Source of the DNA: Campylobacteraceae bacterium
GTDB lineage: Bacteria > Campylobacterota > Campylobacteria > Campylobacterales > Sulfurovaceae
Direction: 5' to 3'
Length of the DNA: 44,291 nt
Assembly: GCA_027056485.1 (NCBI GenBank)
Contig: JALUKQ010000185.1
Coordinates: 1-44,291, forward strand
The notes under the pieces were generated by a model. The model was not told where the DNA came from. It saw nothing but the letters and a program-made list of their open reading frames with translations, and ran no database searches. Positions within the stretch are counted from its first letter, which is position 1. Each line of letters starts with the position of its first letter. Made by a program: the position numbers and the translations under genes. Shown here one piece after another: positions 1-44,291 of the stretch.

Positions 1-901
1 TATAAAATTCATATGGATAGTTTCGAGTAGAGTCTCCAACTACAACATATTTAACATTATTATTAGTCCCATGAGCTGCCTCTTCTAATAGTTTACCAAC
101 AGATGATAATACAACATGAACTGTTCTACTTAGTACCTCGGCTTCATTTCCAGTTATATCTTTAACACTATAGGTAATGGTATATGTCCCTACTTTTGAT
201 GTATCTACTGAACCAACCGTAACAATATTTGAGCTAATATCACCATCTCTATCATCTAAAGCTGTTGCACCTGCATCACTATATGCTTTACCTCTTAAAA
301 TATTTATTTCACCTGCTCCATTAAGCGTCAATATTGGAGCTGTTTCATCTAGTTGAATAACTACATTTACCGTTCTAACTTTTTCAGCACGATTACCTGC
401 CTCATCTTTAACACTATATGTAACAGTATAACTTCCCTCTTTTGATGTGTCTACTGTATTAACAGTAACAATCTTTGAGCTAATATCACCATCTTTCTCA
501 TCTAAAGCTGTTGCACCTTTTTCTACATACACATTACCTATCGTAATAGAGATACTACTCTTACCATTTAAAGTTATAACAGGAGCTGTAGTATCCATTA
601 AAGTTCTAGCTAAAGCATTTAACTCTTCTGCTGTATCGACCTCTTTTGCATCTGCCTCTCTAACTTTAGCATTTAAATCATCTACATCAATAGCAGATAT
701 ATTCTCTACCCCTGCAGCAATATAGTCATCTTGAGTTGGTTGAGCATGACTTTGCCAATCGCTAGCATAATCAGAAATTTTCTTAATCGCAATCTCTTGC
801 TTTTCGCTATCAGTTCCTGAAGAACTACTCCCTCCCCCACATGCTGTAAAAGCAAATAATATCACCATAAATAGCAATACATTCCTAAATGTAGACTTCA
901 T
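1..901 (-). CDS. Partial Ig-like-domain lipoprotein with SGNH-hydrolase-like segment
   Basis: The reading frame opens with ATG at 901 and runs off the left edge, so at least 300 residues are present and the C-terminus is missing. An AAGGAGA ribosome-binding site lies 8 bases upstream. The N-terminus is a lipoprotein signal: a hydrophobic stretch, then FTACGGGSS, where the Cys would be lipidated; the protein should be exported and membrane-anchored. After a helical, acidic linker come two tandem DUF5011/HYR-type Ig-like domains, each with the pattern DTxAPxxTLNG, GATALDxxDGDIS and YxxTYSVKDxxGN. The last residues before the edge, KYVVVGDSTRNYP, look like block I (GDS) of an SGNH/GDSL hydrolase, so the missing part is probably an esterase-like catalytic domain. 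The domain repeats are clear; the SGNH assignment rests on a single motif and is tentative. Confidence 0.75.
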   Translation of the reverse strand, partial: MKSTFRNVLLFMVILFAFTACGGGSSSSGTDSEKQEIAIKKISDYASDWQSHAQPTQDDYIAAGVENISAIDVDDLNAKVREADAKEVDTAEELNALARTLMDTTAPVITLNGKSSISITIGNVYVEKGATALDEKDGDISSKIVTVNTVDTSKEGSYTVTYSVKDEAGNRAEKVRTVNVVIQLDETAPILTLNGAGEINILRGKAYSDAGATALDDRDGDISSNIVTVGSVDTSKVGTYTITYSVKDITGNEAEVLSRTVHVVLSSVGKLLEEAAHGTNNNVKYVVVGDSTRNYPYEFY

Positions 902-1072
902 ATACCATCTCCTTTGAATTAAAATAATTTTTATTTGTTAATTTATATGTTTTAACATCTTATTATAATATATATTCCAAAATCATCTACTTAAATTTAC
1001 AATAAAGATTTATTATTGTATTATTGGTAACAGTTTTTTATTGTTATTTTATATTAATAAAGGAAAAATATA
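902..1072. promoter_or_regulatory. Divergent AT-rich intergenic region with overlapping TATAAT boxes
   Basis: This 171-base spacer separates the minus-strand lipoprotein from the plus-strand NlpC gene. It is very AT-rich. A TATAAT box can be read on the minus strand at 962-967 and another on the plus strand at 964-969, so they overlap almost completely. A TATATT at 1050-1055 is an alternative -10 box for the plus-strand gene but leaves only a very short leader. No clear -35 boxes were found, which is usual for sigma-70 promoters in this phylum. Confidence 0.35.
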
Positions 1073-1822
1073 ATGAATTTAATTAAAAATACTTTACTTA
1101 GTGTCCTCCTCTTACAACTCTTAGCTTTCTCATATATAAAGCTTTTTCATCAAGAAACTAAAACTACTCCAGCCAACCCTCATCGAATAGAGAGAGTCGC
1201 ATCAAAAGTGAAGAAAAACAGAACAAAAAAAACTTATATTGCTACAAAGGTTACTACAAAAAAGCCCATTAAAAAAGTTATTAAAGTATCAGAAAAAAAG
1301 AGTTTTACCGTAAGTAAAAGTAAAGATATAAAAAAACTTGTTAAAAAGAGTGATTTTAAGAAGAAGACATTAAAAAAAATAGTTAATACTGATACCAAAG
1401 TAGAAAAATATGCTAAAAAATTTTTAGGATATAAATATGTATGGGGTGCAACAGGTCCTAAGTCTTTTGACTGTTCAGGTTTTACTCAAAAAGTATATAA
1501 ACAGTGTACGGGTATTGTTATTCCACGTGTTTCAAGAAATCAAGCAAAAGTAGGGAAATATATTAAGTATTCAGAATTAAAAAAGGGAGATATGGTCTTT
1601 TTTGATACTACAAAAGAACGTTTAGGAAAGGTAAACCATGTAGGTATATACTTAAGTAATGGAGACTTTATTCATGCCAGTTCGGGTGGGAAAAGAGTTA
1701 TGATTACTAACTTCAATAAAAAAAGATTTTATAAAAACCGTTTCTTATGGGGAAGACGAATTATAAAAGAGCATCCTACAGTTGCTACACTCATAGAGAA
1801 GAAAAGCAGAGAAGAGTCTTAA
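1073..1822 (+). CDS. NlpC/P60 family cell-wall peptidase, membrane-anchored
   Basis: A 249-residue protein predicted to cleave peptidoglycan stem peptides in the periplasm. Residues 5-23 are a hydrophobic signal anchor. Residues 30-110 form a very Lys-rich low-complexity linker that probably binds anionic cell-wall polymers or nucleic acid. Residues 111-230 are an NlpC/P60 domain with catalytic Cys134 in FDCSGF, His189 in NHVGIYL and the third polar residue His201 in FIHASS. The start is supported by AAAGGAAA just upstream. The gene converges with the DUF1456 gene and their ends overlap by 4 bases. Its catalytic domain closely resembles that of the minus-strand NlpC gene less than 500 bases away. 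The family is certain; the exact bond cleaved is not shown. Confidence 0.88.
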   Translation: MNLIKNTLLSVLLLQLLAFSYIKLFHQETKTTPANPHRIERVASKVKKNRTKKTYIATKVTTKKPIKKVIKVSEKKSFTVSKSKDIKKLVKKSDFKKKTLKKIVNTDTKVEKYAKKFLGYKYVWGATGPKSFDCSGFTQKVYKQCTGIVIPRVSRNQAKVGKYIKYSELKKGDMVFFDTTKERLGKVNHVGIYLSNGDFIHASSGGKRVMITNFNKKRFYKNRFLWGRRIIKEHPTVATLIEKKSREES

Positions 1823-2292
1823 ACCTCTTCTCCATCATAATAGAACTCATCAAGCCCATCTAAAAATGCCATAAGCAGTTCATCAGAACAAGCTTTAAAG
1901 TTTTTACTCCCCTCTTTACGAAAAAGTGAACCTATCTGTCTCTTAGTCAATGTTACCTCTGCTAAAGCAAAAAGAATGAGCAACTCTGACTCTTTTAGCT
2001 CCATGGCAACTCTAATCTTTTTAAGTATTAAATTATTGGTCAGTTCTACAACAGCATCTTCATCTTGTACTTTATCGGAAGGACCCCTTTTTAAAATAAC
2101 CAAGCCATCTAAAAAAAGTCCCAACTCTTCATACGTTGCCTCTTCATAGCCTTTATCTTGATGTTTCTTAAGTATATTTATCAAATGTTCTTCACTCATC
2201 TCATACTCTACCAATTTATAAATTTTAAGTATCGTTTCATTATCTAACGAGAGTGCTGTTTTTATTTTATATAATATATCATTTATTTTCAT
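1819..2292 (-). CDS. DUF1456 (YehS-like) protein
   Basis: A 157-residue protein, the usual length for YehS/DUF1456. It consists of two similar helical halves: one beginning MKINDILYKIKTAL and a second around residues 85-150 with LILKKIRVAMELKESELL, each followed by a segment ending in FLDGL. No catalytic motif is recognised, and the function of the family is not established. A frame extending to 2334 is open, but ATG at 2292 matches the family start and has GGGGA about 12 bases upstream, so I chose it. The start lies inside the end of the NlpC gene 2279-2749 (14-base overlap), which implies translational coupling. Confidence 0.75.
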   Translation of the reverse strand: MKINDILYKIKTALSLDNETILKIYKLVEYEMSEEHLINILKKHQDKGYEEATYEELGLFLDGLVILKRGPSDKVQDEDAVVELTNNLILKKIRVAMELKESELLILFALAEVTLTKRQIGSLFRKEGSKNFKACSDELLMAFLDGLDEFYYDGEEV

Positions 2293-2749
2293 TAATATGT
2301 TTTCCCCATTTAAATTTGTCTCTGTACCAACCATTCAAATCTGAAATAGTCACAGAGTAAGCTTTACCTGAACTTGCGTGAATAAACTTAGAGTTCCCAA
2401 GGTAAATACCACTATGATTAACATGTCCTCGCGATGAAGTATCAAAGAAAAGTATATCTCCTACTTTCAGATCTCTTCTTAAAAGCTTTGGACCTCTTAT
2501 TTTTGACTGATTTAAAGAAGTACGAGGAATGATAATAGCAAACTTCTTATAGACAGCATAAACAAAGCCTGAACAATCAAAGCTTTTTGGACCAACAGCT
2601 CCATACTTATAAGGTTTACCTAAATATTTCTGAGCTTCTATAACAATTTTATTGCTAGAGTGAACAGGAGTTATTTTAGATTTTGATTTTGTCATACATG
2701 CTGTTGAAGCAAAAAGAACAAACCCTATAAAAATACTACGTAGTAACAT
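2279..2749 (-). CDS. NlpC/P60 family lipoprotein
   Basis: A 156-residue exported cysteine peptidase. Residues 1-18 form a lipoprotein-type signal ending ASTAC, with Cys18 the likely lipidation site although the -3 position is Ser rather than Leu. The NlpC/P60 domain covers residues 33-152, with Cys59 in FDCSGF, His112 in NHSGIYL and His124 in FIHASS. It probably hydrolyses peptidoglycan cross-bridge or stem peptides at the cell envelope. It shares the GPKSFDCSGF and FIHASSG blocks with the plus-strand gene 1073-1822 but lacks the Lys-rich linker. It starts 3 bases after the gene upstream ends and overlaps the DUF1456 gene downstream, so it may be the penultimate gene of the long minus-strand transcript. 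Confidence 0.85.
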   Translation of the reverse strand: MLLRSIFIGFVLFASTACMTKSKSKITPVHSSNKIVIEAQKYLGKPYKYGAVGPKSFDCSGFVYAVYKKFAIIIPRTSLNQSKIRGPKLLRRDLKVGDILFFDTSSRGHVNHSGIYLGNSKFIHASSGKAYSVTISDLNGWYRDKFKWGKHINENK

Positions 2750-2752
2750 TCA

Positions 2753-3220
2753 CTAAAAATACTCATTCATAATTTGAGGAAACAACTTAATGGTTTTCTC
2801 TGCTTTAGCTATTTTTTCATTAAAAATTTCTGCTGAGTGAGGAAAGGTCTCTGCTAACTCTGCATAGATTTCCATTTTACCTAGCATATGATTTTCGAGT
2901 GCATCTAAAACCAACTGCATACGCTCTTGACTTACTGCGAACTTCATCAAGAGTTCAAACATACGTTTTCTTGGGTGAATTGACATAGAATCACCTGCTG
3001 CATCTGCAATATCTTTAATGTCCCAACGTGAAAGGTAAATACCTGAAACATGTGGAGCAACCAATTTTGCATAGAGTGCTTCGGTATAACTCGGGTAATC
3101 TCTTAAATCTGCCTCTTCATCACTAGTACAAGAACCATCAGCACAAAAGGCATCACTATTTTGTATCGCCTCAAATTCAGCTTTTAAATCTTCTATATCA
3201 CTCATACTCATCTTATCCAT
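2753..3220 (-). CDS. Unrecognised small helical protein in the molybdoenzyme operon
   Basis: About 155 residues from ATG at 3220, which follows GGGAGTT. The frame is open back to 3280, but that would overlap the preceding gene and has no ribosome-binding site. The protein is acidic and predicted mostly helical, with no signal peptide or membrane segment, so it is probably cytoplasmic. The only cysteines are a close pair near the N-terminus in FCADGSC. I do not recognise the family. It follows the polyferredoxin and the 3232-3696 gene in the same direction with short spacing, so a role in assembling or serving the molybdoenzyme is plausible but inferred only from position. Confidence 0.6.
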   Translation of the reverse strand: MDKMSMSDIEDLKAEFEAIQNSDAFCADGSCTSDEEADLRDYPSYTEALYAKLVAPHVSGIYLSRWDIKDIADAAGDSMSIHPRKRMFELLMKFAVSQERMQLVLDALENHMLGKMEIYAELAETFPHSAEIFNEKIAKAEKTIKLFPQIMNEYF

Positions 3221-3231
3221 TACAACTCCCT

Positions 3232-3696
3232 TTATATAATTGTTGGAATTAAATCCATATCTATTTTTGTACCATACCACTTATTTGCTAAAATCATCAT
3301 CTTCATTGCCAGTTCCATATCAGTATCTACATACTCTGGATTTTCAACCATACTAGCCAACTCTTCATCTAAACAGTAACCATAAATGCTCTCATCTTTA
3401 ACTTCAATATAATCAACAGCATTACTCGCAATAGCACTTTTATTCATTACATCACAAAAAGAGACGGCATTCTCTCTAAATTCATTTTCAAACATCATCT
3501 TCTTCACTTTTGAAAAAGCAACACCCTCTAAAGTAGTATCAAGATGCTCATCTTTAATATTTAAGGCAATGGCTGTTGCATTAACACCATTTTCCTTTAA
3601 TATTTTATTAAAATACTTTCTACACTTTCCTGTCTGTGCGTTATATCCAAGTATGGTACATAACTTTGTGTCTGGTTTTATCTCTTCTGGTTTCAT
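3232..3696 (-). CDS. Unrecognised protein; weak resemblance to a shikimate-dehydrogenase N-terminal fold
   Basis: A 154-residue soluble protein with no signal peptide. Residues 10-70 (TKLCTILGYN, then KYFNKILKENGVNATAIAL, then LEGVAF) have the rhythm of the substrate-binding domain of shikimate-dehydrogenase-like proteins, but the Ser and Lys residues needed for shikimate chemistry are not evident and there is no NADP domain. I treat the resemblance as a hint only. It is separated from the polyferredoxin gene by a palindromic repeat (3716-3786) and ends 11 bases before the next small gene. The start ATG is preceded by AAAGGGAAAG. It is probably the sixth gene of the molybdoenzyme operon. Confidence 0.55.
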   Translation of the reverse strand: MKPEEIKPDTKLCTILGYNAQTGKCRKYFNKILKENGVNATAIALNIKDEHLDTTLEGVAFSKVKKMMFENEFRENAVSFCDVMNKSAIASNAVDYIEVKDESIYGYCLDEELASMVENPEYVDTDMELAMKMMILANKWYGTKIDMDLIPTII

Positions 3697-3715
3697 ATCT
3701 TTCCCTTTTTTTGCT

Positions 3716-3786
3716 TAGGAACGTGGACTTTAGTCCACGAACCCTATAAAATATGGATTTTTACAGGACTAAAGTCCCTGCTCCTA
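3716..3786. repeat. BIME-like pair of inverted REP palindromes
   Basis: Two hairpins in inverted orientation. The first is a near-perfect palindrome, CGTGGACTTTAGTCCACG at 3722-3739. The second is GGACTAAAGTCC at 3766-3777. The outer ends TAGGAAC (3716-3722) and GCTCCTA (3780-3786) are also nearly complementary. Read outward-in, each half follows the scheme TAGGARC, then a GGACTTTAGTCC core; the right-hand copy begins with GTAG on the minus strand. This matches the architecture of REP elements mobilised by RAYT (TnpA-REP) enzymes. The element overlaps the last codons of the polyferredoxin gene. No poly-U tract follows, so it is not a standard terminator, though it may stabilise the 3-prime end of the upstream message. 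Confidence 0.7.
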
Positions 3787-4881
3787 CACATCCATTTTTC
3801 TAGCATTGGCATGAAGCTCTATCGCCTCTTCCTCTTCCACTTTACAGCGTAGACACTCTTTGGCTCCACCTGTATAGGTAAAGTAATTTCCACACTCATT
3901 ACAGCGTTGTATGTCAAATTTTGCCAAAGTTCTTTGAGTCGGTTCAAAAAACTCTTTTATCTCAAACCCTGGTTGAAGCTGTATGGAATTTGGCTCACAA
4001 ACATCATGACAGAGGTGACATTTAACACACATCATTGCATCAAAATTTATCACAGAGAATTTATTGTCAGAACTCAAAGCACCTGTAGGACAGATACGGT
4101 AACAAATTTGACAATTGGTACAAGACTCATCTACAAATTTTTGTGAAGTAAAAGATATATCACCCTCTGCCAAAACTTCATAAGCCTCTTTTTTCTCTTC
4201 ACGTTTTAAGAGTGAAAAAAGAAGTTTACGTTTATCTGGAATTTTTTTATCTTTGATTCTAGAAATTACATCTGCATCTAACTCAAAAGCTTTCAACTCA
4301 TCTGACGCTACTGCTTCATCAAACTCCATTTTACTTTTAACAGCACCCTTAAGAGAGAGGAAAGAACGTCGGTCTCGTACTTCTTGCTCTTCTTCACTTA
4401 ACTCTTTTTCATCACCTAAAGAGTCAACTAAAATTTGCTTCTTGGAAAAAGTTGACAGTACAAAGTTTGCCTCTTCTATATTGGTTTCTATCTGATTGTT
4501 TAAAAGTCTAGACTCCCCACCACAGTTACAAGCCTCTACATCTAAAATCACTTGTTCATCAGAACCTAATGCCAAAGATATAAGATGTTCAACACTTAAA
4601 ACACTTAAACATGGTAACTCTTTTTTACAAGCAAACTTATGCTCTTTTTTCTCCAATGCTCCAAAAAAGAAGTTAATGGCTGAAAAATCAGAAAGAGAAA
4701 ATGACTCAGTAGGACAAACACCCACACAACCACCACACTCTATACAAGCCGATGGGGTAAATGCAGGAACATTCTCTACTATCTCTATGGTAGAAACTGG
4801 ACAAATGTCTACACATTTTGTACATTCAGAAAACTTACTAGTAACTCGTACACATGAACCTACATTAAAGAGTAAACTCAT
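3784..4881 (-). CDS. Cytoplasmic polyferredoxin with four [4Fe-4S] motifs and a C-terminal Zn ribbon
   Basis: A 365-residue iron-sulfur protein without a signal peptide. Four ferredoxin-type Cys motifs are present in two pairs: CTKCVDICP and CIECGGCVGVCP near the N-terminus, and CTNCQICYRICP and CVKCHLCHDVCE near residues 255-300. A CNECG ... CLRC pair near the C-terminus looks like a zinc ribbon. Between the pairs is a region rich in Glu and Lys that contains RDRRSFLSLKGA, which resembles a twin-arginine motif but is internal and has no hydrophobic core after it. It lies 2 bases after the TorD-like gene and shares its operon with a Tat-exported molybdoenzyme, so it probably donates electrons or takes part in cytoplasmic assembly of that enzyme. 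Family and cofactor content are clear; the role is inferred. Confidence 0.8.
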   Translation of the reverse strand: MSLLFNVGSCVRVTSKFSECTKCVDICPVSTIEIVENVPAFTPSACIECGGCVGVCPTESFSLSDFSAINFFFGALEKKEHKFACKKELPCLSVLSVEHLISLALGSDEQVILDVEACNCGGESRLLNNQIETNIEEANFVLSTFSKKQILVDSLGDEKELSEEEQEVRDRRSFLSLKGAVKSKMEFDEAVASDELKAFELDADVISRIKDKKIPDKRKLLFSLLKREEKKEAYEVLAEGDISFTSQKFVDESCTNCQICYRICPTGALSSDNKFSVINFDAMMCVKCHLCHDVCEPNSIQLQPGFEIKEFFEPTQRTLAKFDIQRCNECGNYFTYTGGAKECLRCKVEEEEAIELHANARKMDV

Positions 4882-4883
4882 AC

Positions 4884-5519
4884 TTATACCAATGCTTCCA
4901 ATTGTTCACAAACATACTCATAGTCACTCAACATAAACTCTAAAGCCAACTCTGCACCATCATGGTAGAGTGCTGTTCTTGACTCTTTTTTCATGTTGAT
5001 TAAAAAAAGAGGAGCCCAGTTCAAAAGGTGGTCACGTAAAAAACCTTGTTGAACAAGCAGTAACTCTTCTACTCCACCTTCATCATTGGCTTCAAATGCT
5101 TTTCTTAGTGCAGCACAAAGCATGTACATAAACTCTAACTCTACCCCAATATGGTCTGGGCTAATCACTCTTGCTTTACTCAATTCTACACGAAAATCTA
5201 AAGCATCATAAAGGTTCATAAGTGGATTCTCTCCCCCACTCTCTATCATCTGGTCATCACGTGTATAGAAAGTCTCATAAGGAACAAGGTGAAGTAAAAA
5301 AAGATTTGTAAAATCTACATCTAAATATCGCTCTTTTAGTATGCTACTATTAAACTCTTTTCTTTTTCCCCACTCTTTATAATTAGGAAAGAGGTTTAAA
5401 ACTTCTTCATTTGACTCTATCGACTTTAAAAATTCTGCATCTACTTCGGTCATCATCAATCTTGAAATCAAAGCATAAAGTGCAATACGGTTTTCTATCT
5501 CTTCTTTTGTTATATTCAT
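4884..5519 (-). CDS. TorD/DmsD-family molybdoenzyme chaperone
   Basis: About 211 residues from ATG at 5519; an open extension to 5549 has no ribosome-binding site and the family normally starts near NITKEEIENRIALYALISRL. Redox-enzyme maturation proteins of this type bind the Tat signal and apo-form of a specific molybdoenzyme and hold it until the cofactor is inserted. The sequence is all-helical, with the family pattern LYALISRLM at the start, a conserved YETFYTRDD-like segment near the middle and a C-terminal helix with LLNWAPLF. It lies directly downstream of the catalytic subunit gene and 2 bases upstream of the polyferredoxin, which identifies the 1115-residue enzyme as its client. Assignment to the TorD superfamily is by helical pattern and context. 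Confidence 0.75.
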   Translation of the reverse strand: MNITKEEIENRIALYALISRLMMTEVDAEFLKSIESNEEVLNLFPNYKEWGKRKEFNSSILKERYLDVDFTNLFLLHLVPYETFYTRDDQMIESGGENPLMNLYDALDFRVELSKARVISPDHIGVELEFMYMLCAALRKAFEANDEGGVEELLLVQQGFLRDHLLNWAPLFLINMKKESRTALYHDGAELALEFMLSDYEYVCEQLEALV

Positions 5520-5603
5520 GTTTTTCCATTTTTTTTCTTTATGGCACATAATACCACTTTCAAAATAAATATAGCTAAAAAATATTGATTGTGAAAATAG
5601 TAG

Positions 5604-5631
5604 TAAGGACAGAGAGAAGCCTCTGCCCTTA
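5604..5631 (-). terminator. Hairpin between catalytic subunit and chaperone genes
   Basis: On the minus-strand RNA this is an 11-bp stem (TAAGGGCAGAG pairing with CTCTGTCCTTA, with one G-U pair) and a six-base loop, starting 10 bases after the catalytic-subunit stop codon. It is followed by a moderately U-rich stretch. Because the chaperone gene downstream has no clear promoter, partial termination or an RNA-processing site that lowers expression of the accessory genes relative to the structural ones is likely. Confidence 0.5.
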
Positions 5632-5641
5632 TTTGTAAAGA

Positions 5642-8600
5642 TTAGTCTGTAATCTTTACAGAGTACCCAATATCAGAAATAGCAGGTCCTGTTCGTTTCA
5701 TATGTTTTGGTCTTCTTAATGTATCACTACTGTTAAGAGGACGAGTCAATTTGTCTCTCCACTCTTGGTAGACTTTCATGTTGTTTTCATAGTTAACATA
5801 AATGTCACCAATCTGGTCTTCTTCACCTGCAGCCTCAATAGTTACCTTTTGATGCCAAGCATGGTTACCAGCAATTGGGTCTGGATGTGAAGGAGCAACA
5901 GCATTTTGCCATGAACCACTTAGACCATCCCACCAGATGTTGTCAAGGTCTTTGTTAAACTCTTTAAACTGCCAAGTATCACGACGTTCCATCATACCAG
6001 CATCAACACCTTGTTTTGGTTTTAAAGTACCAATTTTACCATCCATAGTCATGTCATAAAGTGGTGCACCAAGTCCCATAACACCTAGCTTATGACTGAA
6101 ACCAGGAATTTCAACAGCATTTTTAAGTTTCCAACGACCAGCATGGTGTGAGTTCGCTAAAACACCAGGCATAGTAGCTTCTGTTGGAACAGCCATAGCA
6201 ATAAAGTAACCAGACTCTAAACCTGAAAGAGTATCAGTAATAGTAACTTTGATTGGATTACCTTGTTTAATGTTCAATCGTTTTGCATCATCTGTGTTAA
6301 TCCAAACTGGGTTATGGTTTTGACTTATTTCCATAAGATGTTTAGAGTTAACTGAACGGGTATGAATGTTATATGGCAATCTAAATACTGTATTTAATGC
6401 AAACTCATTACCTTTCTCCATATAGTCATGGTGAACTTGTGTAACAAGATGTATCATCTTTTGTCTCTGTTCTTTTGTTGTTGGGTAAATTGGCACAGCA
6501 TACTCTGGCCATTTCCATTCAGCAAACCACTCAGAGAAGAACTCTAATTTTCTACTTAGTGTGTGGAATCCATCTACAATTTCACCATCTATTTCAACAC
6601 CAATAGCTTTTTTCTCACCATGATGGTCAACCATTAATGTACCAAACTGATCTTTTTCTACTTCATCTACCTTATACTTATGTCCATGAGCAATATAACT
6701 ATCACCCTCTTTTTTCAGTGGACGCTCTTGTGGTTTATAGATATCATCCTCTTCTAACCATGTACCTAAGTCTCGTAACATCTCATAGTTAGGATACTTA
6801 GTATCTTTATACTTAGGGTTTGCAGCAGCTGCAGCTTTTAAGTTTGGTAAGTTATCAAATGCTGCTTGATACCACTCAGCAATCGATACTGCTCTGCTTG
6901 GATCTTCTTTTGAAGCCCAATACTTTTTAACACCTAGTTTTCCATCAGGGTCAACATAGTCAGTCATTAAGTTCGCCCAGAACTCAACCTCTTCCCAAAC
7001 TTCACCTAAACCAGCAGCCATGTGTGCTTCAAGAGTACCTCTAGCTGGGTGCTTAGGCTTCCATCCCATTTTTTCCAATGCAACTCTAAGGGCTGGTTGT
7101 CTAAACGATAACCATCTACTTGGTTGTGTTGCTTCTGAATGTTGATCATGTCTCTCACCAGCTAAACCTACAGGAAGAATATAATCACAATACCAGTTTG
7201 TCTCAGACCATGTTGGAGAAAGGTTAAATGAAAGTTCAATTTTATCTTCACGTTTCATCGCTTCAATCCATCTAAATCCATCAGGATTAATCCAAACAGG
7301 ATTATACATTCTTGGTACATACACTGCTAATTTATCAGCTATGTTCAACCCTTTTTTCTTCCATTTCGCTCTCCACTCATCATCAAGAAGCATATGAGGT
7401 AACAAGTGACTCATTTCATAGGTACTTAATGGGTACTCTGGTGGCCATGCCAGCTCACTCCATGCATCAACTTTTGGAGGGTTTTCACCTGAAACTGTTG
7501 CAGCTTGACCTTTACCATTTACTGAAATAACGTGCCAGTGGTGTAAACCAATTCCACCTTTATCACCTGCCATAGCTCCACGAAGAACAAATGGTAAGAA
7601 TCCAGCACGAGCAATCATCCATCCACCACGGTGAGCAATCGGTCCTGCTCTCCAGATATACGTTGCAACTCTTGCACCAGCATCAATGAACATCTCATAA
7701 AGTTTTTCAACTGTTCTAGCTTCTACACGACACTCTTTAACAACAAAATCAAGTGTATAAGGTGTGTACATTTCAGAAATCATCTTAATGAAATCTTCAT
7801 AACTCTCACCTTGAGGAACTGCCTTAATGTATTTCTTTTCCACCAACAATGCCAAATACTCTTTATTTGTCATAAGCTGTTCCCAGTTAACCCAATTTTT
7901 TACAAAATTGTGATTAACCAAGTCTTCACCATTGATATCTTTTTCATTTAAAATTCGGTTCGCTAAATAGAGATACAACGCTGTCTCTGTACCTGGCCAA
8001 CATGGTACCCAAAGGTCTGCCATACCAGCTGAGTTAGAAAGACGAGGATCCATAACAACAAGTTTAGCACCTTTTTTTCTAGCATCAGCAATTCTACCAG
8101 CTGCTTGCTGGAAATAGTGACCAGCATCAGCTGCATGAGATGATTGTAAGAAAATTAGTTTTGCATTCGACCAATCTGGTGAATTTCTATCATCATTCGT
8201 CCACTGAATAGTTCCTTCTCTTGCACCTGCAGAACAGATGTTTGTATGAGAGTTCCATCCATCAACACCTAGTGACTGAGGTACTCTTGGTCCAAATCCA
8301 TTCTCATTTGGTCGCCCTACTTGGTACATGATTGTCTTTTTCGAGAACTCATCACCCGATTTAAGAGTATCATGAATTTTTGTTCCAATCTCTTTCATCG
8401 CATCATCCCAAGAACTTCTTACCCATTTACCTTCACCTCTTTTAGAACCAGGAGCTCTTCTAAGTGGGAAAGGGATTCTATCTGGATCATACATTTGTGA
8501 TTGTGCTGCGTAACCTTTCGCACAGTTACGCCCACGCGAACCAGCATGAAGTGGATTACCCATATATTTTTTTACCATAAGGTCTTTTGGGTTTTGAGTC

Positions 8601-8989
8601 TCTTTATACTTACCAATATCAACCCATGCAGTTAAACCACATGATGCTTCACAGTTTGAACATGCTGTAGGAACCAACATATATTCAGTTGCTTTAATCC
8701 CATCAGGATTATCTTCACTTTGAACACCATTTCTACCTGTTCCACCACGTTTCCAATCTTGACCATCAAGCTCTTTAAAAGAGTCCCAATCTTCAAGCTT
8801 TGGATAAAATAATAGATTCTCTGGAGTTGAGGTAAATTTTGTCTCATCTGCCATTAAAGGTGTCTCTACAATTGTAGAGAATACACCCTTAGCTACAACA
8901 GCACCTGCTACTGTATATGTTGTCCCTTTTAAAAAACTTCGTCTGCTTTCAAAGAAAGAAGAGTTTTCGTTATTCATTTTCTTAACCAT
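5642..8989 (-). CDS. Tat-exported molybdopterin oxidoreductase, catalytic subunit (Psr/Phs/Ttr-like)
   Basis: A 1115-residue catalytic subunit of a complex iron-sulfur molybdoenzyme. Residues 15-22 are a Tat signal (SRRSFLKG) followed by a hydrophobic stretch, so the folded enzyme is exported. Cys110, Cys113, Cys117 and Cys156 fit the N-terminal [4Fe-4S] motif. Cys252 in HTNICSAGA is at the expected position of the molybdenum ligand, as in polysulfide/thiosulfate reductases and formate dehydrogenases rather than the Ser of DMSO reductase. A C-terminal molybdopterin-dinucleotide-binding domain lies at roughly residues 870-990. The length is well above typical PsrA/PhsA (about 760) and nearer to TtrA- or SoeA-type proteins. 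The start has AAGGAG at ideal spacing. With the FeS and NrfD subunits it should exchange electrons with the quinone pool. The substrate (polysulfide, thiosulfate, tetrathionate, sulfite or other) is undetermined. Confidence 0.85.
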   Translation of the reverse strand: MVKKMNNENSSFFESRRSFLKGTTYTVAGAVVAKGVFSTIVETPLMADETKFTSTPENLLFYPKLEDWDSFKELDGQDWKRGGTGRNGVQSEDNPDGIKATEYMLVPTACSNCEASCGLTAWVDIGKYKETQNPKDLMVKKYMGNPLHAGSRGRNCAKGYAAQSQMYDPDRIPFPLRRAPGSKRGEGKWVRSSWDDAMKEIGTKIHDTLKSGDEFSKKTIMYQVGRPNENGFGPRVPQSLGVDGWNSHTNICSAGAREGTIQWTNDDRNSPDWSNAKLIFLQSSHAADAGHYFQQAAGRIADARKKGAKLVVMDPRLSNSAGMADLWVPCWPGTETALYLYLANRILNEKDINGEDLVNHNFVKNWVNWEQLMTNKEYLALLVEKKYIKAVPQGESYEDFIKMISEMYTPYTLDFVVKECRVEARTVEKLYEMFIDAGARVATYIWRAGPIAHRGGWMIARAGFLPFVLRGAMAGDKGGIGLHHWHVISVNGKGQAATVSGENPPKVDAWSELAWPPEYPLSTYEMSHLLPHMLLDDEWRAKWKKKGLNIADKLAVYVPRMYNPVWINPDGFRWIEAMKREDKIELSFNLSPTWSETNWYCDYILPVGLAGERHDQHSEATQPSRWLSFRQPALRVALEKMGWKPKHPARGTLEAHMAAGLGEVWEEVEFWANLMTDYVDPDGKLGVKKYWASKEDPSRAVSIAEWYQAAFDNLPNLKAAAAANPKYKDTKYPNYEMLRDLGTWLEEDDIYKPQERPLKKEGDSYIAHGHKYKVDEVEKDQFGTLMVDHHGEKKAIGVEIDGEIVDGFHTLSRKLEFFSEWFAEWKWPEYAVPIYPTTKEQRQKMIHLVTQVHHDYMEKGNEFALNTVFRLPYNIHTRSVNSKHLMEISQNHNPVWINTDDAKRLNIKQGNPIKVTITDTLSGLESGYFIAMAVPTEATMPGVLANSHHAGRWKLKNAVEIPGFSHKLGVMGLGAPLYDMTMDGKIGTLKPKQGVDAGMMERRDTWQFKEFNKDLDNIWWDGLSGSWQNAVAPSHPDPIAGNHAWHQKVTIEAAGEEDQIGDIYVNYENNMKVYQEWRDKLTRPLNSSDTLRRPKHMKRTGPAISDIGYSVKITD

Positions 8990-8999
8990 ATGTATCTCC

Positions 9000-9950
9000 T
9001 TAACTTAACGGTATCATTTGTGGAATTTCTAGCCACGTACTCTTTGCAAGGTAAAGACCAATAAATGTCGTTACTGCTGCAAATTTCAACATTGTTCTAT
9101 TTTCAACTTTTAGTGATCCCATTGCTATAAAGAATGGAATAATATATCCAAGAACCATCGCTGCCCAGAACTGAGTATTATACGACCCACCTGAATGAAC
9201 ATATGCCAATGTTGCTTCTACTTCTGCTGCTTTAAATGAGAAAAAATACTCTCCCATATACATAGTGAATGATAATGCAACTGATAGTGCTAATATTAGT
9301 GTTAAATCTCTTCTAGCTTCTGCTGACCATTTTTCTGAAATAAGAATTAATGAAGCAGAACCTACCATAAACGCTGCAAATAACATTTGAACCAACTCTG
9401 CAGGAGCTGCCCACAACTCTCTAGCACTTGCTTCTGCCATAATAATAGCTGTATACATAGTAACTGGTAATGCTAAAAATACAACAAATGGAAAAACTTT
9501 TTCATATAAAGAAGATTTTTCTCTTATTTTTTTAGCAATTCCAAGATGACGACCCAATTCAGGGAACGCATCCAAAACACCTATTGCCAACATTAATGTT
9601 ACCAATCCAGTAAAGAGTGAAGCCATCCAAGCACCAACTGTAATTGCTGAAGTCCAGTGTGGGTGTAAGAAAATGTTTACCATTCTTAACGGTTGATGTA
9701 AATCTACCAATGTAAAAAGTAAAAATACATTTAAAGCAATAAAAGAGATAAGAGGCATCATCCATCTAAGGTTAGGCATATCTTCTTTTTTATGTCTATA
9801 AAGTAAAAAAGCACCTACAAGTATGACACCTGTACCGATACTTTTCGCCCACATATTAAGTGTAATCATCCATCCCCAGATAATCCCAGGAAGTGCAACA
9901 TCAAGAGTAACAACTGCTTTAGTTGCTTCTATAACTGTACCGTGATCCAT
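9000..9950 (-). CDS. NrfD/PsrC-family integral membrane quinone-interacting subunit
   Basis: A 316-residue membrane protein with eight or more hydrophobic segments (for example residues 18-50, 61-82, 99-126, 151-170, 183-203, 213-233, 255-280 and 286-305). NrfD-type proteins anchor molybdoenzyme complexes and pass electrons between the quinone pool and the FeS subunit, with no heme. The first segment PGIIWGWMITLNMWAKSIG is the familiar start of this family. Its ATG overlaps the stop of the FeS-subunit gene by one base (TAATG), and the catalytic-subunit gene starts 10 bases after it ends, so the three structural genes are tightly coupled in the order FeS subunit, membrane anchor, catalytic subunit. 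Confidence 0.87.
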   Translation of the reverse strand: MDHGTVIEATKAVVTLDVALPGIIWGWMITLNMWAKSIGTGVILVGAFLLYRHKKEDMPNLRWMMPLISFIALNVFLLFTLVDLHQPLRMVNIFLHPHWTSAITVGAWMASLFTGLVTLMLAIGVLDAFPELGRHLGIAKKIREKSSLYEKVFPFVVFLALPVTMYTAIIMAEASARELWAAPAELVQMLFAAFMVGSASLILISEKWSAEARRDLTLILALSVALSFTMYMGEYFFSFKAAEVEATLAYVHSGGSYNTQFWAAMVLGYIIPFFIAMGSLKVENRTMLKFAAVTTFIGLYLAKSTWLEIPQMIPLS

Positions 9951-10708
9951 TAGTGTCCTCCTTCTTCATGTGATTCATGAGAATCATCATTGTCCATATC
10001 TATAAAACTTTTATTATCTAAATGTTCATGACCAAAAATTGGTCCCGTAAATCTGTCTAAAATAGAGTGATGAGGATCACCTATTGTATCTAAGTGTGTA
10101 ATGTTATTAAACAATCCATAACCTTCAATTCTCTCATGAGCTAAAGGATTAAGTGTCTGATTTCCACCACCAACATAATAATGTTTAGGATTAGTATGTT
10201 TCTCAGGCTTTCTTACTTGAACATCACCCTGATGCTCCATAATATATCTTGAGATATGTGATTTTTCATCTTCAACATCACCAAAGATATTGGCTTCAAC
10301 AGGACAAGCAACCACACAAGCTGGCATCATACCACTCTCAATTCTGTGAGCACAATAAGTACATTTATCTGCTGTATTTGACTCTGGATCCATATAAATT
10401 GCTCCATAAGGACAAGCCATCATACAACCTGCACAACCAATACATCTTGAAGAATCAATATTTACAATTCCATTATCTAAGTAATGCAATGCAGATACTG
10501 GACAGATTCTCTCACATGGAGCATTCTCACAGTGGTTACATCTTAATGGTGTAAACGAACGTGAGGTATCAGGGAATGTCCCTATATCTATGTATTTTAC
10601 ACGCAAACGCCAAGAACTTAATGGCACTTCATTTTCAACTTTACAGGCAATCTCACACCCTTTACAACCCATGCAAAGGTTAAGATCGACTAAAAAACCT
10701 AATTTCAT
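9950..10708 (-). CDS. Four-cluster ferredoxin subunit of the molybdoenzyme (PsrB/TtrB/NrfC type)
   Basis: A 252-residue electron-transfer subunit carrying four [4Fe-4S] motifs: CMGCKGCEIACK, CNHCENAPCERICP, CIGCAGCMMACPYGA and CTYCAHRIESGMMPACVVACP. There is no signal peptide; it would be exported bound to the Tat-bearing catalytic subunit, as is known for DmsB-type proteins. It relays electrons between the molybdenum subunit and the NrfD membrane protein. The C-terminal 25 residues are an unusual His/Asp/Glu-rich tail (NDDSHESHEEGGH) that could bind metal. It is the first gene of the operon, preceded by a GAGGAAAC ribosome-binding site and the intergenic region at 10709-10995. Confidence 0.9.
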   Translation of the reverse strand: MKLGFLVDLNLCMGCKGCEIACKVENEVPLSSWRLRVKYIDIGTFPDTSRSFTPLRCNHCENAPCERICPVSALHYLDNGIVNIDSSRCIGCAGCMMACPYGAIYMDPESNTADKCTYCAHRIESGMMPACVVACPVEANIFGDVEDEKSHISRYIMEHQGDVQVRKPEKHTNPKHYYVGGGNQTLNPLAHERIEGYGLFNNITHLDTIGDPHHSILDRFTGPIFGHEHLDNKSFIDMDNDDSHESHEEGGH

Positions 10709-10995
10709 GTTTCCTCCTCATTTTTATAATTATCATAAGTTATGGTTATTTTAATTAATAACCTAATTTATTAGAATAATAGTCTATAGAGTTTTTGGTT
10801 AATAGTTAATGATAATGCTAATAAATTCACATTTATAGTCTTTATGCATTAAGAGTGTGAAGTTTCTTCTAGTCATGATTAGGGAAAATTTATTCTTTAA
10901 TTAGTTTTATTGATGATTTAAATCGGATAACTTTACTCTTAAATATAAAAAACTGGTTATAATACTTAAAAATTTAACCAATTAAAGGATTATAT
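10709..10995. promoter_or_regulatory. Divergent promoter region with a 20-bp palindrome
   Basis: The largest gene-free stretch in the window (287 bases), lying between the molybdoenzyme operon (minus) and the thioredoxin-like/protease pair (plus). A perfect inverted repeat GGTTATT-TTAATT-AATAACC at 10744-10763 sits 36-55 bases upstream of the first molybdoenzyme gene and is a candidate operator. For the plus-strand genes a TATAAT at 10958-10963 is placed 32 bases before the start codon and is followed by AAAGGAT. Nothing resembling an RNA gene was seen. Confidence 0.4.
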
Positions 10996-11523
10996 ATGAT
11001 TAAAAAAATCATTTTAGGTGTTTTAGCCCTCATTATTATTGCAGGAGGTGCTCTTTTTATTATTAATGGTAAAGATAACTATGATGCAAGTAAATACTTA
11101 GCTACAGCAACCAAGGGTATAGAGATTGATTCTAAAATAGACTTTACCCTTCCAGACCAATTTGACAAAGCTCACTCATTATCAACTGATACTAAAAAAG
11201 TTGTCTTTGTTTTTGCAAAAGCAACAGGACATACAGTAAAAGCCTTTTTAAAAACACAAGATAAAAATTATTTATCAAAACGAAATGCTATCTTTGTAGC
11301 AGATATCAGCCCAATGCCAACCGTAATTAGAAATACATTCGCCCTTCCTGATTTAAAAAAGAGTGACTATTCTGTTCTACTTATTTATGATAAAGAGATT
11401 GCAAAAACATTTAAAAATGAAGCCCAAGCAGATAAAATTGCTATAGTAACACTTAATAATAAAATAGTTGAAGCTGTGAAATACATCACAACTGAGGCAG
11501 AGCTCAAAGCAGAACTTAACTAG
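10996..11523 (+). CDS. Membrane-anchored thioredoxin-fold-like protein of unknown function
   Basis: A 175-residue protein with a hydrophobic N-terminal anchor (residues 5-23) and a periplasmic domain. The order of strands and helices (IDFTLPDQFDKAHSL, VVFVFAKATGHTVKAFL, AIFVADISPMPTVIRN, SVLLIYDKEIAKTF, IAIVTLNN) looks like a thioredoxin/YtfJ-type fold, but there is no CxxC motif and no cysteine at all in the mature domain, so disulfide chemistry is unlikely. It is followed after 8 bases by a hydrogenase maturation protease gene, suggesting a two-gene transcript. The function is unknown and I do not assign a family name. Confidence 0.6.
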   Translation: MIKKIILGVLALIIIAGGALFIINGKDNYDASKYLATATKGIEIDSKIDFTLPDQFDKAHSLSTDTKKVVFVFAKATGHTVKAFLKTQDKNYLSKRNAIFVADISPMPTVIRNTFALPDLKKSDYSVLLIYDKEIAKTFKNEAQADKIAIVTLNNKIVEAVKYITTEAELKAELN

Positions 11524-11531
11524 GTATTAAA

Positions 11532-12050
11532 ATGGTCATTTTAGGAATAGGAAACATTCTACAAAAAGATGATGGATTAGGAGTCTATGCCTCTACCTAT
11601 ATAAAAGAGAACTATACCTTTAATAAAGAGATAACCATTATTAATGGTGGCGTTGAGGGTATTAACCTCTTCTCCATTTTCGAAGAGAATGAAAATATTT
11701 TAATTTTAGATGCTATCCAACTCAACGATGACCCAGCCTCTATCTATCTCATCCCATCTACCGAACTTTCTGGTCATGGTCTTAACTCTGGAGGAGCTCA
11801 TGAGATTGGGGTTATTCAATGTTTAGATATGCTAGAGCTTCAAGGAAAAGAGCTTCCCAAAGCTACAGTATTAGGTATTATTCCTCATCATGTAACGTTT
11901 GAGATTGATTTAACACAAACCATTAAAGAGGCATTCGATGGATACGTAAAAGTGGCTTTGAATTTTTTAGAAAAAGAGGGATTTAACGCAATATTAAAAG
12001 AAGAAATCATCTCTCTTGAGGAGATAATTAAAGATGTTAAAAAACTATAG
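11532..12050 (+). CDS. [NiFe]-hydrogenase maturation endopeptidase, canonical HyaD/HybD/HycI type
   Basis: A 172-residue protease that removes the C-terminal tail of a [NiFe]-hydrogenase large subunit after nickel insertion. The GIGNIL motif is followed by DDGLG; the three residues known in the family to contact nickel are all present: Asp14 (Asp/Glu position), Asp60 in LILDAIQ and His90 in GGAHEIGV. It is the only protease homologue in the window with all three, unlike HydD (24886-25440). It is on the opposite strand to the hyp operon and converges with the DUF695/RraB gene, 9 bases apart. It most likely processes HydB, whose C-terminus has a cleavable extension; the group-2-type large subunit here has none. 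Confidence 0.88.
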   Translation: MVILGIGNILQKDDGLGVYASTYIKENYTFNKEITIINGGVEGINLFSIFEENENILILDAIQLNDDPASIYLIPSTELSGHGLNSGGAHEIGVIQCLDMLELQGKELPKATVLGIIPHHVTFEIDLTQTIKEAFDGYVKVALNFLEKEGFNAILKEEIISLEEIIKDVKKL

Positions 12051-12059
12051 AATAAAATT

Positions 12060-12806
12060 TTACGATTTTACCACCGAAGTCTCCCAACCATCATAAGAAG
12101 CCCCATAAGCTTCAATCATGTCTATAAGAGAGAGTGTTAACTCATCTATGTCAGTATAAAAAGGTTTATCTATACGATAGAAGCTAATACCATTTAACCC
12201 CTCTTTGCTTATGTCCGATTGTATTTTAAAACCATCCTCTTTAAGTTTACTTGTCACTTCCTCTTTTTTACTCTCATCACTAAAGTATGCCTTATGCTCA
12301 ATAGCACGAGCAAGGTGTAAGTTGTCCTCTTTTAATTTAAGAGCATCACACGCTTTATGATTTTGAATAATCTGCCACTCTTTTGCATTTGGATAGAGTA
12401 GATTTTTATAGTAGTTCCACTCATTGTCATCTTGGTATGCCGTGGTCATCTCATAAGTAGCATGTTCATCAAGAGCAAAATCCAAGAAATCTTGCCAATT
12501 GTAGGTAAATTGAAGATAATATAAAAAAGTAACATACCCATCAGAAAAAATTCTTCCAACATACTTACCAATACGAAATTTAATCAATGAAGCCTCTAAT
12601 TTATCCTCTAATAAGCTAATCTCTGGCTCTTCATTTGGACTTATTAACCCTTTTTCATTTGGCTCTTTGAGCTTTACTTTTACGAAAGCTATCTGAGGAT
12701 AGATGTACTTAAACTTCTCCACATCCATTGAAATCCCTGCATTAAACAGAATTGAAGCAGGGTTCCCCTCTAAATTTTTCATATATAGTTCCCAATACTC
12801 TTGCAT
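12060..12806 (-). CDS. DUF695 and RraB-like two-domain protein
   Basis: A 248-residue cytoplasmic protein. Residues 1-135 match the DUF695 pattern (PASILFNAGIS, then IAFVKVKLKEPNEKGL, then a Glu-rich EPEISLLEDKLEASL segment). Residues 145-248 resemble RraB, a regulator of RNase E in E. coli, with DALKLKEDNL, HKAYF, KLKEDGFKI and a C-terminal SYDGWET. The combined architecture is known as a DUF695 protein. It is the last gene of the hyp operon; its start overlaps the hypA stop by one base (TAATG), so it is translated with hypA. Why an RraB-like protein is coupled to hydrogenase maturation is not evident. Campylobacterota generally lack RNase E, so inhibition of that enzyme is unlikely to be its job. 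Confidence 0.75.
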   Translation of the reverse strand: MQEYWELYMKNLEGNPASILFNAGISMDVEKFKYIYPQIAFVKVKLKEPNEKGLISPNEEPEISLLEDKLEASLIKFRIGKYVGRIFSDGYVTFLYYLQFTYNWQDFLDFALDEHATYEMTTAYQDDNEWNYYKNLLYPNAKEWQIIQNHKACDALKLKEDNLHLARAIEHKAYFSDESKKEEVTSKLKEDGFKIQSDISKEGLNGISFYRIDKPFYTDIDELTLSLIDMIEAYGASYDGWETSVVKS

Positions 12807-13147
12807 TAATTCATCTCCAAACTCATCAAATACATATCCTCACCATCAAGCACCTTTACACGCAGACTCTCACACTTTGTACAAAAGTAACGTACCTCGT
12901 CTACTTCAAAAACATTGCCACACTCTTTACATTCAAGTTTGAGTTTTTGTTTGTTTAATATAAGCTCTGCTCCATCACACATTGTACCCTCTTTAAAGGT
13001 ATCAAAAGCTATTTGAAGCAAATGTATCTCAATACCTGAGAGTACCCCAATTTTACAGATAACTTTGGTTACTTTTGTTGCTCCATTTTGCTTGGCATGT
13101 TCTTCACATTGATTTAAGAGAGCTTGTACTACGCTATATTCATGCAT
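12806..13147 (-). CDS. hypA: Hydrogenase nickel-insertion protein HypA
   Basis: A 113-residue metallochaperone that delivers nickel, together with HypB, to the hydrogenase large subunit. The N-terminal MHE provides the nickel site (His2), and the zinc site is the CxxC pair Cys73/Cys76 and Cys89/Cys92. Length and motifs are standard. It lies 24 bases after hypX in the same direction. A palindrome TGAATACCTATTCA (13150-13163) begins 3 bases upstream of its start codon and covers the ribosome-binding region, so it may be separately regulated by the same TetR protein proposed for the other hydrogenase genes. Confidence 0.95.
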   Translation of the reverse strand: MHEYSVVQALLNQCEEHAKQNGATKVTKVICKIGVLSGIEIHLLQIAFDTFKEGTMCDGAELILNKQKLKLECKECGNVFEVDEVRYFCTKCESLRVKVLDGEDMYLMSLEMN

Positions 13148-13149
13148 GG

Positions 13150-13163
13150 TGAATACCTATTCA
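13150..13163. promoter_or_regulatory. Putative TetR operator overlapping the hypA ribosome-binding region
   Basis: The sequence TGAATACCTATTCA is a perfect inverted repeat with the same TGAAT-N4-ATTCA design as two sites before hydA. It occupies the hypX-hypA gap and covers the likely ribosome-binding site. Being internal to an operon, it could be a roadblock site or a coincidence. Confidence 0.4.
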
Positions 13164-13171
13164 TTTTTACT

Positions 13172-14800
13172 TTAATTGTACTGTTTAAATCTTTCAGGTG
13201 TCTTAGTCGGACAGACTTTCCAAACAAACTCACGCCTTAACTTATGAAATAGACTATCCTCTTCCCAAAACTCAGGGTACATCACCTCTATCTCCCTCTC
13301 TTTACACAACTCTATCTCTTCTCTATGCTCCTCTAAATAGTCTTGCTTCTCCCATACGAAATCATCATCAAAGGTATTTTTAGCAAAACTATGTAACTTC
13401 TCATAATACTCTTGAGTTTCAAAAAGTTCATCGACCATACCAAGATCTTTTGCAGAATTAGCCGAAATAGGTAAACACTCATCTAAAAGTGTTTGGCTCA
13501 TCTCTTTCCCTACTCTTTTGGGCAATGTGTATGTATGATACTCACTTCCTGTAAGCCCTAAAGTTTTGTAGTGGGGGTTAAGCACTACACCCTCTTTTGC
13601 TACTACATAGTCACATGCTAAACCTAAAAATACCCCTCCTGCTCCTGCATTTCTAGCAAAAGAGGCGATGGTTATTATCTCATCTGCAAAGATAATGGAG
13701 CGAATTAAATCGTTCATCGCATTAATATTTGCCCAACCATCTTCACCCTGTTTTTGGCTATCTTCTAAGATATTGAGATGAATTCCATTAGAAAAGAAAT
13801 CCATACCTCCCACCAAAACCAACACCTCACACTTCTCTTTGAGATACTCAACAGCATATTTTAAACGTATGCATTGAGCTGTACTCATCGCTCCATTGTG
13901 AAAGTTAAAACAGAGATAGGCAACATTGTCTCTAAACTCCACAGAGGTTTCATAAAAGGTTTTATAGCTCTTGTCAAACAATAGAGGTAATCTATGCTCT
14001 TTTACCCCTTTAAGTCGCTCTTTTAACACATAAGTAGCAGGAAGTTTAAACTTTCCCACCTCTTTAAGATGGCTTATCCAAACAGCCCCATCTACAGTAC
14101 CCAAACAGATAGCCCCATCACGTTTAGCCAATATCTCTTTAGGCTCTCCTCGTAACCTCTCCTCTTCCCACACTCCAAAGAGATAGCACTTTAGCCCTAA
14201 AATCTCATCTAACACTCCTGGTAGGGAGTCTGATAGATAGACTTTTTCTATAATGGTTTGAGTCGTATCTTTTTGCCAATCTATCGCTCTTTTTTCTTGG
14301 GTAAAGGGTTCATGTATAGGGTTTAAAATCTGTGGAATAGCTCTGTTATTCTCTATATTTTCAAAAAGCTCATCTAAAAGTTTAAGCGAAGCAGAGACCA
14401 CCTCTTGACGATAGAGTGAAGCTTTATAGGTTTTGCGTACTTCAAAAGAGCTCTGGGCATAAATATCCCCACCATCATACTCTCCATTAGCCTTTAAAAC
14501 TACCATACCCCACCGTTTTGTTGGCTCTTGAAGTGCATACTCCAAACTGTACGCCCCTCTATCACCTCTTGGAGCAGGATGAAAGATATAGGTTGGGTAG
14601 TTTTCATAGATAGAAGCAGGTAGATAGCTCTTTAAAAAAGGGCATAAGATAAGTGTAGGATTAAAGGCTTCTATCTCTTGAAGCATCTGTTGTTCATTGA
14701 TAGCAAAGCAGACAGAGACAGTATGATTTAAATATTTTAGTTTGGTGTAGATGGCTTGAGTTTGGGAGTTGAAGGAGGTTACTAAAAGGAGGGTTTTCAT
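13172..14800 (-). CDS. hypX: HypX: CO-forming hydrogenase maturation factor
   Basis: A 542-residue two-domain protein from ATG at 14800; a TTG nine bases upstream is possible but lies only one base from the AGGA motif. Residues 1 to about 260 are a formyltransferase-like domain that in characterised HypX binds formyl-tetrahydrofolate; the conserved segment is HPAPRGDRGAYSLEYAL. Residues 270-510 are a crotonase (enoyl-CoA hydratase/isomerase) domain with FHNGAMST and ASFARNAGAGGVFLGLACD. The C-terminal block MYPEFW is typical. HypX is known to convert the formyl group to CO for the active-site iron, which allows assembly of [NiFe] hydrogenase in the presence of oxygen. It begins 2 bases after hypE ends, inside the hyp operon. 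Confidence 0.9.
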   Translation of the reverse strand: MKTLLLVTSFNSQTQAIYTKLKYLNHTVSVCFAINEQQMLQEIEAFNPTLILCPFLKSYLPASIYENYPTYIFHPAPRGDRGAYSLEYALQEPTKRWGMVVLKANGEYDGGDIYAQSSFEVRKTYKASLYRQEVVSASLKLLDELFENIENNRAIPQILNPIHEPFTQEKRAIDWQKDTTQTIIEKVYLSDSLPGVLDEILGLKCYLFGVWEEERLRGEPKEILAKRDGAICLGTVDGAVWISHLKEVGKFKLPATYVLKERLKGVKEHRLPLLFDKSYKTFYETSVEFRDNVAYLCFNFHNGAMSTAQCIRLKYAVEYLKEKCEVLVLVGGMDFFSNGIHLNILEDSQKQGEDGWANINAMNDLIRSIIFADEIITIASFARNAGAGGVFLGLACDYVVAKEGVVLNPHYKTLGLTGSEYHTYTLPKRVGKEMSQTLLDECLPISANSAKDLGMVDELFETQEYYEKLHSFAKNTFDDDFVWEKQDYLEEHREEIELCKEREIEVMYPEFWEEDSLFHKLRREFVWKVCPTKTPERFKQYN

Positions 14801-14802
14801 AT

Positions 14803-15795
14803 TTAACAAATCCTAGGCAACAACTCCCCAGTAGGTAAGTCTAAAAACCTCTTAGTCCCCCAAGAACTCTTTAAAATCACTCTACCCTCATACTCCTTAC
14901 TTACCGTTGCAATCACAGCTGAACTCTTATGAGTGCGTTGTAGTACCTCTAAAGCTCTTGCTTCATCTTCCTTTGCTACAGCTAAAAGATACGTTCCCTC
15001 ATTTGCAAGGTCAACAGCTTCAAAACCCAACATCTCACAAATACCTCGAACCTCCTCTTGCACAGGAATAGCCTCTTCTTCTACTTCAACACAGAGATTA
15101 GAGGCTTTTGCCCACTCATTGAGAACGGCACTTACTCCACCTCTTGTGGCATCACGCAAAGCGACTATGTCTATCTTGGCATCTATAAGAGCTTGGATTT
15201 GTGGGTACAAAGAGGCACAATCAGTCTCAAGATTGCTCTCTAGCTCTATCCCCTCTCGTGCAGAGAAGATGGTTGCTCCATGACTTCCAATGTCACGACT
15301 TACTAAAATGCTCATGCCCTCTTTTAGAGCCGAAGCAGAAATTCCACTCTGTTTGACCTCTCCTATGCCTGTGGTATTGATAAAGAGCTTATCAACTGCA
15401 CCTTTTGGTACAACTTTGGTATCGCCACTTACAACCACTGCTCCGTTTATCTCTAGCTCTTGTTTCATAGAGCGAACAATTTTCTCTAGCTCTCGTGTAG
15501 AGAATCCCTCTTCAATAATGACCGAACAGGTTAAGTACTTGGGTTTTGCTCCCATCATAGCAAGGTCATTACACGTACCACAAACAGCAAGTTTACCAAT
15601 ATCTCCACCATTAAAAAAGAGAGGGCTTACAGTAAAGCTATCGGTACTCATAACCAATTTTTCATCTTCTATAAGGGCTGAATCTTCACTCTTTTCTAAG
15701 ATGTCGTTTTTGAAGTGTTTGTAGAAAATCTTTGTAATAAGTTCGTTGTTTTCTTCGCCACCGTTTCCGTGGGCCAAAGTTATTGTTTTTGTCAT
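14803..15795 (-). CDS. hypE: Hydrogenase maturation protein HypE (carbamoyl dehydratase)
   Basis: A 330-residue PurM-like enzyme that receives a carbamoyl group from HypF on its C-terminal cysteine and dehydrates it to thiocyanate, the source of active-site cyanide. The essential C-terminus PRIC is intact. The ATP-binding region includes AHGNGGEENNELI near the start and the segment VMSTDSFTVSPLFFNGGDIG. It overlaps hypD by 4 bases (ATGA), so translation is coupled. Length and motif content are normal for the family. Confidence 0.96.
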   Translation of the reverse strand: MTKTITLAHGNGGEENNELITKIFYKHFKNDILEKSEDSALIEDEKLVMSTDSFTVSPLFFNGGDIGKLAVCGTCNDLAMMGAKPKYLTCSVIIEEGFSTRELEKIVRSMKQELEINGAVVVSGDTKVVPKGAVDKLFINTTGIGEVKQSGISASALKEGMSILVSRDIGSHGATIFSAREGIELESNLETDCASLYPQIQALIDAKIDIVALRDATRGGVSAVLNEWAKASNLCVEVEEEAIPVQEEVRGICEMLGFEAVDLANEGTYLLAVAKEDEARALEVLQRTHKSSAVIATVSKEYEGRVILKSSWGTKRFLDLPTGELLPRIC

Positions 15796-16937
15796 ATCAA
15801 ATTCCCATACTTATAATAAGCCGAACAAGCCCCCTCAGAACTTACCATACAAGAGCCAATAGGAGAGGTAGGCTTACACGCTGTTCCAAAGATAGTACAC
15901 TCTTTGGGCTTTGCCATACCTCTTAAAATATCGCCACAGATACAGAGTTTATGGTCTTCTATCTCGGCTATAGGCAATATATCTTTATAGACTATTTCAG
16001 CATTGTACTCTGCAAACTCATCACGTAGTTTTAAGCCACTATCGGGAACATTACCAAGACCTCGCCATCGAAAGAGACTTATCTTTTCAAAGTACTTCTC
16101 TATAAGTGCTTGGGCTGTTAAGTTCCCCTCATAATTTACCACGCGTTTGTATTGAATTTCAAGTTCGGTTCGCTCTTCTACAAACTGTTTGACTATCATG
16201 CTAATGCCTTGCATCATGTCTACAGGCTCAAACCCTGTTACCACCACAGGGCGACCATACTCTTTTGGAAACTTCTCATAAATCTTAGAACCAGCTATCA
16301 CACTTACATGGCTAGGGCCTAAAAAAGCATCAATTCGGTTATTGTAGGCATCTACATGTTCATCACGACTATCTATAAGCTCCACCATCACCTCAGGTAC
16401 GGTTACATGGTTTATGTGAAAGAGAATATTGGGTACTTTTTGTTTAATCACTTGGTCAACCAACACAGCCGTCATAGGTGTTGTAGTCTCAAACCCAATA
16501 GCAAAAAATACCACCTTTTTAGTAGGATTTTCAGAGGCAATTTTTAGACACTCCATAGGAGAGTAAACAAAACGCACATCAGCCCCTTTGGCTCGTGCAT
16601 CTTGCAGACTTCCATTACTTCCAGGAACTTTTATCATGTCGCCAAGGGTTACCAAAATAACATCCTCTTGCATCGCCAACACATAGGCATGGTCAATTCG
16701 CTCTTTTGGCATAATGCAGACAGGACACCCAGGCCCATGAATGAAGTTGATGTTATCAGGCAGAAGTTGAGGCAGTCCAAACTTCATAATGGTATGCGTA
16801 TGCCCTCCACACACCTCCATGATGTTTATAGATTTTTCTAGCTTCTTTGCATCCGTAGCAATAATCTTTGCATACGCCTTAATGGTTTCTCCATCACGAA
16901 AATCATCATATAAGTTCTTTAATTCAAGTTCAGCCAT
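15792..16937 (-). CDS. hypD: Hydrogenase maturation protein HypD
   Basis: A 381-residue iron-sulfur scaffold protein on which, with HypC, the Fe(CN)2CO unit is built. Key motifs are Cys43 in EVCGGHTH, Cys71 and Cys74 in GPGCPVC, and a set of C-terminal cysteines (CICGDILRG, GTACKP, SCMVSSEGACSAYY) that bind the [4Fe-4S] cluster. Its start overlaps the hypC stop by one base, and its end overlaps hypE by 4 bases. Length is normal. Confidence 0.96.
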   Translation of the reverse strand: MAELELKNLYDDFRDGETIKAYAKIIATDAKKLEKSINIMEVCGGHTHTIMKFGLPQLLPDNINFIHGPGCPVCIMPKERIDHAYVLAMQEDVILVTLGDMIKVPGSNGSLQDARAKGADVRFVYSPMECLKIASENPTKKVVFFAIGFETTTPMTAVLVDQVIKQKVPNILFHINHVTVPEVMVELIDSRDEHVDAYNNRIDAFLGPSHVSVIAGSKIYEKFPKEYGRPVVVTGFEPVDMMQGISMIVKQFVEERTELEIQYKRVVNYEGNLTAQALIEKYFEKISLFRWRGLGNVPDSGLKLRDEFAEYNAEIVYKDILPIAEIEDHKLCICGDILRGMAKPKECTIFGTACKPTSPIGSCMVSSEGACSAYYKYGNLI

Positions 16938-17227
16938 TATACACCTCTATTGGGACACTCATCATCCTCTAAAATGGCTTGTTTTCGTTCATCTTCATCC
17001 ATGATTTCTAAAATCTCTTTATAGGTATCAATAGAAGCCAATGCCTCTTTTTCATCTATTTTGTTCATCACAAATCCAATATGAAGCAGAACATAGTCAC
17101 CTACTTTAACATCATCATCAGCCATCATCATGAGGTTTGCATCTCTTTGGACTCCCATGGTATCTACTGTACACATGGTTTTGTCTTCTGATACTTTTAC
17201 TACTTTACTTGGGATTGATAGGCACAT
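16937..17227 (-). CDS. hypC: Hydrogenase maturation chaperone HypC
   Basis: A 96-residue small chaperone that pairs with HypD during iron-ligand assembly and then with the large-subunit precursor. The protein starts MCLSIPSKV; after removal of Met the N-terminal Cys2 is the essential iron-binding residue. The OB-fold part ends near residue 75 and the last 20 residues are an acidic tail. It begins one base after hypB ends. Confidence 0.95.
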   Translation of the reverse strand: MCLSIPSKVVKVSEDKTMCTVDTMGVQRDANLMMMADDDVKVGDYVLLHIGFVMNKIDEKEALASIDTYKEILEIMDEDERKQAILEDDECPNRGV

Positions 17228-17228
17228 A

Positions 17229-18071
17229 CTAAGTCCTCATCTTTCTTTTGAACTCAATCCAGTCTGCAACAGCTTTTACCGACTCAATATCATTTACATT
17301 TACTTCCAAAATAGCTACATTGGGTTTAATACACCGTGCATCTGCTTTCTCTTGCTCTATATCATATTTAAAATGAGGTAACAAATCAGTTTTGGTAATC
17401 AATATTAGGTCAGCTTGACGAAACATTACAGGATATTTTGCTATTTTGTCTTCACCCTCTGGCACGGAAACGAGTACAATATTTAGATGTGTTCCAACAT
17501 CGTATGATGCTGGACAAACCAAGTTGCCTACATTTTCTACAAAACAGACATCTATCTCTTCAAGTGGCATATGATGTAACCCTTTATGCACCATAAAAGC
17601 ATCTAAATGACAAGCTGTTCCTGTCTGAATCTGCTCGGCGTGAATCCCTTTTGCTCTTAGACGATTTGCATCTCGTTCGGTCTCTAAATCACCCTCAACT
17701 ACACCAAACTTGAAGTTTGCCACATCTGATAAGTACTCCAAAAGTGTTGTTTTCCCTGAACCTGGGCTAGACATAAGATTAATCCCTAACACCCCTTGCT
17801 TCTCCAAATGGCTTCGATTATGGTCTGCTTCTTGGTCATTTTTGTCTAAAATTTTCTGAATAACAGAGATGGTCTTAGCATCGTTAAGTTGAGGGTTATG
17901 ATTTAGGTGTTCATGAGCCTTTTGATGCTCATGTGAATGGTCATGGTCATGCGAATGACTATGCCCCTCCTCTGCATGGCTATGAGAGTGAAATGTTTTT
18001 CCACCATCATGACTATGCTCTCCTTCGTTTCCTTCCATACCTCTAATACTACACCCACAATCTGTACACAT
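17229..18071 (-). CDS. hypB: Nickel-binding GTPase HypB
   Basis: A 280-residue GTPase that stores and hands over nickel with HypA. The N-terminus has the high-affinity CxxCGC motif (MCTDCGC). Residues 18-60 are a His-rich stretch with repeated HSHSHDHDHSHEH, used in other organisms for nickel storage. The P-loop is SSPGSGKTTL at 101-110. The metal site between GTPase subunits is represented by TACHLDA, and NVGNLVCPASYDVG follows. It is the second gene of the operon, 9 bases after the nickel permease. Confidence 0.96.
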   Translation of the reverse strand: MCTDCGCSIRGMEGNEGEHSHDGGKTFHSHSHAEEGHSHSHDHDHSHEHQKAHEHLNHNPQLNDAKTISVIQKILDKNDQEADHNRSHLEKQGVLGINLMSSPGSGKTTLLEYLSDVANFKFGVVEGDLETERDANRLRAKGIHAEQIQTGTACHLDAFMVHKGLHHMPLEEIDVCFVENVGNLVCPASYDVGTHLNIVLVSVPEGEDKIAKYPVMFRQADLILITKTDLLPHFKYDIEQEKADARCIKPNVAILEVNVNDIESVKAVADWIEFKRKMRT

Positions 18072-18080
18072 ATAACGCTC

Positions 18081-18719
18081 CTATCCTATTAAAATATTTG
18101 TTCCAACCACAAGTGAGACAACCCCTGCTATGGTAAAGACTCGTCTTACATTTGTAAGATTACCTAAAAAGTTCTTGTTGATATAGAGTATCAACATTCC
18201 AAAACTCATAAACACAAGCATCACACCTGCTGTAAATGCTCCCACCATCGTAAAGTTTACCGTTCCACCTGCTACAACACCAAGGGTAATCAGCATTCCA
18301 CGAACACCACCTATACCCATAAGAATCCCCAAAGCAAAAGAGGAACGCTCATCTACTTTGCTATGCTCATGGCTTTTCCCAAACCAAATATGAACATGCT
18401 CTTCTGCTCCATGCATATGTTTTCGCAACTGTATACGGTCAGTCGCCACCATAAAGAGCAGATAGACCCCCATACCTATAATAACCGTAGCCGAAATCAT
18501 ATCACCATAAGCCAACAACTCATCAGAAATCACCACCGACTCCAACATTTTGGCAAAAATAAACAACATTAACCCATGCCCCAGAGCAAAGAGTGAAGTT
18601 ATAAGCATCGTTTTCTTTTGATTTTTACCTATAGAAAAGTCAGCAATAACCGTCAAATGGTCAGGACCAAAGGCATGAAGTATACCATACCAAAATATAA
18701 GTAACAGTGACAACTCCAT
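18081..18719 (-). CDS. Nickel/cobalt permease-like membrane protein
   Basis: A 212-residue protein with about six hydrophobic segments. Residues 15-21 read HAFGPDH, the H-x4-DH metal-transport signature of NicO/RcnA/NiCoT-type permeases, and a second motif ALGHGLM lies in the next segment. A cytoplasmic or periplasmic loop near residues 95-125 is His-rich (RKHMHGAEEHVHIWFGKSHEH), as in related carriers. It is the first gene of the hyp operon, so it most likely imports nickel for the hydrogenases. Export rather than import cannot be excluded by sequence alone. The start is preceded by AAGGAGAG, and a putative TetR operator overlaps the likely promoter. Confidence 0.8.
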   Translation of the reverse strand: MELSLLLIFWYGILHAFGPDHLTVIADFSIGKNQKKTMLITSLFALGHGLMLFIFAKMLESVVISDELLAYGDMISATVIIGMGVYLLFMVATDRIQLRKHMHGAEEHVHIWFGKSHEHSKVDERSSFALGILMGIGGVRGMLITLGVVAGGTVNFTMVGAFTAGVMLVFMSFGMLILYINKNFLGNLTNVRRVFTIAGVVSLVVGTNILIG

Positions 18720-18744
18720 ACTCTCTCCTTTAAAATTTAAAAAC

Positions 18745-18758
18745 TGAATGAATGTTCA
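18745..18758. promoter_or_regulatory. Putative TetR operator at the nickel permease-hyp promoter
   Basis: TGAATGAATGTTCA matches the TGAAT-N4-ATTCA design of the hydA sites with one change (G for A in the right half). It also contains a shorter perfect repeat ATGAA-TG-TTCAT. On the minus strand a TATAAT at 18758-18763 immediately precedes it, so a bound repressor would cover the transcription start. Confidence 0.55.
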
Positions 18759-18763
18759 TTATA
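18758..18763 (-). promoter_or_regulatory. Predicted -10 box of the nickel permease-hyp operon
   Basis: A consensus TATAAT on the minus strand, 39 bases before the ATG of the nickel permease gene and directly abutting the putative operator. No good -35 box was seen. Confidence 0.45.
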
Positions 18764-18872
18764 TTAGTATGAAAGTTATTAAACTTATATTAAAAGGGAA
18801 ATTTTTAAATAGTATAAAATAAAAATGGTGTTTTATGTAGTGGCTCTCATGCTAAGGAAAAACTGTTTAATT

Positions 18873-21071
18873 TTAACTTTTTAGAGTAGCCACAATCTGC
18901 CCAAGAGCAATCCCACCATCATTAGGTGGAATTTTATTTCCAATAATCGCAGAAGGAATTCGTTCTAATACCAAACCCAAAAGTACCCTATTTTGAAATA
19001 CTCCTCCACTCAAAACCAAAGGTAAATTATAAAGCTTATAAATACTATCTATCATCTCTACAAGTGTATTAAAAAACTTAGAAACAGCCATAACTACACT
19101 CTCTTCTTCGTTAATAGCTTTTATCATAGGTAAAATATCTATCACCCCATCTTTAAACCTAAAGTCGTAAAAAGAAGAGATAGAAGCATCATAAAGCTCT
19201 TCCATTCTCATGCCACTTTCTCCCTCAAAACTCATAACCTGACAAATACCAGTAAGCGATGCCACAGCATCAAAGAGTCGCCCTACAGAAGAGCTTAAAG
19301 GAGCATTTAGAGCCTTTTGCCACATGAGGTATTGGGTTTTTAGTTCATTAGGAGTAAAAGCTTTGGTCGTGGCATTCTCTAAGTTTAAAACCTCATCTTT
19401 ATAAACATCAAAAAGCAGACTGAGTGCCACCCGTTTTGGCTCTTTTATCGCTTTTGCTCCACCAAGCAGTTTAAAGTAGTTGATGTATGCTACTCTTTTG
19501 TAACCCTCATAGTCACAAACCATAAATTCCCCACCCCAAAGGTTGCCATCGTCTCCATAGCCTGTTCCATCAAAGGCAATACCTAAAACCTTTTCTGTAA
19601 TCTTTTTTTCAGCCATCACTCCCAAAATATGAGCGTAATGGTGTTGAACCTCTCCTAGGGTCCTATTGCCATAGCACCGTTTAGCATATTTTGTAGACTC
19701 ATAATTTAGATGTTTATCATGTATCACTACTTGTGGCTCAAAGCCATAAATCCGTTTCAAGTTCTCAATATTTTCTCTAAAATACTCCACCGATTCAATC
19801 CCATCCAAATCACCAATATGAGGAGACAAAATCACCTGCTTGTTAAACCCAATAGCCACTGTATTTTTTTGATTTGCTCCTACTGCTAACACCTTTTTCT
19901 CTAAAGTAAATGGAAGTTCAATACGTGCAGGAGCATAACCCCTAGCACGACGCAATATAATAGTTTGCCCATTTACCACCATTGCTACCGAATCATCACA
20001 GCCATTGACTATCTCTCTATTATGGTCAAGTAAAAAGTCATAGACATTGCTTAGATTCTCAATGCTCTCTCTGTTAGTTGCTAGTGGTTCATCAGTTATA
20101 TTCGCCGAACTAGCTACTAAAGGGCGATTTAGTTTAGTTAAAAGGAGTAAATGCAAAGGTGTATAAGGCAAAAATAGTCCAATACGAGAAAGATTTGGAG
20201 CAATTCCCGTAGGTCGGAATGTCCTCTTCCCGACAATCACAATAGGACGCTCAATAGATGTCAATAACTTCTCTTCATCTGCATTTATTTCGCCCCATTC
20301 CCTAGCCATTTGCATATCTTTTACCATTACAGCCAAAGGTTTAGTAGGTCTCTGTTTTCTCTCTCTCAACTTTAAAACAGCCTCTTCATTAGTTGCATCA
20401 CAAACCAAATGATAACCACCAACCCCTTTAATAGCTAAAATGTTCCCTTGTTTTATAAGCTCAACAGCCTCATCAACTATTGTCGGGATGGGGACATTCC
20501 GACCTACGAGTTCCAAACTCACTCCACAATCCCAACAGCCTATGGGTTGTGCATGATATCTTCTATCAAGAGGATTTTTATACTCCTCTTCACACGCTTT
20601 GCACATCTTAAAAAACTTCATAGAGGTATTGACCCTATCATAAGGTAAATCGTAAATAATAGAGTAACGCACCCCACAATGGGTACAGGTAATAAAAGGG
20701 TAACCATAACGTCGATTTTGAGGCTCAAATAGCTCCTCTTCACAAGCTTTGCAAATGCTTATATCAGGAGGGATGTTAACCGTTTTTTCGCCACGATTAT
20801 TAGTTTGTATAATCTGAAAATTGTTAAACTTTTTAGAGGCTATTCTCTCTACATCAAGCGTATCAATAGAGGCTAAAGGAGGAAGTTCTTTTTTAATTGT
20901 ATCAATAAACAGGTCAAGTTTATCGTTAGAAGCATTAACAACTATCTCCACCCCTTGCGTTCCATTTAAAACCGTTCCATTGAGCTTAAATCTTGTCGCT
21001 AGTTGGTAGATAAAAGGACGAAAGCCTACTCCTTGGACTGTGCCTTTTATGATTATTTTATAGGTTTGCAT
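18873..21071 (-). CDS. hypF: Carbamoyltransferase HypF
   Basis: A 732-residue enzyme that turns carbamoyl phosphate and ATP into the carbamoyl group passed to HypE. All domains are intact: acylphosphatase (VQGVGFRPFIY, residues 12-22), two zinc-finger pairs (CKAC ... CTHCG and CKAC ... CWDCG, residues 107-183), a YrdC-like domain (about 195-385) and the Kae1-like domain with QHHYAH (476-481) and FDGTGYGDDGN (500-510). Two inverted copies of a REP-like palindrome are built into the frame, encoding residues about 188-199 and 279-289. The gene starts 14 bases inside the end of the TOPRIM-like gene, with only a weak ribosome-binding site, so it is probably translationally coupled to it. It ends the hyd operon. 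Confidence 0.95.
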   Translation of the reverse strand: MQTYKIIIKGTVQGVGFRPFIYQLATRFKLNGTVLNGTQGVEIVVNASNDKLDLFIDTIKKELPPLASIDTLDVERIASKKFNNFQIIQTNNRGEKTVNIPPDISICKACEEELFEPQNRRYGYPFITCTHCGVRYSIIYDLPYDRVNTSMKFFKMCKACEEEYKNPLDRRYHAQPIGCWDCGVSLELVGRNVPIPTIVDEAVELIKQGNILAIKGVGGYHLVCDATNEEAVLKLRERKQRPTKPLAVMVKDMQMAREWGEINADEEKLLTSIERPIVIVGKRTFRPTGIAPNLSRIGLFLPYTPLHLLLLTKLNRPLVASSANITDEPLATNRESIENLSNVYDFLLDHNREIVNGCDDSVAMVVNGQTIILRRARGYAPARIELPFTLEKKVLAVGANQKNTVAIGFNKQVILSPHIGDLDGIESVEYFRENIENLKRIYGFEPQVVIHDKHLNYESTKYAKRCYGNRTLGEVQHHYAHILGVMAEKKITEKVLGIAFDGTGYGDDGNLWGGEFMVCDYEGYKRVAYINYFKLLGGAKAIKEPKRVALSLLFDVYKDEVLNLENATTKAFTPNELKTQYLMWQKALNAPLSSSVGRLFDAVASLTGICQVMSFEGESGMRMEELYDASISSFYDFRFKDGVIDILPMIKAINEEESVVMAVSKFFNTLVEMIDSIYKLYNLPLVLSGGVFQNRVLLGLVLERIPSAIIGNKIPPNDGGIALGQIVATLKS
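20206..20237 (+). repeat. REP-like palindromic element inside hypF, copy 1
   Basis: A 32-base sequence (CCCGTAGGTCGGAATGTCC, then TCTTCCCGACAAT) that matches the reverse complement of 20479-20510 at 29 of 32 positions. It begins with the GTAG head typical of RAYT-associated REP sequences, followed by a hairpin built on GTCGGAA and TTCCCGAC. It is read by hypF as IVGKRTFRPTG, in the YrdC-like domain just before the APNLSRIG segment. Confidence 0.7.
20479..20510 (-). repeat. REP-like palindromic element inside hypF, copy 2 (inverted)
   Basis: The inverted partner of copy 1, with GTAG on the minus strand followed by GTCGGAATGTCCCCATCCCGAC, which folds into an 8-bp hairpin with one G-T pair. hypF reads it as LVGRNVPIPTIV, between the second zinc finger and the YrdC-like domain. 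The two copies therefore enter the coding sequence in opposite orientations and both keep the frame open. Confidence 0.7.
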
Positions 21072-21660
21072 TGTACTCTTGAAGTTTTTCTATGAAGTAT
21101 TCTAAAGAGCTATTTTTAGAAAAGTCTAACTCATAAGTTCCTCTCTTCAACTCTTTTATCATTTTTTGAACAATTTGAGGTTCACTATTGACTTTTAAAA
21201 ACTTCATTAACTCTTTTTTATGGTCTGAATGAACACTGTTTGTATTTTTATCAATAGTTAGAAACCAACTCTCTATCTCATTACAAACAACAAACAGATA
21301 AAATTGGTTTTTTAACGCTTTATCAATTTTATATTTTGGTAAATATTCTCTTTTTAACTCAACTAAACATTCATGTGTATTTTCACTTGTAAAACATTTA
21401 GTCTTTAAATCTATCATTAAAAAAACTGCTTTATATTTTTCTCGTTCCAATGCTTCTGTAATACGCTTGGTCATTCTATTCCCATTGGCAATTTCACATT
21501 TATTAGCACAACCAGACGGTTCACAATCAATAATGATATTATGATTATCTTTCAAATAATTTTTAAAATATTGATTAAAAAAATCAGCTTCACTGTTCTC
21601 TACAATGAGTAAAATCCTATTTTCTTTACTTTTAAACTTATGATTTTTCTTTCTTCTCAT
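21058..21660 (-). CDS. TOPRIM-like partner of the ABC-type ATPase (RloB/DUF4276-like)
   Basis: A 200-residue basic, Lys/Asn-rich protein. It opens ILLIVENSEADFFNQYF, which resembles the first strand and catalytic Glu (Glu21) of TOPRIM-like RloB/DUF4276/DUF4435 proteins; AVFLMIDLKT supplies an acidic residue (Asp84) at the end of the next core strand, and FVVCNEIESWFL is the conserved third block of those families. Several Cys residues (Cys46, 51, 55, 89, 98) are unusual. It is preceded by the ATPase gene with an ATGA overlap, the typical arrangement of ATPase/TOPRIM anti-phage pairs. It overlaps the hypF start by 14 bases. Nuclease activity and a defence role are inferred from family and pairing. 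Which of the named families it belongs to could not be decided. Confidence 0.6.
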   Translation of the reverse strand: MRRKKNHKFKSKENRILLIVENSEADFFNQYFKNYLKDNHNIIIDCEPSGCANKCEIANGNRMTKRITEALEREKYKAVFLMIDLKTKCFTSENTHECLVELKREYLPKYKIDKALKNQFYLFVVCNEIESWFLTIDKNTNSVHSDHKKELMKFLKVNSEPQIVQKMIKELKRGTYELDFSKNSSLEYFIEKLQEYNANL

Positions 21661-22850
21661 TCAAAATTTCCTACTATATTTGAAGCAATTAATTCATCAA
21701 GTGTTAATGGTCGTTCATATCCTAAACGCTCCATTTTTCCTTCCAAGTCAGGAATATCTCTTGCTCTTATTGACTGAGTATCTCCATCATTATCACGATA
21801 AATAAAGACTATCTCATCTAAATTCGCATATTTTAAAATTTCAGTTGAATGAGTCGTAATAAGTATCTGTTTTTCACTTGCTCTAAAGCTCTCTAGCAGA
21901 TAATTTACTGCTTTTAAATGCAAATATCGTTCAGGTTCGTCAAAAGCCAATAATACACTTTTATCATCTTCTTGATTTAATGCTGTTATAGTTGCTAGGA
22001 GGTTAATAGTTCCATCTGAAACAACATCAATACCAATTGATTTATTTTTCTCATGAAACCCAATTAAATAATTCCCAAAAGTTTCTTGAATATCAATACC
22101 ATCAATCTCATTAACAATTCCAATCATTGAATTAGAAATCAGTTCAAGATTGTTTTTGTTTAAATTAAAAAGATTTTGACCCAAGTTTGAACCATCTTTT
22201 TTTAAATGATTTGTAGACCTCTTATGTGACCATTTACGAATATTCTCTGTGTTAATAGCATAAGTTTTTATATATAAATTTTTACGTGATTCTATTTTTA
22301 AATTTGAATCAATAGCCATAGTTAATAAGTACTTAAATAAAATATATATATAATTTTTAAGTTTTTCTTGATTTTCTCTAAAGAAAGAATAAAGTTTTTG
22401 TATAGTTTTATTACTATCATAATATTTTTTATTTGATAAAATAAACTTCAATACTTTTTGATTTTTTTTATCTACTATTAACATCATATTCATACAAATA
22501 GACAATATCTGATATTCATCAAACAAAGAAAAACTTATTATAATCTCACCTTTATCTCCCTCTAGCTGTTCACCATTAACATTAGCATTAATTTGACAGT
22601 GTTCAAATATTGCTCGAATAACTATTTTCTCTTCAGATGTATTGTAGTTTTTAATATTACTATAACCACCTTTTTCCTTAATAGCTCTCTCAACATCCTT
22701 TGTCATCGCAATATCAATAAACTCCAAAACATCAATCAAATTACTCTTACCACTATTGTTCTCCCCAACAACAATATTCATCTTATCTAACTCAATGGTA
22801 GTATCATAAAAGCTTTTATAATTATGTATATATAATTTGGTTAATTTCAT
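21657..22850 (-). CDS. ABC-type AAA ATPase (RloA/OLD/AriA-like), probable defence component
   Basis: A 397-residue SMC/OLD-like ATPase. Walker A is GENNSGKS at residues 29-36, directly after the strand LYIHNYKSFYDTTIELDKMNIVV that marks the AAA_15/AAA_21 group. The signature-like motif VVSDGTINLLA is at about 276-286, Walker B LLAFDEPE at 300-307 (Asp304, Glu305), and the switch His334 lies in ITTHSTEIL. The middle of the protein is helical and very Lys/Asn/Ile-rich. It starts 40 bases after hydE ends and overlaps the TOPRIM-like gene. Such pairs (RloAB, PARIS-type) are known or suspected anti-phage systems; a role tied to hydrogenase is an alternative because of the operon position. No separate promoter was recognised. 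Confidence 0.7.
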   Translation of the reverse strand: MKLTKLYIHNYKSFYDTTIELDKMNIVVGENNSGKSNLIDVLEFIDIAMTKDVERAIKEKGGYSNIKNYNTSEEKIVIRAIFEHCQINANVNGEQLEGDKGEIIISFSLFDEYQILSICMNMMLIVDKKNQKVLKFILSNKKYYDSNKTIQKLYSFFRENQEKLKNYIYILFKYLLTMAIDSNLKIESRKNLYIKTYAINTENIRKWSHKRSTNHLKKDGSNLGQNLFNLNKNNLELISNSMIGIVNEIDGIDIQETFGNYLIGFHEKNKSIGIDVVSDGTINLLATITALNQEDDKSVLLAFDEPERYLHLKAVNYLLESFRASEKQILITTHSTEILKYANLDEIVFIYRDNDGDTQSIRARDIPDLEGKMERLGYERPLTLDELIASNIVGNFE

Positions 22851-22890
22851 AAAGTTATCCTATGGATTTAATAGCATATATTATAACACA

Positions 22891-24813
22891 CTACAAATAC
22901 AATCCACCATAGACAGCATTCTCTTTTCCTATAGGTAAACTTTTATTCATCAAAGGTTTATATATCCCCAATGTTCTTTGTATTCTACCGTAAAGTGATT
23001 GGTTAGCAAACGTTTCACCTGTTAAAATAACCGTTCGTGTTTCTACTTTTTCAATGAGTTGAGGGACAATCTCACCAATGTAATCACCAAATGATTCATA
23101 GATACTATAACACATATAAGAGTTTTCAACATCTCCCAGTTGGTAGCTCATAATCGATGTTAAAAAGGCATAGTTATCAAAACGGTTGTCTTTTACTCGG
23201 GTATCTATTTGCAATCCACCTTTTCCTAAAAAACTCAATGCTTCAGCAGATATGCCTTCAAAACTCTCATCTTCTAAACCCAAAGTTATGGCTGTGACTT
23301 CAAAAATATCCATATTACCTTTTAGGTTATCTAAACGCTCCCAAATTTTAGGATATCTCTTTTTATAATTTCCTACTAAACGATCTGAACCCTCTCTCAG
23401 TGTTGAGATTTTCTCCCACAAATTATCTGATTCAAAAGGAATCGGAGGGACAGCATTTATAATCTCTTTACCATTGTAATACAAGAAGTTTAAGTTCCCA
23501 TCAAAGTGAACACCTATGGCTTTTTGTCCTACTTTTCCATGCTCGGCTAAAACAGACATCATCGAAGCTTTATATTGAGGGAATATTTTTTCATTTTCAT
23601 GACCAGACTCAAATGCCTCACCCTCTAAGATATGTACTCCATTACCTTTTATGCTAGTGAACTTCTCAATAGAATCAATAATCGTCTCACCATCACCATC
23701 AACAGCCAACAAATCATGGGCTAAAGAGACAATGCCATTATCATTTTTAACCACTTGAGGAAAGAGAATTCGCTCTCCTGAAACAAAAAGTTTTTCATCT
23801 TGATTAATAAATATTTTTGTATCATTTTGAGATGTTAAAGGTAAGTCAAAATCTACTAAAAAATCTGCCTCTTCACTACTGTCACACTCAACATAGGCGA
23901 TGTACTCCAAACCTGCATTTAAAATCTCTCGTGCTAAAAGCATGCTCATACCATCATCAGGAAACTTAACCAAAACAGAAGAGCCATAGAGTAATTTTAG
24001 CTCATCACTCTTGGTTGCCACACGTAACAGAGGTCGCTCTATACTTAACAAGGCATTGAACTCTTGCTGTACCAGCATAAGGTGTTCGTTAAAACCACCT
24101 GCTGATGCCATAAGTAGTGTACTGCTAGAAGCATTTTCAGCACTGACTTTAAAAAACTTTCTGTAACCATTCATAGTTTTCATAAGCACTGTTTTACCTA
24201 ATGCAATGGCTCGTCCACTTACCTCAAATAGCTTTCGGTAAGAACCTTTATCCAGTGCCATATGTTCTGTTTCCTTATCTAACATACGTAGACCAATACC
24301 ACAGTCAATACATGAAATCAATGGATAATCCACACGTAGAGCGTTACTCTTTCGCTCCTCTTCACAGGCTGCACAAGGTACTAAAAATTTCATACTAGAA
24401 TTGGCTCTGTTATAAGGATATTGGTCTAAAAATGGGTGTTGTGAACCACAATGATTACAGGAAGTAAAAGGGTAATAGTAACGTCGGCTACTTACATCAA
24501 ACATCTCTTTTTGACAAGTAGGACAAGGGGCGATATTGGTAGGAAGTTTCGTACTGTTTATCGTTGGTAAAACCAACTTCTCTTCTCTAAAAAAATGTTT
24601 ACTTTTAGCCAAAAAGAGTGAGGCAGGAAGTACCTCTTCTAAACCTTGTAAAAATGCTTCTAACTTCTCATCATTACTCATCGCTGAGATGGTAATGGTT
24701 TTACTGTCTTGAAAAACATCAAGCTCTATCTCTATCTGTTTTGCATAGGCTCTTATGAAGTCAGCAATATAAGTTTTAGTAGAGTTGAATTCCAGTTGAA
24801 AGATAAAATACAT
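22891..24813 (-). CDS. hydE: HydE: degenerate HypF-like hydrogenase accessory protein
   Basis: A 640-residue protein in the fifth position of hydABCDE, where Wolinella and Helicobacter encode HydE, which is known to be needed for hydrogenase activity. It is visibly related to HypF: zinc-finger pairs CPTC ... CNHCG and CAAC ... CIDCG (97-172) with the same spacing, LLSIERP in the YrdC-like region and IGVHFDG in the Kae1-like region. Key active-site features are missing. The N-terminus has no VQGVGFR acylphosphatase motif; the HHxxH metal site is replaced by PQYKAS (412-417); DGTGYGDDGN is reduced to DGNLNF; the C-terminal NDGGIALGQ block reads IGKENAVYGG. The frame is intact, so it is a maintained pseudoenzyme-like paralogue rather than a pseudogene. 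Confidence 0.85.
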   Translation of the reverse strand: MYFIFQLEFNSTKTYIADFIRAYAKQIEIELDVFQDSKTITISAMSNDEKLEAFLQGLEEVLPASLFLAKSKHFFREEKLVLPTINSTKLPTNIAPCPTCQKEMFDVSSRRYYYPFTSCNHCGSQHPFLDQYPYNRANSSMKFLVPCAACEEERKSNALRVDYPLISCIDCGIGLRMLDKETEHMALDKGSYRKLFEVSGRAIALGKTVLMKTMNGYRKFFKVSAENASSSTLLMASAGGFNEHLMLVQQEFNALLSIERPLLRVATKSDELKLLYGSSVLVKFPDDGMSMLLAREILNAGLEYIAYVECDSSEEADFLVDFDLPLTSQNDTKIFINQDEKLFVSGERILFPQVVKNDNGIVSLAHDLLAVDGDGETIIDSIEKFTSIKGNGVHILEGEAFESGHENEKIFPQYKASMMSVLAEHGKVGQKAIGVHFDGNLNFLYYNGKEIINAVPPIPFESDNLWEKISTLREGSDRLVGNYKKRYPKIWERLDNLKGNMDIFEVTAITLGLEDESFEGISAEALSFLGKGGLQIDTRVKDNRFDNYAFLTSIMSYQLGDVENSYMCYSIYESFGDYIGEIVPQLIEKVETRTVILTGETFANQSLYGRIQRTLGIYKPLMNKSLPIGKENAVYGGLYL

Positions 24814-24862
24814 AGTGTTCCTTGAAAGCGTAGAGTAAATTGTTCACTACAGAACCAAATAG

Positions 24863-24893
24863 ATATTTAGCTCTATAGTAAAAAACTAAATAT
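24863..24893 (-). other. Possible hairpin at the hydD-hydE junction
   Basis: An 8-bp inverted repeat ATATTTAG / CTAAATAT with a 15-base loop, whose left arm on the RNA contains the hydD stop codon. It is AT-only apart from one pair, so it would be weak. It could mark RNA processing in the 72-base hydD-hydE gap. Confidence 0.25.
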
Positions 24894-25440
24894 GGTGTAA
24901 CTGTTTTGGATTGGCAAAGAAATCAATAATCTCTTCAAAAGTCATGTTTTGACTGTTCCTCTTTAAAGTTATGCCTGAGTTTTTTAACTCTTCTAAAGTC
25001 GTATCTACCAACTTTGGCATCGCATCTAAAACCGATTTTGTTAATCCATTTTTAACTTCAATAATATCCTCAGCTACCATTGTAATGAGTTGCACTTCAC
25101 CCATCTCTTCATGAAACGAACAGATTTCTATCATCATAGTAATCTCAACTTCATTGGCTGTTTTGCGAGTAGCAGATTCATTCTTCATTACTTCATCTGC
25201 ATTTTCAGAAGCAATGGTTCCAACTGAACCCTCTTTTGAGCCTGTTCCAACCACAATAATTTTGTCATACTCTTGGTAGTAAGTCATGAGAGAGAACCCT
25301 AAGGTTCCTCCCTCAACAATGGCTAAGTTCTCGGGAATATCATAGTTCTCTTCGATATACTTTGATAAGTATGCCCCAAGACCTTCGTCATGGAACATAA
25401 TATTACCAATACCAATGAGTGCTACTTTTTTATAGTTCAA
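24886..25440 (-). CDS. hydD: HydD: hydrogenase maturation protease homologue lacking two nickel-site residues
   Basis: A 184-residue protein of the HyaD/HybD fold in the fourth position of the hyd operon. The opening LIGIGNIMFHDEGLG is normal and retains Glu19. Of the two other nickel contacts known in the family, the Asp is replaced by Gly65 (IIVVGTGS instead of xxxxDAxx) and the His by Asn96 (TANEVEI instead of AHEIGV); both substitutions are clear when aligned to the canonical protease at 11532-12050. A longer C-terminal tail ends QLHHI. It may have become a large-subunit chaperone, with proteolysis done by the other protein, or use a different site. It begins 2 bases after hydC ends. Confidence 0.85.
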   Translation of the reverse strand: MNYKKVALIGIGNIMFHDEGLGAYLSKYIEENYDIPENLAIVEGGTLGFSLMTYYQEYDKIIVVGTGSKEGSVGTIASENADEVMKNESATRKTANEVEITMMIEICSFHEEMGEVQLITMVAEDIIEVKNGLTKSVLDAMPKLVDTTLEELKNSGITLKRNSQNMTFEEIIDFFANPKQLHHI

Positions 25441-25442
25441 AC

Positions 25443-26168
25443 TTACGCTTCTTTAACAAATTTATCACCACCAATAACAATGGCAATATCTCCCTCTTTC
25501 CAGAAGATGGTTCTCCATACTTGATAATAGATATGAAAAACAACCCATGTAATGGTCAACCACATAGTATAGTGATGAACAATACGAACATCCATAATAG
25601 TTGCTTTTGCTCCACCCAAAATAGCATGACTAGCAGGTACTGTCCAGTCTGTTACAGCATGTAGCATCCACGGCCACCAAGCACCAATACTACTCTCTCC
25701 AGATGCTAACCCATGTACATAAAGCTGAAGCCCTGTTAAAAGCATCCATGCCAGTAACAAGTGAAAAATTAAAAAGTAAACACTATTAAAACTATCACTA
25801 TGCGTAGAGTCAAAATTCTTTCTTCTATTTAGTGTAATAAGATTTAAAAGCACCTCAAAAAACTCTTTAATATTTGCCCATGTAGGAATAACCTTTTTCC
25901 ATGGCTTCTCAAAACGTGAAAAGAAAAAGAGATATGCAATAATAATAGAGGTAACATCAAAGATAATAGCCACCATAAAGTGACCCCAACGGTTCCAAGC
26001 CATTACATACTTGTCTACAGCAGCATCAGCAATGAATGTCTGATAGTATGGTGCAGCGATGTAAAGACCCGTGGCAACAGCCACAATCATAGAGAAGACG
26101 TTAACCCAGTGGATGATTCTCATCGCAGGGGTCATACGTCTTACTCTTTTAAATCCTTTAGATTCCAT
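25443..26168 (-). CDS. hydC: HydC: diheme cytochrome b subunit of membrane-bound [NiFe] hydrogenase
   Basis: A 241-residue membrane protein with four main hydrophobic segments. It anchors the HydAB dimer and passes electrons from H2 to the menaquinone pool. Likely heme-ligand histidines are in RIIHWVNVF (first segment), NRWGHFMVA (second) and HHYTMW / FHIYYQVWR (last). It starts 10 bases after hydB ends and follows the standard order small subunit, large subunit, cytochrome b. Confidence 0.93.
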   Translation of the reverse strand: MESKGFKRVRRMTPAMRIIHWVNVFSMIVAVATGLYIAAPYYQTFIADAAVDKYVMAWNRWGHFMVAIIFDVTSIIIAYLFFFSRFEKPWKKVIPTWANIKEFFEVLLNLITLNRRKNFDSTHSDSFNSVYFLIFHLLLAWMLLTGLQLYVHGLASGESSIGAWWPWMLHAVTDWTVPASHAILGGAKATIMDVRIVHHYTMWLTITWVVFHIYYQVWRTIFWKEGDIAIVIGGDKFVKEA

Positions 26169-26178
26169 GACTTACTCC

Positions 26179-28053
26179 TTAAAAGGCACAAGTAGGGTCA
26201 ATTTTGTAAACTGCCAACTCTTTACCTTGAATATCAACCACATGTACAGCACAAGCGATACATGGGTCAAAACTGTGAACGGTTCGTATAATCTCTAATG
26301 GCTCTTCAGGATTAGCAACAACCGTACCAATTAAAGCTGCTTCATAAGCTCCAACTTCACCATTTGGTCCTCTAGGTCCTGCATTCCATGTAGATGGTAC
26401 AACAGCTTGGTAATTTTCCACTTTTCCATCTTTAATCTTAACCCAGTGACCTAAAGCTCCTCTTGGTGCTTCAGCAAGTCCACGACCTTTACAGTCAGCA
26501 GCAACCTCATCAAAATTAAACTCTGTCCATGTGCTTAAGTCCCCAGAAGCTGCATTTTTAGCCAGTTCATCAACCCACTCAACCATAATATCACCAATCA
26601 TCTCAGTCTCAATGGCTCTAGCAGCTGTTCTACCAACCGTAGAGAAAAGAACGGTCAAAGGAAGACCTGAACGATCTAAGAAGTTTTTAGCATATTTAGT
26701 AATACGTTCGTCACCACCAACATAACCAACCACGATTCTTGCCAATGGTCCAACTTCTACTTTTTTACCATTGTAGAGTGGTGACTTAATCCAAGAGTAC
26801 TTCTCATCTGTTTTCAAGTATGAGTAACCATCATCTTTTTTATCAAGACCTGTATATTTAGGGATAGTTGTCCCTTCATATGGATGCTCTGGAGCACCTG
26901 TACCCTCATACCATGCGTGGGTAACATCTTCTGTAATTTTTGACTCATCAAGTGGATGTACTTTTGTAATATCTCCACCAAGAACAAGCCCACTGTTAAA
27001 GAGTGATTTTGCTTTGTAGAAACCTGTATCATCAAGCTTAAAATCTCCATACGTCATGTATGAAAGGATTCCTCCACCTGTTCCACCAACATCTTTACCT
27101 AATGCACCTTTATGGTCTGAAGCATGGAAGGTAGCCGAACCATCGGTAGCTTCTTTAGCATACATGGTACCTGCCATGTAAATATCTGGAAGGTAAGCCC
27201 CTTTAATAAAGTCATTAGAGTCTTGTAAAATCTGCTTAAAGAGTGCAATTCTTGCAGGATTTTGAATGTCTTGAACACAAGTAACACCACCAACAACAAT
27301 AGATTGTGGGTGTGGGTTTTTCCCACCAAAAATAGCCTGCATTTTAGCCATGTCTCTTTGAACATCAAGTGCTTTTAGGTAGTGTGCCACCCCAATAAGG
27401 TTCTGCTCTGGTGTCAACTTATAGTTGTTGTTACCCCAGTAACCATTACCAAAAATTCCTAGTCTACCTTCACTAGCAAACTTTTTCACTCTATCTTGAA
27501 CAGCTTTAAAGTCAGCTTCTGCTGAGATGTACGGTTTATGTCCAGCTACACCTGCCCACTTTACAGCTTCTGCTACTGTTTTAGCAGGATCAGCTTTGGT
27601 CGCAGAGATAATATCAACAAAATCCAATGCATGTAGATGATAGAAGTGAACCAAGTGATCATGTACATACAATGCCCCTTGAATAAGATTTCTTACTAAA
27701 CGTGCATTTTTAGGAATGGTAATGTTAAACGCATCTTCTACAGCTTCAATAGAACGTTGGTAGTGTGTACCTGTACAGACACCACAAATTCTCATCGCCA
27801 TCAAACCACAATCTCTTGGGTCTCGCCCTTTAAGAATGGTCTCGATTCCTCTAAAAAGTGTTGACGAGGCAAAAGCATCAACAATCTTGTTATTCTCATC
27901 AATCACAGCTTCAATTCTAAGGTGACCTTCAATTCTTGTAATTGGGTCAACAATAATATGTTTCTTTCCTGATTTAGGTGCCTCTGCTGCAGGAGCAGCT
28001 ACTTCTTCTGTTGTCGTTTCAGTTGTCTCAACTGTTGTATTATTCTCAGCCAT
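26179..28053 (-). CDS. hydB: HydB: large (catalytic) subunit of membrane-bound [NiFe] hydrogenase
   Basis: A 624-residue subunit that carries the NiFe active site in the periplasm. The N-terminal ligand motif is RICGVC (Cys90, Cys93) and the C-terminal one DPCIACAVH (Cys598, Cys601, His604). Twenty residues follow His604 and would be removed by a maturation protease. The segment DPITRIEGHLRIE is standard. Residues 2-30 are an extra Thr/Glu/Ala/Pro-rich extension before IIVDPITR that most relatives lack. It begins 2 bases after hydA ends; the pair is exported together using the HydA Tat signal. Confidence 0.96.
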   Translation of the reverse strand: MAENNTTVETTETTTEEVAAPAAEAPKSGKKHIIVDPITRIEGHLRIEAVIDENNKIVDAFASSTLFRGIETILKGRDPRDCGLMAMRICGVCTGTHYQRSIEAVEDAFNITIPKNARLVRNLIQGALYVHDHLVHFYHLHALDFVDIISATKADPAKTVAEAVKWAGVAGHKPYISAEADFKAVQDRVKKFASEGRLGIFGNGYWGNNNYKLTPEQNLIGVAHYLKALDVQRDMAKMQAIFGGKNPHPQSIVVGGVTCVQDIQNPARIALFKQILQDSNDFIKGAYLPDIYMAGTMYAKEATDGSATFHASDHKGALGKDVGGTGGGILSYMTYGDFKLDDTGFYKAKSLFNSGLVLGGDITKVHPLDESKITEDVTHAWYEGTGAPEHPYEGTTIPKYTGLDKKDDGYSYLKTDEKYSWIKSPLYNGKKVEVGPLARIVVGYVGGDERITKYAKNFLDRSGLPLTVLFSTVGRTAARAIETEMIGDIMVEWVDELAKNAASGDLSTWTEFNFDEVAADCKGRGLAEAPRGALGHWVKIKDGKVENYQAVVPSTWNAGPRGPNGEVGAYEAALIGTVVANPEEPLEIIRTVHSFDPCIACAVHVVDIQGKELAVYKIDPTCAF

Positions 28054-28055
28054 TA

Positions 28056-29309
28056 TTATGCCTCCTCACTTTCACTTTTTTCATTGTCACTTTTCTTACC
28101 TGCGACGGCACTAGCAGCTGCATGAATAGCAATACCCACACCTGCTGCTGTTAACAATCCTAAACCAAACTCATCAACAGTTTTTTCAACCCCACCTGTT
28201 GGTGCCTTGATGTTAGCATTTGCCATTGGTCTCTCATAGGCATATTTGTCCCAAAAATCAGGCTCTGAACACCCAATACATCCACGTCCAACACCAATAG
28301 GCCAGTTTACCCCTTCGTTGTAACGAATAATTGAACAGTTATTAAAGGTCATTGGACCTTTACATCCTACTTTATAGAGACAGAAGTTATTTTTTGCCCC
28401 TTCATCACCCCACTCTTCAACATACTCCCCTGCATCAAAGTGTGCACGTCTTTCACAGTTATCATGAATACGGTAACCAAATGCAAATTTAGGTCGTAAG
28501 AGAGAATCAAGCTCAGGTACTGTTCCCGTAAGAACATAATGAAGAATAACACCAACCATATTAGATGGGTTCGCAGGACAAGCAGGAATATTAATAAGTG
28601 GTTTACCCTTTACAACATCCATAACACCTACAGCATCGGTAGGGTTTGGAGCAGCTGCTGGAATTCCTCCAAAGGTAGCACAAGAACCAACAGCCACAAC
28701 AGCTGCTGCATCTTTAGCCACACGTACCAAGTGGTCATGGAAAGTTTCAGCATGAGCACCAATTGTTCCGTATTGACCATTTATTCCCATTGGAATCGCA
28801 CCCTCTACAAAGAGTAAGTACTTACCTTTGAAATGCTCCATTGCCTCTTCCATCTGCTTCTCAGCTTGATGACCTGAAGCTGCTTGAAGTGTTTCATGGA
28901 ATTCAAGTGAAATAATGTCTAAGATAATTTCATCAATTTGTGGTCCATCTGAACGAAGAAGTGCTTCTGAGTTACCAGCACAATCAGAGAGTTCTATCCA
29001 AATAACAGGAACACGGTTCATAAGAACAGCAGCCTCTGCTACCAAAGGAGTAAACGAAGCAGGAAGCATTAACATTGCCGTTGTAGCTGATGCCCACTTT
29101 AAAAAATCTCTTCTCTCAAGACCTTGCTCTTCAATGCTCTCTGTAAAGTCATGTCTATTTTTTAGTGGAGCGAGTTGTTTTAATTCATCCAATCTTGCTC
29201 TACATCCTGCATAAAGTGATTCATAATATGCATCACCTCTATTCGTATCTACTTTAGCACTTTCAGCAGTAAAGAGTTTCTTTACCGAGTCATGTTTATC
29301 AATACTCAT
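28056..29309 (-). CDS. hydA: HydA: small subunit of membrane-bound [NiFe] hydrogenase
   Basis: A 417-residue electron-transfer subunit with a Tat motif ERRDFLKW at residues 65-72, placed after an unusually long 64-residue leader, and a C-terminal hydrophobic anchor near 375-400. Cluster ligands for the distal and medial sites are present: RIHDNC, FCLYKVGC, NNCS and GCIGCSE. At the proximal site Cys110 is followed by Asn113 (DCAGNSEAL), where this group normally has CxGC; the other two proximal cysteines (GSCATFGG, IPACP) remain. The codon AAC is unambiguous. It is the first gene of the operon, with GAAGGAG before its ATG and two putative operators upstream. Confidence 0.95.
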   Translation of the reverse strand: MSIDKHDSVKKLFTAESAKVDTNRGDAYYESLYAGCRARLDELKQLAPLKNRHDFTESIEEQGLERRDFLKWASATTAMLMLPASFTPLVAEAAVLMNRVPVIWIELSDCAGNSEALLRSDGPQIDEIILDIISLEFHETLQAASGHQAEKQMEEAMEHFKGKYLLFVEGAIPMGINGQYGTIGAHAETFHDHLVRVAKDAAAVVAVGSCATFGGIPAAAPNPTDAVGVMDVVKGKPLINIPACPANPSNMVGVILHYVLTGTVPELDSLLRPKFAFGYRIHDNCERRAHFDAGEYVEEWGDEGAKNNFCLYKVGCKGPMTFNNCSIIRYNEGVNWPIGVGRGCIGCSEPDFWDKYAYERPMANANIKAPTGGVEKTVDEFGLGLLTAAGVGIAIHAAASAVAGKKSDNEKSESEEA

Positions 29310-29330
29310 CTGCTTCTCCTTCTATTTTTT

Positions 29331-29344
29331 TGAATAACTATTCA
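29331..29344. promoter_or_regulatory. Putative TetR operator 1 upstream of hydA
   Basis: TGAATAACTATTCA is a perfect 14-bp inverted repeat (TGAAT-N4-ATTCA) between the predicted -10 box and the hydA ribosome-binding site, 22-35 bases before the start codon. Confidence 0.6.
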
Positions 29345-29367
29345 TTAGTCTAAATAAAAGGAACTTA

Positions 29368-29373
29368 AATTCT
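29368..29373 (-). promoter_or_regulatory. Predicted -10 box of the hydABCDE operon
   Basis: TAGAAT on the minus strand, 59-64 bases before the hydA ATG and lying between the two putative operators. A weak TTCAAT-like sequence is about 17 bases upstream. It is an inferred promoter. Confidence 0.35.
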
Positions 29374-29391
29374 AATGAATGACTATTCATT
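29374..29391. promoter_or_regulatory. Putative TetR operator 2 upstream of hydA
   Basis: AATGAAT-GACT-ATTCATT is a perfect 18-bp inverted repeat containing the same TGAAT-N4-ATTCA core. It directly abuts the predicted -10 box on its upstream side, so a bound repressor would block RNA polymerase. Confidence 0.65.
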
Positions 29392-29464
29392 TATTGAAAA
29401 AAAGGGTGAGCTGTTTATTTTTATTGATAAGTAAAGGTAATGTTAATAGGAGTAAATAACTCTT

Positions 29465-30757
29465 TTATTGCGTAGTACAAACCGAACAAACATCAAAAGT
29501 ACGAAAGATAAATGATGCCTCTTCAACAGAAGTAGCCCCTCTCATCGCTTTAGTTGAGACCCCCTGCTCTTCTCCATTGCCATTGCTTAAGTTCCATTGT
29601 GTCGGTACGATAATTTCATAATTTGTAATGAGTCCATCTTTTACTGTAGTTTTATGAATCAGAGACCCTCTTGCAGCCTCAACTACGCCAACTCCTTCAA
29701 AATCCATTGGTCTATTGTTTGCTTTAAAAGTACATGATTCCTCTTGTAGATTTAATCTTTTAAGCAACTGTTTACTGTAACTTATCAAGAGTCCCATCTC
29801 ATAAACTCGGGCAAATATTCGTGTTAATGTTGAATCTTTATAACGCTTATGCAAAGCCTTTACCATCGGTTCTTTGGCAATCATACCACGAGCAAGTGAG
29901 CCTACTTCAAAAAGTCTGTTTTTATAGGTTACACTTTTTGCCATGCTTCCTTTTTGTCTCTCTTCTTTAACATAATTGGTGTCAATAGTCGAAACCTGAG
30001 TAGGAATAGACTTACCTATTTTAAAACAGAGACACTCACCAAAAACGATAAATCTATCATGACTTTTTCCCATCTCTGCCATGCCACTAGAGCCTAGTAA
30101 AAGAAGTACTTTTCCTAAGTCTCCTCCTATTTTCGGTAGGTCTAACACAGAGTCCATAGCCAATATATCATCTATCTTTACACCCACCATTATCTGTTCA
30201 AAAAACTTAATGGATTCATCAACCAAACTCTCTGCCTGCATCACATCAACATAGGTTGGGTCACAGGTCACCCCTCCAGGAACAGCATAACTTGAATGAG
30301 GCCACTGACCAGCAAAAATAGCCAAAGCTTTTGTAATAGTAGAAGAGAGATAAGAGGCTTTAAGTGCATGATTTTCTTCACCCTGCTGATCCAAAAGTTT
30401 TTCAAGTTGAGGAAGTATAATCAAGTAAAACCACTTCACATGATTCTGAATCAACTCACACGCTAAGGTAAACTCTCGAATATCATTTGCTTTATTGGTT
30501 AAGTTCACCTTCATCCCCACACTTCTGTACCCATCCTCTATGGCACGAACTGAAGCAATAAGATGAGCATGATTACATATACCACAAACCCGAGGGGTTA
30601 TAACCAACGCATCTCGTGGTGGTTTCCCTGTCAAGATATTTTCAATACCACGGTAAAACCCAAACTTGATGGTTACATCGTCTATTTTATTATTTTTAAA
30701 TGAGAAGTCTAGCTCGGCTTCACCTTCTACTTTTTCTATTAGTTTTTTAACCATCAT
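29465..30757 (-). CDS. Large subunit of a cytoplasmic group-2-type [NiFe] hydrogenase
   Basis: A 430-residue protein, short for a large subunit. It has the N-terminal ligand motif RVCGICNHAH and the later ARGSLIHK block. The C-terminus is unusual: it stops at FDVCSVCTTQ, so the two cysteines are present but the usual Pro is Val, the final Mg-binding His is Gln, and there is no cleavable tail. The first motif is also altered (EKVEGEAELDF in place of RIEGH). Lack of a tail is known in H2-sensing HupV/HoxC proteins, which do not need a protease. It overlaps the small-subunit gene by 11 bases. Either M1 (30757) or M2 (30754) could be the start. It may be a sensor or a soluble uptake enzyme. Confidence 0.85.
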   Translation of the reverse strand: MMVKKLIEKVEGEAELDFSFKNNKIDDVTIKFGFYRGIENILTGKPPRDALVITPRVCGICNHAHLIASVRAIEDGYRSVGMKVNLTNKANDIREFTLACELIQNHVKWFYLIILPQLEKLLDQQGEENHALKASYLSSTITKALAIFAGQWPHSSYAVPGGVTCDPTYVDVMQAESLVDESIKFFEQIMVGVKIDDILAMDSVLDLPKIGGDLGKVLLLLGSSGMAEMGKSHDRFIVFGECLCFKIGKSIPTQVSTIDTNYVKEERQKGSMAKSVTYKNRLFEVGSLARGMIAKEPMVKALHKRYKDSTLTRIFARVYEMGLLISYSKQLLKRLNLQEESCTFKANNRPMDFEGVGVVEAARGSLIHKTTVKDGLITNYEIIVPTQWNLSNGNGEEQGVSTKAMRGATSVEEASFIFRTFDVCSVCTTQ

Positions 30758-31634
30758 ACTTAATTATCCTCTCCTCAAACCTCTTAATCTTAAAACTCTT
30801 AGCAATTCCAGTAGCTGTGAGATAGGCTCTTTTGGGTACACCTAGAGGCATAGTCGTGGGGATGCCCATATTGGTTTGGGTCATATAGAGGGCTGTTTTA
30901 GGGAAGTCTGGTTCGGTACATCCAAAACAGGGAGTACCTACAATGGTTTTTGAACTGGCATCGTTCCAAAGTATTTTATTACAGCTTCCTCTCGTGTGAG
31001 GTCCTTGACAACCTTGTTCATAGAAGAGACAGCCCTCTTTTAAACCAAACCCTTTGGTGTCAACCTTCCACTCAAAATACTCATTACGACTACAGCCCGT
31101 ATGTACAGTAATACCATACAACTCTTGAGGACGAAACATGTCGTCTAAAACTATGTCTTTCTCTTTTGCTAACATTAACAATACAAACGAGAGCCATTTT
31201 GGATGAATGGGACACCCAGGTAGAGAAATAAGCTTTGAAAAATATAGCTCATGTCGCTTGGTTTTCTCTTTTATGTCAAATGCAAAACCTGTAATATTCT
31301 TAGGGTCAGCCTCTTTAAAAACACCTCCAAAGGTAGCACAGGTTCCTGCTGTTATAATATGTTTAGCTTTTTGTGCATACACTTCTACAACAGTTGAAAG
31401 TTCAACCCCACCTTTTAACATCCCTTTTTCTCTAAATGAACCTTCTAAAATAAGAACATCACAAGCCAATTGAGTTTTAATAACCTCTTCAAGTATATAT
31501 TCTGTATCTAATAGTGGATGGTAGAGAAGTTCAAAGTGAGAGAGTATAGAAAAAAGTTCTGGATGGTTAAAAAAAGAGTGAGCATTACCATTACAAGTAA
31601 TGCTTTGAAGCCAAAGGAGTTTAGGCTTTTTCAC
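30747..31634 (-). CDS. Small subunit of a cytoplasmic group-2-type [NiFe] hydrogenase
   Basis: A 295-residue protein without a signal peptide or membrane anchor, so the enzyme should stay in the cytoplasm. Cluster ligands are TCNGNAHS (Cys14, with Asn17 where group 1 proteins have Cys), AGTCATFGG, PGCPIHP, HTGCSRN, GCLFYEQGC, GSCNK and CFGCTEPDFP. A CxGN motif is reported for cyanobacterial HupS, and the C-terminal TQTNMGIPTTMPLGV also resembles that group. It starts 3 bases after the TetR gene ends and overlaps the large-subunit gene, so the three form one transcript. Confidence 0.88.
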   Translation of the reverse strand: MKKPKLLWLQSITCNGNAHSFFNHPELFSILSHFELLYHPLLDTEYILEEVIKTQLACDVLILEGSFREKGMLKGGVELSTVVEVYAQKAKHIITAGTCATFGGVFKEADPKNITGFAFDIKEKTKRHELYFSKLISLPGCPIHPKWLSFVLLMLAKEKDIVLDDMFRPQELYGITVHTGCSRNEYFEWKVDTKGFGLKEGCLFYEQGCQGPHTRGSCNKILWNDASSKTIVGTPCFGCTEPDFPKTALYMTQTNMGIPTTMPLGVPKRAYLTATGIAKSFKIKRFEERIIKYDG

Positions 31635-31637
31635 AAT

Positions 31638-32231
31638 CTAAACTTTTAAAGCATTATAGATATTACGTGATATATCCTCAACATAAAACTCTATGTCATT
31701 AGGTAAAACCTCTTCTCCTTTTAAAAAGACCATACCACCAAGATAACCCATAAAAAGACCAAAAGCAGAGAAGAAATCTTGGTTACGCAAGGCACCTGAC
31801 TCTACTCCATCATCGAAGAAAATCATAATTTCGGTGATGAAGCCTGAGACACATATCATCCCTTCACAACCGTCGTTAAATACCTCTCGATTAGAGAGAT
31901 AGACACGTAAAAAGTACTCTATCATCTCTGGTTTCTCTTTTGCCATACGAAAGTAGAGTGTAACTATTTTTTTAACTTTCTCTTCTGTTGAAACTTCAAG
32001 TCCATTGACCTCACGTATCTCATTTCCTAAAACTTCTGAAGTATATTTAATAATCTCTTTTGCCAACATATCTTTAGATGAAAAATAGTTATAGAGATTT
32101 CCTACACTCATCTTTAATGCTTTTGCAATATCTGGAATAGTTGTTCTATGAAAACCATTAGTTGAAAAAAGTTGTAAAGCAGTTTGAATGATGGACTCTC
32201 GTTTTAATGCTTTTTTGTCGGCTATTTTCAA
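31638..32231 (-). CDS. TetR/AcrR-family transcriptional regulator
   Basis: A 197-residue regulator. Residues 10-57 are the TetR DNA-binding domain, with the helix-turn-helix IPDIAKALKMSVGNLYNYF and the usual SKDMLAKEII that follows. The ligand-binding part is helical and divergent, with Cys residues in NDGCEGMICVSGF. The start is TTG at 32231, preceded by AGAGGT; no in-frame ATG lies nearby. It is the first gene of an operon with the cytoplasmic hydrogenase. The palindromes upstream of hydA, the nickel permease gene and hypA are of typical TetR-operator size, making this the likely regulator of the hydrogenase genes. No such palindrome is evident before its own gene. Confidence 0.88.
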   Translation of the reverse strand: MKIADKKALKRESIIQTALQLFSTNGFHRTTIPDIAKALKMSVGNLYNYFSSKDMLAKEIIKYTSEVLGNEIREVNGLEVSTEEKVKKIVTLYFRMAKEKPEMIEYFLRVYLSNREVFNDGCEGMICVSGFITEIMIFFDDGVESGALRNQDFFSAFGLFMGYLGGMVFLKGEEVLPNDIEFYVEDISRNIYNALKV

Positions 32232-32336
32232 TACTTACCTCTTCTTGTTAGTTTAAAAGTATTTTAACATAATTATTTATAACATAATAGATATACTCTC
32301 GTAAAAGAGAAAGATAGAGAGGAAAGACATTTATCT

Positions 32337-32367
32337 AGTAAGATATAGTCAAAGACTATATCTTACT
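32337..32367. terminator. Perfect 14-bp hairpin overlapping the fabH stop codon
   Basis: AGTAAGATATAGTC-AAA-GACTATATCTTACT is a perfect 14-bp stem with a three-base loop. The last fabH codons and its TAG stop lie within it. A TTTT run follows only on the plus-strand side. It probably ends the ndk-plsX-fabH transcript or protects its 3-prime end. Confidence 0.6.
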
Positions 32368-33357
32368 TTTACCTGCAAAAGGAAGTAGTGCAGAAGCCCA
32401 TGTAAGTCCACCACCAAAGGTATCGAGTAGCATTAACTCTCCCTCTTTAAGTCGACCTGATTCCCAAATATTATTAATAGCCATAGGGATAGAAGCAGCT
32501 GAAGTATTTCCATACTTACCAACCGTTAAAACCACTTGTTCCTCTTTCATTTTTAATGAATCACCTACAGCTTTAATAATTCTATAGTTTGCTTGATGAG
32601 GAATAAAATGAGGGATGTCTTCAGATTTAATCTCATTTTTGGCTAAGATATCTTTTACATCCTTTGTTAAAGTCTTTACAGCCAATTTAAAAGTTTCATT
32701 TCCTTTCATCTGAACAAAGTTTAGACCTTGTTCTATAACTTGCTCTGAAACAGGGTTAACACAACCAGGAGCTGGAGTCACTAAAAAGTCAGAGTAAGAG
32801 CCATCTGCTGATGCATGAATATCTATAAACGCTTCAGATTTATCTTCTGTAGCAGAGATAACTGCTGCCCCTGCTCCATCTCCAAAAAGTATACATGTTG
32901 TTCTATCTGTATAGTCCACAATCGATGAAAACTTCTCTGCCCCTATGATAAGTACATGTTTTTTCATACCCGACTCTATAAATGCTTTTGCTACACTCAA
33001 AGCATAAACAAAACCCGAACAAGCAGCAGAGATATCAAAGGCTTGAACATTTTTAATACCAAGTTTATCAGAAATAATACATGAAGTTGCAGGCATATTA
33101 AAATAGTCAGGAGTAACGGTTGCACAGACCACTAAATCTATATCAGATGTTTCTAATCCTGCTCTCTCTATAGCAATTTTAGAAGCTTTTGCAGCCATGT
33201 CACTGGTATACTCATTAGCTGCTGCAATACGTCGTTCAGATATACCTGTACGCTTTAAAATCCACTCATCACTTGTGTCGACCATCTTCTCAAGATCGGC
33301 ATTACTTAATACTTTAGAGGGAACATAAGCCCCAATAGAATGAAATTTTGCGTACAT
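32356..33357 (-). CDS. fabH: Beta-ketoacyl-ACP synthase III (FabH)
   Basis: A 333-residue condensing enzyme that starts fatty-acid synthesis by joining acetyl-CoA to malonyl-ACP. The catalytic triad is Cys113 (ISAACSGFVYAL), His in IPHQANYRI and Asn in YGNTSAAS. Length is normal. It follows plsX after 8 bases, the arrangement also found in Campylobacter. Confidence 0.96.
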   Translation of the reverse strand: MYAKFHSIGAYVPSKVLSNADLEKMVDTSDEWILKRTGISERRIAAANEYTSDMAAKASKIAIERAGLETSDIDLVVCATVTPDYFNMPATSCIISDKLGIKNVQAFDISAACSGFVYALSVAKAFIESGMKKHVLIIGAEKFSSIVDYTDRTTCILFGDGAGAAVISATEDKSEAFIDIHASADGSYSDFLVTPAPGCVNPVSEQVIEQGLNFVQMKGNETFKLAVKTLTKDVKDILAKNEIKSEDIPHFIPHQANYRIIKAVGDSLKMKEEQVVLTVGKYGNTSAASIPMAINNIWESGRLKEGELMLLDTFGGGLTWASALLPFAGKSKI

Positions 33358-33365
33358 TATTTACC

Positions 33366-34361
33366 TTATTTATTTTGTTCTGTTAGCAATTTCTCTATGG
33401 CACTATTTACATTAGAATCACTATATGTGATGGCTTGAAAAATAGCATTTTTAATCGCCTTAGAGTTACTTTTTCCGTGCGATATAATAGCACAACCATT
33501 CACTCCAAGTAAAGGGGCACCACCATATTCTGCATAATCTACCTTCTTTTTTAGCTTAGTGAATACTTTTTTTCTCATAAGTAAGGCACCAAACTTAGCA
33601 GGAATAGATTTTCTTATCTGATCTTTCATGAGAGTAAAAATAGTTTTAACAACACCTTCACTTGCTTTGAGAACGATATTACCTGTATAACCATCACAGA
33701 CAACAACATCTACCTCACCATTAAAAATATCTGAACCCTCAACATTCCCTTTAAAACCAGGAACATCTTTAAGTAATTTAAATGCCTCTTTTGTTAAAGC
33801 ATTACCTTTACTCTCTTCCTCTCCATTAGATAATAATCCAACTGAAGGGTTTCTAAGTCCTAAAACTTTTTGAGCATAAACTTCACCCATAATAGCAAAC
33901 TCATATAAGTTTTTAGCAGTACAATCCGTAACAGCTCCCACATCTAACAGTAACGTTTTACCATTATGAGAAAGACTTGGCATGAGTGTTGCTAAAGCAG
34001 GTTTAGAAATATGAGGTAATCTTCCTATGCGTAGTGTAGCTAAAGCCATGGTTGCACCAGAGTGTCCAGCAGAAACAACAGCGTCAGCATGATTGTCACG
34101 TACCAACTCTACAGCTTTAAAGATAGAAGACTCTTTTCTCTTAAGTGCTTTAGTAGCTGATTCACTCATAGCAATAACATCTGTAGATTCTACAATTTCA
34201 ACTTGCTCAAGATAGTATTGTGGAAGGTGTTGTAATATCAGTTCTCTATCACCTACAAGTATAGGTAAGAACGTTTTTTCATCTAAGGCTTGAGTTACGC
34301 CTTCTATAATAGGCTCGGGACCAAAGTCCCCACCCATTGCGTCAATAGCAATTCTAATCAT
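33366..34361 (-). CDS. plsX: Phosphate acyltransferase PlsX
   Basis: A 331-residue enzyme that makes acyl-phosphate from acyl-ACP for phospholipid synthesis. The N-terminal [17 protein letters not shown] is diagnostic, and [12 protein letters not shown] and NGEEESKGN are further conserved blocks. It lies 13 bases after rpmF and 8 bases before fabH; the plsX-fabH pair is common in bacteria. Confidence 0.96.
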
Positions 34362-34374
34362 CAGAACTACTTAA

Positions 34375-34536
34375 TTATGCTTTAGTCGTATTATATTCAC
34401 CAGTTGTCATGTTCATATGGTGAGGCATTCTCCATGTACCATCTGCATCTTTTACAGGTCTTGGTAATGTTAATTTGTAATGCGTTCTTCTTTTTGCTGC
34501 TCTAGTTTTACTGTGACGTCTCTTAGGTACTGCCAT
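34375..34536 (-). CDS. rpmF: 50S ribosomal protein L32
   Basis: A 53-residue protein that begins [20 protein letters not shown], the standard L32 start, and ends [11 protein letters not shown] read it directly from the reverse complement; ATG at 34536 is preceded by AAAGGAAAA. The CxxC zinc ribbon found in some L32 proteins is absent, as in a zinc-independent form. It lies between DUF177 and plsX, the usual rpmF position. Confidence 0.95.
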
Positions 34537-34562
34537 AATATTTTCCTTTGTGTTTTTTTATA

Positions 34563-34597
34563 GGTAGGAACAGAAGGAGTAAGACTCCTTGCTCCTT
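34563..34597. repeat. REP-like palindromic element between DUF177 and rpmF
   Basis: The sequence GTAGGAAC (34564-34571) leads into a perfect hairpin AAGGAGT-AAG-ACTCCTT (34574-34590) and ends GCTCCT. The outer ends match those of the 3716-3786 element (TAGGAAC ... GCTCCT) although the stem differs. It touches the DUF177 stop codon. Confidence 0.5.
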
Positions 34598-34970
34598 AAA
34601 ATTCTCTTTCGAACTCTTCTTCATCATTCTCACACTCATCACAATAATGATATGAGTTTTGAATCGATGTAATTTCACTTTGAAGTATAAATTCAAGGTC
34701 TATCACACCATCAATAAATTCGATTATATCTAAATCATCTTTAGTCTCTATAACTTCATCACTTAATGTTAAATGAAGAGGATAGTTCATATTTTGTTGA
34801 TACTCTTTTCCACATCTATCACAGAAAAGTTCAATTTTACCTTCAAGGTTTCCCTCTAGTCGAAGTCGATGATAACCACTTTTTGCCAGCGTTCCTTTTA
34901 AACAAACACCCGAGACGCTTAACTCAAAAGGTTTTTTTGTCTGACCTACTTTATCATAAACTATTTTCAT
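34596..34970 (-). CDS. DUF177 (YceD-like) protein
   Basis: A 124-residue protein of the YceD/DUF177 family, which is almost always encoded directly upstream of rpmF, as here. The CDRCG pair and a later CDEC motif suggest a zinc site. YceD has been linked to 23S rRNA maturation in other organisms; that role is not shown here. The C-terminus is strongly acidic (ECENDEEEFEREF). It starts 11 bases after ndk ends. Confidence 0.85.
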   Translation of the reverse strand: MKIVYDKVGQTKKPFELSVSGVCLKGTLAKSGYHRLRLEGNLEGKIELFCDRCGKEYQQNMNYPLHLTLSDEVIETKDDLDIIEFIDGVIDLEFILQSEITSIQNSYHYCDECENDEEEFEREF

Positions 34971-34981
34971 AGTTTAAAAAC

Positions 34982-35395
34982 TTATACAAGCTCTCTTTGT
35001 GCAAAGAAGAAGTTAATTTCATTAACTGCATTCTCAACTGAGTCAGAACCGTGAACAGCATTAGCATCAATACTCTCTGCGAAGTCAGCTCTGATTGTAC
35101 CAGCTTCTGCTTCTGCAGGATTTGTAGCACCCATTAGGTCTCTGTTTGTTTGCATTGCATTTTCACCTTCAAGCACAGTTACAACAACTGGTCCAGAAAT
35201 CATAAACTCTACAAGGTCTTTAAAGAAAGGACGCTCAGCATGAATAGCATAAAATGCCTCTGCATCTGCTTGAGTTAACTGAATCTTTTTTGTTGCTGCT
35301 ATTCTAAGGTTAGCTGCTTCAAATCTTGCAAGAATCTGTCCTACAACGTTTTTTGCTACTGCATCTGGTTTAATGATTGATAATGTTTGTTCCAC
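34982..35395 (-). CDS. ndk: Nucleoside diphosphate kinase
   Basis: A 137-residue enzyme that equalises NTP pools by phosphate transfer through a phosphohistidine. The active-site His115 lies in NAVHGSDS, and [10 protein letters not shown] at the start is typical. Length is normal. Confidence 0.97.
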
Positions 35396-35529
35396 GTTTT
35401 TGCTCCATTAAGCTTAGCAAATTCAACTATGTTGAATCACTACTAAAGTATTTTGAGCTGGAATTATATCAGAAAATTATTAAAAATTAGTTTGTTTTTA
35501 GAAAAGATAGAAGAGAAATATGAAGTATT

Positions 35530-35560
35530 GAGATGAGTGACTAAAATAGTCACTCATCTC
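35530..35560 (-). terminator. Strong 14-bp hairpin after the ferredoxin gene
   Basis: GAGATGAGTGACTA-AAA-TAGTCACTCATCTC is a perfect 14-bp stem with a three-base loop, starting 17 bases after the ferredoxin stop codon. The sequence that follows on the minus strand is moderately U-rich. It is the best factor-independent terminator candidate in the window. Confidence 0.7.
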
Positions 35561-35577
35561 ATAAGGTAAATTAAGAC

Positions 35578-35853
35578 TTAGTCTTCAACTACGTCTGAAC
35601 CTGCTTCTCCTCTATTTGGAGAAAGAGTTAAACCTTCTTTTGGCTCATCCCATACAATACACTCTTCAGTTGGACATGCTTCAGCACAAGCTGGAGTATC
35701 AAAGTGACCTACACACTCAACACATTTATCTTCGTATACGTAGTAAATCTCTTCTCCCGTTGGGTTATCATCCTCATCTACAATTGCTTCTGTTGGACAT
35801 TCGTCAATACACGCTGCACAGTTGATACAAGTATCTAAAATTTTTACTGCCAT
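35578..35853 (-). CDS. 2[4Fe-4S] ferredoxin
   Basis: A 91-residue ferredoxin starting at ATG 35853 after AAGGAAT; a longer frame to 35892 lacks a ribosome-binding site. The first cluster motif is CINCAACIDECP. The second is the extended form CVECVGHFDTPACAEACP, with an insertion between the second and third cysteines as in Allochromatium-type ferredoxins, and a C-terminal extension follows (EECIVWDEPKEGL onward). Such proteins have very low potentials and serve reductive-TCA-cycle oxidoreductases in this phylum. It lies upstream of ndk, as in Campylobacter. Confidence 0.92.
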   Translation of the reverse strand: MAVKILDTCINCAACIDECPTEAIVDEDDNPTGEEIYYVYEDKCVECVGHFDTPACAEACPTEECIVWDEPKEGLTLSPNRGEAGSDVVED

Positions 35854-35980
35854 TTTTATTCCTTTTATAATTGGTTTACAAACTATAGCCAAAGAAAATT
35901 AAAAAATTCTTTAATAAGGAATTTTTAACCCAACTTTTTAGCCTAAATTGTAGTATTTAATCACTTTTTTGAACCTTAAA

Positions 35981-36001
35981 TATTGATAAACACTATCAAT
36001 A
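35981..36001. terminator. AT-rich inverted repeat between metK and the ferredoxin gene
   Basis: TATTGATA-AACAC-TATCAATA is a perfect 8-bp inverted repeat beginning 20 bases after the metK stop. It could be a weak terminator. Its TTGAT/ATCAA halves resemble FNR half-sites but are spaced by seven bases, not four. Confidence 0.35.
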
Positions 36002-36020
36002 TCACAAGTAGCTCTAAAAG

Positions 36021-37175
36021 CTATTTAAAAAATGCTTTTATATCTTCCTGACGGTTTGTCATTTCCCATGTAAAGCCCTCATTCTCACGACCAAAATGTC
36101 CATAAGCTGCACTCTTTTTATAAATAGGTCTTAACAAATCTAGCTCTTTAATAATTCCTGCTGGTGAGAGGTCAAAAAGTTCTTTAACACATGCTTCTAT
36201 TTTAGACTCATCAAATTTACCTGTTCCATGAGTATCTACCATTATAGAAACTGGTTGTACCACACCAATAGCATATGCAATTTGAATGGTAACTTTATCA
36301 GCCACCTCTGCTGCTACTAAATTTTTAGCAACATATCGTGCTGCATAGGCTGCTGAACGGTCAACTTTTGTAGGGTCTTTACCAGAAAAAGCTCCACCAC
36401 CATGAGGACATGAACCACCATAGGTATCAACAATAATCTTACGACCTGTTAAACCAGCATCACCTTGAGGTCCACCAATAACAAAACGTCCTGTAGGATT
36501 AATATGGTAAGTTATATCATCTGATAATAACTCAGAAGGGATTACCTCTTTAATAACTTCAGTCATTACAGCTTCTGAAAGTACTTCATGAGTAATCTCA
36601 TCATCATGTTGTGTTGAGACTACTATGGTGTCAATAGCTACTGGTTTATCATCAACATATTTTACACTTACCTGTGCTTTACCATCTGGTCTTAAAAAAG
36701 GAACTGTTCCATTTTTTCTCACCTCTGCCAGTTTAGCAGTAATTTTATGTGCCAACAGTATAGGTAAAGGCATAAGTTCAGGTGTCTCCCTACAAGCATA
36801 ACCAAACATTAAACCTTGGTCTCCTGCTCCTATTTCTCCTGAAGATTGATCAACACCTTGGTTAATATCTGGACTCTGTTCCCCAATACCATTTAAAACA
36901 CCTGCACTTCGATAGTCAAAGCCAAATGCTGCATTGGTATAACCTATCTCTCTTATCACTTCACGAGCAATCTCTTGCATAGGTGCATACTCTGAAGTTT
37001 TTAGCTCACCTGCAATTACACAAAAACCATTACTTACCAAAGTCTCACACGCAACTCTAGCTGTTTTATCTCTTTCTATAATATAATCTAAGATCGCATC
37101 AGATATTTGATCAGCCATCTTATCTGGATGACCCTCAGTTACCGATTCACTGGTAAAAATGTACTCTTTTGACAT
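36021..37175 (-). CDS. metK: S-adenosylmethionine synthetase
   Basis: A 384-residue enzyme that makes S-adenosylmethionine from methionine and ATP. The conserved [29 protein letters not shown] and [16 protein letters not shown] blocks are all present. Start ATG follows AAGGAAT. It is flanked by dxs and the ferredoxin gene with gaps of 62 and 167 bases. Confidence 0.97.
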
Positions 37176-37237
37176 ATAAATTATTCCTTTTCCAATTATT
37201 TTTTTAAAATTTTATCACAAAAACAAATAAATAATGT

Positions 37238-39064
37238 TTATTTAATTTGTTCTGCTAACTGCTTAGGCAATAAACCTAAAGACTCTTCAACCAACTTTGT
37301 ATTACCATGAGTAATAAACTCATCATCATACTCAAATGTGGTCAACTCTATATCTTGAACCCTCTCTTGGCTTAACATCTCTAAAATAGCTGAACCTACT
37401 CCACCCATTTTTACTGAATCTGAAAAGATAAACCATTTTTTATGAGTTTTTGCTAACTCTAGTAGCATCTCTTTATCTAAAGGCTTTACAAAACGTAAAT
37501 CCAGTATTGTAGGTGTGGACTCAAGTAACTCAGCTACCTGCTCTGCTCTTCCCATACCATTACCATAACCAATAAGGAGTATATCTTCACCCTCTTTTAT
37601 CATTTGTGATTTACCCAATTCAAATGGGGTTGCATCACTATTTTGGGAGATAAAAGCTCCTCTTGGATACCTAAAAGCACAAGGAGTAGGAAAATCTTTT
37701 GCATACTCCATTGCCAATCTCATTGTCGTATCACTTGATGGAGCAAATATGGTCATGTTTGGGATGGTACGCAAAAAAGAGATATCAAATACACCTTGAT
37801 GGGTCTCTCCATCTTCACCTACAAGCCCTGCTCTATCTATAGCAAAAGCTACACCTAAGTTCATGAGACAGATATCATGAATAACTTGATCATACCCTCT
37901 TTGTAAAAAGGTGGAATACAAGGCACAAAATGGTTTAAAGCCCTCTTTTGCTAAAGGTCCCATAGAGGTTACAGCGTGTTGCTCTGCAATAGCAACATCC
38001 CAAAAACGTTCAGGATACTTTGCTATAGCATTAGACATACCTGTTCCACTTGGCATGGCTGCAGTTACCCCCACTACCTTTTCATCTTTGTCTGCCAACT
38101 CCACTAAAGTTTCTGAAAAAATAGCTGTTGAAGCTTTGGGAGCAGATTTTTTTGCTGAGTCTCCAGTAGTTAAGTCAAAAGCACCAACACCATGCCAATG
38201 CTCTTTCTCTGAACCAGCACCCTCTGCTACTTCATACCCTTTACCTTTTGTAGTCTGGACATGAATAAGAACTGGACGTTTCATATCTCTTGCTAAAATC
38301 AGTGTCTCTTTTATAGAAGCGATATTATGACCATCGATAGGACCAATATACTCTAACCCTAACTCTTCAAATAAAATTCCTGGAGTAATCAAATGAAAAG
38401 ACTCCTCAAATCGTTTTGCCAAATAGGTTGCACCATCAGGAAGTGTTTCTAACATATCTTTAGTTTTAGCTTTAAACTTCTGATAAAAAGGAGAAGCCAT
38501 CGTTTGAGATAAAATACGACTTAAAGCACCTATAGGAGAGGCTATGCTCATCTCATTATCATTTAAAATGATAATTGCTGGGTACTTTCTATCTCCCAAC
38601 TCATTCATCGCCTCATAAACCATACCTGCAGACATAGAACCATCCCCTATAAAAGCGATGGGAACACGTTCATCTTGTTCACCATTTAAAGCAATGGCTT
38701 TTGCAGCACCTGTAGCCAATGAAATAGAGGTTGAAGAGTGACCTGCCATATAGTAGTCACTATCTGACTCTTTTGGTTTTGTATAACCAGAGAGTCCACC
38801 AAACTGACGTAAGGTATCAAATTCATCCCATCTATCTGTTACCAGTTTATGGGCATATGCTTGATGAGAAACATCAAAAATAAAAGGATTTTTTTCTGCA
38901 TCAAAAACAGAATGCATGGCTACAATAATATCTGTAGCACCCAATGTTGAGCTTAGATGACCACCATTTTTACTTACTGTGTCAAGTATTTTTTGACGTA
39001 CTTGCTCTGCAATAGATTCTAACTCCTCTATACTCTTCTCTTTTAAATCTCCAAATTTACTCAT
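37238..39064 (-). CDS. dxs: 1-deoxy-D-xylulose-5-phosphate synthase
   Basis: A 608-residue thiamine-diphosphate enzyme, the first step of the MEP isoprenoid pathway. The TPP motif is GDGSMSAGMVYEAMNE and the catalytic segment near residue 48 reads DVSHQAYAHK. DRAGLVGEDGETHQG is the conserved block of the transketolase-type pyrimidine domain. Its start overlaps the hisC stop by one base (TAATG). In C. jejuni, fliF, fliG and fliH separate hisC from dxs; they are absent here. Confidence 0.96.
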   Translation of the reverse strand: MSKFGDLKEKSIEELESIAEQVRQKILDTVSKNGGHLSSTLGATDIIVAMHSVFDAEKNPFIFDVSHQAYAHKLVTDRWDEFDTLRQFGGLSGYTKPKESDSDYYMAGHSSTSISLATGAAKAIALNGEQDERVPIAFIGDGSMSAGMVYEAMNELGDRKYPAIIILNDNEMSIASPIGALSRILSQTMASPFYQKFKAKTKDMLETLPDGATYLAKRFEESFHLITPGILFEELGLEYIGPIDGHNIASIKETLILARDMKRPVLIHVQTTKGKGYEVAEGAGSEKEHWHGVGAFDLTTGDSAKKSAPKASTAIFSETLVELADKDEKVVGVTAAMPSGTGMSNAIAKYPERFWDVAIAEQHAVTSMGPLAKEGFKPFCALYSTFLQRGYDQVIHDICLMNLGVAFAIDRAGLVGEDGETHQGVFDISFLRTIPNMTIFAPSSDTTMRLAMEYAKDFPTPCAFRYPRGAFISQNSDATPFELGKSQMIKEGEDILLIGYGNGMGRAEQVAELLESTPTILDLRFVKPLDKEMLLELAKTHKKWFIFSDSVKMGGVGSAILEMLSQERVQDIELTTFEYDDEFITHGNTKLVEESLGLLPKQLAEQIK

Positions 39065-40161
39065 TATACTACCTTAGACAATACTTCAAAGAGTCTATCA
39101 TTTTGTTCTTTAGTTCCGATGGTAATACGAACAGCATTCATACCATATGAGGCTAAGTTACGAATAATCACACCCTGCTTAAGTAAGGCATCAGAAATTT
39201 TTGTTGAGTCCATATTGTCAGAAAAAAGATAAGTGATAAAATTGGTATAACTATTTATATATTCAAAACCATTCTCTTTTGCAAAATTTTCATAACGTGT
39301 TATCTCTTTAGTATGTAAAGCAATAGACTCTTCTACAAATAGTTCATCTTTACATGCTTCGATGGCTGCTGCCAATGAAAGTGTGGTAATGTTAAATGGT
39401 GGACGCATCTTATACAACTCATTGATAAGTTTTTTATCTCCTATACCATAACCCACACGCATCCCCCCTAAACCATAAGCTTTAGAGAATGTTCCCAAAT
39501 AAATAACATTAGAGAAATTTATAACATCATTAGGCTCAATACGATACTTCTCATCTTTTGCAGCTGCATACTCCATATAAGCACCATCTACAACAATCAA
39601 AGTATCTTTATCTACTGCCTCAATAATCTTTAAAACATCCTCTCTACTTGTAGCATCACCTGTAGGATTATTTGGCGTACAAATATAGATTATCTTAGGT
39701 TTATGTTCTTTATATGCCTCTATAAACTCATCTACTTTATGTTCATAACTAGGAGTTCTTACTATTTTAGCACCCATCTGTTTTGCATAAATCTCATACA
39801 TTGCAAAAGTTACTTTTGACATAAGAACAGTATCACCTTCACTCAATAAAGCACGAGAGACAAACTCTAAAACTTGGTCTGAACCTGCACCTATAATAAT
39901 ATTGTCAGCAATAACATCAAACTTTTTAGAAAGAGCGTCTTTAAGTTCAAACATAGAATCATCAGGATACAAAAAAGCTTTATGGGCATTTTCAGCAATC
40001 ACTTCAGCTACCTTAGGACTACACCCTTTTGGATTCTCATTTGATGCCAATTTTACAACATCCTCAGGAGATATACCAAATTCTCGCACTACCAATTCTA
40101 TGGGCTTACCTGCTTCATAAATTTTTATATCTTTTAGTGCTTCATTAAACTTCATCATCAT
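39064..40161 (-). CDS. hisC: Histidinol-phosphate aminotransferase
   Basis: A 365-residue PLP-dependent aminotransferase of histidine synthesis. The PLP lysine lies in [17 protein letters not shown], and [12 protein letters not shown] and [10 protein letters not shown] are typical. Three ATG codons in a row open the frame (40161, 40158, 40155); the third gives the start [10 protein letters not shown]. It follows pheA after 17 bases, as in Campylobacter. Confidence 0.93.
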
Positions 40162-40178
40162 CCTTTACTTTTTTATCT

Positions 40179-41237
40179 TTATATATCATCATTCTCTTTA
40201 ACATAAGAACCCAGTATTTTTATCAGTCCCTTATGCTTTTCAATAATTTGAGCTACCTCTTTATCATCTTTATGTCCACTAAACTCTATAAAGAAGACAG
40301 AAACCCCCTCAACAATGTGTGATTTAATTTTAGTCAAATTAATATTGAATTTCTCAAAATCATTTAAAAAAGAGACCAATGCACCTGGAGTATTTGGCAG
40401 ACGTACCAACATAGATGTTTTATCATCACCAGAAGGCAGATTATCAAAATTACTAACTATAAAAAATCTCGTTTTATTATCAGCACAATCTTCTATGTTT
40501 TCATAAAGTATTGGTAGATTATAAAGCTTTGCAGCCACATCAGCACAAATAGCTGCTGCACCCTCTTCACTCATGGCAAGTTTTGCAGCTTTTGCAGTTG
40601 ACTCTACAGGTATAAGTTCTACTTCATCTAGTCCAACATCCTGTAAAAAATTATGACACTGGTCAAAAGCAATATCTTTAGAGTAGATACGTTTAATCTC
40701 TTTAATCTCATTACAAGTAGTTGCTAAAGTATGATGTATCCCTACAAACACCTCTGCAATAATTTTTAAATCATAATCATTTAAACTGTTAATCGTATCA
40801 CTAACAATACCATTTGAAGAGTTTTCAATAGGAACCACACCAAACTTAGCTGTTCCACGACTTACCTCTCTAAATACACCCTTTATCGAACCTATAGGTA
40901 AGTAAGCACTCATGGCACCAAATTTACTCTCAGCAGCTTGATGTGTAAAACTGGCTTCAGGTCCAAGATAAGCAATTCCCTCTGGACGTTCAAGATTTCT
41001 AGCTACAGCAAACAGCTCTAAAAAAAGTGCATCAATGGCACCATCTGTTAACTTCCCAGAATTTTTAGCTTTTAAGCGATTTAAGATTGACTGTTCACGC
41101 TCTGGTCTATAGATAGGAGCACCTGTTGTATTTTTAAGCTCACCCACTTGATGAACATACTCCATTCTTTTGTTATAAAGTTCCAGTAAAGTATCGTCTA
41201 TGGTATCTATTTGAATTCGTAATTCATCAAGTGTCAT
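40179..41237 (-). CDS. pheA: Bifunctional chorismate mutase / prephenate dehydratase
   Basis: A 352-residue P-protein of phenylalanine synthesis, started at ATG 41237 after AAAGGAAA; the longer open frame runs into lysA and is not real. Residues 1-90 are the AroQ-type chorismate mutase (RIQIDTIDDTLLELYNKRM), about 95-270 the prephenate dehydratase (IAYLGPEASFTHQAA, VVPIENSSNG), and 275-350 an ACT domain with NTPGALVSFL. Where feedback-sensitive P-proteins have ESRP, this one has KSHI, so phenylalanine control may be altered. Confidence 0.94.
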   Translation of the reverse strand: MTLDELRIQIDTIDDTLLELYNKRMEYVHQVGELKNTTGAPIYRPEREQSILNRLKAKNSGKLTDGAIDALFLELFAVARNLERPEGIAYLGPEASFTHQAAESKFGAMSAYLPIGSIKGVFREVSRGTAKFGVVPIENSSNGIVSDTINSLNDYDLKIIAEVFVGIHHTLATTCNEIKEIKRIYSKDIAFDQCHNFLQDVGLDEVELIPVESTAKAAKLAMSEEGAAAICADVAAKLYNLPILYENIEDCADNKTRFFIVSNFDNLPSGDDKTSMLVRLPNTPGALVSFLNDFEKFNINLTKIKSHIVEGVSVFFIEFSGHKDDKEVAQIIEKHKGLIKILGSYVKENDDI

Positions 41238-41292
41238 TCTGTTTCCTTTTTTATTATTTAGGTAGAAAGATTGGTCTCTAACCCTACAGTTT

Positions 41293-42513
41293 TTATTCCT
41301 GCCAACTCGTATCGCAACACTCTTCAAGTCGTACTTGGTCTTCAAATGTCTCACGCTCTCTTATAAGATAATCTTTCCCATCTAAAATGGCTACCTCTGC
41401 TGCACGTCCACGTGTATTGTAGTTACTTGACATGGTAAAACCATATGCCCCTGCAGAATGAACCACTAAAATGTCATGATGGTCTAAAGGAGGAAGTGCT
41501 ACATCTTTGCCTAAGAAATCTCCACTTTCACAAACAGGACCTACCACATCGGCAGGAGTTTTTTTACCCTCTTTTTGAACAACTTCTATTTTATGATAAG
41601 CGTTATAAAGACTTGGACGCAACAAGTCATTCATGGCACCATCAACAATCACAAAACGTTTGTCACCATTGACCTTTTCATAAAGCACGGAGGTAAGAAA
41701 AATACCTGAGTTTGCCATCATGTAGCGTCCTGGTTCTGAAAGTATGGTAATATCTAAACCTTTTATTTGACTAATAATCGCTTTGGCATAGTCAGCAGGT
41801 GCGATGGTTTTTTCATCATCATAAACCACTCCTAATCCTCCACCTATATCAAAGAATTTAATCTCTATACCAATAGCATCTAAAGAACGAACCAAATCAG
41901 CTACTATACCACATGCTTCTGTAATAGGTGATAACTCGGTCAGTTGAGAACCAATATGAAAATGAATACCTACAGGGTTTAAATGGTCAGACTTTTTAGC
42001 ATAAATATACATACGCTTTGCTGCATCTAAACTTACACCAAATTTATTTTCATGCAGTCCAGTAGAAATGTAAGGGTGTGTTTTAGGGTCAACATTTGGA
42101 TTAACACGAATAGAGATACGTGCTTCTTTTCCTAGTTCTGATGCAATCATCTCAACCCGTTTCATCTCAGCTTCACTCTCAAGATTAATTAGCAAAATAT
42201 CCTCTTGCAGTGCTTCACGAATTTCAGAGTCTCTTTTACCTACACCTGAAAAAATAATACGATATTTTTTAACACCAGCTTTTAAAGCTCGACGAACTTC
42301 TCCAATACTGACACAATCAGCACCAGCACCTAAATTTGCCAGGTGACGAATAACAGCTAAATTAGAGTTAGACTTTACTGCATAAGCGACCAAAGATTTC
42401 TTACCTGCAAAGGCATCTTTCAACTCTTCATATCGGTTGGTAATAGTATTAAAATCATACAGATAAAGGGGTGTGTCATACTTTTTGACTAAAGTTGTTA
42501 TGTCTAAACTCAT
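41293..42513 (-). CDS. lysA: Diaminopimelate decarboxylase
   Basis: A 406-residue PLP enzyme that makes lysine from meso-diaminopimelate. The PLP lysine is in VAYAVKSNSN near residue 48. Other conserved parts are HFHIGSQLTE, FDIGGGLGV, EPGRYM and CESGDFL. Its start is 65 bases after the LptG-like gene ends. Confidence 0.95.
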   Translation of the reverse strand: MSLDITTLVKKYDTPLYLYDFNTITNRYEELKDAFAGKKSLVAYAVKSNSNLAVIRHLANLGAGADCVSIGEVRRALKAGVKKYRIIFSGVGKRDSEIREALQEDILLINLESEAEMKRVEMIASELGKEARISIRVNPNVDPKTHPYISTGLHENKFGVSLDAAKRMYIYAKKSDHLNPVGIHFHIGSQLTELSPITEACGIVADLVRSLDAIGIEIKFFDIGGGLGVVYDDEKTIAPADYAKAIISQIKGLDITILSEPGRYMMANSGIFLTSVLYEKVNGDKRFVIVDGAMNDLLRPSLYNAYHKIEVVQKEGKKTPADVVGPVCESGDFLGKDVALPPLDHHDILVVHSAGAYGFTMSSNYNTRGRAAEVAILDGKDYLIRERETFEDQVRLEECCDTSWQE

Positions 42514-42578
42514 AATAAATCGTTCCTAATTGTTATAATGGTCGCGATTTTATCTAAATTTTGGTTATAGGTTGGTGA

Positions 42579-43634
42579 TTAAATCTGTCGTCCTGATTTA
42601 GTAAAAATATATCCAGCATAAATAAAGAGAAGAACTATGGGTAAAACTATTGCCAACTCTGGTATAACAGTTCCATTCTCTCCTATACGTTGAAGTGCAA
42701 AAAGAATACCCCAAGTAAAGAGTGTTCCTCCCAATGCTTTCATACTTGTCGCAGAAATATTCATATAACGAGCATGAAAAGGAAAAGACAAAATAAGAAT
42801 AATAATTAAAGCTATTGAAAAAAGAGGAAGAGCAATTTTATTATATATATCTGCACGTAATACTTCTGTAGAGAGACCTTGATTTGTCAATAATCTTTTA
42901 GCTTCAATCGCTGCATCTAATGTTAACTCTTTACCATCATAGATAGATTTTAAAATTTTTGGTTGATAATCTTTCAATGTATGTAATCGAACGATTTTTT
43001 CAACTTTCAAATACTGATTACCTTTTTCATCAAGCACTTTTGTCTTTTTTAAAACATCAAATGCCACCCACTCATAAATGTTATACCATGCTTCTTTAGC
43101 TGTAAATGTTTCTATAACTTTATTATTTTTCATCTTAAAAATTGTTAAATCTTCTATTTTATAACGCTCAGGTATCAATGCTCCTATATAGACAAAACTA
43201 TCATCATATTTAAAAAACAAATCTTCAGTTTTACTTACTCCATATTGATTTTTATAGACCTTGTTTGCTGTATCATGTGCAGTTGCAAAAGAGGTAAAAT
43301 TTAGAGATAAAAAAAGTAAATATGTAGCTGTAGCTACAATAATAAAAGGAGTTAAAAGCTCTTTTCGTGTGAAACCTAAAGCATAAAAAGAGGAGAGCGT
43401 ATGATTTTTCACAAAAGAGATATAGGTCCAAATAGCCCCAAAAATTATGGACAAAGGATAGAGAAGGTTCAATGCCTCTTGCCACTTAGAAAAAGCATAT
43501 AAAATTTTAATATTAAAAGAGGTTAACGCAGAACCATTCATAAGATAATCAAGCCCTGCAAAAAGTCCTGTTAGACCCATAAGAATAATAAGCATATTTT
43601 TTACATAATGTAAAACAACATACTTAAAAAACAT
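42579..43634 (-). CDS. lptG: LptF/LptG-family LPS-export permease
   Basis: A 351-residue inner-membrane protein of the YjgP/YjgQ family, which with LptB and LptC extracts lipopolysaccharide from the inner membrane. Three hydrophobic segments near the N-terminus (about 14-30, 55-75 and 100-120) are followed by a periplasmic domain (about 125-265) and three more at the C-terminus (about 268-288, 302-318 and 325-345). LptF and LptG are hard to tell apart; the single copy beside pth is usual in this phylum. It starts 4 bases after pth ends. Confidence 0.85.
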   Translation of the reverse strand: MFFKYVVLHYVKNMLIILMGLTGLFAGLDYLMNGSALTSFNIKILYAFSKWQEALNLLYPLSIIFGAIWTYISFVKNHTLSSFYALGFTRKELLTPFIIVATATYLLFLSLNFTSFATAHDTANKVYKNQYGVSKTEDLFFKYDDSFVYIGALIPERYKIEDLTIFKMKNNKVIETFTAKEAWYNIYEWVAFDVLKKTKVLDEKGNQYLKVEKIVRLHTLKDYQPKILKSIYDGKELTLDAAIEAKRLLTNQGLSTEVLRADIYNKIALPLFSIALIIILILSFPFHARYMNISATSMKALGGTLFTWGILFALQRIGENGTVIPELAIVLPIVLLFIYAGYIFTKSGRQI

Positions 43635-43638
43635 CTAA

Positions 43639-44202
43639 CTAACCCTCAAATTTTTTTAATGAATGTTTAGACTTTACTTCATCAAGTGTTTTTGATGCTA
43701 ACTCTTTAATTGCAGAAGCTGTATGCTCTATCCACGGAGTCAAAACTTTATCTTCTTCCACTGCAAAGTCATGTAAAACATAATCTGCCACTTGACTTTT
43801 ATATTCAGGTTTTCCAACTCCCATACGTACTCTAGTATACTCTTTGCCTATCATAGCATCAATAGAGCGTAAACCATTATGTCCACCATGCCCACCTCCA
43901 TTTTTAAAACGGAGTGCAGAAAATGGCAAGTCAATATCATCATGAATAACAACAATATCTTCCAATTCAATTTTATAAAAATTTTTAACAGCTTGAACAC
44001 TCTTTCCTGAAATATTCATAAAAGTTGTGGGTTTTAAAAGTAAGAAATTTTGGGATTTAAAAAGTTCGCCATGAAAGGCATTTTTGGAGATATCTCTGGC
44101 TCCAAAGTCAGAGACAAGTTTGTCAATGACCTTGAAACCAATATTGTGTCGTGTATTTTCGTATTGTGTTCCTGGATTACCAAGTCCTACGATTAATAAC
44201 AT
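43639..44202 (-). CDS. pth: Peptidyl-tRNA hydrolase
   Basis: A 187-residue enzyme that rescues tRNA from prematurely released peptidyl-tRNA. Asn9 and His19 (GLGNPGTQYENTRHNIGF) and the Asp in IHDDIDLPF are the catalytic and substrate-binding residues. It lies 15 bases after rplY, the usual order. Confidence 0.96.
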   Translation of the reverse strand: MLLIVGLGNPGTQYENTRHNIGFKVIDKLVSDFGARDISKNAFHGELFKSQNFLLLKPTTFMNISGKSVQAVKNFYKIELEDIVVIHDDIDLPFSALRFKNGGGHGGHNGLRSIDAMIGKEYTRVRMGVGKPEYKSQVADYVLHDFAVEEDKVLTPWIEHTASAIKELASKTLDEVKSKHSLKKFEG

Positions 44203-44217
44203 AACTAAGAAAAAAGC

Positions 44218-44291
44218 TTACTTAGCTTTAATTACACCAACAACAGCAACATCTGTTCTGTCCATTAGTTTACAGTTCGCAGGTGCTTCCA
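44218..44291 (-). CDS. rplY: 50S ribosomal protein L25/Ctc, C-terminal fragment
   Basis: The last 24 codons of a gene that enters from the right edge, read from the reverse complement as EAPANCKLMDRTDVAVVGVI plus KAK and a stop. The ending matches the AVVGV-x-KA terminus of Campylobacter L25, and its position directly upstream of pth is conserved in the phylum. Confidence 0.8.
   Translation of the reverse strand, partial: EAPANCKLMDRTDVAVVGVIKAK

Follow-up and report, generated by a model that had tools for sequence, protein, structure and literature searches.

Gene organization of the hydrogenase locus

We analyzed a 44-kb window (44,291 nucleotides, the whole stretch of DNA considered here) from a source genome assembled as 2.48 Mb in 187 contigs and 87% complete. 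The window holds a membrane-bound uptake [NiFe] hydrogenase operon beginning with hydS, hyp maturation genes, and a tetR-senS-senL gene row (Table 1). The position of tetR at the start of this row agrees with the initial annotation, which had a TetR gene heading the neighboring hydrogenase transcript. The putative transporter had no match in Pfam or NCBIfam. In many related loci, matches to the HypF-like accessory gene follow hydL on its downstream side.

Table 1. Positions of genes and candidate regulatory features in the window
Feature	Position	Strand	Remarks
hypA	12806..13147	-	HypA
Perfect palindrome TGAATNNNNATTCA, role uncertain	13150..13163	.	2 bp before hypA; 18.8 bits; weakly conserved
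Formyltransferase/enoyl-hydratase protein, presumably HoxX/HypX-like by family name	13172..14809	-	Formyl_trans_N/C + ECH_1
hypB, hypC, hypD, hypE	14803..18071	-	
Putative nickel/metal transporter, first gene of hyp operon	18081..18719	-	HxxxxDH motif by eye
Candidate operator, one mismatch	18745..18758	.	One-base overlap with TATAAT of transporter-hypBCDE operon; 19.4 bits
hypF	18873..21071	-	
HypF-like accessory protein of cluster	22891..24813	-	zf-HYPF
Hydrogenase maturation protease	24886..25440	-	HycI
Cytochrome b subunit	25443..26168	-	Ni_hydr_CYTB
hydL, uptake hydrogenase large subunit	26179..28053	-	
hydS, small subunit of membrane-bound uptake [NiFe] hydrogenase	28056..29309	-	TAT segment; predicted main regulated gene
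Candidate operator O2, perfect TGAATNNNNATTCA	29331..29344	.	Over expected hydS transcription start; 19.3 bits
-10-like TAGACT of hydS	29347..29352	-	2 bp before O2
TTTAAG upstream promoter element of hydS	29364..29369	-	Recurs at this position when hydS upstream regions are aligned
Candidate operator O1, perfect TGAATNNNNATTCA	29376..29389	.	Upstream of hydS promoter core; 25.1 bits
senL, large subunit, HupL/HoxC-like	29465..30757	-	Pfam NiFeSe_Hases; stops right after last metal-binding CxxC
senS, cytosolic small hydrogenase subunit, HupS-like	30747..31634	-	Pfam NiFe_hyd_SSU_C, Oxidored_q6; no signal peptide
tetR, TetR-family regulator	31638..32231	-	Pfam TetR_N 1.9e-15

Palindromic sites in the window and the source genome

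The three perfect copies of TGAATNNNNATTCA reported initially are present in the window, where 0.17 are expected by chance (the earlier hand estimate was about 0.2 per 44 kb), and three or more copies appeared in 0/100 shuffles. One-mismatch matches are at chance level by themselves (6 observed, 4.9 expected). We scored the window with a 20-position site model built from 115 training sites at other loci; the training set included near relatives but none of the window's own sites. The four sites first noted, among them the one-mismatch copy, ranked ahead of all others (18.8 to 25.1 bits); the next-best site scored 9.3 bits, and the best scores in 60 random sequences had a mean of 11.7 and a maximum of 17.7 bits. 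Together with the shuffled and reversed controls on upstream regions described below, these results rule out chance palindromes.

The whole source genome contains six perfect palindromes, three of them inside the window and the other three all within mechanically listed reading frames; we dropped the reading of a genome-wide pleiotropic site. Because a reversed-pattern control gave 8 copies, the palindrome is not enriched genome-wide, just clustered in the window.

At hydS (hydA in the initial annotation), the two perfect copies described as flanking the -10 box can be placed more precisely, with O2 starting 2 bp after TAGACT and O1 just upstream of TTTAAG. Across aligned hydS upstream regions, -10-like hexamers most commonly start 8 bp ahead of the operator (17/56 rows), and paired operators in relatives are spaced 45 bp apart in 14/18 cases and 44 bp apart in 2/18. 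The copy that recurs is located at or after the -10 box, and many genomes lack a perfect upstream site. Judged from sequence, this is repressor geometry: the operator adjoins the -10 box and overlies the expected start, often with a second copy 45 bp upstream.

The proposal that the palindrome marks the promoters of the hydrogenase operons holds for hydS and for transporter-hypBCDE, where the overlap of the site with TATAAT bears out the reported abutment, but not for hypA. Upstream of the transporter (n = 13, window included), a perfect site occurs in 10/13 loci and one with no more than a single mismatch in 12/13. The copy before hypA marks no evident promoter, because it falls within a gene row, in the 24 bp separating hoxX from hypA, and ends 2 bp ahead of the start codon. 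Upstream of hypA (n = 19, window included), perfect sites were found in 2/19 loci, the window's being one, and sites with at most one mismatch in 4/19; we thus dropped hypA as a conserved target. The single perfect site among 65 hypF upstream regions appears to lie inside coding sequence, at a split match (L037).

Conservation of the operator across Campylobacterota

A perfect site lay upstream of hydS in 37 of 39 TetR-linked pieces (62 TetR pieces minus 23 without hydS on the piece), compared with 0.04/39 for shuffled upstream regions and 0/39 for the reversed pattern. Two control sets of 20 hydS genes each were hand-picked among the matches listed, and upstream stretches of 124 to 486 bases were scanned rather than exactly 300. 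Further hydS genes from TetR-bearing genomes had a perfect site in 16/20 cases, one of the 20 sharing its contig with a partial tetR (G093). For hydS from TetR-less genomes the count was 3/20, with the absence of TetR re-checked by profile in 9 of the sampled genomes; a perfect site precedes hydS without the cluster's TetR in genomes G050, G009, and G028.

Perfect sites were found within 200 bp upstream of hydS in 61/84 loci and of the transporter at the frequency given above; these counts and the 39-piece linkage counts are not independent because the locus sets overlap (many contigs of L042 to L100 recur in L229 to L308, and one plasmid appears as both L038 and L196). Within the same distance, no perfect site was found upstream of senS (0/96), senL (0/92), hypB (0/24), or hydL (0/80). 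Eleven chosen TetR-bearing genomes contained 54 sites, of which 36 lay within 45 kb of tetR, where 2.7 were expected. How many sites a genome carries does not indicate TetR, since the TetR-less genomes searched had 2, 6, and 0. The operator and co-occurrence counts are not phylogenetically independent.

Outside the family, a perfect site precedes the first hydS in 20 of 37 pieces (40 minus 3 without hydS after senL). Several families have one-mismatch or shifted operator variants, and in family f4 neither a perfect nor a variant operator was found in 3/7 pieces. The hydrogenase cluster moves as a block, plasmids included. In three loci (L059, L088, and L091) the hydS type has been replaced (50 to 53 percent identical), yet the sites stay with tetR. 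Two TetR-less relatives keep TTTAAG and the -10-like box beside a single broken half-operator. This decay is limited to those two relatives, because TetR-less genomes hold six further close orthologs of hydS, and four of these show no recognizable half-operator.

Comparison across genomes thus links the operator to TetR and places it in a consistent promoter position. It supports a TetR regulon probably covering the hydS and transporter-hypBCDE promoters, because the site follows TetR, sits in a repressor position, and is half-decayed in two TetR-less relatives. The earlier idea that TetR represses structural and maturation genes together would accordingly be retained for the uptake hydrogenase and transporter-hypBCDE and given up for hypA as a general target.

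TetR and its association with senSL

The TetR protein has an N-terminal helix-turn-helix and an all-helical fold: its AlphaFold2 prediction (pLDDT 92.8) is a TetR fold, the top PDB matches are TetR-family structures, and, as in that family, a palindromic operator over the target promoter is conserved with the regulator. Cys122 and Cys127 are present in 137/140 sequences; the three without them are paralogs whose retrieved piece carries no senSL. A TetR paralog (44 to 45 percent identical) occurs in L097 to L099, with two sites beside it in L099. Upstream of tetR, a perfect site was found in 1/101 loci, that of the L099 paralog, and general autoregulation was dropped; it may occur in some lineages, because 12/101 have a site when up to one mismatch is allowed. 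A role as a fatty-acid regulator, considered because of the upstream fabH and plsX, was likewise dropped, since these genes adjoin tetR in 1/96 pieces, the window only.

A point missed by the initial annotation is that TetR is almost inseparable from the adjacent small hydrogenase. At the cutoffs used, TetR and senL are both present in 67 of 298 Campylobacterota genomes, and all 67 pairs are adjacent. One of the 298 genomes has senL without TetR, at a contig end, and two have TetR without senL, one of them broken. Three tetR exceptions occur among the per-gene upstream loci: in L232 an insert separates senS from senL, L230 has an insert as well as a contig edge, and L292 is a wrong match; the re-count gave 71/73. 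Genome G287 keeps tetR, the operator, and hydS with no senSL beside tetR, and the second TetR of G122 (L074) also has no senSL nearby; in both cases the sites and the two cysteines are retained, so neither sites nor cysteines depend on senSL.

The senSL proteins have the features of an intact cytosolic hydrogenase. Ten Cys/His FeS ligands of senS, aligned with HoxB, and all four active-site Cys of senL are invariant in 27/27 sequences. The TAT segment is present on hydS, whereas senS opens directly with its FeS domain. In 77/79 loci senL terminates with CxxCxxx, as HoxC does but Huc and hydL do not, and so lacks an extension of the kind cut off in maturation; the two exceptions are L288, where the frame used runs into an earlier stop, and a wrongly chosen match (L292). 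At one proximal-cluster position HoxB has Cys, whereas senS has Asn in at least 90 percent of sequences, in common with the Huc-type and hydS sequences examined. Regulatory hydrogenases have a narrow gas channel with residues Ile62 and Phe110 (HoxC numbering). The first position is Ile in 27/27 senL sequences, as also in the Huc-type sequence; the second is Thr in 21, Val in 3, Ile in 2, and Ser in 1, so the narrow-channel pair is incomplete. In place of a histidine kinase and NtrC partner, the TetR gene adjoins senL in 67/68 senL genomes, and no kinase matched among the 30 proteins scanned in the window (57 open reading frames listed).

Proposed mechanism and alternatives

We infer from these patterns that TetR binds the operators and represses transcription. 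A TetR dimer would bind AnTGAATRNNYATTCAnT and cover the -10/start region of the uptake-hydrogenase and transporter-hypBCDE operons, with paired operators 45 bp apart bracketing the hydS promoter in the window and many relatives. TetR is co-encoded with what appears to be a cytosolic sensor-type [NiFe] hydrogenase, senS-senL, and both could be present before H2 arrives, because their operon lacks a perfect operator in nearly all relatives. On H2, senSL would undergo a redox or shape change and cause TetR to leave the operators, either directly or via a small intermediate, so that the uptake hydrogenase and nickel-cofactor assembly proteins would be made only when H2 is present.

Sensing of H2 by senSL, with relief of TetR repression, is the most likely reading, and we regard the full model, covering both operons, as reasonably probable. 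A more specific version, in which an H2-sensing [NiFe] hydrogenase controls a one-component TetR directly and without a kinase, by contact or by Cys122/Cys127 reduction, is tentative, a little short of an even chance. If true, it would be a new way of reading H2, found across many Campylobacterota families and traveling with the hydrogenase cluster, on plasmids as well.

The TetR regulon could also be real while senSL is metabolic, for example supplying reduced ferredoxin for the reductive TCA cycle, with an acyl-CoA or redox metabolite as the TetR signal. A survey describes Campylobacterota "group 2D" hydrogenases as hypothesized to feed reducing power to this cycle (PMC5401914), the same idea appears for HupSL in another report (PMC5357620), the fatty-acyl-CoA-binding FadR is among the closest folds of the TetR model, and G287 retains TetR and the operator with no senSL alongside. 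We nevertheless consider it unlikely, given the near-perfect TetR-senSL lock in 298 genomes, the HoxC-like end of senL, the near absence of a perfect operator at the tetR-senSL operon, as a sensor would predict, and the occurrence of fabH/plsX beside tetR in the window only.

That a different regulator binds the palindrome, its co-occurrence with TetR reflecting inheritance of the whole cluster, is quite improbable. The three genomes with a site before hydS and no cluster TetR, the block-wise movement of the cluster, including on plasmids, and the paralog beside two sites in L099 fit such a regulator, but the sites remain with tetR where senSL is lost (G287) or the hydS type is replaced, and half-sites decay in the two TetR-less relatives. 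An activator role for TetR from the upstream site, as reported in an acetogen for a TetR-family activator of autotrophy genes including hydrogenases (PMC6873888), is very improbable, since the recurrent site lies over the expected start and a perfect upstream one is often absent.

Acting through the palindrome, TetR appears to control genes enabling life on hydrogen gas in many vent and sediment bacteria. Now that the operator is defined, the regulator named, and a sensor-like partner seen to be locked to it, simple tests become possible in cultured members. Together these elements offer a means to predict co-controlled hydrogenases and possibly a compact H2-responsive promoter.

Comparison with known systems

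Known H2-sensing systems include HoxBC-HoxJ-HoxA of Cupriavidus and HupUV-HupT-HupR of Rhodobacter. Like HoxBC and HupUV, senSL is cytosolic, has no signal peptide, has a large subunit ending after the last CxxC, keeps intact NiFe and FeS ligands, and is placed with an uptake hydrogenase and hyp genes. HoxBC and HupUV work with a histidine kinase plus an activator of the NtrC type, whereas senSL is partnered by the TetR gene of its own row; senL is 25 to 31 percent identical to HoxC, whose Phe110 is not conserved in senL.

The FadR box has the half-site TGAAT, as does the window operator. The Bacillus FadR-type TetR repressors (3whb, 5gp9, and 5gpa), which are among the structural neighbors of our TetR model, share its fold at 16 to 22 percent identity. 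The window operator differs from the FadR box in its 14-bp core and spacing, and its targets would be hydrogenase rather than fatty-acid genes.

Campylobacterota cytosolic hydrogenases are filed under group 2D in the survey (PMC5401914), and those of Sulfurimonas are labeled 2b in another study (PMC7952632). The connection of senSL to group 2d (Aquifex hydrogenase III type) comes from this published filing; Aquificota relatives were named in none of the best 80 of 237 match titles in our genome contig search. Where the survey proposes a reductant role in the reductive TCA cycle, the TetR lock of senSL points to regulation.

The initial annotation held that a TetR switch would be new. No such hydrogenase operators were found in our literature search, but TetR-hupSL adjacency was in print in 2017: a paper on Sulfurospirillum multivorans (PMC5357620) places a TetR-like repressor immediately ahead of hupSL and proposes that it represses hupSL. 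There, hupSL lies beside hydABC, by description the same gene order as in the window; hydB is constitutive with no significant rise with H2, and hupL is almost untranscribed. This expression pattern fits a TetR repressor not being made, and not an H2 switch, in that organism. The proposed target also differs, being hupSL itself in S. multivorans, whereas in the window system the operators lie at hydS and hyp and almost never at tetR-senSL.

The palindrome in the window and its genome

In the 44,291-base window, the initial annotation reported three perfect copies of a 14-bp palindrome, TGAATNNNNATTCA, and a fourth copy with one mismatch. All three perfect copies lie where it placed them, compared to 0.17 expected, and the copy at 18745 is also present; taken alone, a one-mismatch site of this kind is at chance level. 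We built a position model on 115 sites at other loci, excluding those of the window itself, and it scored these four sites highest (18.8 to 25.1 bits; next-best window site, 9.3). The palindrome observation is real. The search of the window's whole genome (a 2.48-Mb draft of 187 contigs, 87% complete) gave three more perfect copies besides the three in the window, each of the three additional copies inside a listed reading frame. Where named, relatives of the window's hydrogenase genes belong to Sulfurovum, Sulfurimonas, and other Campylobacterota.

Features of the window and of loci fetched from relatives (L-numbers); senS and senL are our labels for the small cytosolic hydrogenase
Feature	Location	Strand	Remark
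Row 1: tetR, senS, senL	window	minus	
Row 2: hydS, hydL, cytochrome b, protease, HypF-like, inserted AAA/DUF4276 pair, hypF	window	minus	
Row 3: putative transporter, hypB, hypC, hypD, hypE, HoxX-like gene, hypA	window	minus	
DUF4276-like and AAA_15 ATPase genes	window 21058-22850		Between HypF-like gene and hypF; resemble candidate defence pair HEC-01 (PADLOC 9.9e-7 and 3.2e-41); DUF4276-like protein, Pfam 6e-6, below family cut-off
HypF-like protein	window 22891-24813		640 aa; zinc finger, weak carbamoyltransferase match; type recurs alongside true hypF in many clusters
Operators of second uptake hydrogenase	L209 11330; L210 11029; L213 12816; L215 10925 and 11002		Perfect
Palindrome upstream of PLP enzyme	L322 2062; L329 2053		169 bases (L322) and 42 bases (L329) from the gene
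Methyltransferase-like inserts	L043, about 3070-6140	reverse	
Methyltransferase-like inserts	L232 and L230, about 1160-3070		
TetR paralog	L097-L099; L062 14783		44 to 47% identical

Conservation of the site upstream of hydS

We searched 150 genomes of the family for TetR orthologs and fetched flanking DNA for the stronger matches, resulting in 62 pieces (including two from named plasmids and the window), 39 of which extend to hydS. A perfect site occurs within 300 bp upstream of hydS in 37 of these 39 pieces, and 17 have two or more, compared to 0.04 of 39 for shuffled upstreams and 0 of 39 for the reversed pattern. We also scanned 124 to 486 bases upstream of two hand-picked sets of 20 hydS genes: a perfect site was found for 16 further genes from TetR-bearing genomes, mostly on other contigs, and for 3 from TetR-less genomes (one in G009, one in G028, and two in G050). 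Among close hydS orthologs (at least 70% identity) in the TetR-less set, one of seven has a perfect site, and a profile search of nine TetR-less genomes returned only weak TetR matches (51 bits or less). Beyond the family, a perfect site precedes 20 of 37 first hydS genes, and several of the others carry palindromes that are shifted or have one mismatch. Across 80 named loci from a genome collection, which overlap with the other locus sets, a perfect site precedes 60 of 68 first hydS genes, and allowing up to one mismatch raises the count to 66. Some genomes encode a second, downstream uptake hydrogenase whose hydS is 52% identical and has its own perfect operator(s); there, the palindromes at the first hydS are shifted or carry one mismatch.

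Genes carrying the site

The claim of a TetR regulon covering structural and maturation genes is largely right. Across 102 pieces, a perfect site within 200 bp upstream is frequent at hydS (61/84) and the transporter (10/13) and infrequent at hypA (2/19). Single sites precede tetR (1/101) and hypF (1/65), and none was found upstream of senS (0/96), senL (0/92), hydL (0/80), hypB (0/24), hypC (0/20), hypD (0/21), or hypE (0/17). Eleven TetR-bearing genomes of our choosing hold 54 perfect sites, of which 36 are no farther than 45 kb from tetR (2.7 expected); an extended RnnY center fits 29 of these 36 sites versus 7 of the 18 distant ones. Three TetR-less genomes had 2, 6, and 0 sites in the same search; therefore, site count per genome is by itself no marker of TetR. 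The palindrome also precedes a PLP enzyme of Cys/Met metabolism, a possible further regulon member, in two genomes that belong to separate families.

Promoter anatomy and operator decay

When 56 hydS upstreams were aligned on the proximal perfect site, the order was TTTAAG, a -10-like box, then the operator (consensus AnTGAATRNNYATTCAnT from 118 unique sites, none with more than one mismatch). Campylobacter sigma-70 promoters have TTTAAGTnTT as their upstream element. TATAAT-like hexamers most often start 8 bp before the operator (17 of 56 rows), which places the operator over the expected start; in the window's transporter operon, TATAAT shares one base with it. Perfect operators paired within 200 bp are mostly spaced by 45 bp (14 of 18; 44 bp in 2), the upstream one lying immediately before TTTAAG. 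This geometry argues for repression. Among the upstreams of seven close hydS orthologs in TetR-less genomes, two (G134 and G139) have retained TTTAAG plus a -10-like box, with a single intact half-site at the operator's place, four (G004, G007, G011, and G030) have no recognizable half-operator, and G050 has two intact operators though no TetR was found.

TetR and senSL as putative partners

Surveying 298 genomes of the phylum (E <= 1e-60 for senL, E <= 1e-30 for TetR), we detected senL in 68, TetR in 69, and both in 67. The sole senL-only genome is cut by a contig end; of the TetR-only genomes, G003 has a partial tetR copy containing a stop, and G287 retains tetR, operator, and hydS but has a 457-residue gene, flavoprotein-like by eye, in the place of senSL. 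The pair is adjacent in 67 of 67 genomes (gap 831 to 1,653 bases), and the order tetR-senS-senL occurs in 39 of 40 pieces from outside the family, the remaining piece being cut. Of the 80 named loci, 73 reach far enough, and in 71 of these no more than 1.5 kb separates tetR from senL; the two exceptions have inserts between senS and senL. In two genomes, inserts at this place contain genes resembling DNA cytosine methyltransferases by eye, with unknown companions, and defence genes may tend to land in hydrogenase clusters.

The confidently predicted TetR fold (pLDDT 92.8) has FadR-type regulators among its nearest solved structures. Cys122 and Cys127 are present in 137 of 140 TetR sequences; the three lacking them are paralogs (L097-L099) whose pieces carry no senSL. 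Yet two TetRs that have no senSL nearby, in L074 and L311, keep both cysteines. In L099 the paralog adjoins hypA with two palindromes in between. The finding extends to a conserved module of TetR and sensor-type hydrogenase.

Proposed mechanism and comparison with known systems

Most likely, TetR repression is relieved by an H2-sensing senSL. Without H2, TetR would occupy the hydS and hyp promoters; senSL, from the same gene row as tetR, would sense H2 and relieve repression. The TetR-operator link and operator position rest on comparison among genomes, and we infer binding, repression, the H2 signal, and senSL-TetR contact. The main alternative keeps the regulon and takes senSL to be a metabolic enzyme. 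In 2009 the Nautilia profundicola pair was termed H2-sensing group 2, and a role involving ferredoxin was considered as well (PMC2628731); a 2017 survey placed such enzymes in group 2D and offered an rTCA hypothesis for them (PMC5401914), and a 2021 paper labeled the Sulfurimonas enzymes 2b, leaving their role open (PMC7952632). Going by gene order and published descriptions, senSL matches the HupSL of the Sulfurospirillum literature. In a 2017 Sulfurospirillum multivorans study, which cites Goris et al. 2014 for the TetR, a TetR-like repressor upstream of hupSL was suggested to repress hupSL, hydB was constitutive, and hupL was nearly silent (PMC5357620). Under the conditions of that study, this argues against a switch responding to H2, although hyd would also be unrepressed if the tetR-hupSL row were not transcribed. 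Our searches of the openly licensed literature yielded no such operator or regulon.

The senSL enzyme most likely acts as the sensor, and its sequence can be compared with known hydrogenases. All four NiFe cysteines are kept in senL (27/27), which ends directly after the last CxxC, precisely as in HoxC, the large subunit of the Cupriavidus H2 sensor, whereas Huc-type and hydL sequences extend past this point. Identity between senL and HoxC is 25 to 31%, and of the two gas-channel residues typical of sensor hydrogenases, senL has one without the other. If the inferred step holds, the module would be a new variant of H2-responsive regulation.
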